This document shows positions 1 to 64,000 of a DNA stretch of 64,000 nt, one piece after another. How positions within the stretch are numbered: the first letter of the stretch is position 1; every line of letters begins with the position of its first letter. Source of the DNA: Protonemura montana (Eukaryota; Arthropoda; Insecta; Plecoptera; Nemouridae); NCBI GenBank assembly GCA_947568835.1, contig OX387609.1, positions 16,699,208 through 16,763,207 on the forward strand. Direction: 5' to 3'. A program made the position numbers and the translations under genes. Under the pieces are notes generated by a model, which had not been told where the DNA came from, did no database searches, and was given only the letters and a program-made list of their open reading frames with translations.

Positions 1-1238
1 ATGGTATTCTATGGTATTCTTTGGTATTATATGGTATTATATGGTATTCTATAGTTTTCTATGGCATTCTATGGTATTCTATAGTATTCTATGGCATTCT
101 ATGGTATTCTATGATATTGTATGGTATTCTATGGAATGCTATGGTATTCTTTGGAGTGATATGGTATTCTATGATATTGTATGGTATTGTTTGCTATTGT
201 ATGGTATTGTTTAGTATTGTATGGTATTGTTTGGAGTTCTATGGTATTCTATGGTATTGTTAGGTATTCTATGGTGTTCTATGGTATTGCATGGTATTGT
301 TTTGTATTATATGGTATTCTATGGAGTTTAAAGGTATTCTATGGTATTCTATGGTATTCTATGGTATATTATGGTATTTTATGGTATTCTATCGTATTTT
401 ATGGTATTCTATGGTATTCTTTGGTATTCTATGGTATGCTATGGTATTTTTTGGTATTCAAAGGTATTGTATGGATTTGTATGGTATTCTATCGTATTGT
501 TTGGTATTCTTTGGTGTTCTTTTGTATACCATGATAGTTTTTGGTATTCTATGGTATTCTATGGAGTTCTATGATATTTAATGGTATTCTATGGTATTCT
601 ATGGTTTTCTATGGTATTCTATGGTATTCTTTGGTATTATATGGTATTGTATGGTATTCAATGGTATTCTAGAGTATTATTTGGTTTTGTTTGAAAGTAT
701 GGTATTAAATGTTTTTGGATGGTATTCTATAAAATTTTATGGGTTTCTTTGATATAATATGCTCTCTATGGTATTTGGAGGTATTCGATAGTATTATTTG
801 CTATCCTATGATGTTGCATGGAATGGTATGGTATTCCATATGTTCTTATGGGTTTCTATATTATTTTATGGTATTTTTTGGTATCCTCTGGTATTTTATG
901 AGTTTCAATGGATTTCTATGGTATAAGAAGATACTTTATGGTGTTGCTAGGAATTGAATGGTATTCGATGATATAGTTTGACATTCTTAGGTATTCTATG
1001 GTATTGCATGGTATTCTATTGTATTGTATGGTATTCTATTGTATTGTATGGTATTGTATGGTATTGTATGGTATTCTAGGTACTCTTTGGTATTGTATGA
1101 TATTGTTTGGTATTTTATGGGTTAGTTAGGTATTATATGGGTTCGTTTGGTATTTTATGGCATTTTATGGTTTTGTAGTGTATTGAATGGAATTTTATGG
1201 TTTTCTTACGGTTTCTTTGGTATTGAATGGTTTTCTAT
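1..1238 (+). repeat. 10-bp satellite (CTATGGTATT), left fragment
   Basis: Near-perfect decamers at the left decay to the right into blocks with GTT, GGG and AAG variants, which is the usual pattern at a satellite edge. The + strand has no stop codon in the perfect unit, so apparent peptides of the MVFYGILWYS type are products of the repeat and are not genes. Confidence 0.95.
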
Positions 1239-1295
1239 CAAAGAAAACTCGAGACACGTTTAAACCAAAATGCCCACTCCCTCAAAATCGTAAGG

Positions 1296-1321
1296 TGCCG
1301 TTAGGCATCGGTTACTGCTAG
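1296..1321 (+). other. Helitron 3' terminus, junction 1
   Basis: Stem TGCC 1296-1299, loop GTTA, stem GGCA 1304-1307, 10-nt spacer, CTAG 1318-1321. This copy has GGCATCGGTTACTG in the spacer region, one base off the array consensus. The next unit starts at 1322 with TTAACCTTATATAAAAGC. Confidence 0.75.
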
Positions 1322-2068
1322 TTAACCTTATATAAAAGCCTTAAAATGTGATGTTCAACTTTTTAGTTTGTGGGTGGGTGGCTGGCTGGCTGGCTGGGAT
1401 GTAACCGGCCGCTCTACTGGTTATGGAAATTGTGAAATGAGACTCAAAACGTACGAAAATGGGCTAGAATTTTTCATAATTAACTTTTCCATTGGCAGGC
1501 GACATTTTCACAGCGATTTAAAATCATGTTAATGGTGAAAAGTTGCTAAATATGACGGCAAGATATCTCAGAGCCAGGCAATACAGCTCGATTTTTAAAA
1601 CTCTTTTTATACCAAAGTTTTTCTAGCCTTGAGCTCCACGGTTATTTTTCATGCATTTGTAATAAAGTTGTTGATGTAATTGAGAAAAAACACATTCAAT
1701 TGCGATCGTTTAACGTGAAAAAGAATTAATTTTGCTAATAAACTGACAGCTTTGATCAATTGTTTGCTTTTTTGACACCACGGCAAGGTGTACGAAATCG
1801 TGAATGTATCTTTTCGGCAGTGCATTTAGGAAATACAAACGTCAAATTTAAACGTCAAAGTCAACGTCAATGTCAAATTCAATTTCAAAATCTCCAAAAC
1901 TGAACGGAAAAACGTGTGAAATTGGCTTCTATTGTTCAAATACAGTTTAAAATCCCGCTTCGTCTTTTTCACGATGATTTAAAAGTGTTTTAGTATAGTA
2001 AAGTATCAAAAATATTGTTGGTGTTCGGCTATCAAGATACAAAAGAGTCACTTGATTGATCTCGACAT

Positions 2069-4382
2069 TGTATGGTATTGTATATGATTGTATTATACTG
2101 CATGGTATTGTATGGTATTTTATTGTTATGTATGGTATTCTTTGGTATTGGATGTTTTTGGATGGTATTTAATATTATTTTTCTATATTGTATGGTATTG
2201 AATGAAAATGTATGGTATTCTTTAGAATTCGACAGTATTCTATGGTATTCTATGGTATTCTATGGTATTCTATGGTATTCTATGGCGTTCTATGGTGTTC
2301 TATGGTGTTCTATGGTGTTCTATGGTGTTCTATGGTGTTCTATGGTATTCTATGGTATTCTATGGTATTCTATAATATTCTATTAATTTCTATGGTATTC
2401 TATGGTATTCTATGATATTCTATGGTATTCTATCGTATGCTATGGTATTATATGGAGTGCTATGGTATTCTATGATATTCTATGGTTTTCTATGGTATTA
2501 TATGGTATTCTATTGTATTGTACGGTATTCTATGGTATTCTATGGTATTCTATGGTATTCTGTGGTGTTCTATGGTATTCTATGGTATTCTATGGTATTC
2601 TATGGTATTCTACGGTATTTTATGGTATTCTATGGTATTTTATGGTATTCTATGGTATTCTTTAATATTCTATGAAGTTCTATGGTATTCTATGATATTG
2701 TATGGTATTGTATGGTATTTTTTGGTATTGTATGGTATTGTATGGTATTCTATGGTCTTCTACGGTATTCTATGGTATTCTATGGTATTCAATGGTTTTC
2801 TATGGTATTTTATAATAATCTACGGAGTTCTATGGTATTATATGGAGTTAATGGTATTCTTTGGTGTTCTATAGTGTTTTATGGTGTTCTATGGTTTTCT
2901 ATGGTGTTTTATGGTATTCTATTGTGTTCTATGGTATTCTATTGTGTTCTATGGTATACTATTGTGTTTTATGGTATTCTGTGGTGTTCTATGGTATTCT
3001 ATGGTATTCTATGGTATTCTATGGTATTTTATGGTATTTTATGGTATTCTATGGAGTTCTATGGTATTCTATGATATTCTTTGCTATTCTATGGTATTCT
3101 TTGGCATTCTATGGTATTCTTTGGTATTCTATAAAGTTTTATAGTATTCTATTATATACTATGGTATTTTATAGAGTTCTTTGGTATTCTATGATATTCT
3201 ATGGTATTCTATGGTATTCTATGGTATTCTATGGTAATCTATGGTGTTATATGGTGTTTTATGGTGTTCTATGGTATTCTATGGCATTCTATGGTATTCT
3301 ATGGTATTCTATGGTATTCTATGGAGTTCTATAGAATTCTATGGATTTCTATGGTATTATATTGTTATCTAAGAATTATATGGTATTCTTTGGTATTCTA
3401 TGGTATTCTATGGTATTTTATGGTATTCTATGGTATTCTATGGTATTCTTTGGTATTCTATGGAGTTCTATGGTATTCTTTGATATTGTATGGTATTCTA
3501 TGGTATTCTATGGAAATATGATTTTATTGTATGGTATTGTATGGTTTTCTATGGTTTTCTATGGTATTCTATGGTATTATATGGTAATCCATGGTATTCT
3601 ATGGTATTCTATAGTATTCTATGGTATTCTATGGTATTCTATGGTATTCTATAGTATTCTTCGGTATTCGAAGGTATTCTTTGGTATTCTATGGTATTCT
3701 TTGATATTGTATGGTATTCTATGGTATTCTATGGAATTCTATGATATTGTATGGCATTGTATGGTATTCTATGGTATTCTATGGTATTCTTTGATATTCT
3801 ATGGTATTCTATGGTATTATATGGAATTCTATGATATTCTATGGTATTCTATGGTATTCTATGGTATTCTATGGTATTGTATTGTATTCTATGGTATCCT
3901 ATGGTATTGTATGGTATTGTTAGGTTTTGTTTGGAAGTGTATGGTATTTAATGTTTTTGGATGGTATTCTATGAAATTTTATGGGTTTCTTTGATATAAT
4001 ATGGTTCTCTATGGTATTTGGAGGTATTCGATAGTATTATTTGGAATCCTATGATGTTGTATGGAATGGTATGGTTTTCCATATGTTCCTATGGGTTTCT
4101 TTATTATTTTATGGTATTTTTTGGTATCCTCTGGTATTTTATGAGTTTCAATGGATTTCTATGGTATAAGAAGATACTTTATGGTGTTGTTAGGAATTGA
4201 ATGTTATTCGATGATACAGTTTGGTATTCGTAGGTATTGTATGGTATTGTATGGTATTGTATGATATTGTTTGGTATTTTATGGGTTTGTTTGGTATTTT
4301 ATGGCATTTTATGGTATTGTATTGTATTGAATGGAATTTTATGGTTTTCTTAGGGTTTCTTTGGTATTGAATGGTTTTCTAT
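2069..4382 (+). repeat. 10-bp satellite, unit E1
   Basis: About 2.3 kb of CTATGGTATT decamers, most regular between about 2230 and 3480. The right edge (about 3910-4380) is degenerate and repeats the same degenerate text as 690-1238, so this edge is inherited with the unit and did not arise by independent decay. Confidence 0.95.
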
Positions 4383-4439
4383 CAAAGAAAACTCGAGACA
4401 CGTTTAAACCAAAATGCCCACTCCCTCAAAATCGTAAGG

Positions 4440-4465
4440 TGCCGTTAGGCAGCGGGTACTGCTAG
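4440..4465 (+). other. Helitron 3' terminus, junction 2 (N to A)
   Basis: TGCC 4440-4443, loop GTTA, GGCA 4448-4451, spacer GCGGGTACTG, CTAG 4462-4465. This is the N-type end (GGCAGCGGG). The next base starts autonomous unit E2. Confidence 0.75.
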
Positions 4466-5451
4466 TTAACCTTATATAAAAGCTTTAAATTGTGATGTTC
4501 AACTTTTTAGTTTGTGGGTATATGGCTGGGTAGCTGGCTGGGATGTAACCGGCTGCTCTACTGTTTATGGAAATTGCGAAATTCGACTCGAAACGTACGG
4601 AAATGGGCTAGAATTTTTCAGTGTTAACTTTTACATTGGCAGGCGACACTTTCACAGCGATTTAAAATCATTTTCATGGTGAAAAGTTGCTAAATATGAC
4701 GGCAAGATATCTCAGAGCCAGGCGATGCAACTCGATTTTTAAACTTTTTTAATACTCAAGTATTTCTAGCCTGGAGCTCCACGGTTATTTTTCATGCATT
4801 CGTAATAAAGTTGTTGATGTAATTGAGAGAAAACACATTAAATTACGATCGTTTTACGTGAAAAAGAATTATTTTGCTAATAAACTGACAGCTTTGGTCA
4901 ATTGTTTGCTTTTTGGTCACCACGGCAAGGTGTTCAAAATCGTGAATGTATCTTTTCAGCAGTGGATCATCAGGCCAAATTAAACGTCAAAATGGGTTGA
5001 AATGTCAAACTATCTACTAAAACCCCTTTGTTTCTGGCGAAAATCGGTCAAAAACGACAGTAAATGGTTATAATTTGTACATTATTTCAAAGCACTATAT
5101 GAAACGCGAAATTTTTAGGTGAGTTGATGGGATACGGCGATTTAAACAGGATTTTAAAAGCAACTTCATATGAAACAGGTAGGTAAAGAAAAAGTTTGAC
5201 TAAAATACAGACGTGAAATTGTATTTATATTGCACATTTTGTGTTCAATTGTGTTTCTTTAATGAGTTTTCAGATATATTTAGTAGTTATTTAACCCGTA
5301 ATTAATTACCTAACCTCTTAAGACACATTATTATGATCACTGTCCGCAATAATTTGACTTCTGACTTCATTCATTTACAGCGTGTAGCATCGACAGCTTC
5401 TTATGGCACGTAATTTAAATTGTCGCGCGTGGTGTAAAGTTTGAATTTGCC
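4466..5451 (+). other. 5' terminal region of E2
   Basis: It holds the terminal TATATAAAAG motif, a G-rich tract at about 4515-4545, the inverted repeat TAACC/GGTTA common to all units (here changed to GTTTAT), and sequence shared with N units up to about 4980. After that it follows the autonomous type (AAATGGGTTGAAATGTC). I see no gene in it. Confidence 0.6.
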
Positions 5452-5635
5452 TGACGTCATTTTACGTAGCGGGATGTTGGCTTAGCGCTTTTTGATCGGC
5501 ATCTACGCTCGGCAATTAGTCACACTCCCAAAGCTCGCCAACCGCCATTTGCTATAGCAGTTAGTATAGCATGAGAGTGCGGATTACCTACACGGCGAAA
5601 CACTCTTGTGGGGAAGAATTTCGTCGCTATTCAAG
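5452..5635 (+). promoter_or_regulatory. Probable promoter and 5' exon of the E2 Rep-helicase gene
   Basis: TGACGTCA, the palindromic CREB/ATF site, lies at 5452-5459 and is followed by TTTTACGTAGC. The downstream stretch to TTCAAG at 5635 is conserved in all four autonomous units and ends in a good splice donor. There is no clear TATA box, so the start of transcription is a guess. Confidence 0.4.
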
Positions 5636-6135
5636 GTAATCTTATTTCAGATTTAATTTGCATGTCACAATATCCACTAATAGTCCACCCCTAATATCAT
5701 CAAGTAATTCACTTATTTATTGTGATTTTATAGCGTTAAGCTTCTAAATTATTATTAAAATTATCGTTCATCATCAAGACTGGAAAGCATACATTTTGCC
5801 CGTCTTGTGGATATTTCCATGACGTCACTTTTACGTAGCATGATGCAATCGCTCGACGCGATTCTCATCCCCCTCCCCAACCCTCCCATGCCCACCGTTC
5901 CAACAATTAGAAGTGTGTTCAACATGGCGTCCAAGCTCGCATTCGAAGCAAATTAGCATATTTCTTTGTAAAGAAACTGAAGTGATTGTTGTGCATATTA
6001 AAGCATGCATTTAGACTGGCATGATATTTGCGTGAGGTCATTTTTACAAAACATGGCGGTTGGGTCGTGCTCGGCCACGCTCCGCTTCAGCTCGGCGACG
6101 CTAGGCACTACTAAAGCCTCGCTTTCTTCACACAG
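5636..6135 (+). other. Putative 5'UTR intron, E2
   Basis: Donor CAAG|GTAATC at 5635/5636 and acceptor CTTTCTTCACACAG directly before the ATG at 6136. The interval contains a second TGACGTCA (5820-5827) and upstream ATGs that would be removed by splicing. The call rests on sequence only. Confidence 0.5.
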
Positions 6136-9100
6136 ATGCCACCCAAGAAGCGTGTAAATCTGACGTCTCGGAAGGGCGGGAAAGGTGCAACGGCAAGAGC
6201 GGAGAGCGCGGCGGCGAAGAAAAGGGCTGCTGCTGACGAGAGAGCGAGGACGAGAGAGACGGCCGAGCACGCCGACCATCAGGCAACTGCTAGCCCGTCG
6301 ACGTCGACGCTCAACGAGCAGCGTCCTTTTCTTTCCGCTATTCTCGAAGAAGCCCCGGTGAGTGTCTTAAAGCATGATTCATTATTAGAACAGGCCGCCC
6401 CCGCTTCTCTTCCAGCTTTTTATGATCAACCCTCAACAAGCCGCTATCTGCATTCCTTTTCCGACAATGTGCCGTCTGTACTCCCATCCCTTGACCAGAC
6501 TCAGATCCTGGAAAATTCAGTTGGCCAGCTCCAAGAGGACAAGAACGTGCAAGTAGCAGCAAACGAACGAAGTGCCCGACTAGCGGAAAAAGCTAGAAAT
6601 GCTCGCCAGCGCAGAAAGGCTGAGGATGAGGCCCAGCGTCTTCTGCGTCTGGCCCAGGTTGCCGAGTTGAAGCGTCGACGACTAGACGAAGCTTCTGAGT
6701 GACGACGCCTACAGCTTCTTGCTGAAAAGGCCGAGTCTGAGCGCCTCCGCTTGGCAAAATGTACGGAAGAACAGCGCTTTCAGCGACTGGCCCTTAAGGC
6801 ACAGGCAGAGCGTCGCCGCTTGAGTGACGAAGCTGACGAACAGCGCCTTCAGCGATTGGCCCTTAGGGCAGAGTCAAAGCGTCGCCGCATAAGTGACGAA
6901 GCTGACGAACAGCGTATTCAGCGATTGGCCCTTAAGGCAGAGGCAGAGCGTCATCGCTTGAGTGTAGAAGCCAACGAACAGCGCCTTCAGCGATTGGCCC
7001 TTAAGGCAGAGTCAGAGCGTCGCCGCTTGAGTGACGAAGCTGACGAACAGCGCCTTCAGCGACTAGCCCTTATGGCAGAGTCCAAGCGTCGCCGCTTGAG
7101 TGACGAATCTGAGGAACAGCGCCTTCAGCGATTAAGCCAGAAGGCAGTTCAAACGCAGTCTGAAAGGCAGCATGAGACTCCAGAGGCGCGCGAGAGCCGT
7201 ATAGTCGCCGCGCGGGAGCAATCTCAGCAGCGTCGAAATGCCGAGACCAGGGATAAGCTCGCGGCGTTAGAAGTGGAAGTCTCTCAGCGCGCTGAGGAGG
7301 AGGCGTCTCAACGCGCCCAAGAGGCTGAACTAGAGCAAAGCCAGCGAGTCGCGGTCGAGGCTATTGACGTGGCAGATGATCAGTTTGAACCTGATCTTGC
7401 TCCAGTGAACCTTCACCCTTTCCACTTGGAGGCTGCACGGCAAGACGTCACTGACGTCGCCCTATTTCACTGCGGCAGCATGGACGAAGTATGCAGGGTG
7501 TGTGGCGCTCTGTACTTCGCAGGAGAGCGTCCTTCTGACAAAATTTATAAACTCTGTTGTCACTCGGGCAACGTAATCATTGAGCCTCTCCTCGCGTATC
7601 CCGATTTAATGCATGCGTTGCTGACCGGAGATCATTGCGAGTCTAAGAACTTCCGCAAAAACATCCGGTCGTACAACAGTTCGCTCTCCTTCGCTTCAGT
7701 CGGAGTTAAGACGGACATCCCCCAGGGCCGTGGCACATACTGTTTTCGTGTCCATGGCAACATCCAGCACAGGATCGGCCATATGGGGCAGGCGGTGCAG
7801 AAGCCCCTCTATTCGCACCTGTACTTTCTTGACGCGGAACAAGCGAAGACGCATCGAATGGACAGGCGCCAGAATGCTAATCTGCTACCCAACCTGCTTC
7901 ATGAGCTGGACGCGCTGGTTCGCGAAATAAATCCTTTTGCCCAAGGGCTTAAAACGCTAGGTCAGGTGGAGGCCGACGACAGGATCCGTGCAGCTGCCGA
8001 GGGGCGACCCGAGGTCATGGCCGAACTGCGTTTCGTGGATGACCGACGGCGGCTGTACGAAAATCCTACGGCCCACGAGGTGGCCGTTGTTTATCAGAGC
8101 GTTGACGGTGGCATGCCTCCTCTAGGACGTGATATTCGTATCCATACTCGTGGCGGATTTATTGAGCAGCTGTCTGTCCTGTCGCCCAACACGGATCCGC
8201 TCAGCTACGTGCTGTTGTTCCCGCGTGGAGAACCCGGCTGGCAACGAGGTATGCCGCACACCAGGCAATCTAAGCACAGCGTCGTCACTCTAATGGAGTT
8301 TTATAGCCATCGACTCCACGAGCGTGTCGGCGCCTTTCATCCAGTGCTGCACGCCGGCAAGCTGACGCAGCAGTTTATGGTAGATGCCTATATCAAGGTT
8401 GAGGGCAATCGCCTTGAGTTCGTCATCAGGAACCAGAAAACGCTGCGCGCCGAACTCTACAGTGGGCTCATGGACCACTTGGCGAACCGTGCTGAGCGGC
8501 AGGGCTGCAATGTCGGGAAGATGGTGATTCTGCCTTCCAGTTTCATCGGAAGCCCCAGGCATTGCCAGCAGCTATATCAAGACGCTATGAGTATCGTCAC
8601 CAAGTTTGGAAAACCCGATCTTTTCCTTACTATGACGTGTAATCCGAAGTGGCCTGAGATTCAGACGAGCCTAGCGGCGTACGAAAGGGCAGAAGACCGA
8701 CCCGATCTCACCGCGCGAGTATTCCAACTTAAACTCAAGGAGCTGATGTCTGATCTCACCAAGAGGCACGTGCTGGGCGTTCCCATGGCTCACTTCCACG
8801 TGATCGAATTCCAAAAACGTGGACTCCCTCACGCTCACATCCTGGTAATCCTTCGCGACGAGGACAAGATCCGCACTCCCGAGGAGGTAGACGCACTTAT
8901 CTGTGCCGAGTTGCCCGATCCGGTGACCGAGGAGAGACTGCACAAGGTCATCGTGTCGTCGATGATCCACGGCCCGTGCGGCGCTCGGAACATGTCCTCT
9001 GTGTGCATGGAGGACGGAAAGTGTAAGAAGAAGTTCCCCAAGTCGTTCACAGATGTGACTGTGGTCAACGAGGGGGGTTTCACCGTCTATCGCCGTCGAG

Positions 9101-11748
9101 AGAGCGGGCAGACGCATACCATCTCAGGAAGAGTGGTCGACAACCGAGACGTAGTGCCTTACAACAAGTACTTAAGCTCCAAGTTTGACTGCCACCTGAA
9201 CATCGAGCACTGTGGATCCGCGAAGACGGTCAAGTACCTGTGCAAGTACGTGTACAAAGGTCACGACTGTGCCAGGGTCCAGCTCCGCGTCTCTGTCCCC
9301 GCGGAGGGCGATCATGAGCCACGTCCAGCGCACGGTGCCCAGCAAGAGTTGGTGTGGGACGAGGTCTCACAGTTCATCGACTCTCGCTACGTGAGTCCCC
9401 AAGAGGCTGCGTGGAGAATTTTCGGATTTGAAATGCACGAAAAGTCGCACACTATCATCCGTTTGGCGATCCACCTCGAGGGTGACCACATGGTCACGTT
9501 CCGTCCTGGAGACGAGGAAGCCGCAGCAGAACGCGGCAGGGCTGCGCTGACTACGCTGACGGCATGGTTTGCGCTGAATAGTAGCAACCCGGCGGCACGG
9601 CAGTACAAGTACATCGACATCCCGTACCACTTCCGTTTCGAGGGCAAAGCGTGGAAGCCACGAAAGCGAGGTGCCGGCTCCATCATCAGCCGAATGTACT
9701 CCGTGACGCCCCGGCAGATCGAGCGATACCATCTTCGTCTCCTTTTGCTACACGTCGTCGGCGCCACCTCATTCGAGGAAGTGCGCACGTTCCAGGGTAG
9801 GGTTTACGCTACCTTCAAGGAAGCTGCCATCGCACGCAACCTGCTAATGGACGACGACGAGTGGCAGAAATGTCTGCAGGAGGCGGTTGCTATAAAGATG
9901 CCAAACGAACTTCGTCAGCTGTTTGCCATCATTTGCGCGTTCTGTCAGCCTCTTGACCCGCTGTCTCTATGGGAGCGTTTCAAGGGCGATTTCTGCGAAG
10001 ATTTCGCCCGAGAACACGACCCCATCGAGGCAGAACAGTTGGCCCTGAATTCCATCCAGTCCGTCCTTGCCCTACACCGCCTGACCAACGCCGAAATCGG
10101 TTTGCCGGCTCCTCGAGTGCCAGTCATCGTTGCTGTCGACGAGCAGTTCGACCAGACCGCCGAAAGGGAAGAGGCCGAGGAGAACTTGGTGAAGCTCAAC
10201 GGCAGGCAGCGCGTGGCATTCGACGCGGTGATGGCAGCAATCGACGACCCGAACGCCGAGCAGAGGTGCTTCTACCTGGACGGCCCGGGCGGCAGCGGGA
10301 AGACCTTCCTATACAACACCCTCATCAGCACGCTGCGAGCCCGAGGCGAGCGAGCCGTGGCCGTCGCGTGGACGGGCATTGCGGCGACGTTACTGAAGGG
10401 AGGGAGGACCTGCCACTCGCGATTTCGATTGCCTGTTCCGATTGTGGAAAACAGCACGTCTGGCGTGAAGCCCAACTCCGCCGAGGGCGCTTCGCTGAGG
10501 GCGGCCAAGGTCATCATCTTGGATGAAGGACCCATGGCGCCTCTGCTGGCCCTGAACGTGATCGAGCGGACGCTAAGAGACGTGACCAACGATGAGCGTC
10601 CGTTCGGCGGAAAGGTGATCGTTATCGGCGGGGATTTTAGGCAGTGCCTCCCAGTCGTTCGAAATGGCAACCGAACGACCATAGTCGAGCAATGCATTAA
10701 GCGTGGCGCGCTTTGGTCGTTGTTCCGCACCCTCGAGCTGCGCGCGAACATGCGCGCCAACCCAGGCGAAGTAGAGTTCGTCGAGTGGCTCTTGCGTGTC
10801 GGAAACGGCGAGATTTTGAATGACTGCCACCTCCCGGATGACACCATCGCATTACCTGTCCAATGCGTCGTGGACTGCGTCATTGACGCCGTCTTCGGCA
10901 CGAGCATTAGTGCTGCCGAGATGACCGTGATGCAAGACCATGCCATCCTCTGCCCGAAGAACGTGGAGTCTTTGAACATCAATGACAACGTTCTTGAGCG
11001 CCTCGAAGGTGACGTGTTCGAATACTGCAGCGCCGACACTGTCGATGTCAGTGAAGGCGAAGATGGCGACGTTTTGGCTACCGATTATCCCGTAGAATAT
11101 CTAAATTCATTAACGCCATCCGGGATGCCACCGCACAAGCTTCGTCTGAAAGTTCATGCAATCGTGATGCTCATGAGGAACGTCAACGTGAGAGCCGGCC
11201 TTTGCAATGGGACTCGACTCAGCGTTGTTGCACTCCACGAGCACGTGATCGACTGCAGGATCATCGGAGGGCGCTGTGCGGGACGACGCACTTTCCTATG
11301 TAGAGTCAACCTAACTCCCTCGGACATTGGCATGCCCTTTACGATGACAAGGCGCCAGTTTCCGATCCGTCTGGCATTCGCCATGACCATCAATAAAGCC
11401 CAGGGTCAATCTTTAAAGAGGGTGGGAATTCATTTAGAAAAACCAGTATTCGGACACGGTCAGCTATACGTGGCGCTTTCTCGGGCTCGCTCTTTGGACT
11501 CGATCTTCGTGGCAGTCGCCGGTAACGAGGCGCAGGGCAAGTTGATCGTCTCGAGCAACACCACCTTCACCAAGAACATCGTGTACCAGGAGGTGCTCGA
11601 GATTCATGCGCCGAACCACCAGGCAGCGGATCCTTCCTCGCGTAGTGGCTATCAAGAGGCTGACCAGCAGGCCCTTGAGCAGTCGCTTAGTCAACTCGCT
11701 GTATCGGATGCGGATGAAGAAGTTCCAATGGACACCTCCTCCTCCTAA
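6136..11748 (+). pseudogene. Helitron Rep-helicase, copy 1 (in-frame TGA at codon 189)
   Basis: The frame from ATG 6136 to TAA 11748 has 1,871 codons, the same as the intact copies, with a single interruption: TGA at 6700-6702 where E4 and E7 have GAA. No frameshift is needed, and the two open segments are in the same frame. The stop falls at the start of the 23-residue charged repeats, before every catalytic motif. Downstream, HUH (from 8830), the two-tyrosine motif and all helicase motifs are unchanged. The first in-frame ATG after the stop is at 7072, inside the repeats, so a shortened Rep-helicase from there is possible but unsupported. The remaining sequence differs from copy 2 at few positions, which points to recent inactivation. 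Confidence 0.85.
6697..7146 (+). repeat. 69-bp coding minisatellite in copy 1
   Basis: Six full 23-residue units and a 12-residue partial unit. The theme is DEQRLQRLALKAEAERHRL plus four acidic or small residues. Units have private changes here (EEQRFQR, RISDEA, RIQRLAL, SVEANEQ). The first unit contains the TGA. Confidence 0.85.
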
Positions 11749-12050
11749 ATCCTATCATTGTTCTATCCCTTACATTTGCAATAGCGGTAACATTTCCTAG
11801 ATAAATTTAAATTCAGTAAGGCTAGGTAGGGCAGACCAGGAACCGTGACTAGCACGGCAGGTAGCAACCCAATTCCCATATATTTCACCATGCTGACACG
11901 CTTTTCTGCTGCAGGTATAAAGCACCGGACGCCGCATAGCCCTTTAACTTCACGACCATTGCGCTCGCATGTGGACACTCTAACGGAACTGCTCCTCCCA
12001 GAGCTAGACAATTATGCATGTAAATTAATTGATAGATTATATTGTACATA
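11749..12050 (+). other. 3' flank of the Rep-helicase gene in E2
   Basis: About 300 bp directly after the stop codon, nearly identical in all four autonomous units. Short frames on both strands look conserved only because the DNA is. I recognise no gene. Confidence 0.5.
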
Positions 12051-12530
12051 CATTTAGTAAAGTAGTTACTTCTAACTAATAGTATTAGAAATGCAGCCTG
12101 CTGTTTTCCATCTGCATGTCATGCATGTTCCAAAAAAAATAAAAATAAAAATAAAAAACATATCGTAGATTTATTAAAGTAGTTACTAAGTAGTAAGTAG
12201 TAGTAGTTGGTAAGCAAGTAGTTTATAGTTATGCAACCTGCTGTTTTCCATCTGCATGTCATGCATGTTCAAAAAAACAAAAAAACAAAAAAAAAATCAT
12301 AGATTTAGTAAAGTAGTTACTAAGTAGTAAGTAGTAGTAGTTGGTAAGTAAGTAGTTAATAGTTATGCAACCTGCTTTTTTCCATCTGCATGTCATGCAT
12401 GTTCAAAAAAACAAAAAAACCAAAAAAAAATATCATAGATTTAGTAAAGTAGCTACTAAGTAGTAAGTAGTAGTAGTTGGTAAGTAAGGAGTTAATAGTT
12501 ATGCAACCTGCTGTTTTCTATCTGCATGTT
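12051..12530 (+). repeat. A-rich tandem repeat, about 118-136 bp x 4 (E2)
   Basis: Each unit begins ATTTAGTAAAGTAG, continues through AAGTAGTAGTAGTTGG and ATGCAACCTGCTGTTTTC, then TGCATGTCATGCA (a perfect inverted repeat around one T), and ends in an A-rich run. Units start at 12051, 12169, 12303 and 12439. AATAAA at 12138-12143 is a candidate polyadenylation signal 390 bp after the stop codon. Confidence 0.85.
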
Positions 12531-12812
12531 TGCAATTTTTTTAAGGTCACAATCTTACTTTCGTGTCGGTCTTTTTACTGCATGTTTCTCTTTTCTTGAT
12601 TCCATCTTGGAATGTCAAACCAACTAACCACCAAGCATGATAGCATTGCACCAGTCTAAAAACTGAACAATGCATCCTACCTATCTGACACAGTTGAATA
12701 TTGCATGAATCCTTGCATGTCCGCACATCAGAGATTCCTGTTGCTTGCAACGGGCTGCACAATCTTTGATAGTGTAAGGCAGAGGCGATGTAGTGTGTGA
12801 CGATCGCCATGC

Positions 12813-12839
12813 TGCCGGGGCGGGATGGGGGCCCCGGCA
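12813..12839 (+). other. Internal GC-rich hairpin, E2
   Basis: Perfect 9-bp stem TGCCGGGGC/GCCCCGGCA around the 9-nt loop GGGATGGGG, followed by TAACAATTATTTTTAAAA. It is by far the strongest GC hairpin in the unit, yet it lies about 860 bp before the presumed 3' terminus. Confidence 0.75.
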
Positions 12840-13675
12840 TAACAATTATTTTTAAAATTCTCTCACTTAACAGCTTGAATACATTTAGAAACTTTTTATT
12901 TCTCCAAGAATAGTGCCTCTCTCTTGCCGTCTTTTTTTATTTTGTTTTAGACCCCCCCTCCCCCTGCCAATCGTAGAGAAGGAACTTCTTCATGGCACCA
13001 TTGCGGAGATTACTTTCAATTACGAATGAACAGTGGCGCTACTGCGACATGGCAGGTCTGCATTGACTGTTGCTTTCAAATGGTCAAAGTTTTCAACGCA
13101 AATCGTCGTTACCATGTGAATATTTCTTATATTTGTAAGAATGATAATAATATTGGCAAATAAAAATTACAATAATTAATAGGTACATTTTTTTTTGTTT
13201 AATCTTCAAAAAAAAAACCTTCGTCACTGAAACCAAACCAAAAATATTTGTAATGATTCCTTTCTGTCCAAAAAGCACACCAAATGGTTGTGTCCCCTTA
13301 TAAGCAATGCTGCTGGTTAGCCATCATCGTTGAAGGTACTGGCGGAAATCAGGTATAGTATGGTATATCAAGTCGTAAGGGCATAATACTTTGTTTTCTT
13401 GACATTTTCTCAGTACTTTATTTTGTTGTCCCATAAAAGTTTCTTAAATGTATGCGTAGAGGCTACATTAAGTGTAAAGTCTCAGTTCGGTCCCAGGGCT
13501 TAGGGACTAGATTTTGGCCTAGGCCCATATATTTTTGTCATGATCTATCCTATCGGCATATGCCCTATGGGCATAGGGTACTAGAAAAACAGTAGTGAGC
13601 TTTTTGTAATTGTTAATCCAAGTTCAAAGACAATACTAATACTAAAATAAAACCACTAGGGATAAGAACAACAGG
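12840..13675 (+). other. 3' subterminal region of E2
   Basis: Non-coding, AT-rich. It contains module X (13374-13450, ending near GTCCCATAAAAG) and then module Y (13491-13584), which includes the inverted repeat ATGCCCTATGGGCAT at 13560-13574. Both modules also occur in the 5' part of E4, E7 and E10, in the opposite order. Confidence 0.6.
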
Positions 13676-13701
13676 TGCCGTTAGGCATCGGGTACTGCTA
13701 G
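13676..13701 (+). other. Helitron 3' terminus, junction 3 (A to N)
   Basis: TGCC 13676-13679, GGCA 13684-13687, spacer TCGGGTACTG, CTAG 13698-13701. This is the A-type end (GGCATCGGG), preceded by GGGATAAGAACAACAGG. Confidence 0.75.
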
Positions 13702-14983
13702 TTAACCTTATATAAAAGCTTTAAATTGCGATGTTCAACTTTTTAGTTTGTGGCTGGGTGGCTGGCTGGGTGGATGGGTGGCTGGGATGTAACCGGCCGC
13801 TCTACTGGTTATGGAAATTGCGAAATGCGACTGAAAACGTACGAAAATGGGCTAGAATTTTTCAGTATTAACTTTTCCATTGGCAGGCGACATTTTCACA
13901 GCGATTTAAAATCGTTTTCATGGTGAAAAGTTGCTAAATATGACGGCAAGATATCTCAGAGCCAGGCGATACAGCTCGATTTTTAAAACTCTTTTAATAC
14001 TCAAGTTTTTCTAGCCTGGATCTCCACGGTGATTTTCCATGCATTCGTTTTAAAGTTGTTGATGTAATTGAGCGAAAACACATTCAATTTCGATCGTTTT
14101 ACGTGCAAAAATAATTAATTTTGCTAATAAACTGACAGCTTTGATCAATTGTTTGCTTTTTTGACACCACGGCAAGGTGTACGAAATCGTGAATGTATCT
14201 TTTCGGCAGTGAACCTAGGCTATTCAAACGTCAAAGTCAACGTCAAAGTCAACGTCAATGTCAAATTATTTTCAAAATCTCCAGAACTAAATAAAAAACG
14301 TGTGAAATTGGCTTATATTGGTTCATAATTCAGGATATAATCCCGCTACGTCTTTTTCACGGTAATTTAAAGTGTATTATTATTATTATAGTAAAGTATC
14401 AAAAATATTGTTGGTGTCTTGGCTAGCAAGATGAAAAATAGTCACTTGACAAGCCCGTGGCATTCTTGTGGAGGTTATTTACACGTCAAAAAGGTTTGGA
14501 AAGTTAAATAATCTATTAACACATTTATTGGAATCTTTTGTAAACATATTTAAATAGATTTATTGTAAATAGTATACGAAAGACGAGAAATGTCGTGAAA
14601 ATACGACGATTTTTCTTCATCCCCAGCCTAGACAAGATCACACAGTTGATTCCAAGCCATCAATGATATTTGTGACAATTATGTAAATCAATAGCAACCC
14701 AACTTTCTTTGCAGGTTTTTAAGACATTAAACAGGGTTTTTAAACAAACAAAACACACTTAATTAGTTTTTTATTGATAATTTTGCCAAAACTATATTAA
14801 AAGTGACATTGACAGATCAAAGATAAACATTTGACAGATATCTTTCATCGAATCAGGACGCCGTGGATATTTATTTTATTTTCGAGGATGCCGTGATCAT
14901 TCAACAGGTATTAGAATTCAAAACGTCATTAATGACAGAGTGCAGTTTTATCAAATCTAATCCAAATACGCAATCTAAGTTTA
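13702..14983 (+). other. 5' region of E3
   Basis: Terminal motif, G-rich tract, and the 12-bp tandem AACGTCAAAGTC around 14226-14265. Then comes a stretch from about 14590 that is diverged but collinear with the 5' region of autonomous units (CCCCAGCCTAGACAAGAT, GACAGATC, GCCGTG, CAACAGGT), ending AAATACGCAATCTAAG just before the satellite. No gene seen. Confidence 0.6.
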
Positions 14984-16530
14984 ATATGGTTTTCTATGGA
15001 ATTGTATGGTATTGTATAGTACTTTATGGTGTTATATGGTAGTCTATGTTATTCTATGGTATTCTATGGTAATCTATGGAGTTATATGGTATTCTATGGT
15101 AATCTTTGGTATTATATGGTATTCTATAATATTCTATGGTATTATTTGGTATCCTATGGAGTTCTATGGTATTCTATGGAATTCTATGGTATTCTATGGT
15201 ATTCTATGGTATTCTATGAATATTCTATTGTGTTCTATGGTATTCTATGATATTCTTTGGTATTCTATGATATTGTATAGTATTGTAAGGTATTCTAGGA
15301 ATTCTATAATATTCTATGGTATTATATGGTATTCCATGGTATTCTATGATATTCTATGTTATACTATGAAGATTCTATGGTATTTTATGGTATTCTAGTG
15401 AGTTCTATGGTATTCTATGGTATTATATGGTGTTCTATGATATTGTTTGGTATTCTATGGTATGGTATGGTACTCTTTGGTATTCTATGATATTGTATGG
15501 TATTGTAAGGTATTATATGGTATTCTATAATATTATATGGTATTATATGGTATTATATGGAGTTCTCTGGTATTCTATGGTATTCTTTGGTATTCTATGG
15601 TATTATATGAATATTCTATGGTATTCCATGGTGTTTTATGGTATCATATGGTATTCTATAGAGTTCTATGGTATTCTATGATTTTGTTTGGTATTCTATG
15701 ATATTTATGGTATTTTATTGTATGGTATGGTATTCTATGGTATTCTATGGATTCCTATGGTCTTCTATGATATTTTATGGTATTCTATGGTATTCTATCG
15801 AGTTCTATGTTATTCCATGATATTTTATGGTATTCTATGATATTCTATGGTGTTCTATGGTATTCTATATTGTTTGGTATTCTATGGTATTCTTTGGTAT
15901 TCTATGGTATTCTATCGTATATTATGGTATTCTATGGTATGCTATGGTATTATATGGAGTTCTATGGTATTCTATGGTATTGTTTGGTGTTCTATGGTAT
16001 TGTTTGATATTGTTTGGTATTCTATGGTATTCTATGATATTGTTTGGTATTCTATTATATTCTTTTAAGTTCTATGGTATTCTATGGTATTCTTTGGTAT
16101 TCTTTGGAGTTCTTTGGTATTCTATGATTTTGTTTGGTATTCTTTGGTATTCTATGGAGTTCTATGGTATTCGATGGTATTGTTTGGTATTCTATGGTAT
16201 TCTATGGTATTCTATTGTATTCTATGGAGTTCTTTGGTATCCAATGATATTGGTTGGTTTTCTATGGTATTCTTTGGAGTTCTATGGTATTCTATGATAC
16301 TGTTTGGTATTCTTTGAAATTCTATTGAGTTATATGGTATTCTATGGTATTCTATGGTATTCTATGGTGTTCTATGGTATTCTATGATATTGTATGGTAT
16401 TCTATGGTATTCTATGGTATTCAATGGAGTTATATGGTATTCTATGATATAGTTTGGTATTCTATGGTGTTCTATGGTATTCTATGGTATTCTATTGTAT
16501 TGTATGGAATTGTATGGTATTTAACAATAT
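14984..16530 (+). repeat. 10-bp satellite, unit E3
   Basis: Mixed TCTATGGTAT, TGTTTGGTAT, TTATATGGTA and GAGTTCTATG variants. All three + frames stay open for long stretches, which gives apparent peptides up to 156 residues that follow the 10-residue period. Confidence 0.95.
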
Positions 16531-16674
16531 TATTATGTGTTGTTTGGCACTTTTGGTTGTGGCTCTATTTAAAACTTTTGGAACGGCATCTGACAAATTT
16601 CGAAAACTTTTTAAAATAAGCTTCAAGTCAAGTAAAATATAAATCAAAATGCCCACTCCCTAAAAATCTTAAGG

Positions 16675-16700
16675 TGCCGTTAGGCAGCGGGTACTGCTAG
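16675..16700 (+). other. Helitron 3' terminus, junction 4 (N to A)
   Basis: TGCC 16675-16678, GGCA 16683-16686, CTAG 16697-16700. The sequence after it is the same as after junctions 7 and 10, but the sequence before it is different from theirs until inside the last 26 bp. Confidence 0.8.
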
Positions 16701-18030
16701 TTAACCTTATATAAAAGCTTTAAAATTGTGATGTTCAACTTTTTAGTTTGTGGGTAGCTGGCTGGGTGGGTGGCTGGGATGTAACCGGCCGCTCTACTGG
16801 TTATGGAAATTGCGAAATGAGACTCAAAACGTACGGAAATGGGCTAGAATTTTTCAGAATTAACTTTTACATTGGCGTGCGACATTTTCACAGCGATTAA
16901 AAATCGTTTTCATGGTGAAAAGTTGCTAAATATGACGGCAAGATATCTCAGAGCCAGGCGATGCAGCTCGATTTTATAACTATTTTAATACTCAAGTTTT
17001 TCTAGCCTCGAGCTTTGCGGTGATTTTTCATGCATTCGTAATAAAGTTGTTGATGTAATTGAGCGAAAACACATTCAATTGCGATCGTTTTACGTGAAAA
17101 AGAATTAATTTTGCTAATAAACTGACAGCTTTGATCAATTGTTTGCTATTTTGACACCACAGCAAGGTGTACGAAATCGTGAATGTATCTTCTCAGCAGT
17201 GGATCATCAGGCCAAATTAAACGTCAAAATGGGTTGAAATGTCAAACTATCTACTAAAACCCCTTTGTTTTTGGCGAAAATCGGTCAAAAACGACAGGAA
17301 ATGGTTATAATTTGTACATGATTTCGAAGCATGATATGAAACGCGACATTTTTAAGGTGAGTTGATGGCATACGGCGATTTGACAGGATTCCAAATGCCA
17401 TTTCATATGAAACAGGTAGGTAAGGAAAAAGTTTGACTCTTTACAGGCGTAAAAATTGTATTTTTATTGCACATTTTGTGTTCAATTGAATTTCTTTAGT
17501 TTAATTGTGTTTCATAAAGGTATAAACATCTTGCCGATTTAAGCCGAAATTGTTCAAATACGACGCATACTATTCAACCCCAGCCTAGACAAGATTCCAC
17601 CACCAATTTCAAACGGAAATGATATTTCCGACTTTTATGCAAATCACCTGTGGGTTAACTTTCCATTGCTAGCAACCTAAGCATGGAATATGGATTTCTT
17701 AACAACCAAACTGTACTAAACATGTTTTTTAGAGATTATTCCGACAAATCTTGATTTTGAGTGACAGATCGCAAAAACAGGTGACAATTCTTTTGCATCG
17801 ACGTAAGAAGCCGTGAAAAAAATTATAATTTTCAAGACTGCCGTGAATTAGCAACAGGTTTTCAAACGCAAAGTGTTTAGTGAGAACATTTTTATTTAAA
17901 TTTGTGTTTTTTTTAACGCGCAAATACGTAATTGGTACCTATATCAAGGTACCTATTGATTGTTTTGAATGCGAAAAACAATGCATTCACAATTTCTTTG
18001 GCAATTTTAAAGGCTGTCCTGAACATTTGG
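16701..18030 (+). other. 5' region of E4
   Basis: Four GGG runs within about 16755-16785 could form a G-quadruplex. The inverted repeat ACACC/GGTGT lies near 17157-17171. AATGGGTTGAAATGTCAAAC marks the autonomous branch. A 70-bp block at 17631-17700 is repeated at 19482-19551 on the far side of the satellite. No gene seen. Confidence 0.6.
17631..17700 (+). repeat. Direct repeat, left copy (E4)
   Basis: About 70 bp, from ACTTTTATGCAAATCACCTG to GGATTTCTTA. It matches 19482-19551 with a few substitutions, so the two copies bracket the pentamer satellite. Confidence 0.8.
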
Positions 18031-19476
18031 CATAGCATAGCACAGCAAAGCATAGCATAGCATAGCAAAGCATAGCAAAGCATAGCATAGCATAGCATAG
18101 CAAAGCATAGCATAGCATAGCATAGCATAGCATAGCAAAGCATAGCAAAGCATAGCATAGCAAAGCAAAGCAAAGCATAGCATAGCATAGCATAGCAAAG
18201 CATAGCATAGCATTGCAAAGCATAGCATAGCATAGCATAGCATAGCATAGCATAGCATTGCATAGCATAGCATATCATAGCAAAGCATAGCATAGCATAG
18301 CATAGCATAGCATAGCAAAGCATAGAATAGCAAAGCATAGCATAGCTTATCAAAGCATAGCATAGCAAAGCATAGCATAGCATAGCATAGCAAAGCAAAG
18401 CATAGCATAGCTTATCAAAGCATAGCATAGCAGAGCATAGCATAGCATAGCATAGCATAGCATAGCATAGAATAGCATAGCATAGCATAGCTTATCAAAG
18501 CATAGCAAAGCATAGCAAAGCATATCATAGCAAAGCATAGCATAGCAAAGCATAGCAAAGCATAGCAAAGCATAGCATAGCATAGCATAGCATAGCAAAG
18601 CATAGCAAAGCATAGCAAAGCATAGCAAAGCAAAGCAAAGCATAGCATAGCAAAGCATAGCATAACATAACATAGCATAGCATAGCATAGCATAGAATAA
18701 CAAAGCATAGCATAGCATAGCAAAGCAAAGCATAGCATAGCATAGCAAAGCATAGCAAAGCAAAGCAAAGCATAGCATTGCATAGCATAGCAAAGCATAG
18801 CATAGCATAGCATAGCATAGCATAGCAAAGCATAGCATAGCATAGCATAGCAAAGCATAGCAAAGCATAAATAAATAAATAAAATAATAAAATAATAAAT
18901 AAATAAATAAATAAAATAGCAAAGCATAGCATAGCAAAGCATAGCATAGCATTGCAAAGCATAGAATAGCATAGCATAGCTTATCAAAGCAAAGCATAGC
19001 ATAGCAAAGCATATCATAGCAAAGCATAGCATAGCATAGCATAGCATAGCATAGCAAAGCATAGCATAGCATAGCATAGCAAAGCATAGCAAAGCATAGC
19101 AAAGCATAGCATAGCAAAGCATAGCATAGCATTGCAAAGCATAGAATAGCATAGCATAGCTTATCAAAGCATAGCATAGCATAGCAAAGCATAGCATAGC
19201 AAAGCATAGCAAAGCATAGCAAAGCATAGCATAGAATAGCATAGCATAGCTTATCAAAGCATAGCATAGCATAGCAAAGCATATCATAGCAAAGCATAGC
19301 ATAGCATAGCAAAGCATAGCATAGAATAACAAAGCATAGCATAGCATAGCATAGCAAAGCAAAGCATAGCATAGCATAGCAAAGCATAGCAAAGCAAAGC
19401 AAAGCATAGCATAGCAAAGCATAGCATAACATAACATAGCATAGCATAGCATAGCATAGAATAACAAAGCATGGCA
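18031..19476 (-). repeat. Pentamer satellite CATAG/CAAAG (E4)
   Basis: About 1.44 kb of CATAG with CAAAG as the main variant and rare CTTAT, CATTG, AATAG and CATAA. Read on the minus strand (CTATG/CTTTG) it has no stops and gives MLCYA/MLCFA strings up to 382 residues, which is an artefact. An AT-only island interrupts it at 18868-18917. Confidence 0.95.
18868..18917 (+). repeat. TAAA-type island inside the pentamer satellite (E4)
   Basis: Fifty bases made only of A and T (TAAA and TAATA units) between pure pentamer blocks. Present at the same place in E7 and absent from E10. Confidence 0.85.
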
Positions 19477-19481
19477 ATCTG

Positions 19482-19551
19482 ACTTTAATGCAAATCACCT
19501 GTGGGTTTAATTTCTATTGCTAGCAACCTAAGCATGGAATACGGATTTTAC
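19482..19551 (+). repeat. Direct repeat, right copy (E4)
   Basis: Partner of 17631-17700: ACTTTAATGCAAATCACCTG through AGCATGGAATACGGATTTTA. It lies directly after the pentamer satellite and directly before the 41-bp satellite. Confidence 0.8.
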
Positions 19552-19578
19552 AGGTTTTATATCTAGAGCTCTATTCAT

Positions 19579-19865
19579 GTTATTTGAGATCAGCTGGCTG
19601 GATCCTATGCTCTATCCAGGTTATTTGAGATCAGCTGGCTGGATCCTATGCTCTATCAAGGTTATTTGAGATCAGCTGGCTGGATCCTATGCTCTATCCA
19701 GGTTATTTGAGATCAGCTGGGTGGATCCTATGCTCTATCCAGGTTATTTGAGATCAGCTGGCTGGATCCTATGCTCTATCCAGGTTATTTGAGATCAGCT
19801 GGCTGGATCCTATGCTCTATCCATGTTATTTGAGATCAGCTGGCTGGATCCTATGCTCTATCCAG
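19579..19865 (+). repeat. 41-bp satellite x 7 (E4)
   Basis: Unit starts 19579, 19620, 19661, 19702, 19743, 19784 and 19825, each GTTATTTGAGATCAGCTGGC then TGGATCCTATGCTCTATCC. A degenerate eighth start (ATTATTTTAAATCAGC) follows. The unit contains CAGCTG and GGATCC. No function is evident. Confidence 0.95.
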
Positions 19866-19969
19866 ATTATTTTAAATCAGCAGTTTGTATCTTTACATCT
19901 ATTGGGCAATGGGCTTTAATAATGCCTTCTGAATGTACATTAAAAGATATATTTTAAAAAGAAATATAT

Positions 19970-20164
19970 CCCAGGTCTGAGGACCTAGGTAATGGACTAG
20001 GGCCATATTTGAGTAATGATCTGGCCATCGGGCATGCCCGCAGAGCATAGGGTAGCTACTGGTGAAGAGGCAAAATGCTTATTTAAATCGAAAGGGCCAA
20101 AAACTATATTTTCTTATTCATTTTCTTAGTTCTTTGGGTGGTGGTCCCATAAAAGGCTTTAAAA
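19970..20164 (+). repeat. Modules Y then X in the 5' part of E4
   Basis: Y (19970-20061) runs from CCCAGGTCTGAGGACCTAGG to GCATAGGGTAGCTACTGG and contains the perfect palindrome CGGGCATGCCCG (20029-20040). X (20089-20164) contains TTTTCTTATTCATTTTCTTAG and GGTCCCATAAAAGGC. Diverged copies lie in the 3' region in the order X (28307-28384), Y (28424-28516). Confidence 0.65.
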
Positions 20165-20395
20165 AGGCACAGGTAAATATTTTGTGTTCAATTGTGTTTC
20201 TTTAATGAGTTTTCAGATAAATTTAGTAGTGATTTAACGCGTAATTAATTAGTAAACCTCTAAAGACACATTATTATGATCACTGACCACAATAATTTGA
20301 CTTCTGGCTTCATTCATTTACAGCGTGTAGCATCGACAGCTTCTTATGGCACGTAATTTAAATCGTCGCGCGTGGTGTTCAAGTTTGAATTTGCG

Positions 20396-20578
20396 TGACG
20401 TCATTTTACGTAGCGGGTTGTTGGTTACCGCTTTTTGATCGGCATCCACGCTCGGCAATTAGTCACACTCCCAAAGCCCGCCAGCCGCCATTTGCTATAG
20501 CAGTTAGTATAGCATGAGAGTGCGGATTACCTACACGGCGAAACACTCTTGTGGGGAAGAATTTCGTCGCTATTCAAG
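20396..20578 (+). promoter_or_regulatory. Probable promoter and 5' exon, E4
   Basis: TGACGTCATTTTACGTAGC begins at 20396. The stretch GCTATAGCAGTTAGTATAGC and the exon-like end TATTCAAG at 20578 are conserved in all autonomous copies. A CREB/ATF role is inferred from the 8-bp palindrome alone. Confidence 0.4.
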
Positions 20579-21074
20579 GTAATCTTATTTCAGATTTAAT
20601 TTGCATGTCACAATATCCAGTAATAGTCAACCACTGATATCATCAAGTGATTCAATTATTTATAGTGATTTTATAGCGTTTAGCTTCTTAATTATTAAAA
20701 TTATCGTTCATCATCAAGACTGGAAAGCATACATTTTGCCCGTCTTGTGGATATTTCCATGACGTCATTTTTACGTAACATGATGCAATCGCTCGACGCG
20801 ATTCTCATCCCCCTCCCCAACCCTCCCATGCCCACCGTTCCAACAATTAGAAGTGTGTTCAACATGGCGTCCAAGCTCGCATTCGAAGCAAATTAGCATA
20901 TTTCTTTGTAAAGAAACTGAAGTGATTGTTGTGCATATTAAAGCATACATTTAGCCTGGCATGATATTTGCGTGAGGTCATTTTTATTGAACATGGCGGT
21001 CGGTTCGTGCTCAGCCATTCCCGCGTCAGCTCGGCTACGCTAGGCATTACTAAAGCCTCGCTTTCTTTACACAG
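20579..21074 (+). other. Putative 5'UTR intron, E4 (496 bp)
   Basis: Donor CAAG|GTAATCTT at 20578/20579. Acceptor GCTTTCTTTACACAG ends at 21074, so the ATG would be the first codon of exon 2. Inside are two ATGs in good context (20864 and 20993) that open only short frames, and a second TGACGTCA at 20760-20767. Confidence 0.5.
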
Positions 21075-24000
21075 ATGCCACCTAAGAAGCGTGTAAATCT
21101 GACGTCTCGGAAGGGCGGGAAAGGTGCAACGGCAAGAGCGGTGAGCGCGGCGGCGAGGAAAAGGGCTGCTGCTGACGAGAGAGCGAGGACGAGAGAGACG
21201 GCTGAGCGCGCCGACCATCAGGCGACTGCTAGCCCGTCGACGTCGACGCTTGACGAGCAGCGTCCTTTTCTTTCCGCTTATCTCGAAGAAGCCCCGGTGA
21301 GTGTCTTAAAGCATGATTCATTATTAGAACAGGCCGCACCCGCTTCTCTTCCAGCTTTTTATGATCAACCCTCTACAAGCCGCTATCTGCATTCCTTTTC
21401 CGACAATGTGCCATCTGTACTCCCATCCCTTGACCAGACTCAGATCCTGGAAAATTCAGTTGGCCAGCTCCAAGAGGATAAGAACGTGCAAGTAGTAGCA
21501 AACGAACGGAGTGCCCGACTAGCGGAAAAAGCTAGAAATGCTCGCCAGCGCAGAAAGGCTGAGGATGAGGCCCAGCGTCTTCTGCGTCTGGCCCAGGTTG
21601 CCGAGTCGAAGCGTCGACGACTAGACGAAGCTTCTGAGGAACAACGCCTACAGCTTCTTGCTGAAAAGGCCGAGTCTGAGCGCCTCCGCTTGGCAAAATG
21701 TACAGAAGAACAGCGCCTTCAGCGACTGGCCCTTAAGGCAGAGTCAAAGCGTTGCCTATTGAGTGACGAAACTGACGAACAGCGCCTTCAGCGACTAGCC
21801 CTTAAGGCAGAGTCAAAGCGTCGCCGCTTGAGTAACGAAGCTGACGAACAGCGCCTTCAACGATTGGCCCTTAAGGCAGAGGCAGAGCGTCATCGTTTGA
21901 GTGACGAAGCTGACGAACAGCGCCTTCAGCGACTAGCCCTTAAGGCAGAGGCAGAGCGTCATCGCTTGAATGACGAAGCTGACCAACAGCGCCTTCAGCG
22001 ACTAGCCCTTAAGGCAGAGTCAAAGCGTCGCCGCTTGAGTGACGAATCTGAGGAACAGCGCCTTCAGCGATTAAGCCAGAAGGCAGTCCAAACGCAGTGT
22101 GAAAGGCAGCATGAGACTACAGAGGCGCGCGAGAGCCGATTAGTCGCCGCGCGGGAGCGATCTCAGCAGCGTCGAAATGCCGAGACCAGGGATAAGCTCG
22201 CGGCGTTCGAAGTGGAAGTCTCTCAGCGCGCTGAGGAGGAGGCGTCTCAACGCGCCCAAGAGGCTGAACTAGAGCAAAGCCAGCGAGTCGCGGTCGAGGC
22301 TATTGACGTGGCAGACGATCAGTTCGAACCTGATCTTGCTCCAGTAAACCTTCATCCTTTCCACTTGGAGGCTGCACGGCAAGACGTCGCTGACGTCGCC
22401 CTATTTCACTGCGGCAGCATGGACGAAGTATGCAGGGTGTGCGGCGCTCTGTACTTCGCAGGAGAGCGTCCATCTGACAAAATTTACAAACTCTGTTGTC
22501 ACTCGGGCAACGTAATCCTCGAGCCTCTCCTCGCGTATCCCGATTTAATGCATGCGTTGCTGACCGGAGATCATTGCGAGTCTAAGAACTTCCGCAAAAA
22601 CATCCGGTCGTACAACAGTTCGCTCTCCTTCGCTTCAGTCGGAGTTAAGACGGACATCCCCCAGGGCCGTGGCACATACTGTTTTCGTGTCCATGGCAAC
22701 ATCCAGCACAGGATCGGCCATATGGGGCAGGCGGTGCAGAAGCCCCTCTATTCGCACCTGTACTTTCTTGACGCGGAACAAGCGAAGACGCATCGAATGG
22801 ACAGGCGCCAGAATGCTAATCTGCTACCCAACCTGCTTCATGAGCTGGACGCGCTGGTTCGCGAAATAAATCCTTTTGCCCAAGGGCTTAAAACGTTAGG
22901 TCAGGTGGAGGCCGACGACAGGATCCGTGCAGCTGCCGAGGGGCGACCCGAGGTCATGGCCGAACTGCGTTTCGTGGATGACCGACGGCGGCTGTACGAA
23001 AATCCTACGGCCCATGAGGTGGCCGTTGTTTATCAGAGCGTTGACGGTGGCATGCCTCCTCTAGGACGTGATATTCGTATCCATACTCGTGGCGGATTTA
23101 TTGAGCAGCTGTCTGTCCTGTCGCCCAACACGGATCCGCTCAGCTACGTGCTGTTGTTCCCGCGTGGAGAACCCGGCTGGCAACGAGGTATGCCGCACAC
23201 CAGGCAATCTAAGCACAGCGTCGTCACTCTAATGGAGTTTTATAGCCATCGACTCCACGAGCGTGTCGGCGCCTTCCATCCAGTGCTGCACGCCGGCAAG
23301 CTGACGCAGCAGTTTATGGTAGACGCCTATATCAAGGTTGAGGGCAATCGCCTTGAGTTCGTCATCAGGAACCAGAAAACGCTGCGCGCCGAACTCTACA
23401 GTGGGCTCATGGACCACTTGGCGAACCGTGCTGAGCGGCAGGGCTGCAATGTCGGGAAGATGGTGATTCTGCCTTCCAGTTTCATCGGAAGCCCCAGGCA
23501 TTGCCAGCAGCTATATCAAGACGCTATGAGTATCGTCACCAAGTTTGGAAAACCCGATCTTTTCCTTACTATGACGTGTAATCCGAAGTGGCCTGAGATT
23601 CAGACGAGCCTAGCGGCGTACGAAAGGGCAGAAGACCGACCCGATCTCACCGCGCGAGTATTCCAACTTAAACTCAAGGAGCTCATGTCTGATCTCACCA
23701 AGAGGCACGTGCTGGGCGTTCCCATGGCTCACTTCCACGTGATCGAGTTCCAAAAACGTGGACTCCCTCACGCTCACATCCTGGTAATCCTTCGCGACGA
23801 GGACAAGATCCGCACTCCCGAGGAGGTAGACGCACTTATCTGTGCCGAGTTGCCCGATCCGGTGACCGAGGAGAGACTGCACAAGGTCATCGTGTCGTCG
23901 ATGATCCACGGCCCGTGCGGCGCTCGGAACATGTCCTCTGTGTGCATGGAGGACGGAAAGTGTAAGAAGAAGTTCCCCAAGTCGTTCACAGATGTGACTG

Positions 24001-26687
24001 TGGTCAACGAGGGGGGTTTCACCGTCTATCGCCGTCGAGAGAGCGGGCAGACGCATACCATCTCAGGAAGAGTGGTCGACAACCGAGACGTAGTGCCTTA
24101 CAACAAGTACTTAAGCTCCAAGTTTGACTGCCACCTGAACATCGAGCACTGTGGATCCGCGAAGACGGTCAAGTACCTGTGCAAGTACGTGTACAAAGGT
24201 CACGACTGTGCCAGGGTCCAGCTCCGCGTCTCTGTCCCCGCGGAGGGCGATCATGAGCCACGTCCAGCGCACGGTGCCCAGCAAGAGTTGGTGTGGGACG
24301 AGGTCTCACAGTTCATCGACTCTCGCTACGTGAGTCCCCAAGAGGCTGCGTGGAGAATTTTCGGATTTGAAATGCACGAAAAGTCGCACACTATCATCCG
24401 TTTGGCGATCCACCTCGAGGGTGACCACATGGTCACGTTCCGTCCTGGAGACGAGGAAGCCGCAGCAGAACGCGGCAGGGCTGCGCTGACTACGCTGACG
24501 GCATGGTTTGCGCTGAATAGTAGCAACCCGGCGGCACGGCAGTACAAGTGCATCGACATCCCGTACCACTTCCGTTTCGAGGGCAAAGCGTGGAAGCCAC
24601 GTAAGCGAGGTGCCGGCTCCATCATCAGCCGAATGTACTCCGTGACGCCCCGGCAGATCGAGCGATACCATCTTCGTCTCCTTTTGCTACACGTCGCCGG
24701 CGCCACCTCATTCGAGGACGTGCGCACGTTCCAGGGTAGGGTTTACGCTACCTTCAAGGAAGCTGCCATCGCACGCAACCTGCTAATGGACGACGACGAG
24801 TGGCAGAAATGTCTGCAGGAGGCGGTTGCTATAAAGATGCCAAACGAACTTCGTCAGCTGTTTGCTATCATTTGCGCGTTCTGTCAGCCTCTTGACCCGC
24901 TGTCTCTATGGGAGCGTTTCAAGGGCGATTTCTGCGAAGATTTCGCCCGAGAACACGACCCCATCGAGGCAGAACAGTTGGCCCTGAATTCCATCCAGTC
25001 CGTCCTTGCCCTACACCGCCTGACCAACGCCGAAATCGGTTTGCCGGCGCCTCGAGTGCCAGTCATCGTTGCTGTCGACGAGCAGTTCGACCAGACCGCC
25101 GAAAGGGAAGAGGCCGAGGAGAACTTGGTGAAGCTCAACGGCAGGCAGCGCGTGGCATTCGACGCGGTGATGGCAGCAATCGACGACCCGAACGCCGAGC
25201 AGAGGTGCTTCTACCTGGACGGCCCGGGCGGCAGCGGGAAGACCTTCCTATACAACACCCTCATCAGCACGCTGCGAGCCCGAGGCGAGCGAGCCGTGGC
25301 CGTCGCGTGGACGGGCATTGCGGCGACGTTACTGAAGGGAGGGAGGACCTGCCACTCGCGATTTCGATTGCCTGTTCCGATTGTGGAAAACAGCACGTCT
25401 GGCGTGAAGCCCAACTCCGCCGAGGGCGCTTCGCTGAGGGCGGCCAAGGTCATCATCTTGGATGAAGGACCCATGGCGCCTCTGCTGGCCCTGAACGTGA
25501 TCGAGCGGACGCTAAGAGACGTGACCAACGATGAGCGTCCGTTCGGCGGAAAGGTGATCGTTATCGGCGGGGATTTTAGGCAGTGCCTCCCAGTCGTTCG
25601 AAATGGCAACCGAACGACCATTGTCGAGCAATGCATTAAGCGTGGCGCGCTTTGGTCGTTGTTCCGCACCCTCGAGCTGCGCGCGAACATGCGCGCCAAC
25701 CCAGGCGAAGTAGAGTTCGTCGAGTGGCTCTTGCGTGTCGGAAACGGCGAGATTTTGAATGACTGCCACCTCCCGGATGACACCATCGCATTACCTGTCC
25801 AATGCGTCGTGGACTGCGTCATTGACGCCGTCTTCGGCACGAGCATTAGTGCTGCCGAGATGGCCGTGATGCAAGACCATGCCATCCTCTGCCCGAAGAA
25901 CGTGGAGTCTTTGAACATCAATGACAACGTTCTTGAGCGCCTCGAAGGTGACGTGTTCGAATACTGCAGCGCCGACACTGTCGATGTCAGTGAAGGCGAA
26001 GATGGCGACGTTTTGGCTACCGATTATCCCGTAGAATATCTAAATTCATTAACGCCATCCGGGATGCCACCGCACAAGCTTCGTCTGAAAGTTCATGCAA
26101 TCGTGATGCTCATGAGGAACGTCGACGTGAGAGCCGGCCTATGCAATGGGACTCGACTCAGCGTTGTTGCACTCCACGAGCACGTGATCGACTGCAGGAT
26201 CATCGGAGGGCGCTGTGCGGGACGACGCACTTTCCTATGTAGAGTCAACCTAACTCCCTCGGACATTGGCATGCCCTTTACGATGACAAGGCGCCAGTTT
26301 CCGATCCGTCTGGCATTCGCCATGACCATCAATAAAGCCCAGGGTCAATCTTTAAAGAGGGTGGGAATTCATTTAGAAAAACCAGTATTCGGACACGGTC
26401 AGCTATACGTGGCGCTTTCTCGGGCTCGCTCTTTGGACTCAATCTTCGTGGCAGTCGCCGGTAACGAGGCGCAGGGCAAGTTGATCGTCTCGAGCAACAC
26501 CACCTTCACCAAGAACATCGTGTACCAGGAGGTGCTCGAGATTCATGCGCCGGACCACCAGGCAGCGGATCCTTCCTCGCGTAGTGGCTATCAAGAGGCT
26601 GACCAGCAGGCCCTTGAGCAGTCGCTTAGTCAACTCGCTGTATCGGATGCGGATGAAGAAGTTCCAATGGACGCCTCCTCCTCCTAA
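21075..26687 (+). CDS. Helitron Rep-helicase transposase, copy 2 (intact, 1,870 aa)
   Basis: Rolling-circle replication initiator fused to a PIF1-type helicase, which would nick, unwind and copy the transposon in the nucleus. Seen in order: basic N-terminus (MPPKKRVN, possibly a nuclear signal); charged 23-residue repeats (188-337); cysteine-rich motif CRVCGALYF...CCHSG (C453, C456, C474, C475); Helitron-like N domain (about 740-945, with SFIGSPRHCQQLYQDAMSIV and TCNPKWPEI) carrying the HUH motif H899-A-H901; two-tyrosine motif Y1034-LCK-Y1038; Walker A GPGGSGKT 1383-1390; Walker B D1463-E1464; GGDFRQ 1498-1503; TINKAQGQS 1751-1759; YVALSRAR 1778-1785. No endonuclease domain is fused, so this is the canonical Helitron type and not Helentron. 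C1159 is tyrosine in the other three copies. The ATG follows the splice acceptor directly. Confidence 0.93.
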   Translation: MPPKKRVNLTSRKGGKGATARAVSAAARKRAAADERARTRETAERADHQATASPSTSTLDEQRPFLSAYLEEAPVSVLKHDSLLEQAAPASLPAFYDQPSTSRYLHSFSDNVPSVLPSLDQTQILENSVGQLQEDKNVQVVANERSARLAEKARNARQRRKAEDEAQRLLRLAQVAESKRRRLDEASEEQRLQLLAEKAESERLRLAKCTEEQRLQRLALKAESKRCLLSDETDEQRLQRLALKAESKRRRLSNEADEQRLQRLALKAEAERHRLSDEADEQRLQRLALKAEAERHRLNDEADQQRLQRLALKAESKRRRLSDESEEQRLQRLSQKAVQTQCERQHETTEARESRLVAARERSQQRRNAETRDKLAAFEVEVSQRAEEEASQRAQEAELEQSQRVAVEAIDVADDQFEPDLAPVNLHPFHLEAARQDVADVALFHCGSMDEVCRVCGALYFAGERPSDKIYKLCCHSGNVILEPLLAYPDLMHALLTGDHCESKNFRKNIRSYNSSLSFASVGVKTDIPQGRGTYCFRVHGNIQHRIGHMGQAVQKPLYSHLYFLDAEQAKTHRMDRRQNANLLPNLLHELDALVREINPFAQGLKTLGQVEADDRIRAAAEGRPEVMAELRFVDDRRRLYENPTAHEVAVVYQSVDGGMPPLGRDIRIHTRGGFIEQLSVLSPNTDPLSYVLLFPRGEPGWQRGMPHTRQSKHSVVTLMEFYSHRLHERVGAFHPVLHAGKLTQQFMVDAYIKVEGNRLEFVIRNQKTLRAELYSGLMDHLANRAERQGCNVGKMVILPSSFIGSPRHCQQLYQDAMSIVTKFGKPDLFLTMTCNPKWPEIQTSLAAYERAEDRPDLTARVFQLKLKELMSDLTKRHVLGVPMAHFHVIEFQKRGLPHAHILVILRDEDKIRTPEEVDALICAELPDPVTEERLHKVIVSSMIHGPCGARNMSSVCMEDGKCKKKFPKSFTDVTVVNEGGFTVYRRRESGQTHTISGRVVDNRDVVPYNKYLSSKFDCHLNIEHCGSAKTVKYLCKYVYKGHDCARVQLRVSVPAEGDHEPRPAHGAQQELVWDEVSQFIDSRYVSPQEAAWRIFGFEMHEKSHTIIRLAIHLEGDHMVTFRPGDEEAAAERGRAALTTLTAWFALNSSNPAARQYKCIDIPYHFRFEGKAWKPRKRGAGSIISRMYSVTPRQIERYHLRLLLLHVAGATSFEDVRTFQGRVYATFKEAAIARNLLMDDDEWQKCLQEAVAIKMPNELRQLFAIICAFCQPLDPLSLWERFKGDFCEDFAREHDPIEAEQLALNSIQSVLALHRLTNAEIGLPAPRVPVIVAVDEQFDQTAEREEAEENLVKLNGRQRVAFDAVMAAIDDPNAEQRCFYLDGPGGSGKTFLYNTLISTLRARGERAVAVAWTGIAATLLKGGRTCHSRFRLPVPIVENSTSGVKPNSAEGASLRAAKVIILDEGPMAPLLALNVIERTLRDVTNDERPFGGKVIVIGGDFRQCLPVVRNGNRTTIVEQCIKRGALWSLFRTLELRANMRANPGEVEFVEWLLRVGNGEILNDCHLPDDTIALPVQCVVDCVIDAVFGTSISAAEMAVMQDHAILCPKNVESLNINDNVLERLEGDVFEYCSADTVDVSEGEDGDVLATDYPVEYLNSLTPSGMPPHKLRLKVHAIVMLMRNVDVRAGLCNGTRLSVVALHEHVIDCRIIGGRCAGRRTFLCRVNLTPSDIGMPFTMTRRQFPIRLAFAMTINKAQGQSLKRVGIHLEKPVFGHGQLYVALSRARSLDSIFVAVAGNEAQGKLIVSSNTTFTKNIVYQEVLEIHAPDHQAADPSSRSGYQEADQQALEQSLSQLAVSDADEEVPMDASSS
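21636..22085 (+). repeat. 69-bp coding minisatellite in copy 2
   Basis: Six full units and one partial, residues 188-337. Units 2 to 6 vary mainly at AESKRRRL versus AEAERHRL. The strong Leu and Lys/Arg/Glu pattern suggests a long charged helix, possibly a coiled coil. Confidence 0.85.
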
Positions 26688-26990
26688 ATCCTATCATTGT
26701 ACTATCCCTTACATTTGCAATAGCGGTAACATTTCCTAGATAAATTTAAATTCAGTAAGGCTAGGTAGGGCAGACCAGGAACCGTGACTAGCACGGCAGG
26801 TAGCAACCCAATTCCCATATATTTCACCATGCTGACACGCTTTTCTGCTGCAGGTATAAAGCACCGGACGCCGCATAGCCCTTTAACTTCACGACCATTG
26901 CGCTCGCATGTGGACACTCTAACGGAACTGCTCCTCCCAGAGCTAGACAATTATGCATGTACATTAATTGATAGATTATATTGTACATAC
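26688..26990 (+). other. 3' flank of the Rep-helicase gene in E4
   Basis: Contains CTGCTGCAGGTATAAAG and the stretch GCACCGGACGCCGCATAGCC. It is the same as in E2 apart from a few bases. No gene assigned. Confidence 0.5.
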
Positions 26991-27344
26991 ATTTAGTAAA
27001 GTAGTTACTTCTAACTAATAGTATTAGAAATGCAGCCTGCTGTTTTCCATCTGCATGTCATGCATGTTCCAAAAAAAAAAAAAATAATAATAAAAAAACA
27101 TATCGTAGATTTAGTAAAGTAGTTACTAAGTAGTAAGTAGTAGTAGTTGGTAAGCAAGTAGTTTATAGTTATGCAACCTGCTGTTTTCTATCTGCATGTC
27201 ATGCATGTTCAAAAAAACAAAAAAACAAAAAAAAAATCATAGATTTAGTAAAGTAGTTACTTAGTAGTAAGTAGTAGTAGTTGGTAAGTAAGTAGTTAAT
27301 AGTTATGCAACCTGCTGTTTTCCATCTGCATGTCATGCGTGTTC

Positions 27345-27376
<32 letters not shown>

Positions 27377-27475
27377 GATTTAGTAAAGTAGTTACTAAGT
27401 AGTAAGTAGTAGTAGTTGGTTAGTAAGTAGTTAATAGTTATGCAACCTGCTGTTTTCTATCTGCATGTTTGCAAT
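26991..27475 (+). repeat. A-rich tandem repeat x 4 (E4)
   Basis: Units start at about 26991, 27108, 27243 and 27378. A-runs are purer than in E2 (about 27 As at 27344-27370). AATAAA at 27089-27094 is the candidate polyadenylation signal. Confidence 0.85.
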
Positions 27476-27751
27476 TTTTTTAAGGTCACAATCTTACTTT
27501 CGTGTCGGTCTTTTTACTGCATGTTTCTCTTTTCTTGATTCCATCTTGGAATGTCAAACCAACTAACCACCAAGCATGATAGCATTGCATCAGTCTAAAA
27601 ACTGAACAATGCATCCCACCTATCCGACACAGTTGATCCTTGCATGAATCCTTGCATGTCCGCACATCAGAGATTCCTGTTGCTTGCAACGGGCTGCACA
27701 ATCTTTGATAGTGTAAGGCAGAGGCGATGTAGTGTGCGACGATCGCCATGC

Positions 27752-27778
27752 TGCCGGGGCGGGATGGGGGCCCCGGCA
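27752..27778 (+). other. Internal GC-rich hairpin, E4
   Basis: The same 9-bp stem and GGGATGGGG loop as in E2, without a single change, although flanking bases have changed (for example TGTGTGACG to TGTGCGACG). Confidence 0.75.
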
Positions 27779-28608
27779 TAACAATTATTTTTAAAATTCT
27801 CTCAATTAACAGCTTGAATACATTTAGAAACTTTTTATTTCTCCAAGAATGGTGCCTCTCTCTTGCCGTCTTTTTTATTTTGTTTTAGACCCCCTCCCCC
27901 TGCCAATCGTAGAGAAGGAACTTCTTCATGGCACCATTGCGGAGATTACTTCCAATTACGAATGAACAGTGGCGCTACTGCGACATGGCAGGTCTGCATT
28001 GACTGTTGCTTTCAAATGGTCAAAGTTTTCAACGCAAATCGTCGTAACCATGTGAATATTTCTTATATTTGTAAGAATGATCATAATATTGGCAAATAAA
28101 AATTACAATAATTAATAGGTACATTTTTTTTTGTTTAATCTTCAAAAAAAAAACCTTCGTCACTGAAACCAAACCAGAAATATTTGTAATGATTCCTTTC
28201 CGTCCAAAAAGCACACCAAATGGTTGTGTCCCCAAAAGTTATGCTCCTGGTAGGCATCAACGTTGAAGGTACTGGCGGAAATCAGGTATAGTATGGTATA
28301 TCAAGTCGTAAGGGCATAATACTTTGTTTTCTTGACATTTTCTCAGTACTTTATTTTGTTGTCCCATAAAAGTTTCTTAAATGTATACGTAGAGGCTACA
28401 TTAAGTGTAAAGTCTCAGTTCGGTCCCAGGGCTTAGGGACTAGATTTTGGCCTAGGCCCATTTTTTTTTGTCATGACTTATCCTATCGGCATATGCCCTA
28501 TGGGCATAGGGTACTAGAAAAATAGTAGTGAGCTATTTGTCATTGTTGATCAAAGTTCAAAGACAATACTAATACTAAAATAAAACCACTAGGGATAAGA
28601 ACAACAGG
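27779..28608 (+). other. 3' subterminal region of E4
   Basis: Pyrimidine-rich CCCCCTCCCCCTGCC near 27890, then X (28307-28384) and Y (28424-28516). Short frames here differ from E2 by non-synonymous changes and lack a real start, so no gene is called. Confidence 0.55.
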
Positions 28609-28634
28609 TGCCGTTAGGCATCGGGTACTGCTAG
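28609..28634 (+). other. Helitron 3' terminus, junction 5 (A to N)
   Basis: TGCC 28609-28612, GGCA 28617-28620, spacer TCGGGTACTG, CTAG 28631-28634. A-type end. The following unit begins with a 9-bp duplication of its own first bases. Confidence 0.75.
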
Positions 28635-29926
28635 TTAACCTTATTAACCTTATATAAAAGCTTTAAATTGCGATGTTCAACTTTTTAGTTTGTGGCTGGG
28701 TGGCTGGCTGGGTGGATGGGTGGCTGGGATGTAACCGGCCGCTCTACTGGTTATGGAAATTGCGAAATGCGACTGAAAACGTACGAAAATGGGCTAGAAT
28801 TTTTCAGTATTAACTTTTCCATTGGCAGGCGACATTTTCACAGCGATTTAAAATCGTTTTCATGGTGAAAAGTTGCTAAATATGACGGCAAGATATCTCA
28901 GAGCCAGGCGATACAGCTCGATTTTTAAAACTCTTTTAATACTCAAGTTTTTCTAGCCTGGATCTCCACGGTGATTTTCCATGCATTCGTTTTAAAGTTG
29001 TTGATGTAATTGAGCGAAAACACATTCAATTTCGATCGTTTTACGTGCAAAAATAATTAATTTTGCTAATAAACTGACAGCTTTGATCAATTGTTTGCTT
29101 TTTTGACACCACGGCAAGGTGTACGAAATCGTGAATGTATCTTTTCGGCAGTGAACCTAGGCTATTCAAACGTCAAAGTCAACGTCAAAGTCAACGTCAA
29201 TGTCAAATTATTTTCAAAATCTCCAGAACTAAATAAAAAACGTGTGAAATTGGCTTATATTGGTTCATAATTCAGGATATAATCCCGCTACGTCTTTTTC
29301 ACGGTAATTTAAAGTGTATTATTATTATTATAGTAAAGTATCAAAAATATTGTTGGTGTCTTGGCTAGCAAGATGAAAAATAGTCACTTGACAAGCCCGT
29401 GGCATTCTTGTGGAGGTTATTTACACGTCAAAAAGGTTTGGAAAGTTAAATAATCTATTAACACATTTATTGGAATCTTTTGTAAACATATTTAAATAGA
29501 TTTATTGTAAATAGTATACGAAAGACGAGAAATGTCGTGAAAATACGACGATTTTTCTTCATCCCCAGCCTAGACAAGATCACACAGTTGATTCCAAGCC
29601 ATCAATGATATTTGTGACAATTATGTAAATCAATAGCAATCCTTACTTTCTTTGCAGGTTTTTAAGACATTAAACAGGGTTTTTAAACAAACAAAACACA
29701 CTTAATTAGTTTTTTATTGATAATTTTGCCAAAACTATATTAAAAGTGACATTGACAGATCAAAGATAAACATTTGACAGATATCTTTCATCGAATCAGG
29801 ACGCCGTGGATATTTATTTTATTTTCGAGGATGCCGTGATCATTCAACAGGTATTAGAATTCAAAACGTCATTAATGACAGAGTGCAGTTTTATCAAATC
29901 TAATCCAAATACGCAATCTAAGTTTA
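28635..29926 (+). other. 5' region of E5
   Basis: Same order as in E3, including the AACGTCAAAGTC tandem near 29170-29205 and TTATTATTATTATAG at about 29320. No gene seen. Confidence 0.55.
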
Positions 29927-31464
29927 ATATGGTTTTCTATGGAATTGTATGGTATTGTATAGTACTTTATGGTGTTATATGGTAGTCTATGTTATTCTAT
30001 GGTATTCTATGGTAATCTATGGAGTTATATGGTATTCTATGGTAATCTATGGTATTATATGGTATTCTATAATATTCTATGGTATTATTTGGTATCCTAT
30101 GGAGTTCTATGGTATTCTATGGAATTCTATGGTATTCTATGGTATTACATGGTATTCTATGAATATTCTATTGTGTTCTATGGTATTCTATGATATTCTT
30201 TGGTATTCTATGATATTGTATAGTATTGTAAGGTATTCTAGGAATTCTATAATATTCTATGGTATTATATGGTATTCCATGGTATTCTATGATATTCTAT
30301 GTTATACTATGAAGATTCTATGGTATTTTATGGTATTCTAGTGAGTTCTATGGTATTCTATGGTATGATATGGTGTTCTATGATATTGTTTGGTATTCTA
30401 TGGTATGGTATGGTACTCTTTGGTATTCTATGATATTGTATGGTATTGTTAGGTATTATATGGTATTCTATAATATTATATGGTATTATATGGTATTATA
30501 TGGAGTTCTCTGGTATTCTATGGTATTCTTTGGTATTCTATGGTATTATATGAATATTCTATGGTATTTCATGGTGTTTTATGGTATCATATGGTATTCT
30601 ATGGAGTTCTATGGTATTCTATGATTTTGTTTGGTATTCTATGATATTTATGGTATTTTATTGTATGGTATGGTATTCTATGGTATACTATGGATTCCTA
30701 TGGTCTTCTATGATATTTTATGGTATTCTATGGTATTCTATCGAGTTCTATGTTATTCCATGATATTTTATGGTATTCTATGATATTCTATGGTGTTCTA
30801 TGGTATTCTATATTGTTTGGTATTCTATGGTATTCTTTGGTATTCTATGGTATTCTATCGTATATTATGGTATTCTATGGTATGCTATGGGATTCTATGG
30901 GGTTCTATGGTATTCTATGGTATTGTTTGGTGTTCTATGGTATTGTTTGATATTGTTTGGTATTCTATGGTATTCTATGATATTGTTTGGTATTCTATTA
31001 TATTCTTTTAAGTTCTATGGTATTCTATGGTATTCTTTGGTATTCTTTGGAGTTCTTTGGTATTCTATGATTTTGTTTGGTATTCTTTGGTATTCTATGG
31101 AGTTCTATGGTATTCGATGGTATTGTTTGGTATTCTATGGTATTCTATGGTATTCTATTGTATTCTATGGAGTTCTTTGGTATCCAATGATATTGGTTGG
31201 TTTTCTATGGTATTCTTTGGAGTTCTATGGTATTCTATGATACTGTTTGGTATTCTTTGAAATTCTATTGAGTTATATGGTATTCTATGGTATTCTATGG
31301 TATTCTATGGTGTTCTATGATATTCTATGATATTCTATGGTATTCTATGGTATTCTATGGTATTCAATGGAGTTATATGGTATTCTATGGTATAGTTTGG
31401 TATTCTATGGTGTTCTATGGTATTCTATGGTATTCTATTGTATTGTATGGAATTGTATGGTATT
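29927..31464 (+). repeat. 10-bp satellite, unit E5
   Basis: Tracks the E3 satellite decamer by decamer, with substitutions such as ATGGGATTCTATGGGGTTCT near 30888, so the two were copied as units and not re-amplified independently. Confidence 0.95.
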
Positions 31465-31617
31465 TAACAATATTATTATGTGTTGTTTGGCACTTTTGGT
31501 TGTGGCTCTATTTAAAACTTTTGGAACGGCATCTGACAAATTTCGAAAACTTTTTAAAATAAGCTTCAAGTCAAGTAAAATATAAATCAAAATGCCCACT
31601 CCCTAAAAATCTTAAGG

Positions 31618-31643
31618 TGCCGTTAGGCAGCGGGTACTGCTAG
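31618..31643 (+). other. Helitron 3' terminus, junction 6 (N to N)
   Basis: TGCC 31618-31621, GGCA 31626-31629, CTAG 31640-31643. N-type end with the same upstream sequence as junctions 4 and 9 but a different unit downstream. Confidence 0.75.
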
Positions 31644-32920
31644 TTAACCTTATATAAAAGCTTTAAATTGCGATGTTCAACTTTTTAGTTTGTGGGTATA
31701 TGGGTGGATGGGTGGCTGGGATGTAACCGGCCGCTCTACTGGTTATGGAAATTGCGAAATGAGACTCTAAAGGTACGAAAATGGGCTAGAATTTTTCAGA
31801 ATTAACTTTTACATTGGCAGGCGACATTTTCACAGCGATTTAAAATCGTTTTCATGGTGAAAAGTTGCTAAATATGACGGCAAGATATCTCAGAGCCAGG
31901 CGATGCAACTCGATTTGATAATTCTTTTAATACTCAAGTTTTTCTAGCCTGGAGCTCCACGGCGCATTTTCATGCATTCGTATTAAAGTTGTTGATGTAA
32001 TTGAGCGAAAACATATTCAATTGCGATCGTTTTACGTGAAAAAGAACTAATTTCGCTAATAAACTGACAGCTTTGTTCAATTGTTTGCTTTTTTGTCACC
32101 ACCGCAAGGTGTACGAAATCGTGAATGTATCTTTTCAGCAGTGAATCTTTAGGCCAAATTAAACGTCAAAGTCAACGTCAAAGTCAACGTCAATGTCAAA
32201 TTATTTTCGAAATCTCCAGAACTGAAGGAAAAACGTGTAAAATTGGGTTATATTGGTTCAAAATTCAGGTTTACATCCCGCTACGTCTTTTTCACGGTAA
32301 TTTTTAGTGTTTTATTATTATTAAAGTAAAGTATCAAAAATATTGTTGGTGTCTTGGCTAGCAAGATGAAAAATAGCCACTTGACAAGCCCGTAGCATTC
32401 TTGTGGAGATTATTTACACGTCAAAAAGGTTTTGAAAGTTCAACAATCTATTAACACAACTATTGGAATCTTTTGTAAACATATTTAAAGATATTTATTG
32501 TAAATAGTATACGAAAGACAAAAAATTTCTTAAAATACGACGATTTTTCTCCATCCCCAGCCAAGACAAGATCACACAGTTGATTCCAAGCCAGCAATGA
32601 TATTTGTGACAATTAAGTAAATCAATAACAATCCTAACTTTCTTTGCAGGTCTTTAAGACATTAAATAGGGTTTTTACACAAACAAAACGCACTTGATTA
32701 GTTTTTTAATGACAATTTTGCCAAAACTAGATTAAGAGTGACATTGACAGATCAAAGATAAACATTTGACAGATATCTTTCATCGAATCAGGACGCCGTG
32801 GATATTTATTTTATTTTCGAGAATGCCGTGATCATTCAACAGGTATTTAAATTCAAAACGTCATTAATGACATAGTGCAGTTTTATCAAATCTAATCCAA
32901 ATACGCAATCTAAGTTTTTT
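31644..32920 (+). other. 5' region of E6
   Basis: The G-rich tract is reduced to TATGGGTGGATGGGTGGCTGGG. The AACGTCAAAGTC tandem is at about 32161-32195. No gene seen. Confidence 0.55.
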
Positions 32921-34850
32921 TATGATTTTCTATGGAATTATCTAATATTGTATAGTACTTTATGGTGTTATATGGTAGTATATGTTATTCTATGGTATTC
33001 TATGATATTCTATGGTATTCTATGATATGCTATGGTATTCTATGGTATGCTTTGGTATTCTATGGTATTCAATGGTATTCTATGGTATTGTATGGAGTGC
33101 TAAGGTATTCTATGGTATTCTATGGTATGCTATGGTATTCTATGGTATGCTATGGTTTTCTATGGTATGCTATGGTATTCTATGGTATTCAATGGTATTC
33201 TATGGTATTCTATGGTATGCTATGGTATTCTATGGTATGCTATGGTATTCTATGGTATTCAATGGTATTCAATGGTATTCTATGGAGTGCTATGGTATTC
33301 TATGGTATTCTATGGTATTCTATGGTATTCTATGGTATTCTATGATATTCTATGGTATTCTATGGTATGCTATGGTATTCTATAATATGCTATGGTATTC
33401 TATGGAGTGCTATGGTATTATATGGTATTCTATGGTATTCTATGGTATTCTATGGTATGCTTTTGTATGCTTTGGTATTCTATGGTATGCTATGGTATTC
33501 TATGGTATGCTATGGTATTCTATGGTATTCTATGATATTCTATGGTATTCTATGGTATGCTATGGCATTCTATGGAGTGCTATGGTATTCTATGGTATTC
33601 TATGATATGCTTTGGTATTCTATGGTATTTTATGGTATTTTATGGTATTCTATGGTATTCTTTGGTATTCTATGGTATTCTATGGTATTCTATGGAATTC
33701 CATGGTTTTGTATGGTTTGTTTAGTATTGTATAGGTATTCTTTGGTATTATATAGTATTCTATGGTATTGTTTGGCATTTTTTGGTATCTTTTGGCAGTG
33801 TTTGGTGTTGTATGTAATTGTATGGTATTCTCTGGGATTTTATGGAATTTTATGGTACTCTATAGTGTTGTATGGAATTTTATGGTATTCTACGGAATTC
33901 AATAGTATTTTATGGTGTTCTATGGTATTCTATGGTGTTGTATGGAATTGTATGGTATTATATGGTATTTTATGGGTTTCTATGGTATTGTATGGTAATG
34001 TATGATGTTGTTTGATATTGTATGTTATTGTATAATATTGTATGGTATTGTTTGGTAATGTATGGTATTTTATGGGTTTCTATGGTATTGTATGGTATTC
34101 TATAGAATTCTTTATTTTTCTATGGTATTCTATGGTATTCTATGGGTTTCTATGGTATTGTATGGTGTTTATGGTATTCGATGGTATTCTATGGTGTTGT
34201 ATTGAATTGAATGGTATTCTATGGTGTTGTATGGAACTTTATGGTATTCTATGGTATTTTATGGGTTTCTTTTTTAGTGTATGGTATTGTATGGTATTGT
34301 ATGGTATGGTATGGTATGGTATTGTTTGGTATTGTATGGCTTTTTATGGTATTCTATGGGATTCTTTGGTATTGTATGGTTCTCTACGGTATTGTATGGT
34401 ATTGTTTAATATTTTATGGAAGTGTATGGTATTTTCTGGTATTTTATGGCATTCTATGGTATTCTTTGAGTATTTTTGGTATTGTATGGTATTATTTCAT
34501 ATTATATAAGTGCGTTTGGTATTGAATGGTTTTGTGTGGTATTCTATGGTTTGTATGGTAATGTAAGGTATTCAATGGGTTTCAATGGTATTTTTTAGTA
34601 TTCAGTTGTTTTGTATGGAAATATATGGTATGCTATGGTATTGTATGGTATTGTTTGGTATTGTTTGCTTTTCTTTGGTATTTTTGGTATTCTATGATGT
34701 TGTATGGAATTTTATGGTATTCTAAGGTATTGAATGGTTTTCTTTGGTATTTTATGCGTTTCTTTGGGTTTCTATAGTATTATATGGAATTTTATGGTGT
34801 TGTTAGGAATTGAATTGTATTCGATGGTATTGTATGGTATTGCATGGTTC
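32921..34850 (+). repeat. 10-bp satellite, unit E6
   Basis: The left two thirds are enriched in the variant CTATGGTATG followed by CTATGGTATTCTATGG, giving a 20-bp rhythm (about 33020-33610). The right third (from about 33700) degrades into TGTATGGTAT and TTATGGGTTT forms. Confidence 0.95.
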
Positions 34851-34947
34851 ATTTGAACGTGGTCCTTTTTAGAGGCTTTGGATAGGGCATCAAAGAAAAC
34901 TCGACAAACGTTTTAACTAAAATGGCCACACCCTCAACATCAACTGC

Positions 34948-34973
34948 AGCCGTTAGGCAGCGGGTACTGCTAG
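34948..34973 (+). other. Helitron 3' terminus, junction 7 (N to A), AGCC variant
   Basis: AGCC-GTTA-GGCA: the first stem base has changed, leaving a 3-bp core GCC/GGC with a mismatch and an outer C-G pair. CTAG is at 34970-34973. The same variant occurs at junction 10. Confidence 0.7.
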
Positions 34974-36303
34974 TTAACCTTATATAAAAGCTTTAAAATT
35001 GTGATGTTCAACTTTTTAGTTTGTGGGTAGCTGGCTGGGTGGGTGGCTGGGATGTAACCGGCCGCTCTACTGGTTATGGAAATTGCGAAATGAGACTCAA
35101 AACGTACGGAAATGGGCTAGAATTTTTCAGAATTAACTTTTACATTGGCGTGCGACATTTTCACAGCGATTAAAAATCGTTTTCATGGTGAAAAGTTGCT
35201 AAATATGACGGCAAGATATCTCAGAGCCAGGCGATGCAGCTCGATTTTATAACTATTTTAATACTCAAGTTTTTCTAGCCTCGAGCTTTGCGGTGATTTT
35301 TCATGCATTCGTAATAAAGTTTTTGATGTAATTGAGCGAAAACACATTCAATTGCGATCGTTTTACGTGAAAAAGAATTAATTTTGCTAATAAACTGACA
35401 GCTTTGATCAATTGTTTGCTATTTTGACACCACAGCAAGGTGTACGAAATCGTGAATGTATCTTCTCAGCAGTGGATCATCAGGCCAAATTAAACGTCAA
35501 AATGGGTTGAAATGTCAAACTATCTACTAAAACCCCTTTGTTTTTGGCGAAAATCGGTCAAAAACGACAGGAAATGGTTATAATTTGTACATGATTTCGA
35601 AGCATGATATGAAACGCGACATTTTTAAGGTGAGTTGATGGCATACGGCGATTTGACAGGATTCCAAATGCCATTTCATATGAAACAGGTAGGTAAGGAA
35701 AAAGTTTGACTCTTTACAGGCGTAAAAATTGTATTTTTATTGCACATTTTGTGTTCAATTGAATTTCTTTAGTTTAATTGTGTTTCATAAAGGTATAAAC
35801 ATCTTGCCGATTTAAGCCGAAATTGTTCAAATACGACGCATACTATTCAACCCCAGCCTAGACAAGATTCCACCACCAATTTCAAACGGAAATGATATTT
35901 CCGACTTTTATGCAAATCACCTGTGGGTTAACTTTCCATTGCTAGCAACCTAAGCATGGAATATGGATTTCTTAACAACCAAACTGTACTAAACATGTTT
36001 TTTAGAGATTATTCCGACAAATCTTGATTTTGAGTGACAGATCGCAAAAACAGGTGACAATTCTTTTGCATCGACGTAAGAAGCCGTGAAAAAAATTATA
36101 ATTTTCAAGACTGCCGTGAATTAGCAACAGGTTTTCAAACGCAAAGTGTTTAGTGAGAACATTTTTATTTAAATTTGTGTTTTTTTTAACGCGCAAATAC
36201 GTAATTGGTACCTATATCAAGGTACCTATTGATTGTTTTGAATGCGAAAAACAATGCATTCACAATTTCTTTGGCAATTTTAAAGGCTGTCCTGAACATT
36301 TGG
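34974..36303 (+). other. 5' region of E7
   Basis: Carries the same four GGG runs and the 70-bp block (35904-35973) as E4. It is joined to a different upstream unit (E6 instead of E3), which makes it useful for defining the 5' end. No gene seen. Confidence 0.6.
35904..35973 (+). repeat. Direct repeat, left copy (E7)
   Basis: Partner of 37755-37824. Identical to the left copy in E4. Confidence 0.8.
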
Positions 36304-37749
36304 CATAGCATAGCACAGCAAAGCATAGCATAGCATAGCAAAGCATAGCAAAGCATAGCATAGCATAGCATAGCAAAGCATAGCATAGCATAGCATAGCA
36401 TAGCATAGCAAAGCATAGCAAAGCATAGCATAGCAAAGCAAAGCAAAGCATAGCATAGCATAGCATAGCAAAGCATAGCATAGCATTGCAAAGCATAGCA
36501 TAGCATAGCATAGCATAGCATAGCATAGCATTGCATAGCATAGCATATCATAGCAAAGCATAGCATAGCATAGCATAGCATAGCATAGCAAAGCATAGAA
36601 TAGCAAAGCATAGCATAGCTTATCAAAGCATAGCATAGCAAAGCATAGCATAGCATAGCATAGCAAAGCAAAGCATAGCATAGCTTATCAAAGCATAGCA
36701 TAGCAGAGCATAGCATAGCATAGCATAGCATAGCATAGCATAGAATAGCATAGCATAGCATAGCTTATCAAAGCATAGCATAGCATAGCAAAGCATATCA
36801 TAGCAAAGCATAGCATAGCAAAGCATAGCAAAGCATAGCAAAGCATAGCATAGCATAGCATAGCATAGCAAAGCATAGCAAAGCATAGCAAAGCATAGCA
36901 AAGCAAAGCAAAGCATAGCATAGCAAAGCATAGCATAACATAACATAGCATAGCATAGCATAGCATAGAATAACAAAGCATAGCATAGCATAGCAAAGCA
37001 AAGCATAGCATAGCATAGCAAAGCATAGCAAAGCAAAGCAAAGCATAGCATTGCATAGCATAGCAAAGCATAGCATAGCATAGCATAGCATAGCATAGCA
37101 AAGCATAGCATAGCATAGCATAGCAAAGCATAGCAAAGCATAAATAAATAAATAAAATAATAAAATAATAAATAAATAAATAAATAAAATAGCAAAGCAT
37201 AGCATAGCAAAGCATAGCATAGCATTGCAAAGCATAGAATAGCATAGCATAGCTTATCAAAGCAAAGCATAGCATAGCAAAGCATATCATAGCAAAGCAT
37301 AGCATAGCATAGCATAGCATAGCATAGCAAAGCATAGCATAGCATAGCATAGCAAAGCATAGCAAAGCATAGCAAAGCATAGCATAGCAAAGCATAGCAT
37401 AGCATTGCAAAGCATAGAATAGCATAGCATAGCTTATCAAAGCATAGCATAGCATAGCAAAGCATAGCATAGCAAAGCATAGCAAAGCATAGCAAAGCAT
37501 AGCATAGAATAGCATAGCATAGCTTATCAAAGCATAGCATAGCATAGCAAAGCATATCATAGCAAAGCATAGCATAGCATAGCAAAGCATAGCATAGAAT
37601 AACAAAGCATAGCATAGCATAGCATAGCAAAGCAAAGCATAGCATAGCATAGCAAAGCATAGCAAAGCAAAGCAAAGCATAGCATAGCAAAGCATAGCAT
37701 AACATAACATAGCATAGCATAGCATAGCATAGAATAACAAAGCATGGCA
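36304..37749 (-). repeat. Pentamer satellite CATAG/CAAAG (E7)
   Basis: Matches the E4 satellite nearly pentamer for pentamer over 1.44 kb. One difference is CAAAG to CATAG near 36782. Such agreement in a fast-evolving repeat argues for very recent copying. Confidence 0.95.
37141..37190 (+). repeat. TAAA-type island inside the pentamer satellite (E7)
   Basis: Same 50-bp AT-only island as at 18868-18917. Confidence 0.85.
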
Positions 37750-37754
37750 ATCTG

Positions 37755-37824
37755 ACTTTAATGCAAATCACCTGTGGGTTTAATTTCTATTGCTAGCAAC
37801 CTAAGCATGGAATACGGATTTTAC
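37755..37824 (+). repeat. Direct repeat, right copy (E7)
   Basis: Lies between the pentamer and 41-bp satellites. Partner of 35904-35973. Confidence 0.8.
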
Positions 37825-37851
37825 AGGTTTTATATCTAGAGCTCTATTCAT

Positions 37852-38138
37852 GTTATTTGAGATCAGCTGGCTGGATCCTATGCTCTATCCAGGTTATTTG
37901 AGATCAGCTGGCTGGATCCTATGCTCTATCAAGGTTATTTGAGATCAGCTGGCTGGATCCTATGCTCTATCCAGGTTATTTGAGATCAGCTGGGTGGATC
38001 CTATGCTCTATCCAGGTTATTTGAGATCAGCTGGCTGGATCCTATGCTCTATCCAGGTTATTTGAGATCAGCTGGCTGGATCCTATGCTCTATCCATGTT
38101 ATTTGAGATCAGCTGGCTGGATCCTATGCTCTATCCAG
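37852..38138 (+). repeat. 41-bp satellite x 7 (E7)
   Basis: Seven units, including the same odd units as E4 (CTATCAAGG in the third unit boundary, AGCTGGGTGG in the fourth). Confidence 0.95.
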
Positions 38139-38242
38139 ATTATTTTAAATCAGCAGTTTGTATCTTTACATCTATTGGGCAATGGGCTTTAATAATGCCT
38201 TCTGAATGTACATTAAAAGATATATTTTAAAAAGAAATATAT

Positions 38243-38437
38243 CCCAGGTCTGAGGACCTAGGTAATGGACTAGGGCCATATTTGAGTAATGATCTGGCCA
38301 TCGGGCATGCCCGCAGAGCATAGGGTAGCTACTGGTGAAGAGGCAAAATGCTTATTTAAATCGAAAGGGCCAAAAACTATATTTTCTTATTCATTTTCTT
38401 AGTTCTTTGGGTGGTGGTCCCATAAAAGGCTTTAAAA
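38243..38437 (+). repeat. Modules Y then X in the 5' part of E7
   Basis: Y 38243-38334 with CGGGCATGCCCG, then X 38362-38437. The 3' partners are X 46582-46659 and Y 46699-46792. Confidence 0.65.
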
Positions 38438-38668
38438 AGGCACAGGTAAATATTTTGTGTTCAATTGTGTTTCTTTAATGAGTTTTCAGATAAATTTAGT
38501 AGTGATTTAACGCGTAATTAATTAGTAAACCTCTAAAGACACATTATTATGATCACTGACCACAATAATTTGACTTCTGGCTTCATTCATTTACAGCGTG
38601 TAGCATCGACAGCTTCTTATGGCACGTAATTTAAATCGTCGCGCGTGGTGTTCAAGTTTGAATTTGCG

Positions 38669-38851
38669 TGACGTCATTTTACGTAGCGGGTTGTTGGTTA
38701 CCGCTTTTTGATCGGCATCCACGCTCGGCAATTAGTCACACTCCCAAAGCCCGCCAGCCGCCATTTGCTATAGCAGTTAGTATAGCATGAGAGTGCGGAT
38801 TACCTACACGGCGAAACACTCTTGTGGGGAAGAATTTCGTCGCTATTCAAG
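38669..38851 (+). promoter_or_regulatory. Probable promoter and 5' exon, E7
   Basis: TGACGTCA at 38669-38676. The exon-like end TATTCAAG is at 38851. Same sequence as in E4. Confidence 0.4.
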
Positions 38852-39347
38852 GTAATCTTATTTCAGATTTAATTTGCATGTCACAATATCCAGTAATAGT
38901 CAACCACTGATATCATCAAGTGATTCAATTATTTATAGTGATTTTATAGCGTTTAGCTTCTTAATTATTAAAATTATCGTTCATCATCAAGACTGGAAAG
39001 CATACATTTTGCCCGTCTTGTGGATATTTCCATGACGTCATTTTTACGTAACATGATGCAATCGCTCGACGCGATTCTCATCCCCCTCCCCAACCCTCCC
39101 ATGCCCACCGTTCCAACAATTAGAAGTGTGTTCAACATGGCGTCCAAGCTCGCATTCGAAGCAAATTAGCATATTTCTTTGTAAAGAAACTGAAGTGATT
39201 GTTGTGCATATTAAAGCATACATTTAGCCTGGCATGATATTTGCGTGAGGTCATTTTTATTGAACATGGCGGTCGGTTCGTGCTCAGCCATTCCCGCGTC
39301 AGCTCGGCTACGCTAGGCATTACTAAAGCCTCGCTTTCTTTACACAG
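38852..39347 (+). other. Putative 5'UTR intron, E7 (496 bp)
   Basis: GTAATC donor, TTTCTTTACACAG acceptor abutting ATG 39348. The second TGACGTCA is at 39033-39040. Confidence 0.5.
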
Positions 39348-42300
39348 ATGCCACCTAAGAAGCGTGTAAATCTGACGTCTCGGAAGGGCGGGAAAGGTGC
39401 AACGGCAAGAGCGGTGAGCGCGGCGGCGAGGAAAAGGGCTGCTGCTGACGAGAGAGCGAGGACGAGAGAGACGGCTGAGCGCGCCGACCATCAGGCGACT
39501 GCTAGCCCGTCGACGTCGACGCTTGACGAGCAGCGTCCTTTTCTTTCCGCTTATCTCGAAGAAGCCCCGGTGAGTGTCTTAAAGCATGATTCATTATTAG
39601 AACAGGCCGCACCCGCTTCTCTTCCAGCTTTTTATGATCAACCCTCTACAAGCCGCTATCTGCATTCCTTTTCCGACAATGTGCCATCTGTACTCCCATC
39701 CCTTGACCAGACTCAGATCCTGGAAAATTCAGTTGGCCAGCTCCAAGAGGATAAGAACGTGCAAGTAGTAGCAAACGAACGGAGTGCCCGACTAGCGGAA
39801 AAAGCTAGAAATGCTCGCCAGCGCAGAAAGGCTGAGGATGAGGCCCAGCGTCTTCTGCGTCTGGCCCAGGTTGCCGAGTCGAAGCGTCGACGACTAGACG
39901 AAGCTTCTGAGGAACAACGCCTACAGCTTCTTGCTGAAAAGGCCGAGTCTGAGCGCCTCCGCTTGGCAAAATGTACAGAAGAACAGCGCCTTCAGCGACT
40001 GGCCCTTAAGGCAGAGTCAAAGCGTTGCCTATTGAGTGACGAAACTGACGAACAGCGCCTTCAGCGACTAGCCCTTAAGGCAGAGTCAAAGCGTCGCCGC
40101 TTGAGTAACGAAGCTGACGAACAGCGCCTTCAACGATTGGCCCTTAAGGCAGAGGCAGAGCGTCATCGTTTGAGTGACGAAGCTGACGAACAGCGCCTTC
40201 AGCGACTAGCCCTTAAGGCAGAGGCAGAGCGTCATCGCTTGAATGACGAAGCTGACCAACAGCGCCTTCAGCGACTAGCCCTTAAGGCAGAGTCAAAGCG
40301 TCGCCGCTTGAGTGACGAATCTGAGGAACAGCGCCTTCAGCGATTAAGCCAGAAGGCAGTCCAAACGCAGTGTGAAAGGCAGCATGAGACTACAGAGGCG
40401 CGCGAGAGCCGATTAGTCGCCGCGCGGGAGCGATCTCAGCAGCGTCGAAATGCCGAGACCAGGGATAAGCTCGCGGCGTTCGAAGTGGAAGTCTCTCAGC
40501 GCGCTGAGGAGGAGGCGTCTCAACGCGCCCAAGAGGCTGAACTAGAGCAAAGCCAGCGAGTCGCGGTCGAGGCTATTGACGTGGCAGACGATCAGTTCGA
40601 ACCTGATCTTGCTCCAGTAAACCTTCATCCTTTCCACTTGGAGGCTGCACGGCAAGACGTCGCTGACGTCGCCCTATTTCACTGCGGCAGCATGGACGAA
40701 GTATGCAGGGTGTGCGGCGCTCTGTACTTCGCAGGAGAGCGTCCATCTGACAAAATTTACAAACTCTGTTGTCACTCGGGCAACGTAATCCTCGAGCCTC
40801 TCCTCGCGTATCCCGATTTAATGCATGCGTTGCTGACCGGAGATCATTGCGAGTCTAAGAACTTCCGCAAAAACATCCGGTCGTACAACAGTTCGCTCTC
40901 CTTCGCTTCAGTCGGAGTTAAGACGGACATCCCCCAGGGCCGTGGCACATACTGTTTTCGTGTCCATGGCAACATCCAGCACAGGATCGGCCATATGGGG
41001 CAGGCGGTGCAGAAGCCCCTCTATTCGCACCTGTACTTTCTTGACGCGGAACAAGCGAAGACGCATCGAATGGACAGGCGCCAGAATGCTAATCTGCTAC
41101 CCAACCTGCTTCATGAGCTGGACGCGCTGGTTCGCGAAATAAATCCTTTTGCCCAAGGGCTTAAAACGTTAGGTCAGGTGGAGGCCGACGACAGGATCCG
41201 TGCAGCTGCCGAGGGGCGACCCGAGGTCATGGCCGAACTGCGTTTCGTGGATGACCGACGGCGGCTGTACGAAAATCCTACGGCCCATGAGGTGGCCGTT
41301 GTTTATCAGAGCGTTGACGGTGGCATGCCTCCTCTAGGACGTGATATTCGTATCCATACTCGTGGCGGATTTATTGAGCAGCTGTCTGTCCTGTCGCCCA
41401 ACACGGATCCGCTCAGCTACGTGCTGTTGTTCCCGCGTGGAGAACCCGGCTGGCAACGAGGTATGCCGCACACCAGGCAATCTAAGCACAGCGTCGTCAC
41501 TCTAATGGAGTTTTATAGCCATCGACTCCACGAGCGTGTCGGCGCCTTCCATCCAGTGCTGCACGCCGGCAAGCTGACGCAGCAGTTTATGGTAGACGCC
41601 TATATCAAGGTTGAGGGCAATCGCCTTGAGTTCGTCATCAGGAACCAGAAAACGCTGCGCGCCGAACTCTACAGTGGGCTCATGGACCACTTGGCGAACC
41701 GTGCTGAGCGGCAGGGCTGCAATGTCGGGAAGATGGTGATTCTGCCTTCCAGTTTCATCGGAAGCCCCAGGCATTGCCAGCAGCTATATCAAGACGCTAT
41801 GAGTATCGTCACCAAGTTTGGAAAACCCGATCTTTTCCTTACTATGACGTGTAATCCGAAGTGGCCTGAGATTCAGACGAGCCTAGCGGCGTACGAAAGG
41901 GCAGAAGACCGACCCGATCTCACCGCGCGAGTATTCCAACTTAAACTCAAGGAGCTCATGTCTGATCTCACCAAGAGGCACGTGCTGGGCGTTCCCATGG
42001 CTCACTTCCACGTGATCGAGTTCCAAAAACGTGGACTCCCTCACGCTCACATCCTGGTAATCCTTCGCGACGAGGACAAGATCCGCACTCCCGAGGAGGT
42101 AGACGCACTTATCTGTGCCGAGTTGCCCGATCCGGTGACCGAGGAGAGACTGCACAAGGTCATCGTGTCGTCGATGATCCACGGCCCGTGCGGCGCTCGG
42201 AACATGTCCTCTGTGTGCATGGAGGACGGAAAGTGTAAGAAGAAGTTCCCCAAGTCGTTCACAGATGTGACTGTGGTCAACGAGGGGGGTTTCACCGTCT

Positions 42301-44960
42301 ATCGCCGTCGAGAGAGCGGGCAGACGCATACCATCTCAGGAAGAGTGGTCGACAACCGAGACGTAGTGCCTTACAACAAGTACTTAAGCTCCAAGTTTGA
42401 CTGCCACCTGAACATCGAGCACTGTGGATCCGCGAAGACGGTCAAGTACCTGTGCAAGTACGTGTACAAAGGTCACGACTGTGCCAGGGTCCAGCTCCGC
42501 GTCTCTGTCCCCGCGGAGGGCGATCATGAGCCACGTCCAGCGCACGGTGCCCAGCAAGAGTTGGTGTGGGACGAGGTCTCACAGTTCATCGACTCTCGCT
42601 ACGTGAGTCCCCAAGAGGCTGCGTGGAGAATTTTCGGATTTGAAATGCACGAAAAGTCGCACACTATCATCCGTTTGGCGATCCACCTCGAGGGTGACCA
42701 CATGGTCACGTTCCGTCCTGGAGACGAGGAAGCCGCAGCAGAACGCGGCAGGGCTGCGCTGACTACGCTGACGGCATGGTTTGCGCTGAATAGTAGCAAC
42801 CCGGCGGCACGGCAGTACAAGTACATCGACATCCCGTACCACTTCCGTTTCGAGGGCAAAGCGTGGAAGCCACGTAAGCGAGGTGCCGGCTCCATCATCA
42901 GCCGAATGTACTCCGTGACGCCCCGGCAGATCGAGCGATACCATCTTCGTCTCCTTTTGCTACACGTCGCCGGCGCCACCTCATTCGAGGACGTGCGCAC
43001 GTTCCAGGGTAGGGTTTACGCTACCTTCAAGGAAGCTGCCATCGCACGCAACCTGCTAATGGACGACGACGAGTGGCAGAAATGTCTGCAGGAGGCGGTT
43101 GCTATAAAGATGCCAAACGAACTTCGTCAGCTGTTTGCTATCATTTGCGCGTTCTGTCAGCCTCTTGACCCGCTGTCTCTATGGGAGCGTTTCAAGGGCG
43201 ATTTCTGCGAAGATTTCGCCCGAGAACACGACCCCATCGAGGCAGAACAGTTGGCCCTGAATTCCATCCAGTCCGTCCTTGCCCTACACCGCCTGACCAA
43301 CGCCGAAATCGGTTTGCCGGCGCCTCGAGTGCCAGTCATCGTTGCTGTCGACGAGCAGTTCGACCAGACCGCCGAAAGGGAAGAGGCCGAGGAGAACTTG
43401 GTGAAGCTCAACGGCAGGCAGCGCGTGGCATTCGACGCGGTGATGGCAGCAATCGACGACCCGAACGCCGAGCAGAGGTGCTTCTACCTGGACGGCCCGG
43501 GCGGCAGCGGGAAGACCTTCCTATACAACACCCTCATCAGCACGCTGCGAGCCCGAGGCGAGCGAGCCGTGGCCGTCGCGTGGACGGGCATTGCGGCGAC
43601 GTTACTGAAGGGAGGGAGGACCTGCCACTCGCGATTTCGATTGCCTGTTCCGATTGTGGAAAACAGCACGTCTGGCGTGAAGCCCAACTCCGCCGAGGGC
43701 GCTTCGCTGAGGGCGGCCAAGGTCATCATCTTGGATGAAGGACCCATGGCGCCTCTGCTGGCCCTGAACGTGATCGAGCGGACGCTAAGAGACGTGACCA
43801 ACGATGAGCGTCCGTTTGGCGGAAAGGTGATCGTTATCGGCGGGGATTTTAGGCAGTGCCTCCCAGTCGTTCGAAATGGCAACCGAACGACCATTGTCGA
43901 GCAATGCATTAAGCGTGGCGCGCTTTGGTCGTTGTTCCGCACCCTCGAGCTGCGCGCGAACATGCGCGCCAACCCAGGCGAAGTAGAGTTCGTCGAGTGG
44001 CTCTTGCGTGTCGGAAACGGCGAGATTTTGAATGACTGCCACCTCCCGGATGACACCATCGCATTACCTGTCCAATGCGTCGTGGACTGCGTCATTGACG
44101 CCGTCTTCGGCACGAGCATTAGTGCTGCCGAGATGGCCGTGATGCAAGACCATGCCATCCTCTGCCCGAAGAACGTGGAGTCTTTGAACATCAATGACAA
44201 CGTTCTTGAGCGCCTCGAAGGTGACGTGTTCGAATACTGCAGCGCCGACACTGTCGATGTCAGTGAAGGCGAAGATGGCGACGTTTTGGCTACCGATTAT
44301 CCCGTAGAATATCTAAATTCATTAACGCCATCCGGGATGCCACCGCACAAGCTTCGTCTGAAAGTTCATGCAATCGTGATGCTCATGAGGAACGTCGACG
44401 TGAGAGCCGGCCTATGCAATGGGACTCGACTCAGCGTTGTTGCACTCCACGAGCACGTGATCGACTGCAGGATCATCGGAGGGCGCTGTGCGGGACGACG
44501 CACTTTCCTATGTAGAGTCAACCTAACTCCCTCGGACATTGGCATGCCCTTTACGATGACAAGGCGCCAGTTTCCGATCCGTCTGGCATTCGCCATGACC
44601 ATCAATAAAGCCCAGGGTCAATCTTTAAAGAGGGTGGGAATTCATTTAGAAAAACCAGTATTCGGACACGGTCAGCTATACGTGGCGCTTTCTCGGGCTC
44701 GCTCTTTGGACTCAATCTTCGTGGCAGTCGCCGGTAACGAGGCGCAGGGCAAGTTGATCGTCTCGAGCAACACCACCTTCACCAAGAACATCGTGTACCA
44801 GGAGGTGCTCGAGATTCATGCGCCGGACCACCAGGCAGCGGATCCTTCCTCGCGTAGTGGCTATCAAGAGGCTGACCAGCAGGCCCTTGAGCAGTCGCTT
44901 AGTCAACTCGCTGTATCGGATGCGGATGAAGAAGTTCCAATGGACGCCTCCTCCTCCTAA
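39348..44960 (+). CDS. Helitron Rep-helicase transposase, copy 3 (intact, 1,870 aa)
   Basis: It differs from copy 2 by one residue: Tyr instead of Cys at position 1159. Tyr is also found in copies 1 and 4, so Cys is the derived state in copy 2. A few silent changes exist, for example CCGTTT for CCGTTC in the PFGG codons near 43815. All catalytic motifs stand at the same residue numbers: HUH 899-901, tyrosines 1034 and 1038, Walker A 1383-1390, Walker B 1463-1464, GGDFRQ 1498-1503, SRAR 1782-1785. With copy 2 this is the best candidate for the active source of transposase in the array, acting on its own ends and on those of the neighbouring N units. Whether it is expressed cannot be told from the sequence. 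Confidence 0.93.
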   Translation: MPPKKRVNLTSRKGGKGATARAVSAAARKRAAADERARTRETAERADHQATASPSTSTLDEQRPFLSAYLEEAPVSVLKHDSLLEQAAPASLPAFYDQPSTSRYLHSFSDNVPSVLPSLDQTQILENSVGQLQEDKNVQVVANERSARLAEKARNARQRRKAEDEAQRLLRLAQVAESKRRRLDEASEEQRLQLLAEKAESERLRLAKCTEEQRLQRLALKAESKRCLLSDETDEQRLQRLALKAESKRRRLSNEADEQRLQRLALKAEAERHRLSDEADEQRLQRLALKAEAERHRLNDEADQQRLQRLALKAESKRRRLSDESEEQRLQRLSQKAVQTQCERQHETTEARESRLVAARERSQQRRNAETRDKLAAFEVEVSQRAEEEASQRAQEAELEQSQRVAVEAIDVADDQFEPDLAPVNLHPFHLEAARQDVADVALFHCGSMDEVCRVCGALYFAGERPSDKIYKLCCHSGNVILEPLLAYPDLMHALLTGDHCESKNFRKNIRSYNSSLSFASVGVKTDIPQGRGTYCFRVHGNIQHRIGHMGQAVQKPLYSHLYFLDAEQAKTHRMDRRQNANLLPNLLHELDALVREINPFAQGLKTLGQVEADDRIRAAAEGRPEVMAELRFVDDRRRLYENPTAHEVAVVYQSVDGGMPPLGRDIRIHTRGGFIEQLSVLSPNTDPLSYVLLFPRGEPGWQRGMPHTRQSKHSVVTLMEFYSHRLHERVGAFHPVLHAGKLTQQFMVDAYIKVEGNRLEFVIRNQKTLRAELYSGLMDHLANRAERQGCNVGKMVILPSSFIGSPRHCQQLYQDAMSIVTKFGKPDLFLTMTCNPKWPEIQTSLAAYERAEDRPDLTARVFQLKLKELMSDLTKRHVLGVPMAHFHVIEFQKRGLPHAHILVILRDEDKIRTPEEVDALICAELPDPVTEERLHKVIVSSMIHGPCGARNMSSVCMEDGKCKKKFPKSFTDVTVVNEGGFTVYRRRESGQTHTISGRVVDNRDVVPYNKYLSSKFDCHLNIEHCGSAKTVKYLCKYVYKGHDCARVQLRVSVPAEGDHEPRPAHGAQQELVWDEVSQFIDSRYVSPQEAAWRIFGFEMHEKSHTIIRLAIHLEGDHMVTFRPGDEEAAAERGRAALTTLTAWFALNSSNPAARQYKYIDIPYHFRFEGKAWKPRKRGAGSIISRMYSVTPRQIERYHLRLLLLHVAGATSFEDVRTFQGRVYATFKEAAIARNLLMDDDEWQKCLQEAVAIKMPNELRQLFAIICAFCQPLDPLSLWERFKGDFCEDFAREHDPIEAEQLALNSIQSVLALHRLTNAEIGLPAPRVPVIVAVDEQFDQTAEREEAEENLVKLNGRQRVAFDAVMAAIDDPNAEQRCFYLDGPGGSGKTFLYNTLISTLRARGERAVAVAWTGIAATLLKGGRTCHSRFRLPVPIVENSTSGVKPNSAEGASLRAAKVIILDEGPMAPLLALNVIERTLRDVTNDERPFGGKVIVIGGDFRQCLPVVRNGNRTTIVEQCIKRGALWSLFRTLELRANMRANPGEVEFVEWLLRVGNGEILNDCHLPDDTIALPVQCVVDCVIDAVFGTSISAAEMAVMQDHAILCPKNVESLNINDNVLERLEGDVFEYCSADTVDVSEGEDGDVLATDYPVEYLNSLTPSGMPPHKLRLKVHAIVMLMRNVDVRAGLCNGTRLSVVALHEHVIDCRIIGGRCAGRRTFLCRVNLTPSDIGMPFTMTRRQFPIRLAFAMTINKAQGQSLKRVGIHLEKPVFGHGQLYVALSRARSLDSIFVAVAGNEAQGKLIVSSNTTFTKNIVYQEVLEIHAPDHQAADPSSRSGYQEADQQALEQSLSQLAVSDADEEVPMDASSS
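39909..40358 (+). repeat. 69-bp coding minisatellite in copy 3
   Basis: Six full units plus a partial, identical in order and sequence to copy 2, including the unusual unit AESKRCLLSDET. Confidence 0.85.
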
Positions 44961-45263
44961 ATCCTATCATTGTACTATCCCTTACATTTGCAATAGCGGT
45001 AACATTTCCTAGATAAATTTAAATTCAGTAAGGCTAGGTAGGGCAGACCAGGAACCGTGACTAGCACGGCAGGTAGCAACCCAATTCCCATATATTTCAC
45101 CATGCTGACACGCTTTTCTGCTGCAGGTATAAAGCACCGGACGCCGCATAGCCCTTTAACTTCACGACCATTGCGCTCGCATGTGGACACTCTAACGGAA
45201 CTGCTCCTCCCAGAGCTAGACAATTATGCATGTACATTAATTGATAGATTATATTGTACATAC
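44961..45263 (+). other. 3' flank of the Rep-helicase gene in E7
   Basis: Same as in E4, including CATGTACATTAATTG where E2 and E10 have CATGTAAATTAATTG. No gene assigned. Confidence 0.5.
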
Positions 45264-45750
45264 ATTTAGTAAAGTAGTTACTTCTAACTAATAGTATTAG
45301 AAATGCAGCCTGCTGTTTTCCATCTGCATGTCATGCATGTTCCAAAAAAAAAAAAAATAATAATAAAAAAACATATCGTAGATTTAGTAAAGTAGTTACT
45401 AAGTAGTAAGTAGTAGTAGTTGGTAAGCAAGTAGTTTATAGTTATGCAACCTGCTGTTTTCTATCTGCATGTCATGCATGTTCAAAAAAACAAAAAAACA
45501 AAAAAAAAATCATAGATTTAGTAAAGTAGTTACTTAGTAGTAAGTAGTAGTAGTTGGTAAGTAAGTAGTTAATAGTTATGCAACCTGCTGTTTTCCATCT
45601 GCATGTCATGCGTGTTCAAAAAATAAAAAAAAAAACAAAAAAAAAATCATAGATTTAGTAAAGTAGTTACTAAGTAGTAAGTAGTAGTAGTTGGTTAGTA
45701 AGTAGTTAATAGTTATGCAACCTACTGTTTTCTATCTGCATGTTTGCAAT
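45264..45750 (+). repeat. A-rich tandem repeat x 4 (E7)
   Basis: Same units as E4, but the third A-run is broken by T and C (near 45618-45648), which accounts for the 2-bp offset. AATAAA at 45362-45367. Confidence 0.85.
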
Positions 45751-46026
45751 TTTTTTAAGGTCACAATCTTACTTTCGTGTCGGTCTTTTTACTGCATGTT
45801 TCTCTTTTCTTGATTCCATCTTGGAATGTCAAACCAACTAACCACCAAGCATGATAGCATTGCATCAGTCTAAAAACTGAACAATGCATCCCACCTATCC
45901 GACACAGTTGATCCTTGCATGAATCCTTGCATGTCCGCACATCAGAGATTCCTGTTGCTTGCAACGGGCTGCACAATCTTTGATAGTGTAAGGCAGAGGC
46001 GATGTAGTGTGCGACGATCGCCATGC

Positions 46027-46053
46027 TGCCGGGGCGGGATGGGGGCCCCGGCA
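46027..46053 (+). other. Internal GC-rich hairpin, E7
   Basis: TGCCGGGGC 46027-46035, loop 46036-46044, GCCCCGGCA 46045-46053. Unchanged from E2 and E4. Confidence 0.75.
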
Positions 46054-46883
46054 TAACAATTATTTTTAAAATTCTCTCAATTAACAGCTTGAATACATTT
46101 AGAAACTTTTTATTTCTCCAAGAATGGTGCCTCTCTCTTGCCGTCTTTTTTATTTTGTTTTAGACCCCCTCCCCCTGCCAATCGTAGAGAAGGAACTTCT
46201 TCATGGCACCATTGCGGAGATTACTTCCAATTACGAATGAACAGTGGCGCTACTGCGACATGGCAGGTCTGCATTGACTGTTGCTTTCAAATGGTCAAAG
46301 TTTTCAACGCAAATCGTCGTAACCATGTGAATATTTCTTATATTTGTAAGAATGATCATAATATTGGCAAATAAAAATTACAATAATTAATAGGTACATT
46401 TTTTTTTGTTTAATCTTCAAAAAAAAAACCTTCGTCACTGAAACCAAACCAGAAATATTTGTAATGATTCCTTTCCGTCCAAAAAGCACACCAAATGGTT
46501 GTGTCCCCAAAAGTTATGCTCCTGGTAGGCATCAACGTTGAAGGTACTGGCGGAAATCAGGTATAGTATGGTATATCAAGTCGTAAGGGCATAATACTTT
46601 GTTTTCTTGACATTTTCTCAGTACTTTATTTTGTTGTCCCATAAAAGTTTCTTAAATGTATACGTAGAGGCTACATTAAGTGTAAAGTCTCAGTTCGGTC
46701 CCAGGGCTTAGGGACTAGATTTTGGCCTAGGCCCATATATTTTTGTCATGACTTATCCTATCGGCATATGCCCTATGGGCATAGGGTACTAGAAAAATAG
46801 TAGTGAGCTATTTGTCATTGTTGATCAAAGTTCAAAGACAATACTAATACTAAAATAAAACCACTAGGGATAAGAACAACAGG
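46054..46883 (+). other. 3' subterminal region of E7
   Basis: Modules X (46582-46659) and Y (46699-46792) and the end GGGATAAGAACAACAGG. No gene seen. Confidence 0.55.
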
Positions 46884-46909
46884 TGCCGTTAGGCATCGGG
46901 TACTGCTAG
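46884..46909 (+). other. Helitron 3' terminus, junction 8 (A to N)
   Basis: TGCC 46884-46887, GGCA 46892-46895, CTAG 46906-46909. A-type spacer TCGGGTACTG. Confidence 0.75.
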
Positions 46910-48192
46910 TTAACCTTATATAAAAGCTTTAAATTGCGATGTTCAACTTTTTAGTTTGTGGCTGGGTGGCTGGCTGGGTGGATGGGTGGCTGGGATGTAA
47001 CCGGCCGCTCTACTGGTTATGGAAATTGCGAAATGCGACTGAAAACGTACGAAAATGGGCTAGAATTTTTCAGTATTAACTTTTCCATTGGCAGGCGACA
47101 TTTTCACAGCGATTTAAAATCGTTTTCATGGTGAAAAGTTGCTAAATATGACGGCAAGATATCTCAGAGCCAGGCGATACAGCTCGATTTTTAAAACTCT
47201 TTTAATACTCAAGTTTTTCTAGCCTGGATCTCCACGGTGATTTTCCATGCATTCGTTTTAAAGTTGTTGATGTAATTGAGCGAAAACACATTCAATTTCG
47301 ATCGTTTTACGTGCAAAAATAATTAATTTTGCTAATAAACTGACAGCTTTGATCAATTGTTTGCTTTTTTGACACCACGGCAAGGTGTACGAAATCGTGA
47401 ATGTATCTTTTCGGCAGTGAACCTAGGCTATTCAAACGTCAAAGTCAACGTCAAAGTCAACGTCAATGTCAAATTATTTTCAAAATCTCCAGAACTAAAT
47501 AAAAAACGTGTGAAATTGGCTTATATTGGTTCATAATTCAGGATATAATCCCGCTACGTCTTTTTCACGGTAATTTAAAGTGTATTATTATTATTATAGT
47601 AAAGTATCAAAAATATTGTTGGTGTCTTGGCTAGCAAGATGAAAAATAGTCACTTGACAAGCCCGTGGCATTCTTGTGGAGGTTATTTACACGTCAAAAA
47701 GGTTTGGAAAGTTAAATAATCTATTAACACATTTATTGGAATCTTTTGTAAACATATTTAAATAGATTTATTGTAAATAGTATACGAAAGACGAGAAATG
47801 TCGTGAAAATACGACGATTTTTCTTCATCCCCAGCCTAGACAAGATCACACAGTTGATTCCAAGCCATCAATGATATTTGTGACAATTATGTAAATCAAT
47901 AGCAATCCTTACTTTCTTTGCAGGTTTTTAAGACATTAAACAGGGTTTTTAAACAAACAAAACACACTTAATTAGTTTTTTATTGATAATTTTGCCAAAA
48001 CTATATTAAAAGTGACATTGACAGATCAAAGATAAACATTTGACAGATATCTTTCATCGAATCAGGACGCCGTGGATATTTATTTTATTTTCGAGGATGC
48101 CGTGATCATTCAACAGGTATTAGAATTCAAAACGTCATTAATGACAGAGTGCAGTTTTATCAAATCTAATCCAAATACGCAATCTAAGTTTA
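46910..48192 (+). other. 5' region of E8
   Basis: Same as E3 and E5. TCAATAGCAATCCTTAC near 47898 is shared with E5, where E3 has AGCAACCCAAC. No gene seen. Confidence 0.55.
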
Positions 48193-49730
48193 ATATGGTT
48201 TTCTATGGAATTGTATGGTATTGTATAGTACTTTATGGTGTTATATGGTAGTCTATGTTATTCTATGGTATTCTATGGTAATCTATGGAGTTATATGGTA
48301 TTCTATGGTAATCTTTGGTATTATATGGTATTCTATAATATTCTATGGTATTATTTGGTATCCTATGGAGTTCTATGGTATTCTATGGAATTCTATGGTA
48401 TTCTATGGTATTCTATGGTATTCTATGAATATTCTATTGTGTTCTATGGTATTCTATGATATTCTTTGGTATTCTATGATATTGTATAGTATTGTAAGGT
48501 ATTCTAGGAATTCTATAATATTCTATGGTATTATATGGTATTCCATGGTATTCTATGATATTCTATGTTATACTATGAAGATTCTATGGTATTTTATGGT
48601 ATTCTAGTGAGTTCTATGGTATTCTATGGTATTATATGGTGTTCTATGATATTGTTTGGTATTCTATGGTATGGTATGGTACTCTTTGGTATTCTATGAT
48701 ATTGTATGGTATTGTAAGGTATTATATGGTATTCTATAATATTATATGGTATTATATGGTATTATATGGAGTTCTCTGGTATTCTATGGTATTCTTTGGT
48801 ATTCTATGGTATTATATGAATATTCTATGGTATTCCATGGTGTTTTATGGTATCATATGGTATTCTATAGAGTTCTATGGTATTCTATGATTTTGTTTGG
48901 TATTCTATGATATTTATGGTATTTTATTGTATGGTATGGTATTCTATGGTATTCTATGGATTCCTATGGTCTTCTATGATATTTTATGGTATTCTATGGT
49001 ATTCTATCGAGTTCTATGTTATTCCATGATATTTTATGGTATTCTATGATATTCTATGGTGTTCTATGGTATTCTATATTGTTTGGTATTCTATGGTATT
49101 CTTTGGTATTCTATGATATTCTATCGTATATTATGGTATTCTATGGTATGCTATGGTATTATATGGAGTTCTATGGTATTCTATGGTATTGTTTGGTGTT
49201 CTATGGTATTGTTTGATATTGTTTGGTATTCTATGGTATTCTATGATATTGTTTGGTATTCTATTATATTCTTTTAAGTTCTATGGTATTCTATGGTATT
49301 CTTTGGTATTCTTTGGAGTTCTTTGGTATTCTATGATTTTGTTTGGTATTCTTTGGTATTCTATGGAGTTCTATGGTATTCGATGGTATTGTTTGGTATT
49401 CTATGGTATTCTATGGTATTCTATTGTATTCTATGGAGTTCTTTGGTATCCAATGATATTGGTTGGTTTTCTATGGTATTCTTTGGAGTTCTATGGTATT
49501 CTATGATACTGTTTGGTATTCTTTGAAATTCTATTGAGTTATATGGTATTCTATGGTATTCTATGGTATTCTATGGTGTTCTATGGTATTCTATGATATT
49601 GTATGGTATTCTATGGTATTCTATGGTATTCAATGGAGTTATATGGTATTCTATGATATAGTTTGGTATTCTATGGTGTTCTATGGTATTCTATGGTATT
49701 CTATTGTATTGTATGGAATTGTATGGTATT
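48193..49730 (+). repeat. 10-bp satellite, unit E8
   Basis: 1.54 kb, collinear with E3 and E5. Private change CTATGATATTCTATCG near 49111. Confidence 0.95.
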
Positions 49731-49883
49731 TAACAATATTATTATGTGTTGTTTGGCACTTTTGGTTGTGGCTCTATTTAAAACTTTTGGAACGGCATCT
49801 GACAAATTTCGAAAACTTTTTAAAATAAGCTTCAAGTCAAGTAAAATATAAATCAAAATGCCCACTCCCTAAAAATCTTAAGG

Positions 49884-49909
49884 TGCCGTTAGGCAGCGGG
49901 TACTGCTAG
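49884..49909 (+). other. Helitron 3' terminus, junction 9 (N to N)
   Basis: TGCC 49884-49887, GGCA 49892-49895, CTAG 49906-49909. It is followed by the E2-like 5' end of E9. Confidence 0.75.
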
Positions 49910-51186
49910 TTAACCTTATATAAAAGCCTTAAATTGTGATGTTCAACTTTTTAGTTTGTGGGTATATGGCTGGGTAGCTGGCTGGGATGTAACCGGCTGC
50001 TCTACTGTTTATGGAAATTGCGAAATTCGACTCGAAACGTACGGAAATGGGCTAGAATTTTTCAGTGTTAACTTTTACATTGGCAGGCGACACTTTCACA
50101 GCGATTTGAGAGCGTTTTCATGGTGAAAAGTTGCTAAATATGACGGCAAGATATCTCAGAGCCAGGCGATGCAGCTCGATTTTATAACTCTTTTAATACT
50201 CGAGTTTTTCTTGCCTGGAGCTCCACGGTGATTTTTCATGCATTCGTATTAAAGTTGTTGATGTAATTGAGCGAAAACACATTCAATTGCGATCGTTTTA
50301 CGTGAAAAAGAATTAATTTTGCTAATAAACTGACAGCTTTGATCAATTGTTTGCTTTTTTGACACCACGGCAAGGTGTACGAAATCATAATGTATCTTTT
50401 CGGCAGTGAACCTAGGATATTCAAACGTCAAATTCAAACGTCAAAGTCAACGTCAAAGTCAACGTCAATGTCAAATTCTTTTCGAAATCTCCAGAACTGA
50501 AGGAAAAACGTGTGAAATTGGCTTATATTGGTTCAAATTCAGGTTTACATTCCGCTACGTCTTTTTTACGGTGATTTTAAAGTGCATTATTAGAGTAAAG
50601 TATCAAAAATATTGTTGGTGTCTTGGCTAGCAAGATGAAAAATAGCCACTTGACAAGCCCGTGGCATTCTTGTGGAGGTTATTTACACGTCAAAAAGGTT
50701 TGGAAAGTTAAACAATCTATTAACACAACTATTGGAATCTTTTGTAAATATATTTAAAGATATTTATTGTAAATAGTATACGAAAGTCAAGAAATTTCTT
50801 AAAATACGACGATTTTTCTCCATCCCCAGCCTAGACAAGATCACACAGTTGATTCCAAGCCATCAATGATATTTGTGACAATTATGTAAATCAATAACGA
50901 TCCTAACTTTCTTTGCAGGTCTTTAAGACATTAAATAGGGTTTTTAAACAAACAAAACACACTTGATTAGTTTTTTATTGATAATTTTGACAGAACTAGA
51001 CTTAGAGTGACATTGACAGATCAAAGATAAACATTTGACAGATATCTTTCATCGAATCAGGACGCCGTGGATATTTATTTTATTTTCGAGAATGCCGTGA
51101 TCATTCAACAGGTATTTAAATTCAAAACGTCATTAATGACAGAGTGCAGTTTTATCAAATCTCATCCAAATAAGCAATCTGATTTT
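49910..51186 (+). other. 5' region of E9
   Basis: Mosaic start, then an extended AACGTCAAA tandem (50422-50470) with one more AATTCAAACGTC unit than E3. Near 50390 AAATCATAATG replaces AAATCGTGAATG. No gene seen. Confidence 0.6.
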
Positions 51187-53497
51187 AATATGGTTTTCTA
51201 TGGAATTGTATAATATTGTGTAGTACTTTAGGGTGTAACATGGTAGTCTATGGTATAAGGTGATATTGTATGATATTGTATGGCATTCTATGTTATTCTA
51301 TGGTATTCTATGGTATTCTATGATATTCTATGGTATTCTATGATATTCTATGATATTCTATGGTATTCTATAGTATTCTATGGTATTCTATGGTATACTA
51401 TGGTATTCCAAGGTATTCTATGGTATTCTATGGTGTTCTATGGTATTCTTTGGAATTCTATGGAGTTCTATGGTATTCTATGATATTGTATGGTATTCTA
51501 TGGTATTCTATGGAGTTCTATGGTATTCTATGGTATTCTATGGTGTTTAATGGTATTTTATGGTATTTTATGGTATTCAATGGTATTCTATGGTGTTATA
51601 TGGTATTCTATGGTGTTCTATGGTATTCTTTGGTATTCTATAGTATTCTATGGTATTCTATGGATTTCTATGGTATTTTATGATATTCTATGACATTCAA
51701 TGGTATTCTTTGGTATTCAATGGAGTTCTATGGTATTCTATGGAGTTCTATGTTATTCAATGGTATTCAATGGTATTCTATGGTATTCTATGGTATTCTA
51801 TGGTATTCTTTAGTATTCTATGGTATTCTATGGTATTCTATGGTGTTGTATGGTATTCTATGGAATTCTATTGTATTCTGTGGTATTCTATGGTATTATA
51901 TGGTATTCTTTGGTGTTTTATGGTATTCTATGAAATTCTATGGTGTTCTATGATATTCTATGGTATTCTATGGTATTTTATGGATTTCTATGGTATTCTG
52001 TGGTATTCTATGGTATTCTATGGAGTTCTATGGTATTCTATGGTATTCTATGGTGTTTAATGGTATTTTATGGTATTTTATGGTATTCAATGGTATTCTA
52101 TGGTGTTATATGGTATTCTATGGTGTTCTATGGTATTCTTTGGTATTCTATAGTATTCTATGGTATTCTATGGAGTTCTATGGTATTTTATGATATTCTA
52201 TGATATTCAATGGTATTCTTTGGTATTCAATGGAGTTCTATGGTATTCTATGGAGTTCTATGTTATTCAATGGTATTCAATGGTATTCTATGGTATTCTA
52301 TGGTATTCTATGGTATTCTTTAGTATTCTATGGTGTTCTTTGGTATTCTATGGTGTTGTATGGTATTCTATGGAATTCTGTGGTATTCTATGGTATTCTA
52401 TGGTATTCTTTGGTGTTTTATGGTATGCTATGAAATTCTATGGTGTTCTATGATATTCTATGGGGTTCTATGGTATTCTAAGGAATTCTATGGTAAGCCA
52501 TGGTATTCTATGGTATTCTATGGTATTTTATGGATTTCTATGGTATTCTATGGTATTCTATGGTATTCTATGGAGGTATATGGTATTCTTTGATCATGTT
52601 TGGTATTATATGGTATTCTATGATATTCTATGGAGTTCTATGGTATTCTATGGTATTCTATGGAGTTCTTTGGTATTCTTTGGTGTTCTATGGTATTCTA
52701 TGGAATTCTATGGTAAGCCATGGTATTCTATGGTATTCTATGGTATTTTATGGAGTTCTATGGTATTCTATGGTATTCTATGGTATTCTATGGAGTTCTA
52801 TGGTATTCTATGATCATGTTTGGTATTACATGGTTTTCTATGGTATTTTATGGTGTTCTATGGTATTCTATGGTACCCTTTGGTATTCTATGGTATCCTA
52901 TGGTATTCTATGGAATTCTATGGTAATCTATGGTATTCTATGGTATTCTTTGGTTTTCTATGGTATTCTATGGTGTTCTATGCTATTCTATGGTATTCTA
53001 TGGTATTATTTGGTGTTCTATGGTATTTTATGGTATTTTATGGTATTTAATGGTGTTCTATTTCATTCTATGGTGTTCTATGGTATTCCATGGAATTCTT
53101 TGGTAATCTATGGTTTTCTATGGTGATCTATGGTATTCTTTGGTGTTCTATGGTATTATTTGGTATTCTTTGGTATTCTATGGTATTCTATGGAGTTCAA
53201 TGTTAGTCTATGGAATTCTATTGTATTCTATAGAGTTCAATGGTATTCTATGGTATTCTATGGTATTCTATGGAGTTCTATGGTATTCTATGGTATTCTA
53301 TGGTATTCTATGGAGTTATATGGTGTTCTTTGATCATGTTTGGTATTATATGGTATTCTATGGTATTCTATGGTATTCTATGGAATTCTATGGTATACTA
53401 TGGTATTCTATGGAGTTCTTTGGTATTCTATGAAATTGTATGGTTTTCTACGGTATTTTATGATATTCTATGGTATTGTATGGTATTGCATGGTACT
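51187..53497 (+). repeat. 10-bp satellite with a 510-bp higher-order repeat, unit E9
   Basis: The variant string GTGTTTAATGG, ATTTTATGG, ATTTTATGG, ATTCAATGG occurs near 51543 and again near 52053, and the flanking variant decamers agree for several hundred bases, so a block of about 51 decamers was duplicated. A further related block with GATCATGTTTGG recurs near 52590, 52810 and 53330. Confidence 0.9.
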
Positions 53498-53629
53498 TTT
53501 AGCTGTGGTCCTTTTTAAAGAATTTGGATAGGGCATCAAAGAAAACTCGAGAAAGTTGTCGATGTTTTATGGATTGTTTATAATGTGGACAGTTTAAACC
53601 AAAATGCCCACACCCTCGACATCAACTGC

Positions 53630-53655
53630 AGCCGTTAGGCAGCGGGTACTGCTAG
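53630..53655 (+). other. Helitron 3' terminus, junction 10 (N to A), AGCC variant
   Basis: AGCC 53630-53633, GTTA, GGCA 53638-53641, CTAG 53652-53655. As at junction 7, the unit downstream is autonomous. Confidence 0.7.
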
Positions 53656-54985
53656 TTAACCTTATATAAAAGCTTTAAAATTGTGATGTTCAACTTTTTA
53701 GTTTGTGGGTAGCTGGCTGGGTGGGTGGCTGGGATGTAACCGGCCGCTCTACTGGTTATGGAAATTGCGAAATGAGACTCAAAACGTACGGAAATGGGCT
53801 AGAATTTTTCAGAATTAACTTTTACATTGGCGTGCGACATTTTCACAGCGATTAAAAATCGTTTTCATGGTGAAAAGTTGCTAAATATGACGGCAAGATA
53901 TCTCAGAGCCAGGCGATGCAGCTCGATTTTATAACTATTTTAATACTCAAGTTTTTCTAGCCTCGAGCTTTGCGGTGATTTTTCATGCATTCGTAATAAA
54001 GTTTTTGATGTAATTGAGCGAAAACACATTCAATTGCGATCGTTTTACGTGAAAAAGAATTAATTTTGCTAATAAACTGACAGCTTTGATCAATTGTTTG
54101 CTATTTTGACACCACAGCAAGGTGTACGAAATCGTGAATGTATCTTCTCAGCAGTGGATCATCAGGCCAAATTAAACGTCAAAATGGGTTGAAATGTCAA
54201 ACTATCTACTAAAACCCCTTTGTTTTTGGCGAAAATCGGTCAAAAACGACAGGAAATGGTTATAATTTGTACATGATTTCGAAGCATGATATGAAACGCG
54301 ACATTTTTAAGGTGAGTTGATGGCATACGGCGATTTGACAGGATTCCAAATGCCATTTCATATGAAACAGGTAGGTAAGGAAAAAGTTTGACTCTTTACA
54401 GGCGTAAAAATTGTATTTTTATTGCACATTTTGTGTTCAATTGAATTTCTTTAGTTTAATTGTGTTTCATAAAGGTATAAACATCTTGCCGATTTAAGCC
54501 GAAATTGTTCAAATACGACGCATACTATTCAACCCCAGCCTAGACAAGATTCCACCACCAATTTCAAACGGAAATGATATTTCCGACTTTTATGCAAATC
54601 ACCTGTGGGTTAACTTTCCATTGCTAGCAACCTAAGCATGGAATATGGATTTCTTAACAACCAAACTATACTAAACATGTTTTTTAGAGATTATTCCGAC
54701 AAATCTTGATTTTGAGTGACAGATCGCAAAAACAGGTGACAATTCTTTTCCATCGACGTAAGAAGCCCTAAAAAAAATAATAATTTTCAAGACTGCCGTG
54801 AATTTGCAACAGGTTTTCAAACGCAAAGTGTTTAGCGAGAACATTTTTATTTAAATTTGTGTTTTTTTTACCGCGCAAATACGTAATTGGTACCTATATC
54901 AAGGTACCTATTAATTGTTTTGAATGCGAAAAACAATGCATTCACAATTTCTTTGGCAATTTTAAAGGCTGTCCTGAACATTTGG
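53656..54985 (+). other. 5' region of E10
   Basis: Nearly identical to E7 through about 54750, then private changes (AGAAGCCCTAAAAAAAATAA). The 70-bp block is at 54586-54655. No gene seen. Confidence 0.6.
54586..54655 (+). repeat. Direct repeat, left copy (E10)
   Basis: Partner of 55408-55477, now only 822 bp away because the satellite between them is short. Confidence 0.8.
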
Positions 54986-55400
54986 CATAGCATAGGACAG
55001 CAAAGCATAGCATAGCATAGCAAAGCATAGCATAGCATAGCATAGCATAGCATAGCATAGCATAGCATAGCATAGCATAGCATAGCAAAGCATAGCATAG
55101 CATAGCATAGCATAGCAAAGCATAGCAAAGCAAAGCAAAGCATAGCTTATCAAAGCAAAGCATAGCAAAGCATAGCATAGCATGGCATAGCATAGCATAG
55201 CATAGAATAGCATAGCATAGCATAGCATAGCATAGAATAGCATAGAATAGCATAGCATAGCTTATCAAAGCATAGCATAGCATAGCAAAGCATATCATAG
55301 CAAAGCATAGCATAGCAAAGCATAGCAAAGCATAGCAAAGCATAGCAAAGCAAAGCAAAGCATAGCATAGCAAAGCATAGCATAGAATAACAAAGCATAG
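54986..55400 (-). repeat. Pentamer satellite CATAG/CAAAG (E10)
   Basis: About 83 pentamers. Lacks the AT-only island. Both edges (GGACAG near 55004 and CAAAGCATAGCAATCTGAC at the end) are homologous to those in E4, so the length change is internal. Confidence 0.95.
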
Positions 55401-55407
55401 CAATCTG

Positions 55408-55477
55408 ACTTTAATGCAAATCACCTGTGGGTTTAATTTCTATTGCTAGCATCCTAAGCATGGAATACGGATTTTAC
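55408..55477 (+). repeat. Direct repeat, right copy (E10)
   Basis: ACTTTAATGCAAATCACCTG and onward. Has AGCATCCTAAGC where E4 has AGCAACCTAAGC. Confidence 0.8.
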
Positions 55478-55504
55478 AGGTTTTATATCTAGAGCTCTAT
55501 TCAG

Positions 55505-56119
55505 GTTATTTGAGATCAGCTGGCTGGACCCTATGTTCTATCCAGGTTATTTGAGATCAGCTGGCTGGATCCTATGCTCTATCCAGGTTATTTGAGATCA
55601 GCTGGCTGGATCCTATGCTCTATCCAGGTTATTTGAGATCAGCTGGCTGGACCCTATGTTCTATCCATGTTATTTGAGATAAGCTGGCTGGATCCTATGC
55701 TCTATCCAGGTTATTTGAGATCAGCTAGCTGGATCCTATGCTCTATCCAGGTTATTTGAGATCAGCTGGCTGGATCCTATGCTCTATCCAGGTTATTTGA
55801 GATCAGCTGGCTGGATCCTATGCTCTATCCAGGTTATTTGAGATCAGCTGACTGGATTCTATGCTCTTTTCAGGTTATTTGAAATCAGCAGGCTGGATCC
55901 TATGCTCTATCCAGGTTATTTGAGATCAGCTGACTGGATCTTATACTCTATCCAGGTTATTTGAGATCAGCTGGCTGGATCCTATGCTCTATCCAGGTTA
56001 TTTGAGATCAGCTGGCTGGATCCTATGCTCTATCCAGGTCATTTGAGATCAGCTAGCTGGATCCTATGCTCTATCCAGGTTATTTGAGATCAGCTGGCTG
56101 GATCCTATGCTCTATCCAG
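55505..56119 (+). repeat. 41-bp satellite x 15 (E10)
   Basis: (56120-55505)/41 gives 15 units. Variant units (GGACCCTATGTTC; GACTGGATTC) recur in a pattern that suggests duplication of blocks of several units. Confidence 0.95.
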
Positions 56120-56222
56120 GTTATTTTAAATCAGCAGTTTGTATCTTTACATCTATTGGGCAATGGGCTTTAATAATGCCTTCTGAATGTATATTAAAAG
56201 ACATATTTTAAAAAGAAATATA

Positions 56223-56418
56223 TCCCAGGTCTGAGGACCTAGGTAATGGCCTAGGGCCATATTTGAGTAATGATCTGGCCATCGGGCATGCCCGCAGAGC
56301 ATAGGATAGCTACTGGTGAAGAGGCAAAAGGCTTATTTATCGAAAGGGCCCAAAACTATATTTTCTTATTCATTTTCTTAGTTCTTTAGGTGGTGGTCCC
56401 ATAAAAGGCTTTAAAAAG
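56223..56418 (+). repeat. Modules Y then X in the 5' part of E10
   Basis: Y 56223-56315 with CGGGCATGCCCG, X 56341-56418. A copy of ATTTTGTGCTCAATTG, the deletion-end repeat of E2, follows at 56431-56446. Confidence 0.65.
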
Positions 56419-56647
56419 GCACAGGTGCACATTTTGTGCTCAATTGTGTTTCTTTAATGAGTTTTCAGATGAATTTAGTAGTGATTTAAGGCGTAATTAA
56501 TTAGCTAACCTCTAAAGACACATTATTATGATCACTGACCACAATAATTTGACTTCTGGCTTCATTCATTTACAGCGTGTAGCATTGACAGCTTCTTATG
56601 GCACGTAATTCAAATCGTCGCGCCTGGTGTTCAAGTTTGAATTTGCG

Positions 56648-56831
56648 TGACGTCATTTTACGTAGCGGGATGTTGGCTTAGCGCTTTTTGATCGGCATCT
56701 ACGCTCGGCAATTAGTCACACTCCCAAAGCCCGCCAGCCGCCATTTGCTATAGCAGTTAGTATAGCATGAGAGTGCGGATTACCTACACGGCGAAACACT
56801 CTTGTGGGGAAGAATTCCGTCGCTATTCAAG
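56648..56831 (+). promoter_or_regulatory. Probable promoter and 5' exon, E10
   Basis: TGACGTCA at 56648-56655. The exon-like end TATTCAAG is at 56831. Confidence 0.4.
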
Positions 56832-57328
56832 GTAATTTCATTTCATATTTAATTTGCATGTCACAATATCCAGTAATAGTCAACCCCTAATATCATCAAG
56901 TGATTCAATTATTTATAGTGATATTATAGCGTTTAGCTTCTAAATTATTATTAAAATTATCGTTCATCATCAAGACTGGAAAGCATACATTTTGCCCGTC
57001 TTGTGGATATTTCCATGACGTCACTTTTACGTAACATGATGCAATCGCTCGACGCGATTCTCATCCCCCTCCCCAACCCTCCCATTCCCACCGTTCCAAC
57101 AATTAGAAGTGTGTTCAACATGGCGTCCAAGCTCGCATTCGAAGCAAATTAGCATATTTCTTTGTAAAGAAACTAAAGTGATTGTTGTGCATATTAAAGC
57201 ATGCATTTAGACTGGCATGATATTTGGGTGAGGTCAATTTTGCGAAACATGGCGGTTGGTTCGTCCTTAGCCACGCTCCGCTTCAGTTTGGCGACGCTAG
57301 GCACTAAAACCTCGCTTTCTTCACACAG
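56832..57328 (+). other. Putative 5'UTR intron, E10 (497 bp)
   Basis: Donor CAAG|GTAATT, slightly weaker than the GTAATC of the other copies. Acceptor TTTCTTCACACAG. The second TGACGTCA is at 57016-57023. Confidence 0.45.
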
Positions 57329-60300
57329 ATGCCACCTTAGAAGCGTGTAAATCTGACGTCTCGGAAAGGCGGGAAAGGTGCAACGGCAAGAGCGGAGAGC
57401 GCGGCGGCGAAGAAAAGGGCTGCTGCTGACGAGAGAGCGAGGACGAGAGAGACGGCCGAGCATGCCGACCATCAGGCGACTGCTAGCCAGTCGACGTCGA
57501 CGCTCGACGAGCAGCGTCCTTTTCTTTCCGCTATTCTCGAAGAAGCCCCGGTGAGTGTCTTAAAGCATGATTCATTATTAGAACAGGCCGCCCCCGCTTC
57601 TCTTCCAGCTTTTTATGATCAACCCTCTACAAGCCGCTATATGCATTCCTTTCCCGACAATGTGCCATCTGTGCTCCCATCCCTTGACCAGACCCAGATC
57701 CTGGAAAATTCAGTTGGCCTGCTCCAAGAGGACAAGAACGTTCAAGTAGCAGCAAACGAACGGAGTGCCCGACTAGCGGAAAAAGCTAGAAATGCTCGCC
57801 AGCGCAGAAAGGCTGAGGATGAGGCCCAGCGTCTTCTGCGTCTGGCCCAGGTTGCCGAGTCGAAGCGTCGACGACTAGACGAAGCTTCTGAGGGACGACG
57901 CCTACAGCTTCTTGCTGAAAAGGCTGAGTCTGAGCGCCTCCGCTTGACAAAATGTACCGAAGAACAGCGCCTTCAGCGACTGGCCCTTAAGGCAGAGGCA
58001 GAGCGTCGCCGCTTGAGTGACGAAGCTGACCAACAGCGCCTTCAGCGACTAGCCCTTAAGGCAGAGTTAAAGCGTTGCCGCTTGAGTGACGAAACTGACG
58101 AACAGCGCCTTCAGCGACTGGCCCTTAAGGCAGAGTCAAAGCGTCATCGCTTGAGTCACGAAGCTGACGAACAGCGCCTTCAGCGACTAGCCCTTAAGGC
58201 AGAGGCAGAGCGTCATCGTTTGAGTGACGAAGCTGACGAACAGCGCCTTCAGCGATTGGCCCTTAAGGCAGAGTCAGAGCGTCGCCGCTTGAGTGACGAA
58301 GCTGACGAACAGCGCCGTCAGCGACTAGCCCTTAAGGCAGAGGCAGAGCGTCATCGCTTGAGTGCCGAATCTGACGATCAGCGCCTTCAGCGATTAAGCC
58401 AGAAGGCAGTCCAAACGCAGTCTGAAAGGCAGCATGAGACTCCAGAGGCGCGCGAGAGCCGATTAGTTGCCGCGCGGGAGCGATCTCAGCAGCGTCGAAA
58501 TGCCGAGACCAGGGATAAGCTCGCGGCGTTCGAAGTGGAAGTCTCTCAGCGCGCTGAGGAGGAGGCGTCTCAACGCGCCCAAGAGGCTGAACTAGAGCAA
58601 AGCCAGCGAGTCGCGGTCGAGGCTATTGACGTGGCAGACGATCAGTTCGAACCTGATCTTGCTCCAGTAAACCTTCATCCTTTCCACTTGGAGGCTGCAC
58701 GGCAAGACGTCGCTGACGTCGCCCTCTTTCACTGCGGCAGCATGGACGAAGTATGCAGGGTGTGCGGCGCTCTGTACTTCGCAGGAGAGCGTCCATCTGA
58801 CAAAATTTACAAACTCTGTTGTCACTCGGGCAACGTAATCCTCGAGCCTCTCCTCGCGTATCCCGATTTAATGCATGCGTTGCTGACCGGAGATCATTGC
58901 GAGTCTAAGAACTTCCGCAAAAACATCCGGTCGTACAACAGTTCGCTCTCCTTCGCTTCAGTCGGAGTTAAGACGGACATCCCCCAGGGCCGTGGCACAT
59001 ACTGTTTTCGTGTCCATGGCAACATCCAGCACAGGATCGGCCATATGGGGCAGGCGGTGCAGAAGCCCCTCTATTCGCACCTGTACTTTCTTGACGCGGA
59101 ACAAGCTAAGATGCATCGAATGGACAGGCGCCAGAATGCTAATCTGCTACCCAACCTGCTTCATGAGCTGGACGCGCTGGTTCGCGAAATAAATCCTTTT
59201 GCCCAAGGGCTTAAAACGCTAGGTCAGGTGGAGGCCGACGACAGGATCCGTGCAGCTGCCGAGGGGCGACCCGAGGTCATGGCCGAACTGCGTTTCGTGG
59301 ATGACCGACGGCGGCTGTACGAAAATCCTACGGCCCACGAGGTGGCCGTTGTTTATCAGAGCGTTGACGGTGGCATGCCTCCTCTAGGACGTGATATTCG
59401 TATCCATACTCGTGGCGGATTTATTGAGCAGCTGTCTGTCCTGTCGCCCAACACGGATCCGCTCAGCTACGTGCTGTTGTTCCCGCGTGGAGAACCCGGC
59501 TGGCAACGAGGTATGCCGCACACCAGGCAATCTAAGCACAGCGTCGTCACTCTAATGGAGTTTTATAGCCATCGACTCCACGAGCGTGTCGGCGCCTTCT
59601 ATCCAGTGCTGCACGCCGGCAAGCTGACGCAGCAGTTTATGGTAGACGCCTATATCAAGGTTGAGGGCAATCGCCTTGAGTTCGTCATCAGGAACCAGAA
59701 AACGCTGCGCGCCGAACTCTACAGTGGGCTCATGGACCACTTGGCGAACCGTGCTGAGCGGCAGGGCTGCAATGTCGGGAAGATGGTGATTCTGCCTTCC
59801 AGTTTCATCGGAAGCCCCAGGCATTGCCAGCAGCTATATCAAGACGCCATGAGTATCGTCACCAAGTTTGGAAAACCCGATCTTTTCCTTACTATGACGT
59901 GTAATCCGAAGTGGCCTGAGATTCAGACGAGCCTAGCGGCGTACGAAAGGGCAGAAGACCGACCCGATCTCACCGCGCGAGTATTCCAACTTAAACTCAA
60001 GGAGCTCATGTTTGATCTCACCAAGAGGCACGTGCTGGGCGTTCCCATGGCTCACTTCCACGTGATCGAGTTCCAAAAACGTGGACTCCCTCACGCCCAC
60101 ATCCTGGTAATCCTTCGCGACGAGGACAAGATCCGCACTCCCGAGGAGGTAGACGCACTTATCTGTGCCGAGTTGCCCGATCCGGTGACCGAGGAGAGGC
60201 TGCACAAGGTCATCGTGTCGTCGATGATCCACGGCCCGTGCGGCGCTCGGAACATGTCCTCTGTGTGCATGGAGGACGGAAAGTGTAAGAAGAAGTTCCC

Positions 60301-63010
60301 CAAGTCGTTCACAGATGTGACTGTGGTCAACGAGGGGGGTTTCACCGTCTATCGCTGTCGAGAGAGCGGGCAGACGCATACCATCTCAGGAAGAGTGGTC
60401 GACAACCGAGACGTAGTGCCTTACAACAAGTACTTAAGCTCCAAGTTTGACTGCCACCTGAACATCGAGCACTGTGGATCCGCGAAGACGGTCAAGTACC
60501 TGTGCAAGTACGTGTACAAAGGTCACGACTGTGCCAGGGTCCAGCTCCGCGTCTCTGTCCCCGCGGAGGGCGATCATGAGCCACGTCCAGCGCACGGTGC
60601 CCAGCAAGAGTTGGTGTGGGACGAGGTCTCACAGTTCATCGACTCTCGCTACGTGAGTCCCCAAGAGGCTGCGTGGAGAATTTTCGGATTTGAAATGCAC
60701 GAAAAGTCGCACACTATCATCCGTTTGGCGATCCACCTCGAGGGTGACCACATGGTCACGTTCCGTCCTGGAGACGAGGAAGCCGCAGCAGAACGCGGCA
60801 GGGCTGCGCTGACTACGCTGACGGCATGGTTTGCGCTGAATAGTAGCAACCCGGCGGCACGGCAGTACAAGTACATCGACATCCCGTACCACTTCCGTTT
60901 CGAGGGCAAAGCGTGGAAGCCACGAAAGCGAGGTGCCGGCTCCATCATCAGCCGAATGTACTCCGTGACGCCCCGGCAGATCGAGCGATACCATCTTCGT
61001 CTCCTTTTGCTACACGTCGCCGGCGCCACCTCATTCGAGGACGTGCGCACGTTCCAGGGTAGGGTTTACGCTACCTTCAAGGAAGCTGCCATCGCACGCA
61101 ACCTGCTAATGGACGACGACGAGTGGCAGAAATGTCTGCAGGAGGCGGTTGCTATAAAGATGCCAAACGAACTTCGTCAGCTGTTTGCTATCATTTGCGC
61201 GTTCTGTCAGCCTCTTGACCCGCTGTCTCTGTGGGAGCGTTTCAAGGACGATTTCTGCGAAGATTTCGCCCGAGAACACGACCCCATCGAGGCAGAACAG
61301 TTGGCCCTGAATTCCATCCAGTCCGTCCTTGCCCTACACCGCCTGACCAACGCCGAAATCGGTTTGCCGGCGCCTCGAGTGCCAGTCATCGTTGCTGTCG
61401 ACGAGCAGTTCGACCAGACCGCCGAAAGGGAAGAGGCCGAGGAGAACTTGGTGAAGCTCAACGGCAGGCAGCGCGTGGCATTCGACGCGGTGATGGCAGC
61501 AATCGACGACCCGAACGCCGAGCAGAGGTGCTTCTACCTGGACGGCCCGGGCGGCAGCGGGAAGACCTTCCTATACAACACCCTCATCAGCACGCTGCGA
61601 GCCCGAGGCGAGCGAGCCGTGGCCGTCGCGTGGACGGGCATTGCGGCGACGTTACTGAAGGGAGGGAGGACCTGCCACTCGCGATTTCGATTGCCTGTTC
61701 CGATTGTGGAAAACAGCACGTCTGGCGTGAAGCCCAACTCCGCCGAGGGCGCTTCGCTGAGGGCGGCCAAGGTCATCATCTTGGATGAAGGACCCATGGC
61801 GCCTCTGCTGGCCCTGAACGTGATCGAGCGGACGCTAAGAGACGTGACCAACGATGAGCGTCCGTTCGGCGGAAAGGTGATCGTTATCGGCGGGGATTTT
61901 AGGCAGTGCCTCCCAGTCGTTCGAAATGGCAACCGAACGACCATTGTCGAGCAATGCATTAAGCGTGGCGCGCTTTGGTCGTTGTTCCGCACCCTCGAGC
62001 TGCGCGCGAACATGCGCGCCAACCCAGGCGAAGTAGAGTTCGTCGAGTGGCTCTTGCGTGTCGGAAACGGCGAGATTTTGAATGACTGCCACCTCCCGGA
62101 TGACACCATCGCATTACCTGTCCAATGCGTCGTGGACTGCGTCATTGACGCCGTCTTCGGCACGAGCATTAGTGCTGCCGAGATGACCGTGATGCAAGAC
62201 CATGCCATCCTCTGCCCGAAGAACGTGGAGTCTTTGAACATCAATGACAACGTTCTTGAGCGCCTCGAAGGTGACGTGTTCGAATACTGCAGCGCCGACA
62301 CTGTCGATGTCAGTGAAGGCGAAGATGGCGACGTTTTGGCTACCGATTATCCCGTAGAATATCTAAATTCATTAACGCCATCCGGGATGCCACCGCACAA
62401 GCTTCGTCTGAAAGTTCATGCAATCGTGATGCTCATGAGGAACGTCAACGTGAGAGCCGGCCTATGCAATGGGACTCGACTAAGCGTTGTAGCACTCCAC
62501 GAGCACGTGATCGACTGCAGGATCATCGGAGGGCGCTGTGCGGGACGACGCACTTTCCTATGTAGAGTCAATTTAACTCCCTCGGACATTGGCATGCCCT
62601 TTACGATGACAAGGCGCCAGTTTCCGATCCGTCTGGCATTCGCCATGACCATCAATAAAGCCCAGGGGCAATCTTTAAAGAGGGTGGGAATTCATTTAGA
62701 AAAACCAGTATTCGGACACGGTCAGCTATACGTGGCGCTTTCTCGGGCTCGCTCTTTGGACTCGATCTTCGTGGCAGTCGCCGGTAACGAGGCGCAGGGC
62801 AAGTTGATCGTTTTGAGCAACACCACCTTCACCAAGAACATCGTGTACCAGGAGGTGCTCGAGATTCATGCGCCGGACCACCAGGCAGCGGATCCTTCCT
62901 CGCGTAGTGGCTATCAAGAGGCTGACCAGCAGGCCCTTGAGCAGTCGCTTAGTCAACTCGCTGTATCGGATGCGAATGAAGAAGTTCCAATGGACGCCTC
63001 CTCCTCCTAA
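57329..63010 (+). pseudogene. Helitron Rep-helicase, copy 4 (TAG at codon 4, otherwise open)
   Basis: The ATG at 57329 is followed by CCA CCT TAG (57338-57340), where E4 and E7 have AAG. After that the frame is open to the TAA ending at 63010. The full frame is 69 bp longer than in the other copies because of one more 23-residue repeat, so catalytic motifs are shifted by 23 residues but unchanged. The open stretch contains GTG at 57551, which is not a likely eukaryotic start. The first in-frame ATG is 57641, which would drop 104 residues of the N-terminus but keep repeats, Rep and helicase. A shortened active protein is therefore possible. Private substitutions include LKELMFDL, ERFKDDF and YRCRES. 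Confidence 0.82.
57890..58408 (+). repeat. 69-bp coding minisatellite in copy 4 (7 full units)
   Basis: Seven full units plus a partial one. Unit 1 reads EGRRLQLL where E4 has EEQRLQLL. Units differ in type order from copies 1 and 2, so units have been gained, lost or converted. Confidence 0.85.
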
Positions 63011-63313
63011 ATCCTATCATTGTACTATCCCTTACATTTGCAATAGCGGTAACATTTCCTAGATAAATTTAAATTCAGTAAGGCTAGGTAGGGCAGACCA
63101 GGAACCGTGACTAGCACGGCAGGTAGCAACCCAATTCCCATATATTTCACCATGCTGACACGCTTTTCTGCTGCAGGTATAAAGCACCGGACGCCGCATA
63201 GCCCTTTAACTTCACGACCATTGCGCTCGCATGTGGACACTCTAACGGAACTGCTCCTCCCAGAGCTAGACAATTATGCATGTAAATTAATTGATAGATT
63301 ATATTGTACATAC
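63011..63313 (+). other. 3' flank of the Rep-helicase gene in E10
   Basis: Same as in the other copies. No gene assigned. Confidence 0.5.
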
Positions 63314-63930
63314 ATTTAGTAAAGTAGTTACTTCTAACTAATAGTATTAGAAATGCAGCCTGCTGTTTTCCATCTGCATGTCATGCATGTTCCAAAAAAA
63401 TAAATAAATAAATAAAAAAACATATCGTACATTTAGTAAAGTAGTTACTAAGTAGTAAGTAGTAGTAGTTGGTAAGCAAGTAGTTGATAGTTATGCAACC
63501 TGCTGTTTTCCATCTGCATGTCATGCATGTTCAAAAAAACAAAAAAAAAAATATCATAGATTTAGTAAAGTAGTTACTAAGTAGTAAGTAGTAGTAGTTG
63601 GTAAGCAAGTAGTTAATAGTTATGCAACCTGCTGTTTTCCATCTGCATGTCATGCATGTTCAAAAAAACAAAAAAAACAAAAAAAAATCATAGATTTAGT
63701 AAAGTAGTTACTAAGTAGTAAGTAGTAGTAGTTGGTTAGTAAGTAGTTAATAGTTATGCAACCTGCTGTTTTCTATCTGCATGTCATGCATGTTCAAAAA
63801 AACAAAAAAACAAAAAAAAAATCATAGATTTAGTAAAGTAGTTACTAAGTAGTAAGTAGTAGTAGTTGGTAAGTAAGTAGTTAATAGTTATGCAACCTGC
63901 TGTTTTCTATCTGCATGTTTGCAATTTTTT
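63314..63930 (+). repeat. A-rich tandem repeat x 5 (E10)
   Basis: Units start at about 63314, 63430, 63560, 63694 and 63828, one more than in E2, E4 and E7. AATAAA at 63399-63404 (in TAAATAAATAAATAAA) is the candidate polyadenylation signal. Confidence 0.85.
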
Positions 63931-64000
63931 TAAGGTCACAATCTTACTTTCGTGTCGGTCTTTTTACTGCATGTTTCTCTTTTCTTGATTCCATCTTGGA

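Follow-up and report, generated by a model that had tools for sequence, protein, structure and literature searches.

Head-to-tail arrays of autonomous and non-autonomous Helitrons in Protonemura montana suggest that new copies land beside old ones

Tandem Helitrons are already known, and in the parts of the literature drawn on here their origin has been argued on the basis of a small number of pairs and of degenerate arrays in plants. For Helraiser and Helibat1 of the bat Myotis lucifugus, the sections of the report considered use head-to-tail joints as evidence for circles (PMC4778049). The Helitrons analyzed here resemble them in having a homologous Rep/helicase, a CTAG 3' end, insertion between A and T without duplication, and exact 3'-5' joints, which are known there from circles (PMC4778049, same sections). 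They differ in that the 5' end is TTAACC and not TC, that the protein has an N-terminal STPR repeat region, and that the joints are chromosomal and lie in arrays of many different units. An earlier note on this DNA had stated that concatemers were shown with Helraiser; this could not be found in the portion of the report considered, and the words 'tandem' and 'concatemer' do not occur in its main text.

The maize Helitron pair described in 2008, together with the bat cases cited there, has the same G/T joint as that found here (PMC2267711). According to the passages of that paper used, the pair consists of unlike elements and was explained by consecutive insertion, with A^T at the resident 5' end proposed as target, and the line data fit insertion at the resident 3' G^T as well as at the 5' A^T. 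In contrast with this one pair of gene-carrying elements, we identified 645 exact joints as well as intact autonomous units. Centromeric plant Helitrons (Xiong et al. 2016, as summarized in the review PMC12628747) also form tandem arrays of several to hundreds of repeats. In the review's summary they are truncated, and many have several 5' ends but only one 3' end, which was explained by terminator loss, whereas each complete unit of the array in our window (the whole stretch of 64,000 nucleotides that was analyzed, from contig OX387609.1) keeps both ends. A truncated array of that type, in which inner units lack 3' ends, was rejected for this locus because both ends are present in all 18 array units delimited. 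The non-autonomous N units share their anatomy with HINE/DINE elements such as oyster Cg_HINE (PMC7492417), that is, Helitron-like ends around a central tandem repeat, here a (ATGGTATTCT)n core, and no ORF of 250 aa was present in them in the ORF survey of the window. However, HINE/DINE elements are of Helentron type as described in the excerpt used, whereas the N units show no Helentron link and their likely partner is a canonical-type Helitron inserting at A^T. Fungal FoHeli elements are similar in that copies have inserted at the 5' end of a second copy or close to it (2 bp upstream in one instance), and three Helitron copies stand in tandem in Metarhizium acridum (PMC5148889); these differ in being, in the parts of that report drawn on, mostly of Helitron2 type and isolated cases. 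What is new here is the scale, the intact autonomous units, the mixed sources and the strict orientation.

The window was confirmed to contain a head-to-tail tract of full-length and shortened Helitron units joined with single-base precision. The joint CTAG|TTAACC (CTAGTTAACC) occurs ten times, on the + strand only, starting at positions 1318, 4462 (for example, 4462..4471), 13698, 16697, 28631, 31640, 34970, 46906, 49906 and 53652; 0.03 occurrences would be expected by chance, and none of 100 shuffles contained ten. These joints bound nine complete units, plus the beginning of a tenth, and delimit the order N A N A N N A N N A, in one orientation, which the earlier note had described after a left N fragment. 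This fragment is the end of N0, a satellite-bearing non-autonomous unit with its 3' part at 1..1321 (whole unit -2413..1321, 3735 bp). It is followed, all on the + strand, by N1 (1322..4465, 3144 bp, non-autonomous, with the repeat core), A2 (4466..13701, 9236 bp, autonomous-type), N3 (13702..16700, non-autonomous, of the N-alpha type), A4 (16701..28634, 11934 bp, autonomous, with (GCATA)n and 41-bp repeat arrays), N5 (28635..31643, N-alpha type, with its 5' start duplicated over 9 bp), N6 (31644..34973, 3330 bp, non-autonomous), A7 (34974..46909, 11936 bp, autonomous), N8 (46910..49909, N-alpha type), N9 (49910..53655, 3746 bp, non-autonomous) and A10 (autonomous-type, 53656..64000 in the window, ending outside it at 65218). 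With flanking sequence added, the array runs from beyond -30000 to 66137 in window coordinates; the last unit is n11 (65219-66137, 919 bp), after which other DNA begins. The units to the left are ordered A-N-N-N-N-n-A-N, so that the regular alternation noted before is a local accident. The earlier description of each junction as a 3' hairpin/CTAG end followed at once by the same 5' sequence held in part: CTAG is the 3' end and TTAACC follows at all ten joints, but the joint before N5 holds 9 additional bases (TTAACCTTA) and the hairpin is weak (fold z-scores of -1.07, -0.51 and -0.26 for three variants). One variant has a 5-6 bp stem about 11 nt before CTAG, a second has 3 bp (GCC/GGC), and a third folds differently.

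The Rep/helicase is encoded by the long (A) units and is intact in two of them, A4 (1870-aa ORF, 21075..26687, + strand) and A7 (ORF 39348-44960); in A2 a stop follows 188 aa after the start codon at 6136, with the Rep/helicase core open. The A4 protein contains PHAHI (23766..23780, + strand, residue 898 on), which we take to be the catalytic HUH motif, and KYLCKYVYKG (24171..24200, + strand, residue 1033 on), presumably the two-tyrosine motif, whose Helraiser counterpart is KYLFKYIYKG. Its domains are Helitron_like_N (722-904), PIF1 (1353-1561) and STPR repeats, with Pfam scores of 5.6e-61 for PF14214 and 9.6e-57 for PIF1, and residues 326-1822 align with residues 3-1496 of Helraiser 7lcc (1280.7 bits). 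Three minus-strand ORFs (255, 350 and 382 aa) overlap either the Rep gene or (GCATA)n arrays. Pairwise dN was 0.00-0.49% versus dS of 0.12-2.24% among 7 copies, and internal stops were absent from all 40 genomic copies of a 1149-aa query that were scored out of 306 candidates. To judge from these sequences, the Rep/helicase genes are apparently intact and conserved, and the transposon appears to have been recently active. The joints, the Rep/helicase match and the unit ends support the Helitron identity and the autonomous/non-autonomous mix proposed earlier; the tract is an array of one Helitron group, in which autonomous A, satellite-carrying N and short n units share ends.

We also searched the genome (258 Mb, 34 contigs) for element ends. 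Solo copies run A^TTAACC...CTAG^T, and their ends coincide with those of the array units, so that a condition named in the earlier note as refuting its reading did not hold; five of six complete short solos end in CTAG and one in CTAT. Among 100 listed 5' ends not preceded by G, the preceding base was A in 98 and T in 2, and a G other than that of CTAG preceded only 15 of 973 exact 5' ends. A 3' end without a following T was found at six places genome-wide, compared with 504 exact 3' ends counted with a narrower pattern. Empty sites could be identified as well. The solo at C1:1356828-1357767 lies within a non-Helitron repeat, of which another copy lacks it, and a four-unit array (C2:569509-577091) interrupts a short unit of 939 bp in reverse orientation, with A on one side and T on the other, other short units running uninterrupted across the insertion point. 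Its flanks had been mistaken for a non-Helitron host repeat; they are the reversed short Helitron unit split by the array. These data show that insertion occurs between A and T without target duplication. The element is therefore a Helitron of canonical type by protein (Rep, with HUH and two tyrosines, fused to a PIF1-like helicase), by target and by 3' end (CTRR, here CTAG). It should be noted that we do not class it among textbook canonical Helitrons because its 5' end, in both solo copies and joints, is TTAACC and not TC. Helentrons and Helitron2 elements have an apurinic endonuclease domain and insert between T and T; this identity was rejected, as no endonuclease was present among the 8 Pfam matches of the protein and insertion was at A^T.

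Comparison of the window with itself, also proposed in the earlier note, gave an apparent period of 18.27 kb, but no whole block is repeated. A4 and A7 are 99.9% alike over their last 9 kb, N3, N5 and N8 are mutually 100% identical in the 5' 760 bp and the 3' 120 bp, and the two comparisons run along their length (N5-N8 and N3-N8) gave 98.7-100% per 300 bp. N6 and N9, at equal block positions, are only 92.2% alike in the 5' 760 bp, and a fixed A+N+N higher-order repeat was thus rejected. Over the same 760 bp the neighbors N5-N6, N8-N9 and N0-N1 are 90-93% alike, compared with 100% for the non-adjacent N3, N5 and N8. A and N units share only ~520 bp at the 5' end (~90-95%) and ~30 bp at the 3' end. 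A fixed A+N-alpha moving block was also rejected, since an exact N-alpha 5' end lay 9-16 kb downstream in the same direction of just 3 of 17 exact A4-type 5' ends (read by hand), two of these three pairings being in the window. The 9-bp variant of N5 occurs twice in the genome, both times on contig C12 and 92 kb apart; the N-alpha-to-A spacing of 6728 bp also recurs on C12, 107 kb apart. A locus on C14 (L072) differs from A7 at none of 1495 non-coding bases.

Genome-wide, 645 of 973 exact 5' ends (about two thirds) directly follow CTAG, and exact head-to-head joints were absent even when up to 2 mismatches were tolerated. Short arrays of ~1-kb units are present on many contigs. Clusters were counted on C1-C3, where 37 of 79 bear a joint; among those more than 1.6 Mb from contig ends the fraction was 23 of 57. 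At six places CTAG and the next 5' end are separated by 3-24 other bases, and by our own estimate ~0.04 such near misses would be expected from 313 random insertions. Other landing places were found as well: one insertion in the same direction lies 9 bp within the 5' end of a resident copy, and a reversed one lies ~22 bp within another (C2:3103205-3106653). In the array at C1:282-297 kb, a 375-bp non-Helitron spacer is repeated.

The kinship of adjacent short units was analyzed in 56 units of 500-1200 bp, after removal of one duplicate row, and it shows, on this sample, that the joints connect different copies, each with its nearest relative in another array. Neighbors differ by 2-14%, none of 18 adjacent pairs reached 98% identity, and all 36 units of these pairs had a closer relative in another array. 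A 930-bp type is 99.6-99.8% identical at four loci, one solo and three arrays; in the latter the preceding units are 96.2-97.3% and the following units 93.0-95.9% alike. On the other hand, adjacent units exceeded size-matched shuffles in similarity (94.8 vs 92.2%, p=0.0028) and several pairs are 98-99.7% alike in the 3' third versus 92-95% in the 5' thirds, which suggests that something links neighbors: timing, conversion or shared donors. Private substitutions did not differ between 5'-edge (16 units) and 3'-edge units (6 units; p=0.55) among 45 units, eleven duplicates from the C1:282-297 kb and C2:6.43 Mb arrays having been removed; no age polarity, and thus no side of growth, was apparent along arrays.

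We consider it probable that the units moved one at a time, each being attached exactly to the 5' end of a copy already present, with local duplication following. Rep from A units would move each unit, as a circle or a single strand, to the resident 5' end, which would supply A^T (A from the host and T from the element) and is also the site that Rep would be expected to nick when starting transposition. For this reason, the joint would be exact, directional and site-regenerating. Local duplication or gene conversion may then have enlarged and reshuffled the long arrays, many of which lie close to contig ends. Several observations count against this reading. Within arrays the joint is G^T and not A^T, so that the element end as such would have to be recognized for insertion at that place. 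Insertions also lie 9 bp and ~22 bp inside residents, the C2 array lies inside a reversed unit, and the maize line data agree equally with a 3' G^T target. In addition, adjacent units are linked in some way, and no side of growth was apparent.

Of the three origins listed in the earlier note, repeated insertion at ends is the best supported. Another was rolling-circle read-through, in which the 3' terminator is missed, one element is recopied or the run enters the next, and a concatemer is inserted in one event. It would account for the exact joints, the single orientation and the zero exact head-to-head joints; the four-unit array in one empty site also fits one-step insertion, read-through into a second donor in trans would yield mixed units too, and neighbors do exceed shuffles in likeness. 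However, copies of the same element should be near-identical, whereas adjacent units have closer relatives elsewhere; this speaks against read-through of a single element, which we disfavor as the main source. Moreover, two-unit orders recurred in the sample only within the same array (four comparisons) and never between arrays, and the near misses resemble separate insertions. Overall, read-through appears unlikely. Homologous recombination of double-stranded Helitron circles into a resident copy would yield a head-to-tail pair and require no fresh cleavage of the target by the transposase. Helraiser is known to form circles with a perfect end joint (PMC4778049, sections considered), copies share long homology, the route would give a single orientation, and neighbors with near-identical 3' but unlike 5' thirds could arise in this way. 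Nevertheless, it predicts a type switch at the same internal point, whereas the 930-bp type is near-identical end to end at four loci with different neighbors and the A/N homology is limited to the two short end segments; a reciprocal switch was not evident in the same 18 pairs when thirds of the alignment were compared, which is a coarse test. We regard this route as quite unlikely.

Unequal crossing-over or segmental duplication following a single rare seed joint, the third origin, agrees with the 6728-bp spacing found twice on C12 and with the pairs recurring inside arrays, the repeated 375-bp spacer and the paired 9-bp variants, the last three of which indicate that later local duplication does occur. 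It cannot create the first joints, though, and joints are present in 23 of the 57 dispersed clusters of C1-C3; in addition, N6 and N9 are too unlike for equal positions of a supposed block, and near-identical unit copies exist on other chromosomes (the C14 copy of A7). As the main source it is therefore very unlikely. Finally, an assembly artefact, with repeat copies collapsed or wrongly chained, is extremely improbable given that short arrays occur on numerous contigs, an empty site matching one of them, and that short neighbors diverge to a degree that long reads would resolve.

Stepwise joining at resident 5' ends, the reading that we favor, could go further. We tentatively propose, as a possibility on which we would not yet rely, that the Helitron homes to itself: the resident 5' end would be a preferred, single-base, orientation-fixed landing site, which Rep may treat as a half-finished transposition start. 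Every landing would restore the site, and autonomous and parasitic copies could stack without limit, writing satellite arrays.

In this genome, hundreds of exact joints, near-identical moving units, empty sites and an apparently intact, conserved Rep/helicase occur together, and read-through, stepwise insertion and circle recombination thus become separable by data. The presence of about two thirds of exact 5' ends in joints suggests that new copies land beside old ones and build satellite-like arrays. The origin of satellite-like DNA, much of which lies close to contig ends, is thereby linked to an apparently recently active transposon. If self-homing is true, mobile element and satellite would be two states of one process.

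In the 258-Mb genome of Protonemura montana, assembled in 34 contigs, the window occupies C12:16699208-16763207 (C-numbers denote contigs of the assembly), and its comparison with itself revealed long direct repeats of high identity, all in one orientation. Ten exact CTAGTTAACC joints, at which the CTAG 3' end of one unit abuts the TTAACC 5' end of the next, were found in the window against 0.03 expected, and they bound nine complete units and the beginning of a tenth. On the right, the array ends with a 919-bp unit at 66137 (positions above 64000, like negative ones, lie in the flanks). Its left limit is beyond -30000, past the fetched flank, in which units of 4738, 2892, 2989, 3172, 915 and 11566 bp lead, in this order, to N0, the leftmost unit of the window. 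Exact 5' sequences of the N-alpha type (that of N3, N5 and N8) were also identified at C12:16620609 and C12:16638734, and these two matches suggest that the array may continue for about 50 kb more to the left. To the right of the array, low-scoring 5S rRNA-like matches (Rfam 52 and 43.5 bits, gathering threshold 38) occur at 3654-3771 and 3850-3943 of the fetched locus L074 (window ~67654-67943), accompanied by 91-92-bp tandem arrays. A 1.2-kb (ACCAGT)n array also lies there (L074; window ~71652-72820).

Satellite-bearing non-autonomous (N) and long autonomous-type (A) units have about 520 bp of 5' DNA in common at ~90-95% identity (just 82-85% for Nm4, left of N0), as well as roughly 30 bp of 3'-terminal sequence, and the N-unit core between these shared ends is (ATGGTATTCT)n. 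Short (n) units of ~0.9-1.1 kb have the same ends. The A units contain a 1870-aa ORF, which is intact in A4 and A7; in Am1 (left of N0), A2 and A10, translation from the start codon would soon be interrupted, but long open stretches of 1879, 1681 and 1889 codons, respectively, persist. The protein matches Helitron_like_N and PIF1, and its residues 326-1822 align to residues 3-1496 of the reconstructed bat Helitron, Helraiser (structure 7lcc), with 1280.7 bits. Among seven copies (3447 core bases), dN was 0.00-0.49% versus a dS of 0.12-2.24%, a pattern consistent with recent mobility of the element and with selection acting on its protein. The Rep/helicase core (~5000-9000 of each A unit) showed 98-100% identity per 500 bp between A units; the 5' non-coding parts of these units diverge by ~3-8%, yet the first 1000 bp are near-identical in A4, A7 and A10. 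By hand count, 34 of the 40 Rep/helicase copies scored (from 306 candidates) were located within 2.2 Mb of a contig end, and the remaining six may sit closer to contig ends than is apparent.

Genome-wide, the 21-base joint occurred 645 times and its reversed control not once, the 10-base joint being less informative (929 versus 402 in the control). The 973 exact 18-base 5' ends comprised 660 after G and 313 after another base, and 66% of exact 5' ends fell in exact joints. On C1-C3, 37 of 79 clusters held joints (23 of 57 when the outer 1.6 Mb was excluded). No exact head-to-head joint could be found in the genome at up to two mismatches; orientation-blind insertion at the palindromic A^T (^, insertion point) would yield such joints. 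Six near misses had 3-24 other bases separating CTAG from the following 5' end, and the pattern used detected five places in the genome where a partial 5' start (9, 11 or 14 bp) was duplicated directly after CTAG (window 28635-28660, C12:16635654, C4:685871, C7:617835 and C8:564720). Insertion within the 5' end of another unit was observed in the same direction at 9 bp (CTAG^TATAAAAGC; L081 ~1507, C14:987091) and in reverse at ~22 bp of a short unit, where the site resembles A^A (C2:3103205-3106653; L035/L036). At C1:3725578 and C1:3726008 (L015/L016), ~430 bp of DNA belonging to no unit separates the 5' ends of two oppositely directed arrays.

For 5' ends with a base other than G in front, that base was A in 98 and T in 2 of the 100 ends listed. 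T followed every 3' end in the 30 loci from the 3'-end search; genome-wide, the pattern used picked out six exceptions. Two empty sites were found, neither showing target duplication. At one, a four-unit array (C2:569509-577091) interrupts a reversed 939-bp short unit (C2:568980-577501; L033, L034); the joined flanks align with other short units across 600 bases (~97% identity, a single gap), and 40 bases on either side of the site align gap-free to the L055 copy. At the other, the solo unit C1:1356828-1357767 sits in a repeat unrelated to short units, and the copy adjoining L078 runs through the site uninterrupted. On the basis of the end bases and these empty sites, the element spans TTAACC...CTAG and is inserted at A^T. 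Its tested features are those of a canonical Helitron, apart from a TT (not TC) 5' end and a weak 3' hairpin. The split 939-bp unit indicates that arrays can also begin within other copies.

Neighbouring units in our sample had differing sources. We aligned 56 short units, including 18 adjacent pairs: in all 36 comparisons the closer relative was in another array rather than next door, and no adjacent pair reached 98%. A 930-bp type was 99.6-99.8% identical at four loci (one solo, three arrays); across the three arrays, the units preceding it were 96.2-97.3% alike and those following it 93.0-95.9%. Ordered unit pairs recurred only within the same array (four comparisons, short-unit sample). 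Over the first 760 bp, six adjacent N-N pairs of the C12 array showed 86.8-93.0% identity and the non-adjacent N3, N5 and N8 100%. Compared with A7, the C14 copy L072 had no difference in 1495 non-coding bases and two in 3447 core bases. Thus, units seem to travel singly and arrive whole. Adjacent short units were more similar than size-matched shuffles (94.8 versus 92.2%, p=0.0028), which counts against a random mix, and a 3' third at 98-99.7% was common to the partners in several adjacent pairs.

Du et al. 2008 (PMC2267711) already set out two models for one maize pair, in which the insertion point is either the 5' A^T of the resident or its 3' G^T, and the maize line data left the order of insertion undecided. 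Tandem Helitron insertions in bat, Drosophila, rice and maize are cited in PMC5148889, and plant arrays of truncated Helitrons are described in PMC12628747. Mixed arrays of intact autonomous and non-autonomous Helitrons this large were not found among the titles and abstract openings listed in literature searches that covered few subscription papers. Purified Helraiser cleaves single strands between the flank and 5' TC, and Helraiser shows a preference for AT-rich DNA that is most evident on the flank destined to adjoin its 3' end (PMC4778049). We propose that Rep makes the joint: the resident 5' end would offer host A and element T, plus sequence that Rep should nick, and its TTAACCTTATATAAAAG would supply the AT-rich flank preferred by Helraiser. 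Joining of the incoming 3' CTAG at this end would produce the observed joint and restore A^TTAACC in front, so that units would be added stepwise and the array would grow at its 5' side; no age signal for such growth was found along the arrays. Local duplication also contributes: the C1:282-297 kb array (L001-L011) contains a repeated 375-bp spacer without a match to any short unit, a segmental duplication taking in other DNA; the two genomic copies of the 9-bp variant joint of N5 both lie on C12; and the 6728-bp N-alpha to A spacing recurs on that contig.
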